This document shows positions 1 through 64,000 of a stretch of 64,000 nt of DNA, one piece after another. The position numbers and the translations under genes were made by a program. Each line of letters starts with the position of its first letter. The stretch's first letter is position 1. The stretch is taken from contig JAOVFP010000016.1 of the NCBI GenBank assembly GCA_025738555.1, positions 496,001 to 560,000 on the forward strand. Direction: 5' to 3'. This DNA is from Cyathus striatus. Its lineage: Eukaryota > Basidiomycota > Agaricomycetes > Agaricales > Nidulariaceae. The notes under the pieces are model-generated. The model had not been told where the DNA came from. It saw nothing but the letters and a program-made list of their open reading frames with translations, and did no database searches.

Positions 1-50
1 CCTATATCCGCTGTAATGATGAATTTCTCAATATCTCACGGTCTCTCCAG

Positions 51-58
51 ATATAAAG
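51..58 (+). promoter_or_regulatory. TATA-like box of P450-1
   Basis: ATATAAAG lies 36 bp before the likely ATG at 94. The third P450 paralog has a similar TATAAAAG at 24298, 28 bp before its ATG, so this is probably the ancestral core promoter. Confidence 0.4.
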
Positions 59-414
59 CTCACACTGTAGGGCAGGAAGGCCACCATATAATCATGGAAT
101 GGTCACCATATCACCTTGCACTCGCCATAGCCGGCATTTTCTTTATATGGTCGCAACAGCGCAGATCTATGGAAACCCGGAGCACCACGCTCAGAAGCAT
201 CAAAATATTTTGTGCTCCGAGCATCGGCTGCTCGGCAGATCGCTTACGCCTTCGCTTAGATATGTATGCTCGGGTCAAGAAATTCGGTAGCGAGTTGGAT
301 AGAATATATTGAGAAAAGGTGGTAGTGGGTAAGCGTTCTTATAGTTATGCATTGTAAGTAAATAGCTATACATTACCAGTGAGTTGTGGTTTGGCTGTAG
401 AGCAGGTGTTTCGC

Positions 415-1646
415 CAGGCTCCTAAAACCAGCACTCGTATCTCGCAACAACCTCCTTAGGTAAACAAGGGCAAATATTTGCTTAAGGCAAATAAACCTAA
501 GGAGGTTGTGCTCGATAGAGCGGCTGGCATAAGTGGTCACCGAAGTTTCCCCGCGGACCCTTTCCATCAACAGGGAAATCGACGGCGGGGCACGCCGCGT
601 TCCCACCTCATACCTATGTACTCGCGCCCATGAACACCAATTATCTACAATTATTTGAACCTCATACTCTCCATGTACTTATTCTCAAACGCACAAATAG
701 TTTAATTTTGGTCTTTCTTTGTTGATTGCAGTAATAGTATTTGTATTATGAAGTAATAAAATATACTGGATGTGTCAAAATTACCGGCCTACATATACTT
801 ATATGAATTGAAGTGAAAGATAAAAAATAAAGCAGGTACTGTTGGATATGCAAACGCCTCCAAGTTCGACTCGCGCTCCTGTTTTTCATTAGACCACGCC
901 CGCTTGTATTCACTCAGCAACCACCACCTTGCCACCAAGGTCATATGCTCATCACACAGCAAGGTAATATATTGTATATATTGTATCTCTCTATGTTTCA
1001 CTACACCACCGTGTTTTATTCTAATACTTTATTATCTTGTACTGTTGCTGTGCTGCACAGCACACTCTGTGCCACACACATTCCCTCCTATGTAGTTTAC
1101 TCCTTTATCTAGGAGTAAAGGACTCATAATGTATGTTAATTACTCTAGGTTTTCTTCAGGTACTACGGTGTGTACTCCACAGACAGTTAAACAACAGCCA
1201 AATAAGTGAATGCCGGTTAGCTGACAGGCTCAGGCCTCAGGCTTCAAAGCTTCATATACATACTGTATTTTAAAAGGTAAGTACTTTCATCAATCACACT
1301 TGTAAGTCTATGAAAGGCAAGTACTTACTGCAGTCAACAAAGAAAGACCAAAATTAGATTATTTGTGCGTTTGAGAATAAGTACACGGAGAGCATGAGGC
1401 TCAAATAATTGTAGATAATTGGTGTTCATGGGCACGAGTACATAGGTATGAGGTGGGAACGCGGCGTGCCCCGCCGTCGATTTCCCTGTTGATGGAAAGG
1501 GTCCGCGGGGAAACTTCGGTGACCACTTATGCCAGCCGCTCTATCGAGCACAACCTCCTTAGGTTTATTTGCCTTAAGCAAATATTTGCCCTTGTTTACC
1601 TAAGGAGGTTGTTGCGAGATACGAGAGTGCTGGTTTTAGGAGCCTG
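415..1646. mobile_element. Nested MULE-like non-autonomous element, long TIRs
   Basis: Ends CAGGCTCCTAAAACCAGCAC and its complement start inverted repeats of about 330 bp (415 to about 740, and about 1328-1646). The flanks carry a 9-bp duplication GTGTTTCGC (406-414 and 1647-1655), the length typical of Mutator-like elements. Each TIR contains its own palindromes (CCTCCTTAGGT...ACCTAAGGAGG and GCAAATATTTGC), so each could form a hairpin. The centre, about 740-1330, has no convincing transposase. Its TIRs produce mirrored open frames (near 373-606 on minus and 1453-1704 on plus) that I do not regard as genes. Confidence 0.85.
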
Positions 1647-1655
1647 GTGTTTCGC

Positions 1656-4084
1656 CTGCGCTACAAAACTTCGCACCTTATGTAACTGTTATCTCAAAAG
1701 ATAACACTATCAAATCTAACCACGCTCGCATCAACGCGCTATTTGTGTTTGCTCTCTCCCTCTCCCTTGTCCCTCCCGCAGACCCCCTTCAACGCTGACA
1801 CTGGTACATCGCCTAGAACACCGCTATGACTCAACAGGACTAAAAAATGTCGGCGTCACGCACTACTAAGGCCTGCTGAATACTGCAACTAGCGTTACCA
1901 AAGGGTGCGTCATTGTCCCCAAGTCTCTCTCTTCAAGCTTTATTCTTCAAATTTTCTCTTCAATTCATCGCTACTCTCACCATTTCATATCATGCATTAT
2001 TCCTTGCACAATCTACAACTCAGACACACTTATCTTCCATTCTACAAACCATTCCTCATTAAGTAACCTCCTTATTCTAGTTTTATATATAATCCATGTT
2101 CATACTCCCCCTTAACTCAGTGAATTTTTTTCCTCTTGTAGTCTCTATTTGTGTCTCTATTTGCGTCTTTAAGCTATTATCAGCGCTCTTGTCTTCCGTT
2201 TTACCATTTCATTTTCGAAAATCCATCAAGTTTTCGTGCTTGAACTTCATTTCGAGGTTCTCTATCGTGCTACACTCCCATCATCATATATCCATTACTA
2301 ATCACCCCTTCTAGCACCTTAAAACTCCTCGGTTGAACGGACTCATGCTAACATCATGCAGGCATGCATAGCATCCTAGCTTTGTTAAGGATTAACTAGT
2401 GTATCTTACCAGCATACTATGATGCTCTGTTTGATCAAAAATCACTGCGCCGTAGTTCAGTTGCCGTTTGCCATAGCATTGGGCATTTCGAGATTTATTC
2501 CCGTTATTCTTATATTATCGACATTGGTATATAGTCTAAGGTATGTATAAAATATTAGAAAGAGCCGTAACCTATCAAATTGCCATGAAAGTGTCTCTTT
2601 TCATGTTGTTTCTCATACACAAGGATGGTTTCCCATGCTCTCTCAATGCGCAAATACTTCAACAACATTGACTAAACTTCTATTATAGGTAATTTACAGC
2701 GAGTTATACACTATTTTTTAGTCATTCTAAAGTCAAGTTTTTTGTACTAATAATGCCAAATAATAGCCCACCAACATTCTGACATTCTAGTCACCTCCCT
2801 AGGTTGATTGGCCTAATAAAGATAGAATGTGTTCGAAATTTGACATGCATAAGCCTCTATGTACACTATATAAGTGCATTAACTTGCTTTTATAACATCC
2901 ATGCATGTATCTTACTGACTAGCAAGTATTATTGAAGAGTCTCCGCACGCAGAGTAAGCGTGGGAAAATAACCTTCATATGCGAAACTTGTGCAAAACAC
3001 CATATAAAAGTTGTGTAAAAGAGACTTCCTAGGTGTATATTTTCGTAATAATAGTGTATGTACATCATAGAATACATATTAATATTTAAAAATAAGAATT
3101 GGCTTATAAAAACCGAAATCTCAAATGCTACAGTACACGACAACCAAACTATGGCATGGTAATTTTTTTTATCAAACGGAGCATCATAGCATACTAGCTC
3201 AGATCGTTTCCTCTTGTGTAACACTGACAAATACATAGTATACAAGCCAATTGGAAGACTCTCGCTGGGATGAAAGGTTGGAGTAGCAGAGGAGGAGGCA
3301 CCAACTGCCCTGGCACCGAGAAAAGGTTACATTAACACACAGCCCCATGTACGATATACACGAGGATAGAGATAAATTATGAAAAGCAGATGAATGAGAA
3401 ATAGAGTGAAGAAAGGGAAAAAGTGAGAAGTAGACGAGATTGAAGAAAAATAGGCTACAGGCTACACTAGCAGCACGGGTGCATCAAAACCCTCATGAAA
3501 AAAAACCTAGTGGGAAAAACATGCATTCACAGGAAAAAAGCTACCGGCTGAACTACAAGTAACATAAAGGATAATAAAACAGTGAAGTGAGAATGAAAGG
3601 GAGGGGTGGGTAACGAGAAACACAACGCTGGCATGAAGGTGACAGAGTGCTGGTGCAGGTGGGAGGAGGAAGAATGCGGAACATTCAATTTTCTGAGCTC
3701 CTTGTACCATCCACACAGCCAGTTCCAAAGTGAGATCAAGGTCTGGCCACTGCGAATAAATTGTGTTTAAGATTGAGAATAAAATGAGTGCTCGAGCAAG
3801 AGGTCATGAATGAACACATTCACAAAGATGATCCCAGTAAGTGCCAGGCAGCCAGCTGCCCGTGAAGAATGAGCGCTTCATGGTCCGAAAAACCATGTCG
3901 CTACTATCCCTATTGGCCCAGTGCAAGTGTCCCCTTGAACTACAATTAACGGAGCGCGGTTCAGCTTGTTCTTGAAAGCTATTAATATTCGCAGCACTAT
4001 TATTATCCTGTTCTAAATTTACTTTGCACACTACCTGAGTTCGATCCTCGATTCTAAACTCACTACATACTGCCCAACCACAAC
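1656..4084. other. Interior of the 4.1-kb element, no recognised gene
   Basis: AT-rich sequence without a recognisable transposase. A minus-strand frame in the right TIR starts at the element's terminal ATG (reads METRSTTLRS) and meets a GTAAGT donor after ...GGSG. Another open stretch lies at 3804-4031 on minus. They could be exons of a decayed element gene, but no family was recognised. Confidence 0.3.
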
Positions 4085-5399
4085 TGTATAGCTATTTACT
4101 TATAATGCATAACTATAAGAACACTTACCCACTACCACCTTTCCTTGGTTCATCTTCATCCAACTCACTACCGAATTTCTTGACCCGAGCATACATATCT
4201 AAGCGAAGGCGTAAGCGATCTGCCGAGCAGCCGATGCTCGGAGCACAAAATATTTTGATGCTTCTGAGCGTGGTGCTCCGGGTTTCCATACAGATCTCGT
4301 CTCCCGTATCCACCTGGCCCTCCAGCGGAGCCAATATTAGGACATATGCGCATCATGCCCTCGAGCAACCAAGAACATGTTTTCCGTGAATGGTCAAAGA
4401 AATATGGTTCGTATGATAAATTCTCGTTTGAAATGATCACTGTTCAATGTTATAATAGGCGATGTCATGCACTTACGAATTCCCGGGCGTTCTTTTTTGA
4501 TTCTGAACTCTTTAGATGCTGCTATTGAGTTCCTTGATAAGCGAAGTGGAATTCACAGTGATCGTATGAGATTGATATTATATGAAATGTAGGTTTAATG
4601 GTGTTCTATAGTATCAAGATTGCAATGTTCACTCAAAACTTCGGGGTGATAGGATGGGGTGGTTCCCAACGCTTACATTCTTACCCTATGGAAAGCGCTT
4701 CCAAAAGCATCGCCGACTCCTACAAGAGTACCTTCACCAGAAGAAATGTCTATCGTATCATCCATTACAAACCCAGCAGGCACGCCGCCTGTTGGTAGAT
4801 CTATTGGATGATCCACAACATTGGGTGAACCATTTTCAAATGTGATTCTTTCTATTACACATTTTATATTTATTCATGATTACATTTCAGATTTTCTACA
4901 TCCTTCATTATCAAGATCACCTATGGGATAGACATATCTAAAGATGACCCATATATCGATATTTCTAACAGGGGACTCAGCTCATTAACATCATGCGGAC
5001 CCGCAGGAAATACGCCTGTCGACTTTCTGCCATGTTGTACGTTCCGAGAATAGCTACAAACATCTGACCCATATGTGCTAATTATATATTCACAGTGAGA
5101 TACTTTCCTTCTTGGTTCCCAGGCACGTACTATGCTTTCAGGGCGAGAAGCCTTCGTTCTGCGGTGAGAGGGGTACATGAATACCTATTTGAAGCTGTAA
5201 AACAACAGTTGGTTCGTCATCAACCGTCCTGTTGTTAATCTTATATTAATTGCATACAGAGAGAAGGAATTGCAAAACCATCATATCTTTCGCATTTTCT
5301 TGATCAACTTCAAGGGGATTATAGTGACATGGAGCATATGGAAGATTTACAAGGGAGTGCAGGTGCAATGTTTACTGGCAGGGCAGAGACGGTAGGTAA

Positions 5400-6517
5400 T
5401 GTTGAGTCACGCGACGAGAGTAGTTAGTTTAGTTAATACTTAGAATATAAATCCCAAATATAATAAACCAACTTAAATCCCGAGGTGCGAAGTCAGTAAG
5501 TTCGAGGGGCGCAATTGTATCAAATCCAAATTTAGAACAAGTTAAAATTAGAACAACTTAAACTCGGGCTATTCTCGTTCACGCGTCAAAGTATTCAAAG
5601 TCAAGTTCAGATTCAATTCAGTATCGCGGTACGTATTTCTCGGTATCAAAACGTCTCGTAACTATATCTGATTCTCGTCTTTACACACCCTGTCAGTGGG
5701 AGGGAAGAATGCCTGGCAGTTCCTGCCTTATTTCTTCCCTCTTCGTCTACTATATACATTTTCTACCTACTCTTCTTACAAATTGCGTAGTAATAACATT
5801 CTATTTGAGATCCAGTATTTCCCCGGTTCATTTGTAAAGTAATGCGTTGTCAGCGCCCAGGCGGCGGTCAGCCAATTGTGCGCATAGAGCAACGCGCTCC
5901 CTTTCTGCAACGCGCGCTCGTTTGAGCGTCCCATCGGTTACCTTCCTAATCGGGTAATCAGCCGATGCGGCAGCGCCAGCTGCTCGCATCAATTTCATTT
6001 ACATCGGTCTAACGGGTCGGTTTTCCGTTCCCGCGTGAACTTCTGACTGTTAGGGTACTCGTTCTCTTTCCTTTCTTGCTTCCTTTCCCCCTTTCTCGCG
6101 CTCTCTCTCTCTCTGTCTCGCTTGTCTCGTCGTCTCAGGGATTCAGGGTCTCAGGGATTTAGTAAGTCCGTGTTTTGTCTATCTCCACCCATTGTATCTC
6201 GTGCTGACTTTGTCATTGTCAGGTTTCTTAGTTCTAGGTTTCTTGGTACTCGTGTAAAGAATGCAACGTCGTGTTTTTAAAGGTAAAGTAATATTTATTT
6301 TATTGGTTTAAAGGTTTAAAACCAGTACTGAGGCGGAGTATGTGTTTTAATAGGTTTTATTATGTTTTAATCCCTTGTTTAATTATGGGAGGCGGCGCGG
6401 GAACTCAGCCCCTCCCCGCTGTTTCCGCACTCAACACGCTCTGTACTGGAATCTCGAAATCGAGATTTGAAGAGTTTTAATTTTACGGTACGTTGTTATC
6501 TTTTTACATGTGTATCA
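5400..6517. mobile_element. Solo-LTR-like insert in a P450-1 intron
   Basis: The paralog intron here is about 55 bp; in copy 1 it is about 1.18 kb. The extra DNA begins TGTTGAGTCACG, ends TGTGTATCA, and is flanked by GTAA (5396-5399 and 6518-6521). TG...CA ends with a short duplication and a TATATA-like stretch near 5751 fit a solo LTR. No gag or pol is present. A 4-bp duplication can occur by chance, so the exact ends are less certain than the insertion itself. Confidence 0.55.
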
Positions 6518-7472
6518 GTAACCTGATGGTTCTATGACTTAATTCTCAGTAGTGCACAACTTGATTTAGACCCAATCAGCTCTTTCGTTCTTTGTGCTCG
6601 CCATGGTATTGTTCCCGGAATTTCAAAAGAAGGCTCAGCAAGAAATTGATCGAGTAGCTGGTAAAGGCAGACTTCCTGAACTTAGTGACCGGAGTTCTCT
6701 TCCATATGTCGATGCTATACAAGATGAGGTTCTTAGGTGCTGTATTAACTAACATCAATTATTCCGATAACTTACTCGCGTATGTTGCTACAGATGGAAT
6801 ACAGTTCTTCCTTCTGGTGAGGTACTCGTTATTCAAGGAAATACATCTATAAGCTGATTGGGTGTTAGGTGTACCACACTGTTCTATTGAAGACAATGTA
6901 TACAATGGAATGTTCATCCCAAAAGGAACAGTGATTATTCCGAATGCTTAGTACGTTACTAGCACTTTCACTTATGAATACGAAGTATGATGCTGTCTAT
7001 TTACAATGCCATTCTACGAGACGAATCTATATATGCCGATCCCGACTCTTTCAACCCCAGTAGATACCTTCCCAAGCCGGAAGGGAATGCAGAGCCCTAT
7101 CCAATCGGCCATTTTGGATTCGGTCGCAGGTATGTCATATAACTCAGTGGCTGTTCAAGTGCATTCTCATCGTTGTACACAGACTATGTCCCGGTCGATA
7201 TCTCGCAGATGCAAGTGTATGGATTGCCATCTCTTCGATGTTAGCAACTCTAGATATCGGACGGGCATTAGATGATAAAGGAAATGAAACTGTACCTGAT
7301 GTTGAATTTGTTACAGATCTAACGAGGTACAGCTCAGCATTGAACTTTATATATCCTCTCTGTGTTGAAAACATTCTCTAGTCATCCTAAACCTTTCCTT
7401 TGCACGATTAAACCACGGGATCAGTCTTCGGAGAGTATGATCAGGCAAGCACAATTATGGGATGATAGTTGA

Positions 7473-9610
7473 GTATCACCGGTACTGGTTACTAAAGCTC
7501 TAATGTATTTGTATATTTTCATGATGTCTTCAATTATAACCCGCCGGTTGCAAAGGTTGACGCGGACGTTGATCACTGCTGTGCTGTCTGATTTGCGTAT
7601 GTAAAATATCTGGTGAAAATGCGTTATAGATATACAGCTCCTGGACCTCTATCAGAGTTAACCAGTATGCTTCTTTGCGTACATCTAACGTTAGTATAAT
7701 TACTATTATTCTTAATATATTTAAGGCTTCTCAATCATCAATCTGCCTATTGCGCAGCAGCTTTCTCAGCCCAACAATAATGCATTGAATTTGCATTGAA
7801 TAGCATATACGAGCCACACAAACACATATACCCCACCCACGAGCCAGCACCCCTCCAGGCATCACGCTATATCCAGCGAGAAACATCATGCACGTCACAT
7901 CTCCCCCCTCCTCACTCCAAAACAAAAATGAAATCCACTCAACACCACCCCCATGGGCCTTGTATGCCCTCACAATCTCACACTCATTGACATTCAGCGT
8001 GCAGCGGGGAGGAATCAAATCCCGTACTGGGGGTCGGCTAACTTGTTCTCTTCGCCCAGGTTGGACGTTGTCTGATTCGTATTCGTAGTAGCAGATGTTG
8101 TCGTTGCCTTTTCCAACTGAAAATATACATTAGATGGGGTTGAAATGGGGTAGCGGAGTGTAAGTAGGGAAGAGAAGGAGAGAGGAGAGGAGATACTAGG
8201 GAAAGAAGAGAAGGGACAAACCAAGGAAAAGCCTCGTCCACGTCGACCTCATATTCACGGTAAACCAGCTTGTAAAGAGTCTCATCCTCGTCGACTTCGT
8301 ATTAGTGACGTACACATTTGGACAGAGCCTCGTCCACCTTAACTACGTATCATGAGAACACGGTTGAACAAAGAGTAAGTACTTACCTAGTACTAGGAGG
8401 GAATGCTTGGTTGATTATAAGTGTGCGTACATGGATACACTGTAAACGCACCAATAGCAACTTCTCCCCAGCTGTGAGCGTGCGCACATTCAATATTCAA
8501 TCCTAGAGAACAAGCAACATGGGTGATAGGACGATAAGGGTTGATGGACTTGATGCTCATTGAAGCTTGAAGAGTCATGATCAAAATACAACACAGGGAG
8601 GTAAATCTGTGAAACACACCTTGGGTGTGTCCATAGCCAGTATAACCAATGATGCTGGTGCATTGTATTACGGGCCCATTTGAAGGAACATTGATAATAA
8701 TATGGAGAAAGCGTAAAGAAATTTTGCCATGTGCACACCGACAAAACCTCGGTGGGATTCCAGGATTTATTGCTACTTATGTTAGGTGAAGAGTGCTAGT
8801 GAGGCGCTGACGGGGTCTTGACATACTTAGGTAAGTAAGTAGCTGGAGGGCTCTGCCAGCCCTAAGATTTATGTAAGTAAGCGGCCTCCTTTACGTGTTC
8901 CCCGCAACCGCGCCACCCCATACGCCCCGCACTGCACACACACGCCGCCTTGATCAAGTCATGATGCTGACGTGACCTAACCAGTCGCACTGCGCAGATA
9001 ACAAGTCTGCAAATGCCGTTGACGAGCTGGTTTGGAGTCTTCCAGTGTTCCACAAACGAGAATTTCTGAACTTATTGAATAGCGTGTTGAAAACATCGAC
9101 GACTGTGTTACACTCGACCTCAAAGTGCACAGGGGACGGAGGCAAGAGGAAGATTGATAAGTGGGTACGATACATAATGGGCTACTAAAATTCATACAAT
9201 ATATAGCGGTACTTCATCTGTACACTACAAAATAAGTGTAGTATTGTCTGGAAGCATAAGTATGTGGCACAGATTGACAGAAGTGAGCAGATGACCACGT
9301 GGGTATTTATAATTCCAACGGAATGCAGAAGAATCTGGTGCATCAATCCGCCCTTCTTGACATCATCGACAGGAACATCGGAATTATCTGCTCTTTTAAC
9401 TTGTTTTTCATTTGTTTCTGACTTTCCGTTCCTTAGTGTCTTACTTCCCTGTCCATTATATCTCTTGAACAAAACAAGACTTGAACTTTGAGTCCCACAC
9501 CAAGCTTCAAGTGACCAATGGACTGCATATCCACTTTATCCACATCTGTCCTTAGCTCAGAATCTTTGAAGTCTGTGACATATCCACAGGGCACCCAAGT
9601 CTTGTTCCCA
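7473..9610. other. Intergenic, no gene recognised
   Basis: Nothing with paralog or domain support. Three short degenerate repeats of CCTCGTCCACGTCGAC type, about 45-50 bp apart, lie at about 8233-8345. Open frames here are short and overlapping on both strands. Confidence 0.4.
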
Positions 9611-9619
9611 ACTTCAAAC

Positions 9620-12305
9620 AGGCCGTCAACTTTTCGAGTTACCAGTAACTCGAATGGAACTCGACTGGAACTCGACCGGAACTTAACTTAGGAACTCACC
9701 TGTAACTCGAAAAATGTAAATTACCTGAATTTGTATGGTATATCACAGACATTCCAATGCTGCTATGGATTACTAGATTAGTGCTCACTTACTATTGTGC
9801 CTCTGCACTCATTATTTCCCGCGCCCCTGAATGCTGATCATGAATTTGATCTGATGCTTCTGCCTCCATCAAATTGATCAATAAGTGCTGCATGTTGTTT
9901 TCCATGGCATGTTTGATCGCATTCATACGCCTCATCATCGTCATAAACAGTGAGCACTCAATATTTTCATTTCTGGTCGAGTTCTTGGGCAATTCCTCTC
10001 AATATTTTTGTGAACATTAATGTATATTAAATGCTTCAACTGTACAGCTAAATTACCTATAAAATAGTATGATAAGCTCAGGTTATTATTATTAATGTTA
10101 TATTTTATGTAAGCACAGTACATGATGTTTATGCAACTAAGATGTTATATTACATACAAAATAACAAGCTTCATATTGTAAAAAAAAAAATTACAGGAAG
10201 AATCCAAAAAGTGAGAGAAGAATGCACAAAATATGTGCTCACTGTTGAGCATGATGATGGAAGAAGTGCAACACGATCACCATCAATGCATCAGAAGCAA
10301 GTGGAGTTATCGGGAATTTGATGGCTGATGTGATGGCGCTATTTTTACACATCCTTGGCAGCAGGGGTGGGCATGGGAAACAGCGAGCTAAGGGATCATG
10401 ATAACAATGAGCACAATAATAAAGTATGGGTTTTTTGTAATGGAATTTGAGGAACTTAAAGTAGGAACTTAACTGGAACTCAACTGGAACTCGAATGGAA
10501 CTCAACTCAAATTCAAGTGGAGTTGAGTTGTCATTTACCACTCAAAGGTAACTCAATGGTAACTCAACTGACACTTAAATTTAGCTTAAGCAAGGAACTC
10601 AACTCCACTTGATGGAACTTAACTTTCACTCAAGAAAATAAGCGAGAAACTTAACTTCACTCAAGGGAACTTAACTTTTACTCGAAAAATAAGCAAGTTG
10701 TATACCTGTATTGTATGAGTACCTTACAATAATTTTACAGTAGTTTGTGTTGTTTCCCACCCCCCTGCTCGCTGTTTCCCATGCCTATAATTCAATGTTT
10801 ATTCATTTCTTATTAGTTGCACCTCTGCTCATAATTTCCCACACTTCCGCTATCATTCTGATCTCCACTCATACTATCCCGCACTCCCACTCATGATTTC
10901 CCATGTTTCTGTTATTATTCTGCTGTTCACTCTGTCCGCTTCCTGCTCAGCAATTCCCACGCTTTCGCTTCTCCTCTAATCCGCTCGCAATTTCCCGCGC
11001 ATTTCATCATTCCCGCCCTCCCGCTCATAGTTTCCCACGCCTCTGCTTTTACTGTTCACTGCTGTCCGCACCCCCGCCTAACATTTTCCCACGCTTTCGC
11101 TGATCATTCCGACCTCTTTTCACATTCCCGTCCTCCCACCCATATTTTCCCACGCCTCCGCTTTTCACTTCTGATGCTCATTGCTGTCCACTTCTAATTC
11201 CCACACCTCCGCTTCTGTTGCTCACCGCTGTCCGCATCCCCGCTCGAAATTTCCCACGCTTTCACCCATCATTTCGACCTCTGTTCATTATCTCCCACCC
11301 TCCTACTCATAGTTTCCCATGCCTCCGCTCTTATTTTCCCACACAATTAAAATACTTTTCCAACAAATCACATAATCTACTGTACTAAGCATTGAACATA
11401 TTATTATAAAGGACTAAATACATATGTAACTCTCATTTTTTATATGTTTATTTACATTATTACTTAATATTATATGGTCTACTATGTGTATAACAACTTA
11501 CATTAAGTGATGCAAAAAGATTGAAAGAAAAAGAGCAAGAACTGAGCTAAAAATTTAAGAAAAGACTTGCTCACTGTTAAGGATGATGACTAGGAAAAGT
11601 GCCCATCAACAATCCCACGGTGTGTTCATATGTTGACGTCGCAGTGATAAAAATTTGAGTTGATGTAAGTGATGGATAGTACAACACACATGCAAATGTG
11701 TGTAAATAAAGGCAGGCAGCATGCGTGGGAATTGTTGAGCAGAGTTGTAGAAAACATTAGGCGGGCAGGGGTATGGAAACAGAGCAGTAGTTATAGTAGT
11801 GATTAGTGTAAACTTACTGTACACTTGAAACTTGAATATTTGGAACTTAACTTACACCTGATAGAAACTTAATATAACTCGAGGGAACTCAACTTTCACC
11901 AAAAAAAAACTTAGTGAGGAACTTAAGTTCACTTGAAAAACTTAAATTTAACTCGAAAAAATTAACAGGAGTTCAAAATGTTAGCAGTCCCTCTACTTGA
12001 CTTGAGAGAACTTAACTTTCAGTCAAAAAACACAAGTGAGTAACTTAACTTGACTCAAAGGAACTCGACTTTTACTCAAAAAAATAATAAGTGGTGAACT
12101 TAAGTTTACTTGAGGGAACTTGACTTTTCCAAAAAAAAAAAAGTGAGGAACTTAAGTCCACTCAAAATAAGAAATAGCCACTTGAGGTAACTTAACTTTG
12201 ACTCAAAAAAGGTAAGCAAGCTTAAAAGTGGAACTCAACTGTAACTTAAGTGTAACTTAACTTGAACTTGAAAAACTTGACAGGAACTCGAAATGTTAGC
12301 AGCCC
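9620..12305. mobile_element. Modular MULE-like element with ACTCGAA arrays (copy 1)
   Basis: Flanked by a perfect 9-bp duplication ACTTCAAAC (9611-9619 and 12306-12314). The ends are imperfect inverted repeats (AGGCCGTCAACTTTTCGAGT and GGGCTGCTAACATTTCGAGT, outside inward). Inside, modules alternate: arrays of about 10-bp units (ACTCGAAT and decayed ACTCAAC/ACTTGA) at about 9640-9720, 10440-10700 and 11820-12300; C-rich repeats of TTTCCCACGCCTCCGCTCAT type (about 9790-9835 and 10750-11345); a centre containing CTGTTGAGCATGATGATG (10242) or its relative (11572); and G-rich complements (10365-10400, 11705-11785). The order suggests two units in tandem sharing one array. No transposase was seen. 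It shares all module types with 31617-33097. Confidence 0.8.
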
Positions 12306-12484
12306 ACTTCAAACATCTCACGCTGTTTTTAGAATGTAGAATGACGTGGTAGTGGCTGGTGACTACTAGGTAATTGTGCAATACTCCACACATGTGGTCC
12401 TCGAGCTCCACAAGGATTGTATGGCCTTCTTCATGCAGAACTAGGGGCTTGCTTGAAGGAGCCTGACCTCTGGCATAAAGGAGA

Positions 12485-14656
12485 GTGATAGTAAGACTAT
12501 TACACATTTTTATAACTTTGTCGCTTTATTACCTTGCACTTGCTTTCACAGGGTTCTGCTTGATATGGGCTCAGAGATGTCGAAATCAGCTTCAGTACCC
12601 TCCTGGCCCACCAGCAGAGTTAATCTTAGGGCATCTGCACATGATGCCTGCCAGCAATCAGGAAGCTACATTTCGTGAATGGTCAAAGACATATGGTATG
12701 TTTTGTATTTATTTTTGGCATATCTGATTTTGATGGACATTAGGGGATATTATATACCTTCATATCCCAGGCCACTCATACTTAGTCATAAACTCGTTGA
12801 AGGCCGCAACAGAACTCCTGGACAAGAGGAGCGGAATCTACAGTGATAGGATGAGGTTGATATTATATGAGATGTAGGGATATTTTATTAGATATAGAAC
12901 CTTGACTTATTAAAACTTCTTGTTTAGGATGGGATGGTTTCCAATGCTGACCTTCCTACCCTATGGTAAACGATTTCAGAAGCATAGATGGCTTTTTCAA
13001 GAATACCTTAACCAGAAGCAATGTATATCATATCAACCACTACAAACTCAACTTGCATGGCACTTGCTAGTTAATCTTTTGGACCATCCAAACTAGTAGA
13101 TGAAACTCCTTGAAATGTAAACATGCAGTATTTCTATGTAACAGAAAGCCACTAATAAAGATACAGTTTCTCTATAGCTCTCATTGTTAAAATTGCTTAC
13201 AGGAGAGATAACATTTCAGACAACAATCCATATATTGAAATTTCTGGAATGGTGCTTGAATTGATAATCTCTTGTGGATCAGTGGGAAGCACACCTGTTG
13301 ACTTTATGCCATTCTGTATGTATGAAAACTGTAAACATTCAGACATGAGCTAATCATACATTGGCAGTGAGATTTTTACCTTCATGGTTCCCTGGTACAT
13401 ATTATGCTTTCAAAGCAAGAGGATTTTGCTCTGCTGTCCTAAAGATGCATGAATATCCATTTGAAGCTGTGAAATGTCAAATGGTATGTCACTTCTGTAT
13501 CCCCGCAACCACCACTGTGCTAATAGTTACTGCATGAAGATAGAAGGAACTGCACAGCCATTGTTCCTATCATATTTCCTCGATCAACCTCATGAGAAGA
13601 GTGATGAAAAAGAGCACATGGAAGACTTGCAAGGGAGTGTGGGCATGATCTTTGCCAGTGGTGTAGAGACAGTAATATCAAATGCCTGCTAACATCAGTA
13701 TGGTGGAACTTATTCATTTACCCTTCAATGTTCTAGACATATTCTGCTCTTTCTCACTTCATCCTCACTTGAGATGGTTTTATTCCCCAAGTTCCAAAAA
13801 TGGGCCCAGCAAGAAATTGACCATGTAGTCAATAGTAATCGACTCCCAGAGCTTAGTGACAGGAAGGCTCTTCCATACATAGAAGCTATACTTCAGGAGG
13901 TACTTAGGTGTGTATTCATGAGTTTATTATCTTACACTATTCACATTTAGTGTATTTTGTAGATGGAATACAGTGGTTCCATCCAGTGCATATCTGATAC
14001 CCCTCAAAATTTTAAGGACATGGTAACTGAATGCAATGCAGCAAGGTGTTCCCCATCGTTCTATTGCAAATGACGTTTACAACAGAATGTTTATCCCTAA
14101 AGGAACCATCATAATTACAAATTCTTAGTAAGTTATCATATCATGTCTTGATATTCGTATGCTTAAGTTGATTGCAACATTATTTTTGACAGTGCAATCC
14201 TATGGGATGAATCCATATATACCGACTCGGACTCCTTTAATCCTGGTAGATATCTCCCCAAACCAGAGGGAAATGGAGAACCTTATCTGGTTGATCACTT
14301 CGGGTTTGGTCGCAGGTATGTCTTCAAGTTGTAGCAGTAGGAAAATACTATACCATGATCACACCTTAGGTTATGTCCTGGACAATGTCTCGCAGAAGCA
14401 AGCTTATGGATTGCGATGTGCTCTATCTTAGCAGCTCTCGATATTGGCTGAGCGCTGGACAATAAGGGAAAAGAAATAATACCTGGGGGTGAATTGGATA
14501 CAGGTTTCCTAAGGTATGCTTTGTTAAGCTCTCTAAGCATTGTATTTGTTGAATGAGATTTTAAGTCATCCTAAACCTTTTCCATGCTCAATAAAGCTGT
14601 GGAATCAGACTTCAGAGAGTATGATCAGACAAGCACAGTTATGGAATGACGGTTGA
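12485..14656 (+). pseudogene. Cytochrome P450 (OrdA-like), disrupted copy 2
   Basis: Paralog of the P450 at 94-7472, same exon layout, with no large insertion. Exon 1 runs to 12695, exon 2 is 12744-12873, exon 3 is 12928-13116, and later exons reach the stop at 14654-14656. Heme loop FGFGRR-LCPGQCLAE and the proline hinge YPPGPPAE are readable. Small lesions: the paralogs' start ATG (MAWSLYY in copy 3) is ATA at 12512-12514, so the in-frame upstream ATG at 12485 is probably fortuitous; two consecutive stops TAG TAG at 13094-13099 where paralogs have N/H-W; a frameshift with a stop near 13767-13773; and TGA at 14449-14451 in the heme exon where copy 1 has CGG (Arg). The stops fit G:C to A:T decay. 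It is certainly non-functional as a P450. Confidence 0.88.
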
Positions 14657-15692
14657 GTGGTGAGCATCAGTATGAATGAACATTGATAAAGCTATAGTCT
14701 AGTGTCTGCCAAGTATGTACAACACATGTATAATCTCTTTCTGTAATTTAAAACTCATCAGCTGCTGTGGATGAACTACATTATTTTGCCAATAAAATAG
14801 CCAGGTCACTGAGCCTTGACTGCATGTGCAAACATGAATGAGGTAACTGTGTATAGATCATTAGAGTCCAATTCCTGATCAAGGGATAATACTTCAAATG
14901 TCCACATTACTGCCTGTATCTTGCAGCTATGTACATGACTGTAACAATTCATGATATAGAGATAATTTGATTTTGACTGACTGGTAGAAGTCTCAGTGGC
15001 ATAGTGACTTCTTCCTTTGTACTTTATACCCACACCTCCTCTCCTTCTTTTATGTATTTTAGAGCAGGCTCTTTGCCTGTACCATAGAATCGGCCTTGTA
15101 TCAGTTTTTAATTCTCAGCTTGTTTACATTATTCTGTATGTATTTAAGTACAGTACTTTACACTTGTTAAAATTTAGGTTCCTTTCCCCCCCTTCTCCCA
15201 CCTCTCATGAACCTCACTAGGACCTGAGGATAGACAAATGCGCTATCCACTCGCAAGTTCTTTGTTCAAGAACTTCCTTCAACCGGAAATCTTCTTCCAC
15301 AGTATATTAATCCCAGAGGAAACCTGTACCTCATTGCATCGATCCAGTGGCATAAAGGCTGGGAAAGCATGATACATGTTGGAAGATGGAATTATTTTAT
15401 ATGTGGTTTTGCATGTGCCTTAGTTACCTTTAAGTTTTTGGGGAGCTTGAGTTTGTGGAGAAGGAGCTGAAGGGGCTCGGATGAGGAAGCTGGAGCAAGC
15501 AATGCCGAACTGGGCAAAGTTCAAACAGGCCAGGCCACTACATAATGTGTTCAGTTTTTTGGTGGAGTTGCAACTTGGAGAGCAACAAGTTTGTTGTCCA
15601 TTTGTCATCCACCCTTGGTCCACCCTGGCTCCAGCTACAAAGTTCAGACTATGATATACATTGCACTGTGCAGTACTACCAATATCTATAAT
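14657..15692. other. Intergenic, no gene recognised
   Basis: The 1-kb gap between P450 copy 2 and the LINE. Short unsupported frames only. Confidence 0.4.
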
Positions 15693-17498
15693 AATAGTAT
15701 AACTAATAAACCATCATCATCAATCACTTTCCCATGGTAAGAAATTTGCCTTGTCATTACCATCAATGACGAGAACACTCCCATCACTTTCTTTCTCTCT
15801 TCCAATACTCTCTATTCTTCTTCTCCTTGCTAGCAGCTCTTGATTTATACTGATATGCTGGCACCTCCACCCTGACACACTTTGGGGGGGCAACCACCAG
15901 TCTCAGCACCTTCAATGTCACGCCCCCTCACATTGCACCTTCACCAAGGCCCCCCTCAGCAAGCGCAAGCTTCCAGAGCCCTGCTAAGGCTCCGCCAGCT
16001 CCAACGATGTGTGCCAGGACTGCTTTGGAGACACCACAGGCCCCTCAGACTCCCAGGATGACACCTGTGCAGGCACACGAGATCCTGGTGCATGACACCT
16101 ACCTCCCCACTGGCCATAACTTCGACATGAAATCAGCAGCCCTCATTCTTGAGCAAATCATTGAGGCTCTCCCAGTATCCTCTAAAAGTAAGTTTGGAGA
16201 TATCCTTCGCACAGTTGCAGTGCTACTTGACAAGGAGGCTACGGGCTCCCTTGCCTCTGTTTTACAGGACAATCTATCACCAGCACTTGCAAAAATTGAA
16301 GCCATGGCTATGCGACTGGAATCGGTGCAACTCAAATTCAATGCTGCTACCTGCAGGCTGGACAATCGCCCCGGGCAGGAGTCTCACCTCATCCAACTCC
16401 ACACACTGTAACAGTGGAATCTCAGCCATTGTATGTGTCCATGGCTGCAGCTCCACATGCTAAAGCTATTGTGGACACCTCCCGGAAGCACTGTCAGGTG
16501 AGCATTAAACTTGCTCGCCTTAATGATGACAGCCCAACTGAGCTGGGGAACCTCTCCCCCCAGGAATGGGTAACAAAAGCCAACCTGGCTCTTGATATGT
16601 TGGAGCTTGAGGATGCCAGCCACCCAGACCTCGTGTCTATTATTGCAGCACATCACTCTGGGATTTTTATCCACTTGGAGGTCAATTCTCCTGACGCAGC
16701 CCACTGGCTTAAGCAGCAACAGATACTCCATGCATTCGGAGACTGCTTCAATAGCTCCTCTAATCCAGTGCCATCTGTCTTTAAGCTTCTTGCCGAATTT
16801 GTGTCCACCTCTTATCAGCCAGGCCCTGCCATGTCATACACTGACCTTGAACAGATCAACGACCTCCCTATGGGGTCAATCATTGGGATTAAACCTGCAT
16901 GCCACCCCAGTCTATGGAAGACTGGGCAATGCTCTGCCCACTTTGTGGTGAGCCTACATGACCAGCTGTGGGCCAACTGCTTGTTGGACACTGGCCTTGT
17001 TATTGAGGGTGCACAGGTGTGTGTATGAAAGTTCTTACCTGAACCTTCCCAGTGTTTCCACTGCCAGAGACTGGGCCATCTGGCATGTGAGTGTAAGGCC
17101 ACAATACCCACCTGTGCCCACTGTGCAGGAGATCACTCCACCCAGGAGTGTGATATGATGAAGGGGGATTGTTCTTCTCACCGATGCGCTAACTGCATGG
17201 CTAACAGCCATGGAGCAGCATCATGGTTGTGCCCAGCCTTCCTTCAGAAGCTGTGGATCCTGTACAATAAAACTAATGTTGCAAAATATGTGGGGTTCCC
17301 ATCAGAGAATCCTTCTACCTGGCATCTCCATGAAAAATCAGTGCTGTGGGGGATTCCCCCACCACTGTGGGCAGCTGCTGCTAAGCCTTTTTCCATTTGC
17401 TCAGCTATGCCCCCAGCATCATTCCCTCTTATGAGGACCTCTCCTACTCTCTCTCCTACTCTCCCATCCCAGTCTAGGCTGGATGATGGAATGTGCAC

Positions 17499-19339
17499 AT
17501 CAGCAAATTCCCCATTGACTAAATTAGTTAAGTTAGTTAAATTAAGGTGTACCCCTTACCTTATATTTCTTTACATATCCTTAAATGTAATAAATTTCGG
17601 CTTAAGTGTACTAATGCGCACATGTACAGCCTACTAATCTTGGCTTAAATGCACTACTTCACACACATTTAGGACAATAATAGGTCTATATAACTATTAA
17701 TACTTATTAATTTGACCTTCTATTAACTATATTATGGTAGAGTTTTGGTAGAGTACTGAAGTATGTTTCTTGAGTAATGAGTTTTATAGATACCTGTACT
17801 TCCTTTGGCCTTACACATAATCCTAATGATTCAAAAAACAAAATGCATTTACAAAGTTATAATATTCAATGTGTTATCAAAATATCTACCTGTAATGCAC
17901 AACAAAATTCCAAAGTCTTGATGTGGCTAAATACAAGTCCAACAGCTGCCATTAAGGTTCAGCCGAAATGTTCAGCCGAAGAGCTCCCAAGCCAATCAAA
18001 TCACTGGGAAGCTGACATGATTATCACGTGACTTTTCCATGTCACAGACACGTCGTTGTTCAACTCTTTGAACTCTGAGCACGTTCAACTTTCCTCAAAC
18101 CTTCCCCTTACATTCTCCCTCTTGTCTTCCATGGTCCATCCACCTCTGCCAGCCATGCGTACACATATTGCTCTCCTCTCTCCCTCAAGACCCCTTCCAA
18201 TGTTTCATCTATCTTCTGTCCTGGGTGGTAGGAGTTAGAACTCAGCAATCCAAGCCTTCAAGAACTTGTCTGGGTGTACTTGATTCATGTTTTGTCAAGC
18301 TGGGTGTCTGTGCCAGTAAGTTCTTCATCCCCTTTACTGATATCCATCTATTGAAGCTTTAAGCTTGAAGTTTGGCTACAGGGACTATCCACTCTTGTGC
18401 TCTCCCTCCTGTGCCCTCTCACTCTCACACCCTCTCTCTCGTGCTCTCGTTCTCATGCCCTCTCTCTTTCTCATGCCCTCTCTCGTTCTCATGCCCTCTC
18501 TCGTTCTCGTGCCCTTTCTTGTTCTCGCGTCCTCTCTCATGCACCTTCTCTCTTGTTCTCTCATTCTTGCACCCTCTCTCTCTTGTTCCCTCCTTCTCAC
18601 ACCCTCTCTCGCACACCCTCTCTTCTGTGCCCTCTTTCGTTCTCTCCCTCTCATGGCCCTCTCTTGTGTACCTCTCTTGTTCTCTTGTTCTCGCTCTCTT
18701 GCCCCCTCTCTTGTGCTTTCTCTTTCACTTGTGCTCTCGCGCTTGTGCTCCTCGCCTGGACTCTCTCGTATGCTCTGTTTCTCTTGTGCGCTCTGTCTCT
18801 CTCACATTCTTGCTGTTGTCTGAGCTCTCTCCACTGCTGTTCGCCTCTGCTGCTTCCACGACCTGTCGCTATTTTAATATATGAACCTCAGCAAATGCTC
18901 AACTAGTTCATTTATTCTCTCATGGTTGCTCTTAGTGATACATAGACAATTGTTAATGCCTTTATCATAGTCATTGTATTTAGCTTAATAGAAAATATTG
19001 AGTTATGCATTTTTATTGGTGATATGTTGTGAGATAAGCCCACCTATTCCTATCCTATTCCCTCTTTATGTGCAATTAATATTGTAAAAACCTACTTAAT
19101 GTTTGCTTAATGCTATGACATAAGTGGGACAATACAATTAAAATATATTAAATCGCAATTTAAATCACCTAAGTTCAAGCTAATGGCTTCTTACTCCAAC
19201 TTTTTTTAGTCAGAATAAGTACCAGACCTCTCCTTATTTGCCTTAAACAGCTTATGGTACTTTTTTTGACTAAATCTACCTTAAACTGAGCTTTTTTCTG
19301 CTTTAATTGTCTAAATTTGTAATATGGGTATTTGCTGAT
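17499..19339. mobile_element. 1.84-kb TIR element nested in LINE ORF1
   Basis: Short inverted ends ATCAGCAAATTCCCC / GGGTATTTGCTGAT, flanked by GCAC (17495-17498 and 19340-19343; possibly 5-6 bp TGCAC[A/T]). Removal restores ORF1 in frame. No transposase is visible. The interior holds an AT-rich left part and a large CT-rich tandem array (18375-18830). Superfamily unassigned. Confidence 0.75.
18375..18830. repeat. CT-rich degenerate tandem repeat
   Basis: Degenerate units such as CCTCTCTCGTTCTCATG, period about 17-18 bp, over some 450 bp. Because the unit length is close to a multiple of three, long Leu/Ser/Pro-rich (plus) and Arg/Glu-rich (minus) frames stay open by chance. Confidence 0.85.
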
Positions 19340-19646
19340 GCACTATGCCACCTCCACTTGGGATGCCACTTTCAGGTGCTGATGGCACCTCAGAGTTATC
19401 TCAGGGGAAGAAGGGTAAAGGTAAACAACCTCCTTCTGCTCCATATCTTGGCTGGGCTCAAGGCTCCTCCCAGGATGTTATGTCTGGATCAGCAACAGAC
19501 TGCCGTGGGGGTACCCTGGATGGATACATCACAGTATCTTGCCCTGCCTCTCAGGCAAGCCACTACTCTGACCACCCAGAGGCTCACATGGGCCTGGAAG
19601 AGGGCAAAATTCAGCAGCCACAGTCCTCTTCCTGGGCTGACAGTTA

Positions 19647-22600
19647 ATGCCTGTACAACCTCCCCCCAACCAGCAAGAGCTCTGCTTTTGGCAACAAAAT
19701 GTCAACACTTCCCTTGATGGGCAGCATGATATGCTTGTCACCTTAGGCAGGCGGGATTATGACATTTGCACAGTTCAAGAGCCTTATGTCAATCATAATG
19801 GCAAATCATGGTCCAATAAACATTGGACTGCAGTATACCCCTCTTCTGCTCCACCTCCTGGTTGGACTGTTTGCTCTCTTCTTTTAATTAACTCCTCTAT
19901 CTCCACTGACTCATGGTCTCCTGTCCCGGTCCCCTCCCCAGACATCACAGTGATCCACCTTCAGGTAGCTGGGGGTCATTCTATTTTTATTTTTAACCTC
20001 TATGTGGATTGTATGCACAATGACTGCTTAGAGGCTCTGGCCTCAACAATGAGAGAGCTTCAGGCTAGCCACCCACCTGGGGGGAATCCTTCCACTTTAT
20101 GTGGATGGGAGACTTCAACAGGCACCATCCCATGTGGGATAAAGAACACAATCACCACCTGTTTACAGCTGCGGCTCTACGGCTAGTAGAGCCCCTTCTT
20201 TCTCTCCTCTCTCAGTACTGAATGTCTATGGCTCTGCCCAAGGATATTCCTACCCTCAAGGCTTTCTGTTCTAAAAATCTCACTTGAGTAGATAATGTGT
20301 TTCTGAGCAATTCACTCATGGAGGATCTTGTGGTCTGTACTACTATCCCTGCCTTAAGTCCACCAAAAGTGGACCACTTCCCAGTCTTTACTAAATTGCT
20401 AGCTTGGATGATGCCCCAGCATGTCTCCGTTGCAATTTCAAGGCAGTGGACTGGAATAAGTTCCAGGACACCCTATCAGACCAGCTGTCAGGCTCAGCAT
20501 CAGTCCATGAATGTACATCTCAGGATGATTTTGACTCATGCCTGCGTTCAGTAACTGATGCAGTTATGTCCACTATATCAGACACTGTTCCTATGGCCCG
20601 GGTCGCCCTACACACCAAACAGTGGTGGAACACTGAGTTGGCCAACTTGTGGAAAGAGAAAGTCCGCCTTGGATGCGCTTCTCACTGCCATGTACATTTT
20701 CCCAGACACCCCTCTCATGAGGAATATCACCATGCTCACAACACTTATGCAGAACAGATGCAAGAGGCTCGGGTTGCAAAGTGGACTGACTACCTCGAAA
20801 AATTTACTGACTCCACCATCTGGGACATAGATAGTGTTCTCTCTAGCTCAGGTGTGGATGGGGGACAAACATGCCTCCCAGAACTGGTTACTTGTGACCC
20901 AGGGACAGGGGCGATCACCTCGGTGGCTTGCACTAATGAAGAAAAGAGTGAACTACTATACAGCACCTTCTTTCCTCCACAACACACATCTGCTACAGTC
21001 CAGGACAACACTGAGTACCCACCCTCAGCATGGCAATTTACTAATGTCTCAGATGAACAGGTGGCATGGGCCATTGACAGGATAAACCCTGACAAAGCAA
21101 CATGGTCAGACTCCATCCCAAACCATGTTATCAAGGAGTGTAAGAACATTCTCACCCCATATCTGGGTTCTCTATTTCAGGCTACATTCACATTTGAGTG
21201 CTATCCTGAGGATTGGGCACGCACAGAAACATTAGTTCTCCATAAGCCTGGAAAGCCAGACTACTCCAGCCCCTCGGCATGGAAGCCTATTGTCCTTTCA
21301 CATGGGTTTGCCCACTTGCTTAACAGCTGCATGGCAGATGAACTCACAGTTATGTCTGAATGCTGTCACCTCCTCCCCTCCCACCACTTTGGTGGTCACC
21401 CTGGGCAGAATACTTCAGACTCACTGCAGCTGTTGGTTTCTTCAGTAAAGGCTGCCTGGCATCGCCAGGAAGTGGCAACACTTCTCAGTCTTGATGTTAA
21501 AAGGGCTTTCCCCAGTGTTTCTCTCGAATGGCTATACCATGAACTTCATCACTTGGGCATTCCAGAATCCCTTGTCCACTGGCTTCATATGATACTAGAG
21601 GGATGCTCTATGTCACTCTCATTTGATGACCACCTCTCAAATCTCTTTTGCCTTCTGGGAGGTCTGGATCAAGGCAGTCCCTTCTCTCCTATTTTATATA
21701 TTCTTTACAATTCTGGCCTCCTCATGATATCTGCTGATGCTGACCTCTCCTTACTTTATCTTGATGACTCTGCTATGCTCATTACAGGTCCCACCTTTCA
21801 GGAAACCCATCGTGCCATCATGTCCATTATGATGCATGCAGGAGGAGTGTTTGACTGTGCTGTGGAACATAACTGTGAATTTGGCATGGATAAATTCCAG
21901 CTATGTGACTTTACACATCGCCACATGTGCAATACTTCACTCTACTGCTTCTTTGCACCCACTGCAAAACAGTGTAATCATACAAGGCCAGTCACATGCC
22001 CCCCACTCCACCTTAATGGCTGAATTATTGTCTCACAGCCTACTGTGCGCTTTCTCAGTTTGATCCTGGAAAATGAACTCTGGTGGGGTCCCCAATGAGC
22101 AGCTGCACTTGCAAAGGGACAAACCTGGCTTCAACATGTTTCACAGGTAGTGAAACCTGCCAGCAGGGTGGCAGCTTCCTGCATATGCCGCCTTTATGTC
22201 TCTCAGGCAGTACCATGCATTCTATATGGCACAGAGCTCTTTCTTCCTCCTCCTGATTTTTGCAATCCAGCTAAGGTGCCTGCGACCTTTAAGCCTCTCC
22301 ACTCAATTCAGCACAAGGCTGCCCTGCTCATCACAGGGGGCCTCCATTTGTTGCCAGTTGATGCACTTGATCAACTGGTGAATTTACTCCCTTTTCACCT
22401 TCTGGTATCCAGACTTCAACATCAATCTCTTTTATGATACTGCACACTCCCCTCCACACACCCCCTGACTCATTTCATTCATCATGCAGCAGGTCGCCAT
22501 CAGTTATGTGCCCACAATTCTCCCCTTCACCTTCTGTTTGATGCCTTTCCCCTCAGTCCCAAGGACATTGAGACTATCACAGTGGCACACTTTCCTCCCT

Positions 22601-23627
22601 CATGGTCTCCCCCATTTACAGTCCAGATTGCGAAGGACAGCAAGTCCGCTATTGCACAGGACACAGCTGACTCATCAGATATTATTATATATACTGACAG
22701 CTCTGGCTATAAAACAAAATTGGAGCATCAGCAGTGCTCTACTGCCAAGGTCACAGGATGGATAGCCTACAGTACCAACTAGGCTGAGACTCTAAGTATG
22801 TCATGTATAATGCAGAGAGCCTTGGACTCCTGCTTGGGGCCCAACTCCTCTCATTACAGTGATGCTTCTCCAGCGTCACATTTGCTGCTGACAATCAAGC
22901 TTCTTTACAGGCTGTGACAGGGCATCACTCCAATTCCAGACAATATATCACAGATGAATTTGTATGCTCACTCTCCATGAAATCACTGGAGGACATACGA
23001 ATCACCCTCTGTTGGGTACCAGGTCACCATGACGTTGCAGGAAATGAGGCAGTCAATGTGGAAGCAAAGGCGGCTGCAGAGAATGGCTCTGATCCTCACA
23101 CAACCCTTTTCTGCTTCCTCTGACACCAACTCCCCACCACCAAGTCCACAATCCATGCCAACCATCGACAACACCTTCGAGAAGCTACCCAGACAGTCTG
23201 GAAGGCCTCCCATAGTCATGCGCAAATCAGTTGCAATATTCCCTCCAAGCCCACTAAATATTTCTCCTCCCTCCTCCTTACCCTTCCATGAAAGCTTACG
23301 AGTATCCTTACACAGCTAGTGATTGGACACATCGCCCTGAACAAGCACCTCCACCGCATTTGGAAATCCATCTCCCCACTATGCAAGAAGTGCAGGTTAT
23401 GCGTGCCTGAGACTGTGGACCACTACCTCTTCTACTGCCCAGCCTACAGTACCCAGCATCACTCTCTCGCAGCTAACTGTGCTCCCCGCGGCCAATGGCT
23501 GTCTCTCAACAGGATTCTCTTGGACACAGACCACCTCCCCGCACTCATTGCATTCATCAATTCCTCTGGCTGCCTCCACCAGGTCTTCGGTACCATCCTG
23601 GCCTGGAGCCCCCCAGAGGATATGTAG
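19647..23627 (+). pseudogene. LINE ORF2: APE endonuclease, RT, RNase H, zinc knuckle
   Basis: Starts MPVQPPPNQQ directly after the ORF1 stop. The endonuclease domain (about 19680-20220) shows WQQNVN, V-Q-E-P-Y and, after a frameshift, G-D-F-N-R-H-H-P near 20107. The RT domain (about 20900-21900) shows LDVKRAFPSV, GLDQGSPFSP and the catalytic LLYLDDSAM near 21755. RNase H is at about 22690-23090 with Y-T-D-S-S-G, A-D-N-Q-A-S-L and VPGHHDVAGNEAVN. A C-terminal Cys/His motif (C-K-K-C then ETVDHYLFYCP) lies at about 23370-23470. At least four frame changes separate these blocks (about 20090, 20250-20400, 22025-22150, 22790-22910), so it cannot supply retrotransposition. Confidence 0.88.
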
Positions 23628-24297
23628 TCAAAGGAACTGGAATTACGACAGCACTCACCCATACACAGTACTTGCGCTCAACTACGCCACGGAATCAGGC
23701 CTCACCTGCACACTACTAGGGGTTCATACCTACGCTACACAGTGCAGGGTCCCCTCCACTCTAACCTCCTGGTGCTTCCTCTGTGGGGGTAGTATCCCTA
23801 AGTCCTCACAATACCACTTGACACTAATCTCATACCTCTCATACTATATTTGTTACTATACACCCTTGATACCTTACATACGTAGTAGCTACCTAGGAGC
23901 TACGATGCACTGTCGCGACATATAGCCTGCCACAACCGACAATAAACTATGGATTTAAAATAAATAAATAAATAAAATAAAAATAGTATAACTCAGAAGT
24001 TCGCAAAACCATCTCCACTGGCTATATCGCAACTTCTGGCAAACTTCTGGAGTCCTTTAGGCTTAATCATTTGTGTTATCGACTACGGCCATCCTTATCT
24101 GACTCTTCAGTCACCCCAGAAGATAGTCTTCCAAAGATAGAACACTTAATATATAATGCTTCATCCATCTGTCGGGATGCACTTCCCGCCGCAGGGTAGA
24201 TTTAGTAAAGTACTGGCACCTGAACCATATTAATGCCACATCTCACGCCCCAGCTCACATGTCAAGGTATGACGCTTTACAAAGACTACGGAGGCCA

Positions 24298-24305
24298 TAT
24301 AAAAG
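24298..24305 (+). promoter_or_regulatory. TATA box of P450-3
   Basis: TATAAAAG 28 bp before the ATG at 24333, at the position where P450-1 has ATATAAAG. Confidence 0.45.
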
Positions 24306-24332
24306 GATGTATATCTCTGTTCAATTGCAAAT

Positions 24333-26005
24333 ATGGCATGGTCACTCTACTATCCCACACTGGCTTTCGTAGCCTTCATACTAGTCTTGTTCCGACGACG
24401 CTGTGGAAGGGGGGACGAGACATGGGAGTCCATTGGCGGGAGCCTGTGCGTTAGTGTACGAGTAAACGAAGCTCTGGCAAACGAGATGCGGTCCGTTAGA
24501 CCACGTGAGAGACACGTTTAACGGATTATATAATTCACGCGCGGAGACAAATGCAACACGTTTAAACGTCGCAGGAGCGGAATGTGGAGGGAAAAAGGAT
24601 GGAAAACGGAAGGAAGTACTTAGCTTAATATGTAGCACAATACGAGACAAGTGAAATAAGATAAAAGGCAAATGATCTCAGCTCAAAGCACAGTCCCACT
24701 GAAAATACCGAGTGAACAAAAGATGCATTTCTCCCTCAGAGGGGAGTGAGTTTAAATACAAACAAGAAATGGTCTGTGCAACGTGTTCTCTTGCGTCACA
24801 GACCCCATGGCTATCTACAACGCTACTCTACGTTGTGTCTAAAAGTCCATGTCAAACGACAAGAAAAAGAAGTGTCAAATATTTACCAAAAGAGGAAAAA
24901 CCCGGACTTGGTGCTTCCTGGGCGCAGTCCCGAGAGCTTTGGGGCTATTTGCGATGCGCTTCTGCTCCCCCAGCACAGAGCGGTCCCTCAGCTACCCGGT
25001 CGCAGCTCCGTTCCACACCTCACCAAGTTCCCCAGCTCCCAGCAATTCTTTAGCGCTTCAAGGTAAGTAAAAAAAGTAAGTAAAGTCTATACGAGCGAAA
25101 AAAAAGAAAGAGAGAATGCTATTATCATCTGGCAACTCGTTACCCCATACCGGTACCCCTCTCGATCGAAAGTCCTTGACAGGAGCCGGACAGCTGCCTT
25201 GAAACTTGCGCCAATGCGCTTCCTCCCTCAAGCAACCCCGATGCGGGTGTTTATCAAGACCTATCAAGAAAAACGTTTAGTAAGCACGGTTTATTTGGAA
25301 AATAACTTAGCGGATTCGGTTTCTCAAGTCTCGGTTTCACTCGGACAAACTGCTCATGACCGAAATTCATGAGTAACTCAAGAATTTCGGCCACAACGCA
25401 CAACCCAGCTTCCGTATCCTCCAGGCCCACCAGCAGAACCGATTATAGGGCACCTACGCGCCATGCCAGATAACGATCAAGAGCTTGTTTTCCGCGAGTG
25501 GTCGAGGATATATGGTACTTTAGGGATAATCCAGTTTTAGGTATCTGTTTAAACCTGCATTAGGGGAAGTTATATACCTTCATATTCCGGGAAGATCATA
25601 TCTGGTCGTCAACTCACTGAATTCTGCAACTGAACTCCTTGACAAGAGAAGTGGGATTTACAGTGATCGTATGAGGTTTATACTATATGAAATGTAAGTC
25701 CAATGATCTTGCTAAGAACTAAAGAGGTGACTGAATAAATATCTGTGCAGGATAGGTTGGTTACAAACACTTACATTCCTACCCTATGGAAAGGATTTCC
25801 AAAAGCACAGACGCCTCCTGCAAAAATATCTAAACCAGAAGCAATGCCTATCATATCAGCCAATACGAACTCGACTTGCGCGTCGTTTGCTAGTACACCT
25901 TTTGGATAATCCAAATAATTGGACAAAACATTTTCAAATGTAAATACGGCTCTATTTATATGTAACAAGTCGCTAATTCTTACTAGGTTTTCTACGTCGC
26001 TCGTT
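24333..26005 (+). pseudogene. Cytochrome P450 (OrdA-like), truncated copy 3
   Basis: 5' part of a third paralog. Exon 1 begins MAWSLYYPTLAFVAFILVLF (hydrophobic anchor), is split at 24401/25400 by a 994-bp insert, and resumes TTQLPYPPGPPAEPIIGHL. Exon 2 (GEVIYLHIPGRSYLV...) and exon 3 (GWLQTLTFLPYGK...) are intact. Exon 4 begins FSTSLVA and similarity stops abruptly at about 26005, followed at once by a stop and unrelated sequence. The I-helix, K-helix and heme loop are therefore all missing. The truncation is a break, not decay, since the surviving exons have no stops. Confidence 0.85.
24402..25395. mobile_element. Solo-LTR-like insert in P450-3 exon 1
   Basis: Begins TGTGGAAGG and ends TTTCGGCCACA (TGTGG...CCACA), flanked by ACGC (24398-24401 and 25396-25399). 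Removal with one ACGC restores the P450 reading frame across the anchor and hinge. A TATA-like stretch at about 24660 fits an LTR promoter. No internal coding region, so a solo LTR is the simplest reading. Confidence 0.7.
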
Positions 26006-27113
26006 GCCTGAATTGGAGCGAGTGCCCAAGATGTGCCAGCGGCTCCGATGACCTATATTCCCCTCCAACAATGCTATAAATTCTTAGGCCCACTATATCG
26101 GCTCGATTCCCTTATAGAAGTTTGGCCTTCATTGTCTCCATACGGTACATTACACTATACCTCGTCCGACTCACGAGCGGCATTACTTGAACAGAGTCTA
26201 GAGAACCTGTCGAAATTCTTCAGCTGACAGCATGACACGAAGGAGGGGATTCAGGGGAGACGGTTCGGAAGGAACGAAGAGGGCCCGGTAAAAGTACAGC
26301 GTACTAACACGCTTCGTGATGAGATGAAGACAGACAAGTTATGATGAAGTGGAAGGACGGGGGGAATGGAGAAAAAGGAAGATTTAACTCACAAGAGAAC
26401 AAGGCTCACTAATATGAATGAGCTGAGTACTCTGACTCTGAGGGTCTCTCTACGTATGTGTGCCCAATTGGTACATCCATCTTCTTGCCTTGAAAGTGGA
26501 CATAACGTTGAGGATGGTATGAGCTAGCTGGGTAGCTGCGCGAAGACCAGAAAAAGTTAGGCAAAAGTTCGTGGTCATGGCTGTCGTGGTTGATGATGGC
26601 GAGACGAACATGTTCAACATTTGGAACAACGATCAAAAGCGTGTAAACTCGCTTGTGTTCGGAGAATCGGCAACTCTTGCGGAATTCGCTTCGCTTCCCC
26701 TTCCTTCTTCACGTTTATTTTCTATCTTAGTGTCTGGTACGACTACATCCTAACAATAGTTTCAAACTTATTAGATCCATATACCAAGAATTCGTCATCC
26801 AAATCCTTCAGTGAATAAATGATTTATGCAACATGTCAATGTCAATCCTGACACAGCACTATATTATAGGTGATTTCATTCATAGGCCAGTGTCCAGTCT
26901 GACAATGTTGTCTCTAGAATCCAGTTTTAAGTGATAAAACTAGTTTTCCATTGGCAAATTATTGGAATTAACGAGTCTTTCGAGTTTAGAATAACTATTT
27001 ATGCGCTTTTACCCAATTTAAATATGTATTTATTGAGCTCCTGCTACGATTAACAGTAATTACCACACATTGCTAATACTACAACTGTAAACAATAGTTG
27101 TTTAGTGCATGGC
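26006..27113. other. Intergenic, 3' of NLR A
   Basis: No gene recognised. It contains one copy of the dispersed repeat listed at 26548-26707; otherwise AT-rich. Confidence 0.4.
26548..26707 (+). repeat. Dispersed repeat R, copy 1
   Basis: Shares GTCGTGGTTGATGATG, AACAACGATCA, TGTTCGGAGAATCGG and TTCGCTTCGCTTCC with the copy at 43995-44142. Further relatives are at 49926-50012 and 55215-55300, plus a split one at 31580/33098. This copy lies 0.4 kb beyond the 3' end of NLR A. In the plus frame it reads VVVDDGETN...NNDQKRVN, similar to copy 2; it is unclear whether this is coding. Confidence 0.7.
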
Positions 27114-29534
27114 TCAGTACTCAGACATTACCTTTCTATGTGAAGGTTTGAGAAAATTTAACCATTTTGGTATATTGCTACTCCATTTCCAGATCTGAAA
27201 TTTTTTACATATTCTCCAGCATGCCCATTTCAAAGACTCACAATCCTACCAAAAGAACCATGAAGTTCAGTGTGAAATAATGGAATATTTACTTACCTTT
27301 ACATATGTATATATAGATTTCTTTAATTCACATGCACAATTCATCCATTCTTCTTCTGATAGCACATCTGGCTTATTCCAAAATTGGAATGAATCCAGTA
27401 TATTTCCATCTAGATGTGGTATAACATCCCTTTGAATATATTTCTTAAACTGGCTAGATGGTTCAATTCTCTTGAGCAAATATTCCAGAACAAGAGGTAT
27501 CCATGCTATTTTATTTTTATTATCCACATTGCTGAAAGTGATTCAATATCATATAATAATGAAAATAAGAGAATAATACTAACTTAATGTCTGAAAATTC
27601 CAATGCCCATATTGACCGAAATACATCTTGACATTTTTTATCATCCAAAAAATAAATTTCCCCTCGAGCAGAACTCTCTAGGATTGTTGCTTTCCAACAG
27701 TCCTTCTGCTCATACCATAGGCGAGGAAATCGTCTGGCTATTATGATTGCCTTTAGGTAAGATAAATTATCAACACTTTCTTCTGAAATATCAGGTGTTA
27801 AAAATCCATCAATTACCGGATATATACAATGTAGTATATCTTGCAGAATATTTTTAACCTCTGATGAAAAATTCTTTGTTATTAAAGGAACACGTTAGTA
27901 TTAAGTGGTTAAGAGCAGATGATAACCTACAGTTGGTCTTTCAAGGTTTAAATGAATAGTGAGTAAAATTAATAGCTGAAAATCATAATCATCTTTGGTG
28001 ATTATTTCATGTACGAGGTCTGGGAAACTATGTTGAAGCTCACACAGCAGTGCCTCATTGAACATACTCATACTAAGGTGAATAAATAAAAATATCCTTG
28101 CATAAAAGAGTGTCATACTCAATGAGTCAGATGTTCCTAGTCCATGAAAATTTCGAAATAAGGCAATACAGCAATGTCCAAGAGTAGTGTGTGCTTTCTC
28201 CTTAGCAATAAAAAATTCCTTCGACCTCGCCGGATACATCAAAAAGTCACTAAAAGATGCATGGGTAAAGCAGATTTTCAAATTATTTTCATCTGGAATG
28301 ATCATTATGGAGTGTAGATCCACCAGTAACAATTTTAGTTCATCTACTTTCCTACCTAACAATAATGAAAGTCTCTCATTTGTTTTCATACTCTCATTTA
28401 GATACAGCAGTGCCTCAAATACTGGAGTAATGAATGGATAGTCTTGTATTCTAGGTGTTGCAGCTTTTAGAATAAATGTGTATAATGCATCTAGCTCAGC
28501 ATAAGGTGATTCTTTGGTGTTAACTTCAGGTTTTAAAGTAATTATGGTAAGAATTCCTTGTCTAGGATCTCGACGATCATCAGATATATATTTCATTACA
28601 GTGGAGGCATAGATAAACTGTCCAGATGATTTTTGAATTAATATCTTTACATCTTTCTCAGAAGGCCAGTTAATGTCATTTGAAAGACTCATTGCTAGAG
28701 TATGTGTCCACTTAATTGCAGAAAATTCACTTCTAAGATATATCTCTATATCTTTTTCAGGCTGATAACGGTCATTAAGAACTAGTCCAATCCATGTGGA
28801 GTGGACAGTAGGTGAATTGAATGTATTCCTGATTTTTAATTCTGGCCTGCTTGTGATTAAAAATTGAATATATGCTGGTTTCTGATATGCAATTATAGAA
28901 ATCATAGTGATTATCCTTGACTGGACTTGTGGGTCACTGCATTCATCCAGGCCTTATTCTCAAGGTGTTTCTGTAGAGGTTCCACAACAAGTTTTAGCAT
29001 TTGCTTTTCCATTGTGTAATTGAGCAAGGCTGGATCTTGCACGAGCTGAGTGGCTACATATTCTCTTGTGCCAGGTACAGACACAACCATCCGACACGCA
29101 ATTGTGGGGACAAGGTTAACGCCACTATTACGTCCTGTTCCAGTGGCATTCCTTGAAAAAAAGAAGCTTGAAACCAGCTTCTTTTCATAGTCGCATCTTT
29201 CACATATCGTTTGCGCAATTGTAGTTTTTCCGGCACCAGCGGGTCCAGACAGCCACATAACTCTTTCCTTTGCATCCTTATAGTTAACCCAACTCATTAT
29301 GCCTTTTATCACAGCTATTCTTGTGTCAGGGTGGCATTTTGGAGCGTCACCACGTTCAGCAGATTGGTGACCGGCACCAAGACAAGCAGCTTTAGCTAGG
29401 TGATGGAGTTCTGATGTGCGCCTAGATTAGTTCAATCCAATGGTAAAGTAAGCCATTTACGGACCCTTTCCTCCTGGCCCATCCATTGCGTAGAAGTGTT
29501 CAATGGTAAAGTTGTGTGCGTTGTTAAGCGACAT
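27114..29534 (-). pseudogene. NLR-like NACHT protein A, Walker B frameshift
   Basis: Five-exon NACHT gene: 29465-29534 (MSLNNAHNFTIEHFYAMDG), 27931-29410, 27584-27873, 27297-27531 and 27114-27245. Intron positions and phases match paralogs B and C. Pre-NACHT motif APKCHPDTR, Walker A GPAGAGKTTIAQ, then SRPELKIR, SSGQFIYASTV and FTHASFSDFL. Between 28950 and 28963 the paralogs' Walker B strand (L-V-I-I-D-G-L-D-E-C) is broken: four bases are missing, so only GLDEC can be read and in another frame, and about 30 residues before it are absent. Exon 2 length (1480 bp) is out of frame by exactly this amount. Everything after the break stays open. It is a pseudogene unless unusual splicing bypasses the lesion. 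NLRs of this class are thought to act in fungal non-self recognition. Confidence 0.85.
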
Positions 29535-29600
29535 GATAAGCGAAAGAAATATATCGCAAATTTGTAACGACGTTGAAATTTGAGGCCAAAACGGGGCAGA

Positions 29601-29610
29601 GGTTTATATA
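29601..29610 (-). promoter_or_regulatory. TATA-like box of NLR A
   Basis: On the minus strand, TATATAAACC about 67 bp before the ATG; NLR C has TTATAAACC at the equivalent place (53611-53620). Confidence 0.45.
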
Positions 29611-31607
29611 CCAATAAACAACATAGGCAAGGGTCATGTGTCTACACGAGGAATCCTCATGGTAACGCGAGCCACTACGCATGTCAGCTACTCCTAACCC
29701 CGTTAATATTACCTGTGGGCAACTCCTATGCACGGCACATGTTTTTGCTTTTTATAGATCTCGTTTGGTGTGATAAGTTAATATAGATCTTCTTGAACAA
29801 GGCTGACGAAAAATAACTAGCAATGGACGAATCAGGCTCGCCACGCTCACAACGTTCACACATATACAAGTGATGTTTTGAGGTGTAACTGCGATGCGAT
29901 GTTAACGGAAAACCACGATCATACAGACGTTAGACGTTCGATTAACGCACATCGGTAACGATACATATTCAACTGTCCAACATATCGGGTGGACCATGCT
30001 TAACAACGTGTCGGTTCAGCTATCAGGATCACGGTGCAATAGACCTAACGAGGAGATATTCGTTAAGCACAAGAGACATTCGAGATCTACCAACGAGCGT
30101 GTGTGGCACAGCTTGTCGTTGAGTAAGTGGCTCCTTAACGCTAAGTCCAGCGTCATAGAAATATCACGTGTGAGCTCATGAAATAGAGAAATATTGATAA
30201 ACGAGAGGTGCATGGTTAATAGTGCTGTGGCTAAGCGAAGAGGAAAGGGGGGGGCGTGTTATGATGCTTATGAGCGAAAAAAAGCTGATCATTTAGAGGG
30301 ATAGACACGAGTCGCAATGATAGTTGCTACGACGAAAAGAGGTAAAAGACGTACCCATGAAGGCGTAGATCGCCCCGAAACCTCCGAAGTATGGCAAGCA
30401 TGAGAAAGCGCCATAACCCAGGATAACTGGTGGAGAGCAAGGGGGTGTAAATTCGATCGAAAGCCTAGGCACCGGTTGTGCCTCTTGAACGAGGTGAAGT
30501 TGAGTAGAGAGGCGTATGACGTGGCATAGGAGACCTGAGTGGCACAGATAATATGTGATGCATTGATACCATCCGATGACGCCGCAGCGACCACAGGCAA
30601 GACAGCCAAACGACAGCGAACACAGAGCATATCAATTCATCCAGAGAACGTCACGATCGGTCATCACGCTGCTCCAGGCCTCAAAAACACTCCAACCCTC
30701 AATCCTAAGGTCCAACGTCCACGACTACATCCCAGCAATTCACACCAGATCGATATCTGTATTTCAGGCCCTCATTGCATCCATCAGCGTAGAGGGTAGA
30801 CTAACGTCCGGATGAGAGACATCCGTCACAAACGCGGCTGTAAAAGCGAGTTTGCGCCTGCTCGAATAGGGATTAAACTAAGATGCAGTGAAGGGTTAGT
30901 GGCTCTATTAGAGGGGGTAAAACAAGGGGTATAATGTGCAACAAGGATGTATGAAGAACGAGGGTGTCTAGAAAACCAGTGAGCCGCATAACCAGAGTAC
31001 GAACATGAGAAAAAAGAGATACTGAACAGAAGAAGACTTACGGAACGTGCATAAGTAAATCATCTCGAGGCTACGGGCTTCGCATCGTAAAAGCTCTTGT
31101 CACTGGGATTACAGATGTGAAACCCAACAAAACTCTCCAGCCAGAGATGAACGATTTATAATTGAGATGCTCTCTGCGTGTCTTACCTACAGGGAGGAAA
31201 TAGTTGAGTAACTAGACTAAAAAGCGTAGGATCCTGGATAAAGAGACCAGAAAAGTGACTGTGTGGGTGGTCTATGACGATGCCGATGCAAGAAAAAGGA
31301 GGACCAAATGAAAAGGTACTCACAGTGCAGAATCTCATCTACGACTTCATATCGATAATAGTGACCCATGAATGGTTCAAATAGAAGCTTCTGCGTCTGA
31401 CGACAATCTTGTCTTTGTGCGCCTCTTAACTGGAGTCACTCCTGAGTCCCAACAACGTCCGTCCGTCCTCTCCAACCACCACGCACGGTGCACGACTCCT
31501 ACGTAGGTTGAACTTGTGGACAAGCCAGATATAGACAAATGTACGACGGATTGTTTGAAGAGAGACAAAGATTCAAGGCCGGTGTGCGTATCGTCGTAAT
31601 TCACAAT
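29611..31607. other. Intergenic, no gene recognised
   Basis: CpG-containing sequence with short frames on both strands and no recognised protein. The last ~40 bp (31568-31607) are the left half of a dispersed R repeat interrupted by the MULE-like element. Confidence 0.4.
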
Positions 31608-31616
31608 GACGAAAGC

Positions 31617-33097
31617 GGGCCTACAGGAATTCCAGTTGAGTGTCACTCGAATGTTACTCAAACGTTACTCGAATTGTCACTCAAAGTGTTACTCGATTTT
31701 CACTCGATTTTTGCGCGCTTAAGTATCTTGTTTAATTTCAGTGACTTAATTACATGATTTATATACTTGTTTGCTACTCCAGTTGATAAATGGCTATCTT
31801 ACTATTATGTACCTAATGAACAATATATTAAACTGAAAAAACTAAGTAAAATGCGCAAGAAATAAGCTAGTAATGGTATAATATTTTTCTCACTGTTGCA
31901 TATGTCACTCAAATGTCACTCGAATTTCACTCGAATTTTGAATTGTCACTCGATTGTAACTCAAATGCTACTCGAACGCTACTCGAATTTTTACTCGAGT
32001 GAAATTGTTGTCACTCGAAAAAAATATCACTCGAATCTTACTCGAATGTAACTTGAATGCAACTCAACCTTCACTCGAATTTACGAACTTAACTCACTCA
32101 ATTTTATGTCAATAAATTTAATTGTACTTCTTGTGTACTTCACTCTCATCCGCCCTCCCGCTCATTGTTTCCCACGCCTCCGCTTATCATTTATGATGAA
32201 TGCCAACCCTCCCGCTCATCGTTTCCCACGCCTCCGCTTATTGTATTCAATTCCCACTCACCGCTTCCCGCCCCTCCTCTCTCAAAATTCCCACGGTATT
32301 TCCTTCACCAAATACTCGCCCTTAACATTTCCCACGCATTTTCGCGTTGCCCGCCGTCGGTTATAATTTCCCACGCTTCATCATTTCATCAATTTGTCAT
32401 GTCCCGCCCTCCGCTTTTATTTTCCCATGCACATATTGCTAATTTATTGCACTTTCTCTTAAATTTATAATCATTCAAAAGTACCTATGCTTCATGAATT
32501 ATAATTGTAGCATTCATTGTACAAAAGTATTAATTATTCCACAGTAAAAAATTGAATTATTTCGCATTTTAATAAGATTACCTTTTCATACAACATCTAA
32601 GGTACAGTCTAATGTATAAAGAAGAGTATATAACAGATATTATAAAAAGATTCAAGAGAAAATAGGAAATATTGAGCTAGAAAATGCGAAATTACTTGCT
32701 CGCTGTTGAGCATGATGATGAGGAAGGGTGCCCATCAACAGATCACCCATCAATTATGTGCGGCGGCGTTGAGGAAGCGAGTTTGATGGCATTGATGGAT
32801 GTCAATGATAGCAGTTGCAAACATGGACAAAGGCGAGAAGAAGCGTGTGAAAAATTGAACAAGGCGGAATGTTGAAGGAAAAAGCGGGCGGGGGGCGGGA
32901 CAGTGGGGAGACAGTGATAGTAATGTAGAGTATAAGTATTTATTAAACACTTACCTTTACGGACTTATTTTTTTAATAACTTGAATGTGATTTGAATTGT
33001 TACTCGAATTGTCACTCGAGTGCAACTCAAATGCTACTCGATTGCAACTCGAACTCACTCGAACAAAATTGTCGTCGACTGGAATTTTTGTAAGCCC
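31617..33097. mobile_element. Modular MULE-like element with ACTCGAA arrays (copy 2)
   Basis: Perfect 9-bp duplication GACGAAAGC (31608-31616 and 33098-33106) and inverted ends GGGCCTACAGGAATTCCAGT / GGGCTTACAAAAATTCCAGT (outside inward). Interior order: array of about 10-bp units (ACTCGAAT, TCACTCGA) at about 31640-32095; C-rich TTTCCCACGCCTCCGCTTAT repeats at 32150-32430; AT-rich spacer; centre with CTCGCTGTTGAGCATGATGATG (32698-32719); G-rich block 32880-32915; second array 32985-33070. No transposase. The insertion interrupts a dispersed R repeat. Less decayed than the copy at 9620-12305. Confidence 0.85.
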
Positions 33098-33106
33098 GAC
33101 GAAAGC

Positions 33107-36003
33107 AACGTGTGCAAGGTTCGGAACTAGATCTCACCCGGAGCAGCCCGGAGCCCATTCGGCTTCTTGATCGGTCTCGACGCTTGCTCGCAAGCCTCAA
33201 GGATTATGTAGTTATAACCGGATTAAGAATAGTTTCGGCTTGGTAGAACTGTTCAGATAAAAGTAAAACCGCAGAGATCTTCAAATGACGTTACGTTTGG
33301 GTAGAAATGAGGCGCGCCGTAACAAATACATCTAACTCTAGAATTCTACAATTACTTAAAATCTAAAATATCGTTTGTCTAAGTTGGGTCTAGTTTCATT
33401 CTTCTGCTCCATTGAAGTGACTTGAAGTTCTTCAGAGCGTAGTTATAGCATAGCTATCTTCCTCCATCCGCCTCCTCTCTGTTCGATAATGTAACCCCCA
33501 CAAAATGTAAAGATGACGGTGTTGGTGAATGCTCGTTGGATATAGCAGATTTGCGGAGGTTGAGTATTAAACGCGATCCCTGAATGACATAAGGTTGGGC
33601 AATTAAAGAATTAGAGCTCTGAATGCATACACAGAAAGAATAAAGTGCGGACATCCATCTAGATATATAAATAATGAGCGACGAGGGCAAATCCAAACCT
33701 GGATGGCTCACGGATAAAGAATACCAGGTGCCTTATTCAATGGGCCTCTAAAGGGGGCTATATAATAAAATAATAGAATGACTACAAGTGGCAGTTACTT
33801 GTCAAGCAAAATGATGATGAAGAGCTAAGAACAATACCAAAAATACTGTGTATGGACTTATTGCATTAGCAACCTTTACAATTTAGTGTATTAGAAACCG
33901 AATCACTGACATCATTGGAAACATAACACCATCTCGCGCATATGTAACCAGCAACGGGCTCAAGCGTGTTAAGCGTGCGCAGTCCCTAATGCCCATTATG
34001 TTTGTATACTGAATGAATTTTCTTGCCGTCAACGCGAAATATAATGCTAGGTCGAATAGTAAACAATATATTTATCTGGTACAATACGACACTCACCGCC
34101 AGAGCATACAGCTGGTATCCTTATAATAAACTGTAAGGATAAGACTTTCGACAAATAGAATAACCATCACATACCCACAAATAAGCTGGAGCCTATGCAA
34201 ACGGGAATAATCAATATGTGACCAGCACACCGAAATATCAGGTAATGGGACTGCTGTCTCAATCATAGTAATAGCTTGAAAAATCCCAGAGACTAATTGA
34301 AGCTGGTTTATGGTGGTTTAGCTATACGGCCTATTAAATATGGTAATTGCATACCCCGAACAAGACTGATATTTGGATAAATTTGCGTAAGTAACAAATC
34401 CAGGTGAAGTAGGATTACAGCATACTGGTCTCAAGTATTATGAGCAGCCATATTACTAATTGATGTTTCAGCCAGGAAACAGTGGTTATGATTCTTGTAG
34501 AAAAACTCGCCTGGTTTCGTATGACCATACAAGGCACTTGTTCGTATCGAAAAGATGATGTTTGTGGCGACAGACACAGGAAGGATACCTCCGCTTCATA
34601 AGTGAATACATATCATCGGATGTCGATGTGTGAACTGTTAATCAGTGATACAACCAGAGTAGTAGTAAGGACGCACAATTGAGTGAACCAGAATAAAAAT
34701 TTACAGTTCCTACAAGTTTTATTTTGAGCATCACACCTAGAATAGCTTGAGTCTTACAACTATGAAAATATGTATATATCAGCACATAAGCTCTAGATGT
34801 ATTAATGGTAGACTCAGGCTTACTCGTTCTAGGCCATAAGGGGCTTGGAAATTCGGTTATGCAGACATAAGCTAGGATCTGAGAGTGGACTTACAGGCTA
34901 ATTGAATGCTGCAGTTTAATAAGCCACAATTCCATTTTAAAATCAAAAAAGAAAACATACGAAAGGAAGAAAAGGGGATAGTATCGGCATGCGAGATAAA
35001 GGACCTTTGGGGCTGAACATGGTAATCTATGGATTCCACATCAAATAGTACCAAATCTTCTAACCAAATGAAATTCACTACATACACCCACACTAGCTTG
35101 ATTTCCTCATAAAGATTCAAGCCAACATCGTAGAGCAGAAACGTTATGGTGGATACTAAAGTATACTGTTAGCATCGCAAACCAAGCTTTGCGCAGTTAA
35201 TTTCCACTTACTGCATGAGGAATTTATACCCTGAACAATTTGGATATAAGGCAATTCTGTTTGAGTAGTTATACTCGCATTTGAAGTCATGACAATTATC
35301 TACAAAAGAGAGATGAAACGATAGTGGTCGAAATATGTTAAGCAGCCTTAAGTATGTGTTGGATTCCACAATTCGGTGTGTTGAACTACACTGACAGGAA
35401 TAGGAATCTATGTTGAAGTATCGGGCCCTGAACATTTGGTCAAACCTTGGTGGGGAACCTTCAAAATTAATCATGTTTTATTCAAACCAACTGCTCAGTG
35501 CTGATCGGTTACAGTTTTTCCGCAGTTCAAAGGCCTAAAGTACGAGACAGGAACGGGAGGAGGCTGGAGCCGGTGGGAATACTAAGAGAATAACCATCTT
35601 TTCTTAACGCTGTCAATGAAGTTGTATTCCTTTTCCTTTGAAGTCTATCGAATACGGGACTTCGTCGACGTTTTTTACGGTGCGCAAAGAAAGATCTATA
35701 TCTGTGTTACGATTATTTTAAGCTTTGGTGAAGGGCACTTAAACTGAAAAATTGGATTGATTATACCTGAAGTTGTAGCTGCTAACCATGTGAGATTACT
35801 ACTTCCTTACTGATACAGACCTCCCTGCGATGCCGAAGACACCTGACGAAGAGTCGATGGAGTAGATATTAGGGAAATTCAAACCTGACTATACAAAAAT
35901 ACGATACAATCAAACAGCGATAAACCCTCAGTCGGAATGAATTGGGCCGTTACTGTGCCGCAGTCTCTCATACATGGCAGAGCATCCCCTTCCTCCCGTT
36001 AAC
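33107..36003. other. Intergenic, no gene recognised
   Basis: 2.9 kb with only short overlapping frames. I see no domain, RNA gene or repeat with a second copy. Confidence 0.4.
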
Positions 36004-36201
36004 ATGTCTTCTGAAAATCTTCAGCCATTTCAGTCTCTTGAAGAACAGATCTCGCTTCTAATGGTGTCCTTTCATGTTGCCGTCAATCAGATATGTGAGG
36101 CATAGTTCAAAGGGATGGTTGTTGAAGCTGCAGAACACGCTATCTCTATGTGGGCTCACGTTAACGCAATTCATTCCGTGATTGAACTCCGCTCTGACTA
36201 A
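36004..36201 (+). pseudogene. Short unrecognised coding-like fragment
   Basis: A frame from ATG 36004 reads MSSENLQPFQSLEEQISLLM..., is broken by TAG at 36103-36105, then continues FKGMVVEAAEHAISMWAH... to TAA at 36199-36201. Composition is protein-like, but no family was recognised. It ends close to the repeat starting at 36231. Confidence 0.3.
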
Positions 36202-36251
36202 GCATCAGCTGCCTTCATTCCCTGGTAGTTCCCACTACCTTTTAAGGTAGT

Positions 36252-37555
36252 AGACCGGAGACCGATCTGCCTATCCTGGGAACGAGATCACGCTTTTTGT
36301 CACATAAGGACGCGTGGGCTATCACATTGATAGGCAGACTGGTCAAACTCATTAAGGTTTTGATGTAGCGTTCCTTACCCTTTGCCTTCCCCAAATGCTC
36401 CTCCCTCTCTCATGTATAATATACCCTATTATTCTTCAACATACATACAGTATTAGTTCCTGTATATATTTCAGAGAAAATATTAGGTGCAATAGTGGAA
36501 AATGGAGCAGTGCATGAGCTCTGAATTGAAACCAGTACAGTGCTGCTGTAGTAGGTTGTAACCTGTTACATTATTGCCCTACATATTTTACAACATTTTC
36601 ATGATATTTCAACATTTTAACCTCACATAGATCTTTCTTATGAGTTCTTAGATGTTTTGATGTCCCAGTCAGATCCCACAGTGGGGGACAGAGGTGGGAC
36701 AGCGTAAGGAACAATATACTAAAATGTCAATGAGTTTGACCAGACCATCTATTGACACGGCGGGCTTTTAGCTGTCCAGTTTCAGCTGTCCTTTGGCCTG
36801 TCGTTTGATCTGTCCTGTTTGGCATCACACACGTGTATGTCACACACATCAATCCAAGTTCTGATGGCTTTGTAATCGATGGGTAAGAGAGACTGCACCG
36901 AGCTGGTGCATAAAAAATATGCTGTGATTGTGAGACCATCTAATATTTGACTTGCAAAACAAAGTATGTACTCGCACTCAATGTCTGTATAGTTACCGAT
37001 GATTGTATGTAGTATTTAATCCACTTGAGTAATCTTGAGGAATTTTCATCAAATCCTTGATCTGGTCATTCTTGTATCTTATATTCACTTCGTTTAGAAT
37101 GTATTTTGTACAAAGAGAAGAAACAAAGGTGAAAATTTGTTCCATATAAATATCTCTTATTAGCACAAGCGTGTGAAAATTTTAATTATGGGGTAATAGG
37201 TATACTTTTACAGTATATTTCAGGAATAGAACGAAAAATGTGAATTTTAAGAGATTAAAATATTTATATACTACTACTTCAAATATTTGGATGGTCTACA
37301 ATGATGCATTTTGAGCGACAATTTGTTGGTTATCACATGTCGGCTTGGCTTGATTTTGTCTCGACTTCGATTATCAATCACCACCCAGTTTGGTATGTGT
37401 GACATCGTGACTGATGCCTGAACAGGACAGATCAAACGACAGGCCAAAGGACAGCTGGAACTGGACAGCTAAAAGCCCGCCATGTGATGAGATACCCCAC
37501 GCCAGTCATGTGATGCCAGTGTGATCTCGTTTTAGACAGTTCAGCTTCTGGACTA
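36252..37555. mobile_element. 1.3-kb insert flanked by TTAAGGTAGT
   Basis: A 10-bp direct repeat TTAAGGTAGT (36242-36251 and 37556-37565) brackets this segment. Joining the flanks gives CCCACTACCTTTTAAGGTAG then TTGGGTA, matching an uninterrupted relative at 56614. That makes 56614 an empty-site counterpart. The ends show no strong TIR, and it carries a nested MITE (36756-37484). Confidence 0.6.
36756..37484. mobile_element. CACTA-like MITE with ~105-bp TIRs
   Basis: Inverted repeats of about 105 bp (36756 to about 36860, and about 37380-37484) begin CACGGCGGGCTTTTAGCTGT (right copy CATGG...). The flanks carry TGA on both sides (36753-36755 and 37485-37487). Each TIR holds three AGCTGTCC/CTGTCC motifs. 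A CAC start with a 3-bp duplication suggests EnSpm/CACTA. No coding capacity. Confidence 0.75.
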
Positions 37556-37565
37556 TTAAGGTAGT

Positions 37566-38814
37566 TGGGTATTAGGGATGTTTGAGCCACTGGATAAGGT
37601 AATACATATGAGGATCTTGGATAAGATCTAAACCTGATTGGCTGGAGACTGATATGTTAGTCCTGGATTTGATGGCTCTCGAGTCTTGGTCTCTTTTATG
37701 ATCATCTTCATCCTATTATACACTTCGAACCAAACTTGTATTCCAAAGATGCACCATACTTACTGTGTACACTACACCATACTTGATTTATGTTGTTGAA
37801 GCTACATGGTATGAGCATGTGTACAAATATGGTTCAAGGCACCCATGGTGCGAGTGTTCTCCATGCCCCAGTTCTTTCCTCTCTGCTCTTGGACTCAACC
37901 TCAGCTCTTCTTGCACCATTGTGACATTGATTTAGGTTGATGGTGAATATTCTCCAACTTGGTGCATACACAGACTTGAAGGGTTCATGTTGGTTGACAA
38001 AGGACTTGAGCAATGCAGGTGCATGGGAGAGATGGCAGGAACTATCATGTCACCATCATCATGTATGCCCCACTTGCAGCCTTGCACCACCCCCCTGTCC
38101 CTCTCCCAAAGGCCAGTGCTCTATGTTCAATGCCCTACCAACTGCCTCCCCTCCCCCTGATCAATGTTGTTGATGGTGAAGATTCTGCAATGTGGCAATT
38201 ACTATGACTTGACAGTGGTGTTGGTTGATACTGTGTAGCATGGCATGTGCTTGATGAAGGACATGAGAAGGCTGCAGGCATTGTTTCATATAAGGAGTAT
38301 CAACTCTTTAGCATACATTGTTTACCCCTCACTTGCACTTTTCCCCACCCATCAGCACTCAGCACTCAACAACCTACCACCTCACTTCCTCCACCCCCCA
38401 GTTCCCCCACTGATCATTGGCCCCTTCTACTCACATCACAGATCATCAGACCCATCACCTTACCACTGACATTTCACATCCCTGATATCCCTGTGTAATG
38501 TGTACTGGCTATGGCAAAGGTGTTTGTGTGGCCAGTTTCTCTCTGGCATTTTTGCTGGTGATGTGCTGGTTGACCATTAATGGAGTGTGTGCTTGAGTCA
38601 GGGGGAGAAGATGTGGGAGATGTGGTAGCTGGAGCCTGGGACTTGGAGGGTTGGTGCTGTTTCATGAGACTGGTACAAGATTGAGAACCTTGGTGCTTAC
38701 TCATTTTAGTAAGCCTCTGCTATTGCTTTCTTTTTACTCACTGGATACTTACTAAAGGTTGCATGAAATAGTCTACATGCATACACACCAAGCTGTATTC
38801 TTATCATCCCTCAT
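37566..38814. other. Repeat-derived region with an internal direct duplication
   Basis: Begins with the repeat head shared with 56639. Two related stretches start GTTGATGGTGAATATTCT (37938) and GTTGATGGTGAAGATTCT (38170), about 230 bp apart. No recognised gene; a minus frame at 38474-38704 (Ser/Gln/Pro-rich, starts MSKHQGSQSC) is unsupported. Confidence 0.35.
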
Positions 38815-38822
38815 ATGATGCA

Positions 38823-39570
38823 TAGTGATGAGCAAGGGGTACAGTGTACCCTGGGGGTCCATGAGTAGGGTCCAAGGGGGGTAGTGGTAAGGGTCCAGGG
38901 GTATTATTAATGTAAATAGTGAAAATACTAAATGAACATGGTACTACTACTTCAACATGTTTAAAACTCTGAGTTTGATATATATTTAGATACATGTCAT
39001 TCTCTAAATGTTTATGGAAACTGAACTGTATAAAAACACTATATATTTGAAGAAGACAAGTAAGTCCTGAAACTATTTATGGGATGTAAGTAGTAACTAG
39101 TGAATATATGAACAGGTATTACTTATCAAGTACTTATGCAATGTTGTAAAACTTATGTAGTTACTTGCAAAACTAAAAGAAATGTAAGGACTAAATAATG
39201 ATACAGATGTTATATATAAAAATACTAAATAGTCTCCCCTTTATTCTTCCTTTATTCTCCTCTGTTACAAGTAACTGGCATGCCATTAGACCTGAATATC
39301 AAATATTGTTCATTCAACATCTCATATAAATTAATTATATGTAATCTTAGAAGTATACTTTGAATAATGGGAAGAATATTCTGTATTAATAATTATATAT
39401 CAGTGATCATTCAGTCTGTACCCTCACCTGATACCCTGGGGGTATGGGTAAGGGTCTGTACCCCTTGGACCCTTCATGAATACCCCTACCCTTGGCAAGG
39501 GTAGGGGTATTTGGGGGGTAGGGTAAGGGTACAGCTCAGATACCCAGGGGTATACCCCTGCTCATCACTA
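38823..39570. mobile_element. hAT-type MITE
   Basis: Perfect 8-bp duplication ATGATGCA (38815-38822 and 39571-39578) around inverted ends TAGTGATGAGCAAGGGGTA / TACCCCTGCTCATCACTA. TAG-start termini with an 8-bp duplication are diagnostic of the hAT superfamily. Subterminal GGGTA/TACCC motifs are dense at both ends (38835-38910 and 39420-39560). The AT-rich 500-bp core has no ORF, so it is non-autonomous. Confidence 0.88.
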
Positions 39571-39849
39571 ATGATGCATGGTGACCAATACTGACACATT
39601 CTCTGCACATCTCTTTCAAATGTCATGTGCATATGGTCTCCTGCCTGGGCTTCAACTTGAAGGTACAGTGTACATTTGTGCACAGTTGAAGCAGTTGAAG
39701 TCTTGAACATATCTTCTCTTCTGTACAAATCTTATCCTGTGCATGTAGTACCTAACAAGTCCAATGCCATTTTATACCAAGTACCACCTTTTTGTACTAT
39801 TGTCTAAGTCACAAAATCAATTGAGTTCAGTGGCAATGCATCTAGTACA

Positions 39850-39935
39850 GTATGTTTTTATTTTTTATTTTTATTTATTTTAAATCCTAGTTTATTAGTC
39901 AGTTGTGGAGAATCCAGATGTCACAACTATGCTAC
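39850..39935 (-). mobile_element. LINE 3'-end fragment
   Basis: The T-rich stretch followed by TTTTAAATCCTAGTTTATTA and CAGTTGTGG is the complement of the 3' tail of the LINE ending at 23981. Similarity continues weakly for about 30 bp (ATGTCACAAC versus ATGTCGCGAC). A severely 5'-truncated minus-strand copy is likely. Confidence 0.5.
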
Positions 39936-40176
39936 TTTGAAATATTTAGAATGACTACTATTGAGTGAGTGAGAAGTATTGAAACTATGTGTAATATGAC
40001 TCAGGATGATTGTCTGGAGGTTGGGAGGGGCTTGCCTCTGCTAGGGGGCATGCCCATGTACAGCTCTGTGGCTAGTCTACATATATTAGGGGGGAGTATC
40101 TATTTCTTGTTGGTAGGGCATTTCGGTTAGGCAGCTATGTGGTGGCATCAGGGTTCAGTGGTCAGGACAGTATGAT

Positions 40177-40485
40177 TTAACTAGCAGAAGCCTCACTGTT
40201 GTCCATGTTACATCTCATTATCATTTGTGTGGGTGTTGGGTCAGTGATACTGCCTTTCTTTTCATATTCAACAATATCACAATACAGGAATAAATGACAA
40301 CTGACATGCCAATGTTCATACCCAGTGTGTATTACAAAGCAGGGCCAGTATGTACAGAAGTTATCTCTGTTTTTCCCTTCATGCACTACATGCACCATAT
40401 CTAAGCACAACATGGCATATACTTTTGAGTATGTCTTCTTAGTGGTCTCCATCATGATCTCCTTGGTGTCTGAATGGTATCCCAA
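40177..40485 (-). other. Unrecognised open frame
   Basis: A 102-codon minus frame starting MGYHSDTKEI, rich in Cys, Trp and His (CTYWPCFVI, YEHWHVSCHLF). A second minus frame at 39486-39728 contains the similar CQYWSPCII. The shared pattern may mean decayed relatives of one protein, but no family was recognised and the start is uncertain. Confidence 0.22.
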
Positions 40486-40865
40486 GAATTTGGTGCCCTG
40501 TTCAATGCTAAGTGTTCAGTATCATGTTCCCAGTCTGATACATTGCTTGCCTCCATTTCTCTCATTAAGAATCATATTAGCCCATCACCTTTTATAACAT
40601 TTTCATATAACACAGCTACAAGCACAATTTATCCCTGTAGCCAGCATAATCAAACCAACATACTTCTTAACACCCACTGGAGTGTCCACCATCATCGTTC
40701 CAAATAAAAAAATCCCTCACCACCACCTCTGGTCATCCTCACAATTCCTGTATCTTTTTGCTTAAAAATATAATCCTATAGAGAAACAATTTAATAATTG
40801 CCAACACTATATGTGAGTATGTGGACAATGTAAATACCAATGAAGCTAGTTGAGGCAAGGACATT

Positions 40866-40935
40866 GATCTGAGGAGGAATTGAATCTGTTCCCTCAGGAA
40901 ACTAGCTCCACACTCTAACAAACTGGTCTAATAAT
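40866..40935 (-). repeat. tRNA-like sequence (possible SINE head)
   Basis: On the minus strand, CCAGTTTGTTAGAGTG resembles a pol III A box and AGATTCAATTCC a B box, spaced as in a tRNA. GGAA/TTCC could form the T stem. The cloverleaf is imperfect, so a decayed tRNA or SINE head is more likely than a working tRNA. Confidence 0.35.
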
Positions 40936-41669
40936 ACACTACATACTGCACTAGTTGTACCAACCAAGTACCAGCTTAGACTCATGCACATACACTCATT
41001 GTGACACCTGAGAAGAGTCAAGGAGCTACCAGATGCTCAAATCTCCTTATCCAGATTCCAGCATCAATGAACCAAAAATTGAGACCATTCCAACAGTGCG
41101 AAGCTCCTGCCCTTCAGTAGAAATAACACCTATGATTACTAGCCTGGCTGATATTTACAATTACATGTACCTCTACTGAGCCAGAAGGTCATGAGAGTTG
41201 CCTAGTCCAGAAACTGAACTTGAGCCGAACCATCACGATACCATGTGATTTTCACCTGCACAACATACTTATTTAATATTATGACAACATTATGATTCCT
41301 TGGATCAAATACAAACCCACTGAGTGTGAGTAAACACAATAATCTGAAGCAAGAAGAGCTGAGCTGAGGTATAGCATAAGAGTAGAGGACAAAGACAAAT
41401 GAGGGCACTAGTTTTGAGAAGGTAGGGAAAGTGGCAATTGGGGCTTGACCTGGGCATGGAAAATACTACACTCACTAGATACAGTCAATTAGATTGAATG
41501 AAATCATTGAATTTTGAGTTGAGTTGAGCTGAGTTGGTGCTATTGATTTAGGTCTAGCTTGAATGTGTCAGGATGGCTCACCTTGATTCTTCCTACCTCA
41601 CTATATCTATTCCATTCTGAAAATAACTGCATCTACACTATCAAATAATAATCCTCCTTTCATAACACC

Positions 41670-42506
41670 ATGTCAAATAAAACTCTTCTTACATTACCCA
41701 ATGAACTCTTTCAAGAGATCATCAAGCAGGTATATCCCAGTACTAATAAGTATAGATATGATCCACCATTCTTCATGCCACCCTTCAAAGAGGTTATTGA
41801 CCAGGGAGTTTCCATGAATCACTCTGATCCACCTACATCAATGCTACCTCTTTGTCTCATTTGCAGACAGTTCAATGATGCAGTATCTCCCTTGGTGTTT
41901 TATCACACTGTTGTGGTTGGATATACCACGAATTACAGTGATTTTGTGGAATATATCAAATTGCTGGCTAATGGGATGCATACTTCCCTCAGCTGTGCGA
42001 AATGGGTCACAATATTGGAAGTAGGTGCAAGGACCGATATTCTGTGTAGCAACAACAAGGTGCACATAAAATTAATGATTGGAAGGCTAAAGAGCCTGCT
42101 TCCACTTGCTATTAGAAAATTTAATAGAGCAATGTGGATTAGGTGAGCATGTGCATCTCTCATTCAAAATCATTTGCACTTACAACAAACCTACTCTAAC
42201 AGTTGTGTTACATGGGACTCCAGAACTGATTGGAGTAGAGACTGCATTGTATCAGGAATCTCTCAAATGCCTTCTTTGACAGCATTGAATATAGACATCT
42301 GCTCTTTGAGGGTAATGGCTCCCTTCCAAATAGATTCTATTCCTCCCTTGGAAGAGCTCTCAATGAAGACAAATTACAATGCCCCAAAACATTGTCCAAT
42401 TCAAGGTATCCCTGAACTTCTCTCAAAATTGTCCTCTTGCCTTCACACTTTGGCCATTCATAATCTATATGATTCTCTGAAGCTCAGAACACTTTATAAA
42501 ATTTAA
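41670..42506 (+). CDS. F-box-like protein
   Basis: Two exons, 41670-42142 and 42203-42506, with a 60-bp GTGAGC...ACAG intron; 258 aa. Residues about 7-75 resemble an F-box as seen in Agaricomycetes (LLTLPNELFQEIIKQVYP, a loop, then LPLCLICRQFNDAVSPLVFY). The C-terminal half has leucine-rich spacing (MPSLTALNIDI, IPPLEELSM, LSSCLHTLAI). F-box proteins recruit substrates to SCF ubiquitin ligases, and large fast-evolving F-box families are common in these fungi. At 258 aa it is shorter than many relatives, so the 3' end may be truncated. The promoter side has CTATATCTA about 58 bp upstream. Weak match overall: F-box identity is inferred from the LPxE and LICRQF pattern. Confidence 0.6.
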
Positions 42507-43994
42507 TACATATACTATATTGTGTGATGTATGTTTATGCAAATTTATATATTACCATGGCTGTTTAATGTTGAGATCTAAGCTTTTTTATGTAGTTCCA
42601 AATTTTCACAAAGAAAAAATTCATTCATTAATATAATTGCTTGTAAACTGAGGAATAGCACAATTTTTTTGAACATATAGTCAGTATACACACTAGGAGT
42701 GAACACTGAGTGTTCAAGAAGGTTGATTACTAAGTGTTGGGTTATACAATTAAATTTAACTAGAGAGATCAACCACCAGCAGTGGGCCAGGGTATGAAAC
42801 TGTAATGTGACAGCAATAATTTAGTAGTTGAAATTGTACCATTCAGGAGAAGAAAGAGCTAGAAGTATGTTGAGAGAACATAGATAAGCACTAACAATAT
42901 GCCCAATGGAGTGTTCACTGGGTCGACCATAGCAGCAGTAAAACGGCACCACAGTGATCCCCAAAGCACACAAGAGCGTGTCGTTATGAGCGGGATAGAT
43001 AACTAGACGAACAGGAGCGAAGTGTTAGAAACTTCAGAACACTTGACAGGTCCTCGTAAACATCAATTAGTGACGACAAAAACGATATCGATTCGGAGGA
43101 TGTACCATGAACGGACCGTAATGACAGAGAATTGTCGAACTGCAACACAGAACCTCAGCTTGAAACAGAACAACCGAAGTGAACCAACAATGACCCCCAC
43201 CGCCTTCAGAAACGCTACAACTGTCCCCCACCACACATCGACGATTCCCGCATAGAGGTTGAACATCGAACCCTCGGTAACCCGATTATACGCCATACTT
43301 GATGTATTGATGCATGACACGGCGTGAAGAGAATGCAATGCATACTACAAACTCGTTCGAGGTTAAGATAGCCTTGCGGCCTCTGCATCACACATCCCAC
43401 ACTGGAGCAGGATCTGGATGCCTTCGTGGTGCGCGGGCTCGACTGCATGAATGTCACCGACATCTTGGAAGTTTGATGTCGTGACTGAGCGCAGCGAGAA
43501 TTCCTTCAGAGCGTGGAAATTAGCATCCGACACGGGACGAACGAATTGCCTATGTTCTGCGGTGCGGTGCAAAAGGGTCAGTAAGTGAAGAAGGAAGGAG
43601 CTGTGGATAAATAGGAGGGGAGCACATCGTTATGACACCAAGGTATGTACAACAAAGCATACGGAAGAAAGAGGAAGTGAAGGGTGCTTTGGGTAGGTGA
43701 ATACAGTGCCGACCCACAAGAACGTGCACAACGATGGGGAGGAAGGGACATGAAAGATTCTAAGAGAGCATACTCACAAGGTACTTACTAACTATCCTCT
43801 CGAAAGTATGAGTATCTCTATCATCACTAGTCCTCGCATCCATCTTTCCTTTAGGCAAGTGTGTCCATATAAAAGTCTTCAGGTCAAGGCTCGAGGGGCG
43901 CAAAAAAAAAAAAACTGGGGCCTAGACATGACATAGAGGCCCGACATCATGAGAAGGGAACTGAATACAACAAGCTGTGTACGATTTCGAGTGG
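42507..43994. other. Intergenic, CpG boundary near 42.92 kb
   Basis: AT-rich and CpG-poor up to about 42920, then abruptly CpG-rich. No gene recognised. Confidence 0.4.
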
Positions 43995-44142
43995 TTCAAA
44001 GTCAGGCCAAGAGTCCGTGTTCGTGATGGTCGTGGTTGATGATGACGAACGCAACGTGTACAACGTTCCGAACAACGATCAGAAGCATGTGAAGTTGTGT
44101 TCGGAGAATCGGAACTCGCTTCGCTTCCTCTCACGAGTCACA
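43995..44142 (+). repeat. Dispersed repeat R, copy 2
   Basis: Best-preserved copy: GTCGTGGTTGATGATGACGA, AACGTGTACAACGTTCCG and AACAACGATCAGAAG, then TGTTCGGAGAATCGG. It lies 0.73 kb beyond the 3' end of NLR B. Confidence 0.75.
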
Positions 44143-44871
44143 TTCTCCACATCCCTCTTCGGTCTATCTAAGTTAACAATCGTGCTTGCCAGTACGACTA
44201 TAGGCCACTACCATCTACACTTTGAAAATATGGATACTGCTGGATAATTTAATATATCTAGTGTCCAGGCTCGTTGTGAATTCCCATCTTCTCCCCATCA
44301 CATCATCAGATACTTATGCAACTCATATCTATGTAGATCGATGTTACAGATTGATTAGGCATTTCGTCGTGACCTTCATCGATTGTCACACGAATAACTT
44401 ACGCTGTCATCGATTTATAAATGAGACATTTGACAGATGGGCGCCTGAGCACTTCTATTACAGCTGCCAGCTTATCAGCGCAGTCGATCAGATGGTAATA
44501 GTCATGAGAGCGATCATGGGTATACATCAAAGTTTAGGACTCATGTAAAGTTACGTGTATTGTTGTAAGCGCGTATTTTATCGATAGTCTAGGGATCAAG
44601 TAGCAAACACAGTACTTCATGAAATGCATTACTAGAATGTTAGTATAGGTTTTATTCTGAAAATTTGCCGTTAATCACTGTCTTATTTCTCACATATATA
44701 TATACTTCAGCGATTTGTGTGTACAATCTACATCTTTTTTGTATCTTTTTTTAAAAGTGAATGATTACAACATCGCGACGTACTCCCAAATTATTGCCTT
44801 TCATGTGCTTGCACGTTTGGCCTCTATCTTCAATATGCACAATGCTATGATAATTACTACTTTCCAACATG

Positions 44872-47463
44872 TTAATTCTCTGGTATCTTTCCCACTACAC
44901 ACAATTTATGAGTTGCTATCCTCAAGCCCCTCTGTAGTGTATGCACCAGAGACCTCGTATTTTCTGCTAGCAAGGCTCTCCTATCCTTATTCAGCACCTC
45001 ACACTCCTAATAGCTACATAAGCTTCAGTCAAGAAGATGAATGTTCCACATACCTTTACATATTTATGCACAGATTTTCTTATTCCGTCAGCACTATCCA
45101 ACCATTCTTCCTCTGATAGGATATCTGGCTTATACCTTAATCTAAATGTTTCGGATATATTTGCCTCCAAATGCGGTACCACTTCCTGACTGATAAACTT
45201 CCCAAATGCAATGGATGGCTTAATTCTTCGGAGTAAATATTCCAGGGAAAAGAGTCTCCATGGTCGTTTATCAACATTGTAAAGTGTTTGTCTGCAACAA
45301 AAGTTAAATAACGTGAAAATCAAAGTAGTAGACTATGAAAGACTTACTCTAAATTCGACCCATTTAATACCCATAATAAGCGAAATACATATTTGCTTTT
45401 ATCATTACTCAAAAATAAATTTGTTCCTCTGACAGGACTTTCAAGTATTGTTGCCTTCCAACAATCTGTGTACACTGCATTATTCCACAAGGAAGGGAAT
45501 CTTCTGGCTTGTATAATTGCCATTATATAAGACAAATAATTACCATTTCCTTCCGAAATGTTAGGCATTAATAACCCATCAATCACAGGGTATATATGAT
45601 GGAAGGTGTCCTGCAGCAGTCCCCTAACCACAGGTGAGAAATTCTGTATAGTAGATTAAGATATAGCAATCGAATATAGACATAAAACCTACATATGATC
45701 TTTCCAGAGAAAACTGAATATTGAGTAGATAAGATATGTGCCAATTAAAAACACCACCCTTAAATAGTTCATGCACGATATCTTTAATATGGTGTTGAAG
45801 CTCATATAACAGTGATTCATTAAACTTACTCCGGATAAGGTGATCAAATAGGAAGGCCCTTGCATAGTTGTGTGGAAGTGAGTTAGTTTCTTTATGCTTC
45901 CAACATCGAATTAAAGAGATACAACAATGCCCGAGAGATGCATGTGCCATTTCCTTTGCGATAAAAAATTCCTTCGATCTGGAGGGATCCTTCAGAAAGT
46001 CACTGAAAGATGCATGGGAAAATCGGATGTCTGAATCATCAGAATCCGGGATAATCATTATGGAATGTAGGTCTGCAAGTGACAACCTGAGTGCATCTAC
46101 ATCAACACCAAATAGTTCTGAAAGTTCCAATACTGATTTTGGATACTCAATAACTGTATTATCTCTCATATATAACAGTGCTTGAAATACGGAAGTCATA
46201 ATCTTGTAGTCTTCCACCTGTGCTGTGGCAGATACGAGAATAAAATAATACAATGCATCCAGTTCAGCATAAGGTGATACTTTTGGGTTCAATCCTCCAA
46301 GCTGTAAGTCAATAATTGTAGATAGTCCTTCTTTGGGGCTTTCGTGATCATGAGAAATGTATTTCATAACAGTGGCAGCATAAATGAACTGTCCAGATGA
46401 TTTTGCAACCAGTGTACTTATATCTTCTTGAGATGGCCAGTTTAAATCACTGGAAAGACTTGTAGCCAATGTATGTGTCTGCTTTATCACCGAAAATTGA
46501 CTGCACATGTATGTTTCTATATCTTTATCTGGTTCATAATGATCATCAAGAACAAGTTTGATCCACATAGAACAGTCAGTGGAGCTGAATGTATTTCTGA
46601 TTTTTAGTTCAGGCCTACTTGCAATGAGAAATTGGAGTGGCACTGAATGATGATTTGCAATGCTAGCTATCATTGTAATAATTCTTGACTGTACTTGAGG
46701 ATCCTTGCATTCATCCAGACCATCGATTATAACAAGGTGTGCCAGTGGTATAGCAGATGTTGTGGTTCTGCTAGAAATAGTGGTAGAACACTGTGCAGGG
46801 TGTTTAACACTCATATTCCTACCGACATCTGCTAGAGGCCCAATAACAAGTTTCTGTAGTTGTATTTCCACTGAGTAGGTTAGTAACGTTGGATCCCGAT
46901 TAAGCTGAGCTGCTACAAACTCTTTCGTAGCTGGTATAGAAATCAGCATTTGACTAGCGATTGTAGGTACGAGCATATGTCCGTCATCTCGTTCAGCTGT
47001 ACGAGAGAAAAAGAAGCTAGACATAAGTTTATTTTCCTTATCGCATATATCAGCAACTGTTTGAGCGATTGTTGTTTTCCCTGCTCCTGCGGGTCCTCGT
47101 AACCACATAATCCTTTCCTTATGGTCTTTCGAATCTACCCAGCTCATGATATCATCGATCACTGCAGTCCTAGTTTCAGGATGGCACTTCGGAGCATCTC
47201 CTCGCTCAGCAGATTTGTGACCTGCTGCGAGACAGGCGGCTTTTCTAAGTTCTGCCATGATACATTTAAGTACCAAAACAAATCACTACATTATAACATC
47301 ACCCACCTTTTACATAATCATCTGTTCTATTCGCTTTTGTGTTCCGAACCAGTCAATTACAATATTACGACACAATTATCTAGCTTTACGCACCTGTTAC
47401 ACTTTTTCCATCTACCGCATAGATGGTTCCAATGGAGAAGTTTTGTGCCTTTCTAAACGACAT
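44872..47463 (-). CDS. NLR-like NACHT protein B (intact)
   Basis: Five exons: 47394-47463, 45693-47251, 45348-45643, 45054-45291 and 44872-45006; all junctions are GT-AG and in phase, giving 765 aa. Exon 1 encodes MSFRKAQNFSIGTIYAVDG, a short peptide conserved in A and C. Residues 40-51 carry RGDAPKCHPETR, then Walker A GPAGAGKTT (76-84), Walker B LVIIDGLDEC (196-205), SRPELKIR (235-242) and a winged-helix-like SSGQFIYAATV (308-318), all expected of a NACHT STAND NTPase. The following block has FSHASFSDFLKDPSRSKEFF. No WD40, ankyrin or TPR repeats follow, so it is a short-form NLR. The last exon (ECEVLNKDRR...) is supported by matching acceptors in A and C but is the least certain. Family members are candidate non-self/xenobiotic sensors triggering cell death; no effector domain is recognised here. 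Confidence 0.85.
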
Positions 47464-49925
47464 GAAGTAATGCTATTAAAAGGATGGAATAGCAGTGCGG
47501 GGGGATAAGATTTACAACACAACGAATATGTAGTGAATTGATTCTACACGTGTTATCCCCGCACTTGCGCTATATTTAGGAAGAAGACCTCAATCCAGTG
47601 CATGTCATTCATGCTGTTCCAAGGCTGTTCGACGACCCTACCCTCATTTACTATCTGGTGCAAAAGACCCGAAAAACCATCGCTTAAGCAGGGAAGTCTA
47701 GAATTAGCACAGGAAAGTCGACAGGAGAGAGAACGAAGCGTGAATAACTCATTATAACGTGAATCGATTGGCGACAATGAGATTATGAAACCATGCAGTA
47801 TCAGTGTGACTATGAAAGGTAGCGGCCTTTGAACGAAGTGCCGAACGTGTAGTAATGTCAGGCCATTAATTGCACCAGAATTAACACCCGAGAGGAATAC
47901 ATGATCAACCAACTATGTGCATCATAACAGAAATGACCGTCAACAAGGCTTCCGAGGCTTGATAGGATTATTACTACCAGTACATAAGCTTTCGATATTT
48001 ACGAGAGGAAAAGAATGAGAAATTTGCCTGAGGGCACGTACATATGATGTATCAAGTTCGAGAATTCTCAACGATAGCTCATAGGTAACAGTTCATTGCG
48101 TACTCGCTTGGTAGGGATGTTACACCTGTGAGTCTTCAGCATTCGTGTGGGGGGAGTGACCCAGAAAGGGAATGAGCCAAGCGATATGCAAATCTACGAC
48201 AAGTGTTGAGCAAGAAATTTGCCTGAGATCACATACATATGCTACGTTAACATCCAGATTTCTTGGCAGATTATCGATAATGGATCCTTGCGTAGTCAAT
48301 AGACGAAGTCAAAACTAAGAGCCTTCAGGATACAGGGGTATCTTGGCATAGAGAAGATGAGCAATGTGCTCGAAGGAAACCTGAGAGCAAGATGGAAGGC
48401 TGTAAACACGTTGGAATCTTTATAGCACTTGTGTAATGCCCTTGTTAGCGACAGACGAGCAAAATACTCGAAGCTGAACTTAAACACTCGAACGTGAGAG
48501 AGAAGTGAATCTTATTGCTAATCTGGAATAAACTAGCACAAGAATAATGAACTACTGACTAGAAAGACCGTATTTATAGAAAAGAACCATGAAGTAATCG
48601 CATGTAAGTACCCTACACTACAACACATGTTTACTGTGCTTCTACATTAAGAACTCATGTACTACATATGGCTGAACTGTGCAACTGTGCCCATAGTCAT
48701 GATGAGTAACGTATGTTGATATGCATGGTGTCCGCATTGTAGGTCATGTGACTATATCACATGACATAGATAAGATATAATTAGATAAAAGATTAGATAA
48801 GTGATGAAATCCTAACAGCCCTCAATAGTAATGGGTCAGAGTGCCCCATCAGGATAATGTGAAGGGTCAGCATCATCCTGAATGACAGAGTTTTAGAGAT
48901 TTGTGGTACACAAGTCCTTGTACAGTAGACGAGTGAGTAATGGTGTAGTCACCTAATCATAGCCACAGTTTACAGCAGGTAGGTGAAAAAGAGAGGTCTA
49001 CAGTAATGGCTCGATGGTGATTTTAGGACGGTCAGAAGAGTTGACTACAAAGGTTGATATACAACTTAGCTTGATCCATGCAACGCAAGACTCTAAGCTC
49101 CCTGCCATAACCTTTCCCCTACATTTTCTACTCCACTTGCCAAGTAGCGGTCTACCAAACACACCAAAATATGATCATCAAATGGTATTCGCATAGTTCC
49201 ACCGAGACGTACTACACAGTCCAACAGCGGACAATTGCACCAAGACCTGAGATGCCAATGTCAGGAGTAACAGCAAGTCAAATGGCCGCCAATGCAAAGT
49301 CATTTCGTACTGTCTGCTCGCATCAACGCATTATTCGCATTTGCGTTCTCCTCTCACTCACCCTCTCTGAGGTCTGAGGCGTGAACTAGTTCGAAGTTCG
49401 GATGGCCCCGCGGATATGTATCCCTAATCATGTCGTGTACGTTCATCCAGTGAGAGGGCTGACCACTGACAAAGCAGGCGCGTGTGTCCGGTTGTACATT
49501 CCTAGGTGGTAAGACGAATCAGTGTGTTGGTTTAAAGAGAAAGGAGGAAGAGGAGAAGAGACACAGTGAAACGTCAGGGACTCCAATGTTGCAATGAGAG
49601 AATGGTGTACAAGATTAGGAAGGGTCAATGATGCATTGCAGGCGGATATATTGAATGGCATAGCACTGAGAGCAGCCTTGGAGGATTCCAGAACACCCAA
49701 CCATGAAAGAAGAATGAGTCTAAATCACTCATAAGTCATATGCCAACTACCCTCTGAGTCTTAGAACCATAGCCCCCTCCTGCCAGGCTGCCACTACGTA
49801 TAAGACTGTCTCAAACACATCTTCTCGTTAGGTGTCTCCGAGGAAAGCCTTCGAGCGAATGGGAAAGTGAGAGGCTATGATGAAGCTTGGAGTAAGATAG
49901 ACTGGGACTGGTGGGAAAATGGTGC
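47464..49925. other. Intergenic; direct repeat at 48.0-48.3 kb
   Basis: No gene recognised. AGAAATTTGCCTGAG-led stretches of about 85 bp recur at about 48015 and 48213 (direct orientation). Confidence 0.4.
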
Positions 49926-50012
49926 TAGTGAGTGGTAGTCGTGGTTGGCGATGACGAAACCAATGTGTCCAACGTGTTCTGAACAATGATTAAACGTGTG
50001 TGAACTTTTCCT
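49926..50012 (+). repeat. Dispersed repeat R, copy 3
   Basis: GTAGTCGTGGTTGGCGATGA, AACGTGTTCTGAACAATGAT and CGTGTGTGAACTTTT match the other R copies. It lies 1.06 kb beyond the 3' end of NLR C. Confidence 0.6.
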
Positions 50013-51074
50013 GGTCGCGTCCCTCGGGCCTCGTGCCCAAGTAACTCTCATCCGACCCTCACTACACGTCCCGGACACCCTTCTGACCCTTCACGTCATC
50101 CTCTGCTCCTCCATGCTCCTCCGCTCTGCTTCACGTAATTATACCAAAACAACAAGGAAAGCGGGGCGTCCCACAGTTGATTACTTCTCCTAGTAAGCAA
50201 TCTAACTCGCTCAGCTTACCGATACAAGGCCTTCGAGATGCCAGGAGTACCGAAATTGCGCTAAAACGTTGCTCTACATTACTTAGTCAAGGAAAATCGT
50301 GTGGTCCGTATGGGGAGAGTACTACGTATCAATTATCGATTTCCTTGCTGTAGTCGGCCAATCAATGTACTTTTTCGTTTCTGAGTACGAATATGAATGT
50401 GAGTTCCTCTGTGACCCACCCTATGTCTAACCCGTGTAATGACAGAGACCTAGTATACCCCTCAGTCATAATATCAGTGCTAAGCTGCAGAACATTTTAA
50501 CCTATGTCTTGTATTCGCCCCACCCTTCGTATCAGCGATCTCATGTGCTGACAGACCCTGACTTTCTCCATTAAGTCCGTCCCAACACTGGGGGTTTCAT
50601 GACTATGATGGTAGAAATGGTACGAGGAGCGTCACAAAAACATACCAACGACCATCTTTACACGCCAATATATTCAAAAAACTTGGAAACCTTATACTGT
50701 CACAATAGTGCGCTCTCTCTAACTTCGTTTCATGACAAGTTGATGATTTTATCATATTGACAATACCTATAGCAGTACGTCGTTTTGTAGATGTGGTAAT
50801 GAAGTTCATTGGACATCAATATGTTATCTTTGTTCAATACCGCACTATACTACCCAGGCTGCTGATTCTCAATGTCAAGGGGCGTGAAGGGGAAAAACAA
50901 TATGAAATAAAATGGGATATATGATGATAACGAAGTATATCCAAGACGAGTGAATATATATAGTGTACAGAGGATAGACAAATAGGTAGATTCCAGTACA
51001 AATGTGAAAAATGTGTGCTGATTGTTAAGACTTTCAAGTCATGGCACATTCTAGTCCATCAATCACTTCTTTCT
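50013..51074. other. Intergenic, no gene recognised
   Basis: Short frames only; nothing with a second copy or domain. Confidence 0.4.
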
Positions 51075-53544
51075 TTACAAACCATCACACTCCTATCAAA
51101 TACATGAGCTTTAGTCGACATACATTATGATTTGCATACCTTTACATATGCATGTATAGATTTTCTTATTCCATCTGCACTATCCAACCATTCCTTTTGT
51201 GATAGTTCTTTCAGCTTGTTTTCTGTCTTAAATGCAGTAGATATATTTTCCTCTATATGTGGAACCACTTCTTGTTGAATAAAATTTCCAAATTCATGAG
51301 ATGGTTTAATTCTTTGGAGTAAATATTCCAAGGCAAAGAGTCTCCATAGTTGCATTTTCTTTCTGAAATATGTTTCTCTGCCACAAATTCAATTACAAAA
51401 ATGGAAGATAATAGAATACCAACTACTCAATCTGAATCTGAATATTTTAATTGCCATATTGAATGAAACACATCGTGACTTTTATCATTATCCAAAAATA
51501 AATTTCCTCCTCTGACAGGGCTTTCAAGCATTGTTGCTATCCAACAGTCAGCAAGTATTACATGATTCCACAATGAAGGAAATCTTCTGGCCATTATGAC
51601 AGCCAAAAGGTATAACAAATAATTATTGCCCCCCTCATAAATATCAGGTCTAAAACTTGCATCTGCCACAGTATATATGGAATGAAGTATGCATTGCAGC
51701 ATTTCTTTCACCTCAGACAAGAAACTCTGTGTATTACATTAGAATGAAGTTGTCAAATAAAGATAGATAACCTACAGATGATCTTTCCAGAGAAAAATAA
51801 ATATTAATTAAGTAAGATGCATGCCAACCATAAACACCAATTCTAAACAGTTCATGTACAATATCTGTGATGCAAATTTGAAGCTCATTTAATAGTGATT
51901 CATTGAAGTTACTGAGAAAAAGGTGACCAATTAAGGAAGCTCTTGCATAGTATAGTGGATGTGAGTCAGATTCTTTATGCTTCAAAACAGACTGGATTAA
52001 AGAAACACAATAATGCTCAAGTGATGTATGTGCTGTTTTCTTTGCTATAAAGAACTCCTTTGATCTGGAGAAGTCCTTCAAAAAGTCACTGAAAGATGCA
52101 TGTGAAAACTGAACTTCTGAATCATTTTTATCTGGAATGATCATTATGGAGTGTAGATCTGCCAGTGACAAACTGAGTGTATCTGTATCAATACCTAAAA
52201 AATATGAAAGTTTTGACACTGATCTTGGGGACATTGGTATACTATCTAACATGTATATCAGTGCTTGAAATACAGAAGTCATAATAGTGTGGTCCTCCAT
52301 TTCTGCAGTGGCAGTGGATAGAATTAACTTATATAATGCATCCAGCTCAGCATAAGGTGATACTTTCAAATTTCCTACAATCTGTGAGTTAATAACTGTA
52401 GAGAGTCCTTGTTTGGGGTTTCTATGATCATGACTAATGTACTTCATGATAGTGGATGCATAAATGAACTGTCCAGATGACTTTTGAACTAGTATGTTTA
52501 AATCACTCTCAGATGGCTGGTCAGAATCAGTGGACAGACTTTTAGCTAGGGTATGTGTCCGCTTTAATATTGAAAATTCACTGTGAAGATATGTTTCTAT
52601 ATCATCATCTGGGTTGTAATGATCATCAAGAATTAGTCTGTTCCATATAGAATAGTCAATGGAGCTGAATGCATTTCTGATTTTTAATTCAGGCCTACTT
52701 GCAATAAGAAATTGGAGTGGTACTGAATGATCATTTAAAATGTCAGCTATCATAATTAGGATTTTTGATTGTAATTGGGGATTCTTGCATTCATCTAGAC
52801 CATCAATAATAACAAGGTGTGGTATAGCAGCTAATATGTTTCTGTTAGAGCCAGTGGTTGTATGGTCTCCAAGTTGTTTAGCATCTATATTCTTGTTGAT
52901 TTCTGCTAGAGGTTCAATGTCAAGTTTTTGCATTTGTATTTCCATTGTGTATGTTAATAATGTTGGGTCTTGTTTGAGCTGAGCTGCCACATACTCTTTT
53001 GTCTCTGGTACAGCAATCACCATTTGAGCAGCGATAGTAGGGACAAGACTATGTCCATCATCTCGTTCAGTTGATCGAGAAAAGAAGAAGCTTGATACAA
53101 GTGTCTTTTCCTTATCACATCTATCAGCAACTGTTTGAGCAATGGTTGTTTTTCCTGCTCCTGCAGGTCCACATAACCACATGATCTTTTCATTACGATC
53201 TTCTGAATCTACCCAGTTCATGATATCGTTGATGACTTCCTTCCTAGTTTCGGGATGGCACTTCGGAGTATATCCGCGCTCTGCTGATTTATGACCCGCT
53301 GCGAGACAGGCGGCATTAATGAGTTCTGCAGCGCTACATGTAAGTACTGAAGTGTAAAATGCTACGACACTACCCACTCTTTATATATTTGTCCGTATTA
53401 TCGACTTTTAAGTATAACAGACCAGTCAATCTCAATTTTGTTGCGAAGACAAACTATTCAATGTTACATACCAGTTCCGGAGTCTTGCCGATCAACGGCA
53501 AAAACGGTTCCGATGGAGAAGTTGTGTGCGTTTTGAAACGACAT
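51075..53544 (-). pseudogene. NLR-like NACHT protein C, stop at end of exon 3
   Basis: Exons 53472-53544, 51776-53325, about 51427-51726, 51140-51362 and 51075-51092 by alignment to B. Exon 1 encodes MSFQNAHNFSIGTVFAVD. NACHT core intact: TPKCHPETR, Walker A GPAGAGKTT (about residues 77-85), Walker B LVIIDGLDEC, SRPELKIR, SSGQFIYASTI, FSHASFSDFL. At the exon 3 end, A and B use a phase-2 donor (AA|GTTAGT, GA|GTAAGT). Here the sequence reads YSDSD then TGA directly before GTAGTT, so the donor is shifted and a stop enters. Exon 4 remains open and exon 5 is only ECDGL-stop. Translation would give about 640 aa, keeping NACHT but losing the last ~80-120 residues. It may be a pseudogene or a working short form. 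Confidence 0.75.
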
Positions 53545-53610
53545 GATGAGCGCTTAATGTGCGCGAATGGATGAAAAGGCTATTGAAAGTGAAGAACGGA
53601 GGCGTGAGGT

Positions 53611-53620
53611 GGGTTTATAA
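53611..53620 (-). promoter_or_regulatory. TATA-like box of NLR C
   Basis: Minus-strand TTATAAACCC about 67 bp upstream of the ATG, the same distance as TATATAAACC in NLR A. NLR B has only a weak TTGTAAATC there. Confidence 0.45.
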
Positions 53621-55214
53621 CGCAATCGATAATCTCGTGATCCACATATTTGTGCTAAATTTGGAGCGAAGTTTCACTCCGGTACAGCCGGTGTGAACGA
53701 TTGCTTTGTACAGCCTTGTACGGCCCTGGATTGCGTTAGATTCTCCTAAATTTGGAAGAGGTAGGTCCCTTTATCTTGATTGTGTGAAGACACAGAGCGT
53801 TACTACTTGTTGCAACATGCCACATTGATATCGCATGACATTTATCAGAAGTTATCGATCTCCGCTTAAGAGAAAATGGGGACTATCGAATAAAACCCAG
53901 TATGACAAAAGAGGAAAGCGCGTGATGAGGAGGGCCGCAGATTGCGAACTAGCAGCAGCACGAACATGCGATTCGAAATTGGACCGGGAAGAAATTCTAG
54001 AGGTGAAGGGAAGAAGGGGTGAAGGGGTGGGGCATTGCTTTCGGATCGATCATATGAACTATTACAAGGGTCGAAGCACAGTCAAAGGGAAGGTCCTTGA
54101 AGAGCAGACCTACACATGCCAGCTTCCGCATCGATGCGAGATGAGACCCTGATCTTGAGACACGATGGCGATCTTCAGATAAGGAAATAACTGAATGAAC
54201 TCCAATGTATACTTACGGGCCTTCCTCCTGTGCCTGCGCTCCTTGCCCATGGAGTAAACACAACACCCTCGAACGGTTGCATACCAAACCTAAACGTTGT
54301 AAGTGTATACTCCCGTTGAGCATACCGAACGCTGATGTACTTATGCTGGCTGTCTGTCGAAGTAAAAAATTGATGTGTGAAACGATAGATACTAGTAGGC
54401 ATCGGGGTACTCGCAAGCATACTCTGCATAATGTTTTCCAGGAGCAAGAGTTACCTACGTGGCGACTGCCACTACGCGTGTAAAGCTATGATGTATCATA
54501 TTTGTCTCGTTAGGCTTTCACAGGGGACATTTCATGAAGAGAATCGAAGAGTATAATGTGAGCAACACGGTTCGGATATGGTCCGTGACCCTCTGTCAGT
54601 TTCTCACCCACAGTCGTGGATTTATCGGCTGCTTAGTGGCAGCCTAAATACATGATTTCATGTGAGACGTGAAGAGAAAACCCTGCACTTACGCTACCTC
54701 GACGTTCAGCATGTCCACATTTCCGGTGCGTGACTTACTAAAACGCGAATGAACGTGTTGAGCTATGCAAGATGTAAGTTAGTGTGCTGAATCAGGGAAG
54801 AAGAAATAAGGAAGGCGACGTGGAGAATACGTTACGTTACCGCTATGGCGTGTACGAAGTCTTGTCGAAGTAACTTGGAGCAAATGATGACCGTCAGAGC
54901 AGGTGGTTAACTAAATCTAAACACCAAGATGAGAGGATGAGCATAATGAAAGGACGGAAGAACCACTGTACTGATAAGCGCACACTAACGATCTCCAGGA
55001 TGCATCTAGGCCATGTGTCGAATTCGTCTTCGAGTTGTCCAGCGTGAGCAAGAAGACTTGAATGTCTTGAAGCGAATCGTAGTACTTGCTCGAGCCTAGT
55101 GCAAACTAGATCAAGTAGCCTGAAAGGCGACGATGCGTAAGGCTTAGTAAGGAGAGCTGCCATAACGAGGACAAAGGGAGGATAAGCAGTTAAAAGACAG
55201 GTGCAACGACATGT
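53621..55214. other. Intergenic, no gene recognised
   Basis: CpG-rich sequence with short overlapping frames; a direct echo of CTAAATTTGGA occurs at 53654 and 53747. No domain recognised. Confidence 0.4.
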
Positions 55215-55300
55215 GTGCGCGGTGGTCGTAGATTTGACGACGCCAACGTGTGCAACGTCCCGAACAACGATCAAGATTCAAAAGCGTGTGAACTTTTTCC
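55215..55300 (+). repeat. Dispersed repeat R, copy 4
   Basis: GGTGGTCGTAGATTTGACGA, AACGTGTGCAACGTCCCG, AACAACGATCAAGATTC and AAGCGTGTGAACTTTTT match the R family. It lies 1.7 kb upstream of NLR C rather than beyond a 3' end. Confidence 0.65.
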
Positions 55301-55720
55301 CGGTCCCGTCACCCGCGTCCATTAGTCCAGACGGTTCATCGATTCATCCCTGTCTAGCGCTTCTACCAAGCTGCTCAGAGTCTCAGACTCCCTTCCCTCC
55401 CTCCTCAGTCCACAGCTCCTCCTCTAATCTGGTTCGTGTACCCAGTATATACCAAACGCAATAAACACGTCACATAATGCCATCTCAAAACCTGTCTGGA
55501 GCTCACTGCATATCTCGTGCCCCTCCCCAGCCCCCAGCCAGCGCACGCATCCACCCGAATCACACAAGCAACACACATTACGCATTACGACGAATCACCA
55601 CCCAACTTGAAGTATTCTCACTTCCAACTCTTGGTCTCGATTGCTAGTTTGTATAAGTATACGTGAAGAGGGGCTTGGTGGGATAGACGATAATAGCAAG
55701 CTTTGTTGATACGGATTGAT

Positions 55721-56030
55721 GATGGTTAACATTGCTCGTAAGTCCTCCCTTACTATTTCTCTACCCCTTCTCGAACTTTCCCTGATTAGAGTATGAAATC
55801 AGAAACCGTAGTTTCAACGAAGCTCATCGCTTTCACACAGACATATTCTATGGTGGTTTGTGCTGCGACTGCCGGGCCCCGTTCTATGCAACATCCTGGG
55901 ATCCTCTATCCTCATCGCACCTTCGGTTGTGCTGCTGGTCCTTTGCTTCACATACATTGCTACAAACTTCGAAGAGTGTGCGTGCGCCGTCCCATGAAAC
56001 CAGCAGCAATCCGTAAATCCCACTATATCT
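55721..56030 (+). other. Possible small spliced gene, weak
   Basis: ATGATGGTTAACATTGCTCG then GTAAGT, with a TTAG acceptor at about 55791, would join to an open frame ending near 56007. Another frame over the same stretch encodes a hydrophobic segment (ILIAPSVVLLVLCFTYIA). There is no family match, so this is a candidate only. Confidence 0.2.
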
Positions 56031-56613
56031 AGATACCCTATTCTACCGTTCTCGAAGCGTTGGTGAATCGGGATACGACATCACCAGAGTAACATCAGGA
56101 ACGTCGAGGAGCATCTGGTTCCCATGGAACAGGGTACAGATCGAGACACAGTTTACCCCTTCCGCTAATGAAGCACCACTGTGGCATATGCAAGTTCGTA
56201 CAATCCAGTCTGACATCCCTCTATGCGTACTGAGGGGGTAGAAGATTTACGAATCAAGCACTAACGATCGTGCTCTTGAACCCGTTTATTCAACCTCCCA
56301 GGATGAATATGGTACTTGGGAGGAGGGGGGCAGCGAGAACTTCGGTCGTAGAGGTATAATCCCCTTCTACCTCCTCAGTTAGATCCCTCATGCTCATGAA
56401 CTGGATAAATTATACGAACAGACACGAACCAACCTTGTGCGTATTATTTGTCTACGCTTACGTATGATCATATGAAGTTCCGATAGGGGAAAAACCTGGC
56501 GAAGCGAAATTCGCTTGCCGCCGTAACTCCTGGCGGGCGAAATTCACAAAACTGCTGTTTTTTTTTGATATTTCTGTAATCTTATGTTATTCATATTGTT
56601 GAATGTATTTATT

Positions 56614-56700
56614 CCCACTACCTTTTAAGGTAGTTGGGTTATGGGGATGTTTGGATTTCCTAGGAAGGCAATTTGTGGATTGGTGTCTGGGATCTCACTT
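56614..56700. repeat. Palindromic repeat head, uninterrupted copy
   Basis: CCCACTACCTTTTAAGGTAG followed by TTGGG forms a near-perfect palindrome, then GGGATGTTTGG. The same head occurs at 36231, where it is interrupted, resuming at 37556. Confidence 0.6.
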
Positions 56701-57750
56701 TCTGGCCCACTGATTGGCTGATGCCTTTTTGGGACACTTTGTGATTGGTTACTGTAATGTCATCATCTTTTCCCCTTATCCTCATTCGCGTTCCCCACAC
56801 ATTCTCACTTCTCCAACTCCTTCATTGTAGCCTTCATATCAAGCTGTGCACACATCAATATGTTGTTCATGTTTGATCTTCCCTTCTTAGTCACACTCTC
56901 CCACTGCTTCCCTCCAAATCCAATGCTGACACTTCCACATTGCCCCAAATGCTGCAATTATGCATCAGGAACTCAAGACCATCAGTATTGTGGGCTACTA
57001 AGAGCCATTGTGTGACAGTCATCTACCCCCTCTGGTGTTGTCTTCAAGTCTTGGTCCCTGCTGCTGGCACCCCCTCAATATCACCACCACCACTCTGGCA
57101 TAATCTCCCCTGCCTATGTCCTGACACCTGCTTTCTCCATATTCTCCACTCTTCCTGCTTCCCTGTACCTCCCGAGTCCCAGTCCTGTCAATACTCTATC
57201 ATCAATATCAGGTTCACATAATTGATCAGGAAATTGTATGATTTCATTGACCAACTCCTGTGTACATTTTCTGTATTGTTGACTGAATTAATGTTCTCAG
57301 CCTTCACTTTCCAGCTTGCTAGAGGTAAACACATTCCTCCATCCCATCCTCACTCACCTTGTCAATATCCTACTATCCCCACTGGTCACAATAGCGCCCA
57401 TTCCAAGTCATACTGCCCACCTGTCATGTGTTCCTTGACTCAACTCTCCCCTCCACTTCAACACATCATGGACATGGTGTCGTCTGACTTTTCTTCAGCT
57501 AGCACAGGCAAACTTCTCATTGTCATATCCTGTGTAGACTTCAGCACAGCAATCTATGCTGGGAAGGCATTCGCAATAGCCATGGGGCTTGTGTCTGTCT
57601 TTGGTGTTGTGTTTGGTGTTAAAGCTACAATGGGTGTACAGGGCGTATGTCCCCTCCTCTCTCTTTTGAACCTAAACTAACTCGATACAGGCCCAATAAT
57701 TTGGCCAACATATATGAGGCATGCTCTTGCACACCATACCCACCCTCTTG
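56701..57750. other. CpG-poor repeat-derived region, no gene supported
   Basis: Pro/Ser/Cys-rich plus frames (for example 57222-57680) lie in low-complexity CT-rich DNA, and I do not support them as genes. Confidence 0.35.
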
Positions 57751-58032
57751 TCACACATCAACAACCCACCAGAGACAGATGAAGAATGGCGTGAGGTGTA
57801 GAACATTGTGGTTCCTGGTACAAATGTCCATGAGAACTGGACGTGGGAAGGAGCAGAGGAGAGGATGAAGAAAGCTTATGAGGAGGGTGGGTTTGCACTG
57901 TGGATGGAGACTGCACTTAGAGAGCTGGAGGCCAGAGGGTCGAGCAGGCAAAGAGGGAGAGTGAGGAGAGGGGGGGTTAGGTGTGTGTGTTTTATTGCAT
58001 CAGGAAAAACTGAGATTCATAATTTATGCTAG
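57751..58032 (+). pseudogene. Unrecognised protein fragment with in-frame stop
   Basis: The frame through 57760 reads NNPPETDEEWREV, TAG, then NIVVPGTNVHENWTWEGAEE and ...KKAYEEGGFALWMETALREL. The charged, helical, Trp-bearing composition is protein-like on both sides of the stop, suggesting a decayed exon. Family unknown. Confidence 0.4.
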
Positions 58033-58844
58033 TTAGTCCCAATTATTATAATTCATATAAGCATACCTAATTGTGTTTAATTAGCACTAATTCACAATAA
58101 CTTAGTCACAATTATTGATTCTTGTAAAGAGATACTGTTGCCTTAGTATAAAAAATGTATAAATTGTTTTAATGAGGCATAGTTAATGTAGTTATATTCT
58201 GGGTATTTGCATTATCATGAATTATCTCATAATTATATATATTTAACTTAATCCCACATTGGGCTTTGGTGTTACATTCACTTATGGTGAATTATTTAGT
58301 AATTATATATATTTGACTTAATTCAAATTTGGGCTTTGGTGTTACATCTAATTATGTATAATTACAACTGATTATAAAAGCCATTGAAGATGGGTTTTAT
58401 CTTAAGTTGTAACTAGCTGCAATTATAGAATAATTATTCTCATCTTAAAAGAGATTTACATAGGATTTACACAAAAATGTGGTACAGATGTTTGTTAGTA
58501 AAGCTATTATTAATATAAAGAATGAATCACATAGATCAAGTGAGGTCCTCCAAAACAATGAAGAGTAAGTTGAATTTACTTCTAGCATTCTATTGAGTAT
58601 CTGATTGTCATATCTCTCTAAAGTTTACAAGGGTAAAATTGGATTCCTTGCAGGAACAAAGGACAAGCCTCATCTTAATGTCTACCATAAATTACTTCAG
58701 GTCCAGTATCAGTTTCTACACATTATTTACTGTATATATACAGTATATAAATAGTTGTATCACATGAACCATACAATAGCTTAATCACTGTGCTTTCTTT
58801 TCATCACTGTAGGCAAATTGACTTCTAAAAGACCACATCAAATC
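58033..58844. other. AT-rich, no gene recognised
   Basis: Contains a local direct duplication (AATTATATATATTTAACTTA / AATTATATATATTTGACTTA with GGGCTTTGGTGTTACAT) at about 58230-58350. Nothing else is supported. Confidence 0.4.
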
Positions 58845-58990
58845 CATACCTTCACAAGAAGTGCTTTTCTCACAGTCTCTGCTTTCAGCAAGCTTTGAAG
58901 ATCAGAGTAAATGTTGTGGAACTTGGAGAAAACACATTCAACCAAAACATCAGTGGCAGGAATTGCAAGAAAGCCACTGCATGCCATTCT
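58845..58990 (-). pseudogene. hAT transposase C-terminal (dimerisation) fragment
   Basis: The minus strand encodes GFLAIPATDVLVECVFSKFH and ...LQSLLKAETVRKALLVK, matching the hATC signature (LAIPATS-x-x-x-E-R-x-F-S ... LK). It ends at AAG|GTATGG, which may be a donor. The upstream part reads only as broken frames (AEWWFP near 59020), so this is a relic. An autonomous hAT of this kind could have mobilised MITEs such as 38823-39570. Confidence 0.65.
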
Positions 58991-59149
58991 GTTACATTTG
59001 TGTCTGGAAACCACCATTCTGCACTATTCTGACCTTTCTGACCTTTGGGTTGGCCACATTCTGACTGATCATCAGATACATCATCATGATTTATTGATTA
59101 CCCACTCATGTTCATCTGCTATGTCATTATTTTGAATTACTCCTCTATT

Positions 59150-60500
59150 TCAACTCCTATTTTTTCACCATATTGCATGTAGTCTTTCCTTCCATTCTTC
59201 AGCTACTACTCCTCTATGATGGCTGATTCCACATTTACCTATCCCTAGCTATACCCTTATACTTCACTCAAAGTAGACTACTCCATACTTTACTTAGTAT
59301 TTAAGACTTAGTTTTTGTACATTAACTTCAGTTTTCATATCAACTATGATTATTAATATACCACTCTACTCTATCTACTTGTCCATAAAGGTTCCAACCT
59401 TCCTCTGTTCCAACCTTCCACTTGTTCCTACCTTGAACTTGTTCCCTATCTCAACTTGAAATATGAACCACCAAGAATCACAAGGGTTGCAGCATACAAG
59501 CTGAAGCCAATGTTCACTCTGCACTTCCAACTTCTCTACTTCTGAGCCCAAGCTTATCTAATACTATTAGTAGCTTTCTCTGCATTAAACCCAGCATCTT
59601 CCCTATATCCCTCTGAGAGGTACAGCACATAACACATTCTTGCAGTAGTTGGAAATGAATGGCAATGCTTCTGTTATTGTCTTTCAATTCTATTAATCAT
59701 TGTAAGTTTGCACAGTATTACTCACCTCCCTCTATGCTAATGGATCAAAATTATTACAACATGTATCTACATTGCTATGATTTTTTATTCATTGTTCTTT
59801 GCTGCTCTTTCATTTGTTGTGATTGTTCTTTGGTGCATTGTCATATCCCATATTGCCTACCTCCAGACCTCTAGTCTCTTACTCTGCCTTCACCTTTGTT
59901 TACTCCAGACTTTGCTTATGTTCTCATTATTACATATTGCTTACTGTACATAAATTACTTCTGTTTCCTTTCTTCTGTTCTACTGAGCTATCCCCTCAGT
60001 AATGTAGTATACATCTCATAGTGAGTCACTTATCATTCTTAAGTGCACCACTATCTGTTTCACTTTACATCACCATACACACTCACTTCTCCAATGCATT
60101 TAATTATGTTTAATTAGTTATAGTCTTTATTCTATGTATGCCTACCCTGACCATACTTCTCTGCTGACCTTGGCCAGCAGCCTTTACTTACTCCAAGTCT
60201 CTAGTATATTAAGTAGCACTTGATTTGTACTTAGTCTTTAGTTTCATATTGAACTACATCCTCACCCTTTCGTCTGATTTGAGTTCCACCTCTTGTCTCT
60301 TCATCTCTTGTATTCTCTGAAGGGCTTGCCCTTACTCTGAAATCCAGGACCAGGAATCCCAGGGGCACAGCACATAAGCTGAAGCTGAAGTCCTACCCTC
60401 TGAGTTCTTGTTCTTCACTTTTGTCTTATACTCACCCCTTGCTTCTCTGTAGTCACCCCCTTGTACTCCACTGCCAAATCAGGCTAGGGGCACAGTCATG
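59150..60500. repeat. Degenerate ~880-bp direct duplication
   Basis: Blocks such as CACAGCACATAAGCTGAAGC (60366) and GCAGCATACAAGCTGAAGCC (59490), plus TACTTAGTCTTTAGTTTCAT versus TTAAGACTTAGTTTTTGTAC, recur in the same order about 880-930 bp apart. Confidence 0.4.
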
Positions 60501-61550
60501 ACATGCATGCAGTTGCATCCAAAATTTGCAACCTATCATTTTTCTCCAACAAATCTGAATCATGGGCTTGTAGGAAATTTGATTTGTCAAAGTTTTGTAG
60601 AAGTCTGATTGTTTCCTGGCCTGCACTTTTGAATAATGGTATGTAAAGGTGGAAAAGACTAAGTTGATTTTCCTGTGAGCAGTGTGGCTATGTTCACTAA
60701 TCAGTAGTCTACAAATATTATGAATAGTATTGGTAATATGAACTATATGATAAACCTTTGCTTATATATAAGTGTAATTACATATGAAGTTCTGAGTATG
60801 GAATAATTCATGTTATAACTTTGAGGCATTATAATTCCAAATGTTTGTGTATTTTTTAGTTCCATATGCCATACTATTATTATTTTATAGCCCATTTTAT
60901 GTCAGTTTTTCTTTTGTCTTCCCTTTCAGAGAGATTTCCCACACTTACAGGAGGTGAGTGAGTAATGGGTACATTCATAGCTGTACCCCAGCCAGTCTTT
61001 GCAATACTCACAATAGTACTTTTATGATTGTAAAACACTTTATCTAACTTCAAAAATGATGCTTGTATACCATGGAATATTAGCATAACAAACAAGGAAG
61101 CACCAGAATACTAGTGCTGTCGAAATATCTTGATCTGTGTCTAGTGAACATGATGAAATTCAATTCCCACACTTATTGGTGCAAGTATCCATGTGTAGTG
61201 TACATTTTTCATTTACACTTCTGCATAGCTACAACATAAACACTGAGGAATATGACTCATGATGCTTGATAATTTGAAATTGCTTTGAAATTGGTAGTTC
61301 ATATGTTCAGTAAATCACATGTAATATGTATCATAACAAGTAATAGTGTTGTTTCAGCATTTGTCTATTTGAGATGCACTATGGAACACAGCTGATTTCA
61401 GAATGTTAGTGTAATTTCTGGCATCTATGCATGCTGTTATCTTTGTTTGTCTTGGGAACATGGGATCAGGACTACAAAAGACAAGGGGCATGGTGTACTC
61501 ACATTTCACTTTAATATTCACCATTAAATGAGATCATTGCACTCCTCCAC
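60501..61550. other. AT-rich, no gene recognised
   Basis: Nothing with domain support. A minus frame at 60880-61095 has no recognised family. Confidence 0.4.
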
Positions 61551-61554
61551 AAAA

Positions 61555-61775
61555 TTAGGTGGAGTCCACCTGAAGTCTAGTGAAGTCCACCTGAACTATG
61601 AGAATACTGCCATCCTGTGTACAGTTCAGATTGAGTTCAGGTCAGTTCAGGTCAGTCCAGGTACAGTCCTGGACTTCAGGTGGACTACTGAAAATCACCT
61701 GGAAATCACTGATTTCAGCCACTGGACTTCAGGTAGAATACTGGACTTTACCTGTAGTTCACCTGATTTTTGCTG
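61555..61775. repeat. GGACTTCAGGTGGA array
   Basis: Irregular units in both orientations (GTCCACCTGAAGTC, GTTCAGGTCA, TGGACTTCAGGTGGACTA) fill about 220 bp. It resembles, in style but not sequence, the subterminal ACTCGAA arrays of the MULE-like elements. Confidence 0.6.
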
Positions 61776-61849
61776 TACTTTGTACCAGACAATTATAACA
61801 GGGTTTCTTACTTATAATATAGGAAAAAAAATTAAATTAGCAGATGATA

Positions 61850-61938
61850 CAATTGAGAATTGAACCATTGATATTGAGCACAGCTGGTACTTAACAAGCA
61901 CTAACTAATACATCACTAACTGCTAGGCCATGTAGTTG
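61850..61938 (-). repeat. tRNA-like sequence (possible SINE head)
   Basis: On the minus strand TGGCCTAGCAGTTAGTGATG resembles an A box and GGTTCAATTC a B box, about 50 bp apart as in a long-variable-arm tRNA. It is followed by a T-run (AATTTTTTTTCC). A SINE head or decayed tRNA. Confidence 0.4.
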
Positions 61939-62234
61939 TTGTTAACAATAACATGTGACTCCTTATACCCAACCTCAGGGTGAAATGTCACATACTGTGC
62001 ACACTGCCACAAACTGGGGGGATCACCAATCCCTATATGGTGGGAAGCATGACATCACACAGTGTGACATCATGTGCCCAAAATCTTCACCCAAGTACAA
62101 ACTGCCTCAGAAAGCTTGAATCTTGATCATTTTTCTTCATTCTTTTTGCAGTGAAATACTATATTACATCTCTAAAATGTAGTACACCACTTATTTAAGC
62201 TAAATTAACTAAATTACATAAGAAATATGTGTGC
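61939..62234. other. Short gap, no gene recognised
   Basis: AT-rich; nothing supported. Confidence 0.4.
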
Positions 62235-62880
62235 TTATTCTTCCTCATCCTCCTAATCACTAATATATAATTCATCAAACTCCCCTTCTTCATTTGAGCT
62301 GTTGTTGATCTCTTCTACTGGTATTATCCATTTCCCTGAGGTGTATTTACTAATATCTGCTTCAAGAGTTTCCAGAAGCTTGGTTATTGCAAGACTTAAA
62401 TTATTCTTGTTGGCATGTTCACCATTTAAAGCTTTGTACTTTCTTACTTGATCTCTTAATTCACCTCTTTTCAGGTTCTATAGTTCACTCCTATTTAGTA
62501 TAATTTTAATAGAAGTGACTCATTAAGCTTCATTAGCTTCATTTATTTATTTATTTAGTTCTTCATGTTATACAATTCATTTCTTCAGCAGTTCTATGCC
62601 TTTCTTCTAATATGTTTAATCTTCAACTCTATGATTCAAATGTCTTCCATTATAATTGATATTATTGTATCCAGTTGAGTCAGATGATATTGTAAATCCT
62701 ATATCAAAATAATTACGCTATTCCACTGTCCAAATTAGAGTTAAGCTCTTGCAGTGCATGGGCTATTTTGCCAGATTTAATTCTATGTAGCCATTCCTGT
62801 GTTTTATTTGATACTTTGGGCATTTGATAGTGTTCTGTAGCTTGTAGTGATATGAAATAAGTGATAAATTCAGTGAAATA
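62235..62880 (-). pseudogene. Decayed spliced gene, unrecognised coiled-coil-like protein
   Basis: Two protein-like minus stretches. The upstream one (about 62713-62880) reads ...QATEHYQMPKVSNKTQEWLH then RIKSGKIAHALQELNSNLDS and ends TAA at 62713-62715. The downstream one (62235 to about 62475) reads ELRDQVRKYKALNGEHANKN, LAITKLLETLEADISKYTSG and an acidic tail EEGEFDELYISD-stop-EDEEE. Between them lies AT-rich sequence, possibly intron. The stop before EDEEE suggests decay. Charged helical composition; no family recognised. Confidence 0.4.
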
Positions 62881-63569
62881 CAGTGAATGCTTGCATATTT
62901 TTAGGGATTTTGCTGATTATATGTGATAAAACACTCTTGTTGGTAGATTTATGTCTTTAAAATCGATTTTAGAGATGATAAATGAGTGGTAATATGATTT
63001 AATCAATGAAATGCCATTAAATACACACTTTGAGGCCATGTGCGCACTACATCCAACTCGCACCGCAAGGTTAAATACATTTTCCCACGCTCTATTGGCA
63101 GGCAAAACCTGTAACTGTATCTGTTTCTCATTATGACATTTTCTCACTTCGCTACAGTGACAAAAAAATACTCAGTTTGTATGTGGGCACAAAATGTTTG
63201 AGCCGGAATTTTTGATTTCACACTTTTAAGGTGAGATATGGCACTGTTCACTGCAAGATTACATACTTCTGATTTTCTTTTCGAAATTCCGAGTCAATAC
63301 ATTTGTTACAATTGCTATTTTGAACATATGATACCAATGATGCAGTACCAGATAGTTTAAATCTGAATTAAAGATGTAAAAATACTGTTTTGATGCCTAT
63401 TTTGGCAGGGAGTTGGTGCTATATGCCAATTTATGGAAAACAAAATAGAGTAAAAAATAATTCAATTACATATCATAAAATAACATATATAAGTGTCCAA
63501 TATGCAATTTATTTGAAAGATGTAGATAATGTGTATCAAAAGTTATTCTACTGGGTCAATGCTGGAGGG
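62881..63569. other. AT-rich, no gene recognised
   Basis: CpG returns from about 63025 onward. Nothing supported. Confidence 0.4.
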
Positions 63570-64000
63570 CGTGTGACTGCGTGACAGGAGTGTGACATGC
63601 CTGATTGGTGATCCCCATCAAACTGCCAGCGCTGCACGTTTCGTCATCGTCACATCCCTCTTCCTTCCTCCATTCTCCGCTCCGCTCCTTCTCCCCTCCT
63701 CCTTCTTCCTTCTCCCCTCTCCCCTCATTCCTCGTCTCGTCCCCTCCCTCCTGTCTCTTCCCCTCATCTAGCAATTGACGAGCGTGGCGTCAAGCAGCCT
63801 CTGTCTTGCCAGTGACGTGACGTGGCTAATGTCTTCTCATCACCCTCCCCTCCCTCTCTCGTGTGTAACGCCACGCATAACCACGTCAAGAACTGCCACA
63901 CACCTTCACTCATCTCGCAAGTGACGAGTACAAGCGACTAACCCCCTCTCCCTCTCCCCCACCCTTGTCTGCAAGCAATGGGGGCGAGTGTCTTCGCTGG
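63570..64000 (+). other. Possible promoter and 5' end of a gene leaving the window
   Basis: CpG-bearing, CT-rich DNA (63650-63770 and 63940-63970) precedes ATG at 63978 (MGASVFA... to the window end). Pyrimidine-rich tracts before an ATG are usual in fungal promoters, but only 7 codons are visible. Confidence 0.25.

Follow-up and report, generated by a model that had tools for sequence, protein, structure and literature searches.

NLRs of Agaricomycetes carry candidate amyloid-like motifs, NLR05/08/22/29/44, described by Wojciechowski et al. 2022 (PMC9815663). That article reports no effector partner for the group. Its fold predictor accepted 28% of instances for NLR05, 53–55% for NLR08, NLR22 and NLR29, and none for NLR44. 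In Gymnopus luxurians the core of the group opens with three hydrophobic residues and closes with a G[DN] pair; the PP core is given in the same pages as NxGxQxGxN. The same pages propose that partnerless motifs may aid assembly of the NLR signalosome. Nothing closer than this article was found in the literature searched, with subscription journals and preprints lying outside the search. According to a 2014 survey (PMC4986451), Agaricomycetes average 72 NLRs per species, and only about 15% of basidiomycete N-termini were annotated there. Three genes of Cyathus striatus, designated A, B and C, are described here from the window, i.e. the whole 64,000-nt stretch of DNA analysed. Their first exon probably encodes a member of the NLR05/08/22/29/44 group.

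Gene structure

Exon 1 of genes A, B and C is 70–73 nt in length, lies on the minus strand and encodes MS[FL]..A[HQ]NF[ST]I...[YF]A[VM]D. It joins in frame to an AACT-starting exon with an NACHT open frame. A sequence-only reading of this DNA had the three genes open with a 70–73 bp exon; this is borne out, exon 1 lying where that reading placed it. Among named proteins, the most similar ones come from Cyathus striatus.

Gene C (minus strand) has exon 1 at 53472..53544 (73 nt, donor GTATGT), encoding MSFQNAHNFSIGTVFAVDRQDSGT with a leftover G, and the open frame of the NACHT exon at 51734..53325 (NACHT family match C16:548685-549185). Gene B (minus strand) has exon 1 at 47394..47463 (70 nt, donor GTGCGT), encoding MSFRKAQNFSIGTIYAVDGKSVT with a leftover G, and the open frame of the NACHT exon at 45624..47251 (NACHT family match C16:542578-543114). 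In both, NACHT with Walker A and B lies above the Pfam cut-off. Both genes probably carry an extra 27-nt exon between exon 1 and the NACHT exon, at 53378..53404 in gene C (VDNTDKYIK) and at 47307..47333 in gene B (ANRTDDYVK), in each case keeping the frame. Similar inserts are present in the Cyathus striatus models P0002 and P0010, and a 30-nt version in loci L011 and L012. The claimed joining of the leftover G to AA of exon 2 holds as an in-frame junction in all three genes; if the 27-nt exon is used in B and C, the G joins the mini-exon there and not the NACHT exon.

Gene A (minus strand) has exon 1 at 29465..29534 (70 nt, donor GTCCGT), encoding MSLNNAHNFTIEHFYAMDGPGGK with a leftover G. 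Its exon 2, with the first half of NACHT, lies at 28911..29410, and the second half, from GLDEC on, lies in another frame at 27901..28953 (tblastn match C16:524159-524956). The segment preceding GLDEC (Walker B) is absent and the frame changes near 28958; gene A is therefore probably a pseudogene.

Occurrence of the motif

An HMM of the exon-1 peptide, built from 11 seeds, was applied upstream of NACHT in 66 paralogous loci of the own genome at a threshold of 8 bits. Four loci in which no Walker A was recognised (L042, L046, L077, L078) were excluded. The motif is present at 8 bits or more in 57 of the 66 loci, B and C included, and in 0/66 for each of three controls (reverse strand, further upstream, downstream), which confirms the claimed conserved short peptide just before NACHT. 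Nine loci are without a match at this threshold. Seeds came from nine loci; among the other 57, 48 are positive. At 5 bits, 59 loci are positive, versus none on the reverse strand, two further upstream and two downstream.

Three genome-wide consensus queries gave 79 distinct sites, all of them NLR starts: 77 of NACHT genes (two truncated) and two of NB-ARC genes. For the 64 sites that were assigned from their coordinates, the motif precedes the domain match by 55–513 nt, with a median of 88. It is very N-terminal and is carried by dozens of NLRs of this genome, which differ in domain organisation. Many of these genes are near neighbours within a contig. Broken copies are gene A, L100 and L102.

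Ten of 11 NB-ARC loci read possess the motif exon (L088–L092, L094, L106–L109); L093 is without a recognisable exon 1. These include five genes from one stretch of C6 (L090–L094), picked by NB-ARC match alone, four of which carry it. The Cyathus NB-ARC models P0128, P0131 and P0164 have the motif at the start. It is found in Cyathus gene models and, more weakly, in other genera. Position 14 is proline in six of the ten NB-ARC copies (L090–L092, L094, L106, L108), whereas NACHT copies have a hydrophobic residue there; leucine at this position is seen in only two of the ten (L088, L089). Since proline is common and leucine rare, the NB-ARC class does not preserve the second strand, and a proline at a core position in 6/10 copies counts against an amyloid role.

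Conservation and predicted structure

In 28 copies of exon 1, mean identity at codon positions 1, 2 and 3 is 59, 71 and 44.5%, with pS 0.763, pN 0.356 and pN/pS 0.47. M1, A6, I11 and D18 are each one residue in 27–28 of the 28 copies; F3 is kept in 25, F9 in 22 and L14 in 21. These seven positions use 1–8 codons. This pattern of codon change shows constraint on the peptide at the protein level. Both the Cyathus gene models and the codon constraint make a start of translation within exon 2 less likely.

In the AlphaFold model of P0002, residues 1–11 and 13–21 are below pLDDT 50 (residue 12 is the exception), and from residue 61 on, 27 of 38 ten-residue blocks have pLDDT of 86 or more. Single bridge residues are marked at 11 and 14. 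The peptide thus appears, in this model, to lie outside the predicted NACHT fold. The sequence-only reading named two outcomes as damaging to its own proposal; against the second, that the motif is part of a larger globular domain, speak the pLDDT values and the sharing of the motif between NACHT and NB-ARC genes. Foldseek with the P0002 model returned mostly general AAA+ structures (ORC, TnsC, spastin) and some STAND structures (MalT complex, plant NLR RPP1).

The core residues 5–17 of 26 NACHT-class peptides, NB-ARC copies excluded, are 7.4% charged with 0% Pro; for comparison, the NACHT part of P0002 is 23.8% charged with 4.3% Pro. Hydrophobic periodicity at 160–180 degrees is absent from these 26 peptides. 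An amphipathic helix finds no support at 100 degrees, where the hydrophobic moment is not beyond shuffles (fraction 0.29, residues 1–19). A 135-degree signal in residues 1–19 is reached by 0.003 of shuffles, as one of 25 angle-by-window tests, uncorrected.

Search for an effector partner

A Pfam scan of seven N-termini gave no family, save one chance match at E 0.21, which agrees with the claimed absence of a classical effector domain from the N-terminal peptide. No effector-side copy of the motif is present among the 79 sites of the three tblastn queries, which have limited sensitivity; the count does not include 11 unassigned sites of a fourth query and 4 further sites. HeLo (PF14479) and NACHT_N (PF17100) have no match in the own genome, and the control genomes are likewise without a match to either, so that absence of these domains does not follow. 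MLKL_N (PF22215) has five matches in the own genome. No motif was seen by eye in the stretches of the MLKL_N loci inspected, C-termini excluded for L079, L081 and L082, the frames of which run beyond these stretches. Pfam scanning of 20 of the 65 ORFs of at least 100 aa in the window gave no effector family; the sole match is RVT_1. A concatenated-motif query against a set of 5.8 billion proteins gave 60 candidates, none at E ≤10; this null is read as low power because truncated motif-bearing NLRs also scored nothing. Gene B DNA has no match in a phage collection, which is uninformative.

In an NB-ARC-class relative, P0241 of Sphaerobolus stellatus, a patatin domain is N-terminal (residues 16–217), so the N-terminal slot can hold an effector. 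L110, a non-NLR gene, has the GG form of the motif, MPMFEGASGVKISGGDFNDVARDQ, at its start, and a tail rich in Gly, Asn and Ser comes after it. Matches resembling L110 number 29.

Proposed function

The peptide is coding and conserved; it opens the protein, stays out of the predicted fold and is common to NACHT and NB-ARC receptors. It may be a portable N-terminal amyloid-like tag used by NLRs of Agaricomycetes, and probably represents a lineage variant of the NLR05/08/22/29/44 motifs; a probability of about 0.47 is given to this reading. The charge- and proline-poor core of the NACHT class and the patatin-bearing slot of P0241 speak for it; the lack of an effector-side copy among the 79 sites, the missing 160–180 degree periodicity, the N-termini without a Pfam family and the acceptance rates of the fold predictor speak against it. 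Sharing by two NBD classes is as expected of a signalling tag. In the resting receptor the tag would extend freely from the core, be it NACHT or NB-ARC. On a trigger, the nucleotide-binding domains would oligomerise and the tags cluster. The tag is envisaged as a pair of short hydrophobic strands, with the pattern ..F.I..L.[AQ].D in NACHT genes, which flank a turn that varies in length; clustered tags would stack on one another as a beta-arch or cross-beta structure and would recruit or convert a partner with a matching strand, the putative outcome being regulated cell death or else a response to non-self. That the partner is a non-NLR multigene family of the same genome, L110 being the one member read, with N-termini that meet and nucleate condensates or fibres, is quite improbable.

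Alternatively, the peptide could be a non-amyloid regulatory arm that docks on its own NBD or on an adjacent protomer, where it would keep either the off-state or the active ring stable, with no separate effector; this is rather unlikely. It would fit the result that no effector-side copy was found, the spacing between motif and domain match given above, the bridge residues at 11 and 14 and the suggestion of PMC9815663 that partnerless motifs may help assemble the signalosome. The same motif before two sequence-divergent NBD classes is, however, hard to explain if the peptide were shaped to a single NBD surface, and pLDDT is below 50 in the monomer model. The tolerance of proline and of changes in turn length is easier to reconcile with a bound peptide than with a stacked strand, and the motif is short, N-terminal and conserved at spaced positions (F3, A6, F9, I11, L14 and D18 in the NACHT class). 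It is nevertheless unlikely that exon 1 encodes a docking or localisation peptide with a shared chaperone, adaptor or membrane as its target, which folds upon binding and does not self-assemble: its helical moment at 100 degrees does not exceed shuffles, and no partner is identified.

Clustering of many genes on the same contigs, the broken copies and the missing exon 1 of L093 would also suit a spurious or non-functional remnant, alike among genes through recent duplication or gene conversion. Against this, synonymous positions are largely randomised in the 28 copies while amino acids are held, and the exon is common to NACHT and NB-ARC genes and recurs in Cyathus gene models, as it does, though more weakly, in those of other genera. 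The remnant reading is highly improbable and largely refuted.

One short exon common to NACHT and NB-ARC receptors, and found by three genome-wide searches only at NLR starts, is a clean experimental handle. Non-NLR genes with the GG form are a candidate partner family.

Comparison with known systems

The earlier suggestion of a possibly undescribed motif is not supported: the position is that of the NLR05/08/22/29/44 candidates of PMC9815663, and the character is similar. Both stand at the extreme end of short N-termini of Agaricomycete NLRs, number dozens in a genome and precede NACHT as well as NB-ARC; for the group no effector partner was found, and here none was seen among the 79 sites. 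Length is similar (12–30 residues in that group, about 17–18 here). The hydrophobic F3, F9 and I11 are present in the core here, and D18 at its end is mostly followed by G, N or K. The motif differs in that most copies here have neither the GG turn found elsewhere in Agaricales nor the C-terminal G[DN] pair described for Gymnopus, and end in an almost invariant D. The GG form of the motif is present in other Agaricales. Aligned by hhalign with the first half of the motif, N-termini of NLRs from other Agaricales, assumed to be members of the group, gave E 4.8e-5 and a probability of 68% over 12 columns, in a single comparison with no shuffled control. For a GG-type HMM, a pattern picked 32 N-termini, of which 22 with incomplete windows were dropped and 10 used. 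On 15 exon-1 peptides of the own genome, 13 reach 5 bits (the two lowest have 2.3 and 3.0), as do 16 of 1500 shuffles; six peptides exceed the best shuffle (9.5 bits).

HRAM and HET-s-type motifs of ascomycete NLR-HeLo pairs resemble the exon-1 peptide as short N-terminal NLR motifs, with a NACHT-class core here that is likewise poor in charge and proline; they differ in their HeLo partner, for which the own genome, like the control genomes, has no PF14479 match. PP (RHIM-like) and sigma motifs occupy the same slot on fungal NLRs. Identity with PP was rejected by inspection, the NxGxQxGxN core being absent from the exon-1 peptides. The proposed N-to-N pairing of an NLR with an L110-type protein would depart from the known pairs, in which the N-terminus of the NLR meets the C-terminus of an effector. 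In P0241 of Sphaerobolus stellatus the NB-ARC core is related (41% identity across 69% of the query); its N-terminal slot holds the patatin domain, whereas the receptors described here carry the short motif.

Genes in the window

The sequence-only reading had described three NACHT genes with a separate first exon of 70–73 nt, and this arrangement is seen in all three. On the minus strand, exon 1 starts at 53544 in gene C (73 nt), at 47463 in gene B (70 nt) and at 29534 in gene A (70 nt). All three first exons end at a GT donor, and in every gene an AG acceptor that keeps the frame precedes the NACHT exon. In genes B and C the NACHT open frame is long and scores above the Pfam cut-off. Gene A is probably a pseudogene, because the segment ahead of GLDEC (Walker B) is lost and the frame shifts near 28958; its exon 1 is still open. 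The interval that separates exon 1 from the NACHT exon contains a candidate 27-nt mini-exon with AG/GT borders that keeps the frame (minus strand, 47333–47307 in gene B and 53404–53378 in gene C). A comparable insert occurs in the Cyathus striatus gene models P0002 (MSFQNAHNFSIGTVYAVDGKSGT-VDRTDHYIK-ELRNAACL) and P0010, and a 30-nt version in two other loci, L011 and L012. A retroelement is present near the NLR genes, with a reverse transcriptase open frame at 20395–22020 on the plus strand (RVT_1, E 4.7e-17).

P0002 was modelled with AlphaFold2 from an alignment of 56 sequences, all taken from the 120 matches listed in the protein search. Mean pLDDT is 84.1, residues 1–11 and 13–21 are below 50, and the first long element is a helix at 26–37. 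The possibility that the motif is part of a larger globular domain, raised earlier, is spoken against by this monomer model, which places the peptide outside the NACHT fold. On the function of the peptide, low pLDDT is silent.

Frequency and constraint of the motif

The genome searched comprises 107.45 Mb in 24 contigs, and the window is C16:496001–560000. Among the matches listed in the protein search, those with names that stand closest come from the bird's-nest fungus Cyathus striatus, which points to that species or a near relative as the probable source. Seventy paralogous loci (30 + 40) from 102 genome matches were examined; Walker A was recognisable in 66, nine of which were seed sources for the motif HMM. 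In the 700 nt ahead of Walker A, the peptide scores at least 8 bits in 57/66 loci (48/57 non-seed loci), against 0/66 in each of the reverse-strand, far-upstream and downstream controls. At 5 bits the counts are 59/66 on the motif side, 0 on the reverse strand, 2 far upstream and 2 downstream. The exon-1 peptide is conserved while silent sites drift, since pN is 0.356 and pS 0.763 across 28 copies. In L004 and L006 (contig C14) the motif is fused in frame to NACHT without an intron. A motif-like stretch lies deeper within a longer N-terminus in L008, L070 and L074 (C5) and L005 (C6), e.g. SFYGANRFTICQANMVDN.

Distribution among receptor classes

A whole-genome search (E up to 10) with three consensus peptides returned 42, 23 and 17 matches, or 79 distinct sites, sorted by domain-match coordinates (64) or direct reading (15). 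Seventy-seven are ahead of NACHT (2 truncated) and two ahead of NB-ARC (L088, L089); none is outside an NLR start. Among the other NB-ARC matches in the same C6 stretch, a motif exon is present in four of five (L090, L091, L092, L094) and absent from L093. It is 60 nt long and in phase 0 in the C6 loci worked out, and in phase 1 in NACHT genes. An NB-ARC-type query gave 59 genome matches, 32 of them starting at query residue 1–3. Ten of these were read directly and all are ahead of NB-ARC (L088–L092, L094, L106–L109; L107 apparently truncated); a further 11 are directly ahead of NB-ARC domain matches. The last 11 are unassigned motif-like matches, 3 with an NB-ARC-type linker match nearby; these sites, for example C12:1821529, C8:2729043, C1:1065752, C2:2474809, C6:4405148 and C19:87112, could be more NLR starts or other carriers. 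The Cyathus NB-ARC gene models P0128, P0131 and P0164 start with the motif.

Relation to other fungi

A form with a GG turn, roughly F..[AS]..[FV].I.GG.F, is frequent in Agaricales NLR N-termini from the NACHT and NB-ARC protein searches. The exon-1 HMM reaches at least 8 bits in 17/114 N-termini from the NACHT search (15 from Cyathus) and 10/110 from the NB-ARC search (6 from Cyathus), and in none of equal numbers of shuffled N-termini. Remaining matches are from Crucibulum, Amanita and Laccaria. Matches are mainly from Cyathus; therefore most N-termini of other genera are unmatched at 8 bits. Against ten GG-type N-termini the exon-1 profile gives E 4.8e-5 and probability 68%, over 12 columns only and without a shuffled control. 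From these sequence comparisons we infer that both forms belong to a single family whose turn varies.

Searching the genome with a GG-form query returned five sites. The one read, L110 (C6:5561050–5561550), begins MPMFEGASGVKISGGDFNDVARDQTNHI, followed after apparent introns by a Gly/Asn/Ser-rich stretch; no NLR is present within the 501 bases read. Against the GG-type NLR profile L110 reaches 24.3 bits, and the highest of 1000 shuffles 7.1. A 69-residue L110 query gave 29 genome matches (C2, C6, C12, C17 and others), several to the tail alone. As a lead of low probability, such proteins might be partners of NLRs through matching N-termini.

Proposed function and comparison with known motifs

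The motif may be a free N-terminal tag on the receptor, and such tags would self-associate when the receptor oligomerises. Counted against self-association are the lack of an effector-side copy among the 79 sites and the residue at position 14, which is hydrophobic in the NACHT class and is proline in 6/10 NB-ARC copies read, leucine in only 2/10. The behaviour of the published candidate group NLR05/08/22/29/44 also counts against it: in PMC9815663 a fold predictor accepted 28% of NLR05 and 53–55% of NLR08/22/29 instances. The peptide might instead be a regulatory arm of non-amyloid nature, which is unlikely, or a docking or localisation peptide, which is slightly less likely again. A free, self-associating tag is the favoured reading. 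Two small MLKL_N-like genes, L080 and L083 (C11), have no recognisable motif in the stretches examined.

In 2014 only about 15% of basidiomycete NLR N-termini were annotatable, according to PMC4986451. PMC9815663 describes NLR05/08/22/29/44 as a largely basidiomycete group of 689 sequences, with NLR05/22 motifs mostly at the very terminus and the effector partner absent (0 neighbours, 0 effectors), and proposes that it is a homolog of HRAM or a basidiomycete variety of it. By description, the Cyathus motif is like this group in place, number and architectures.
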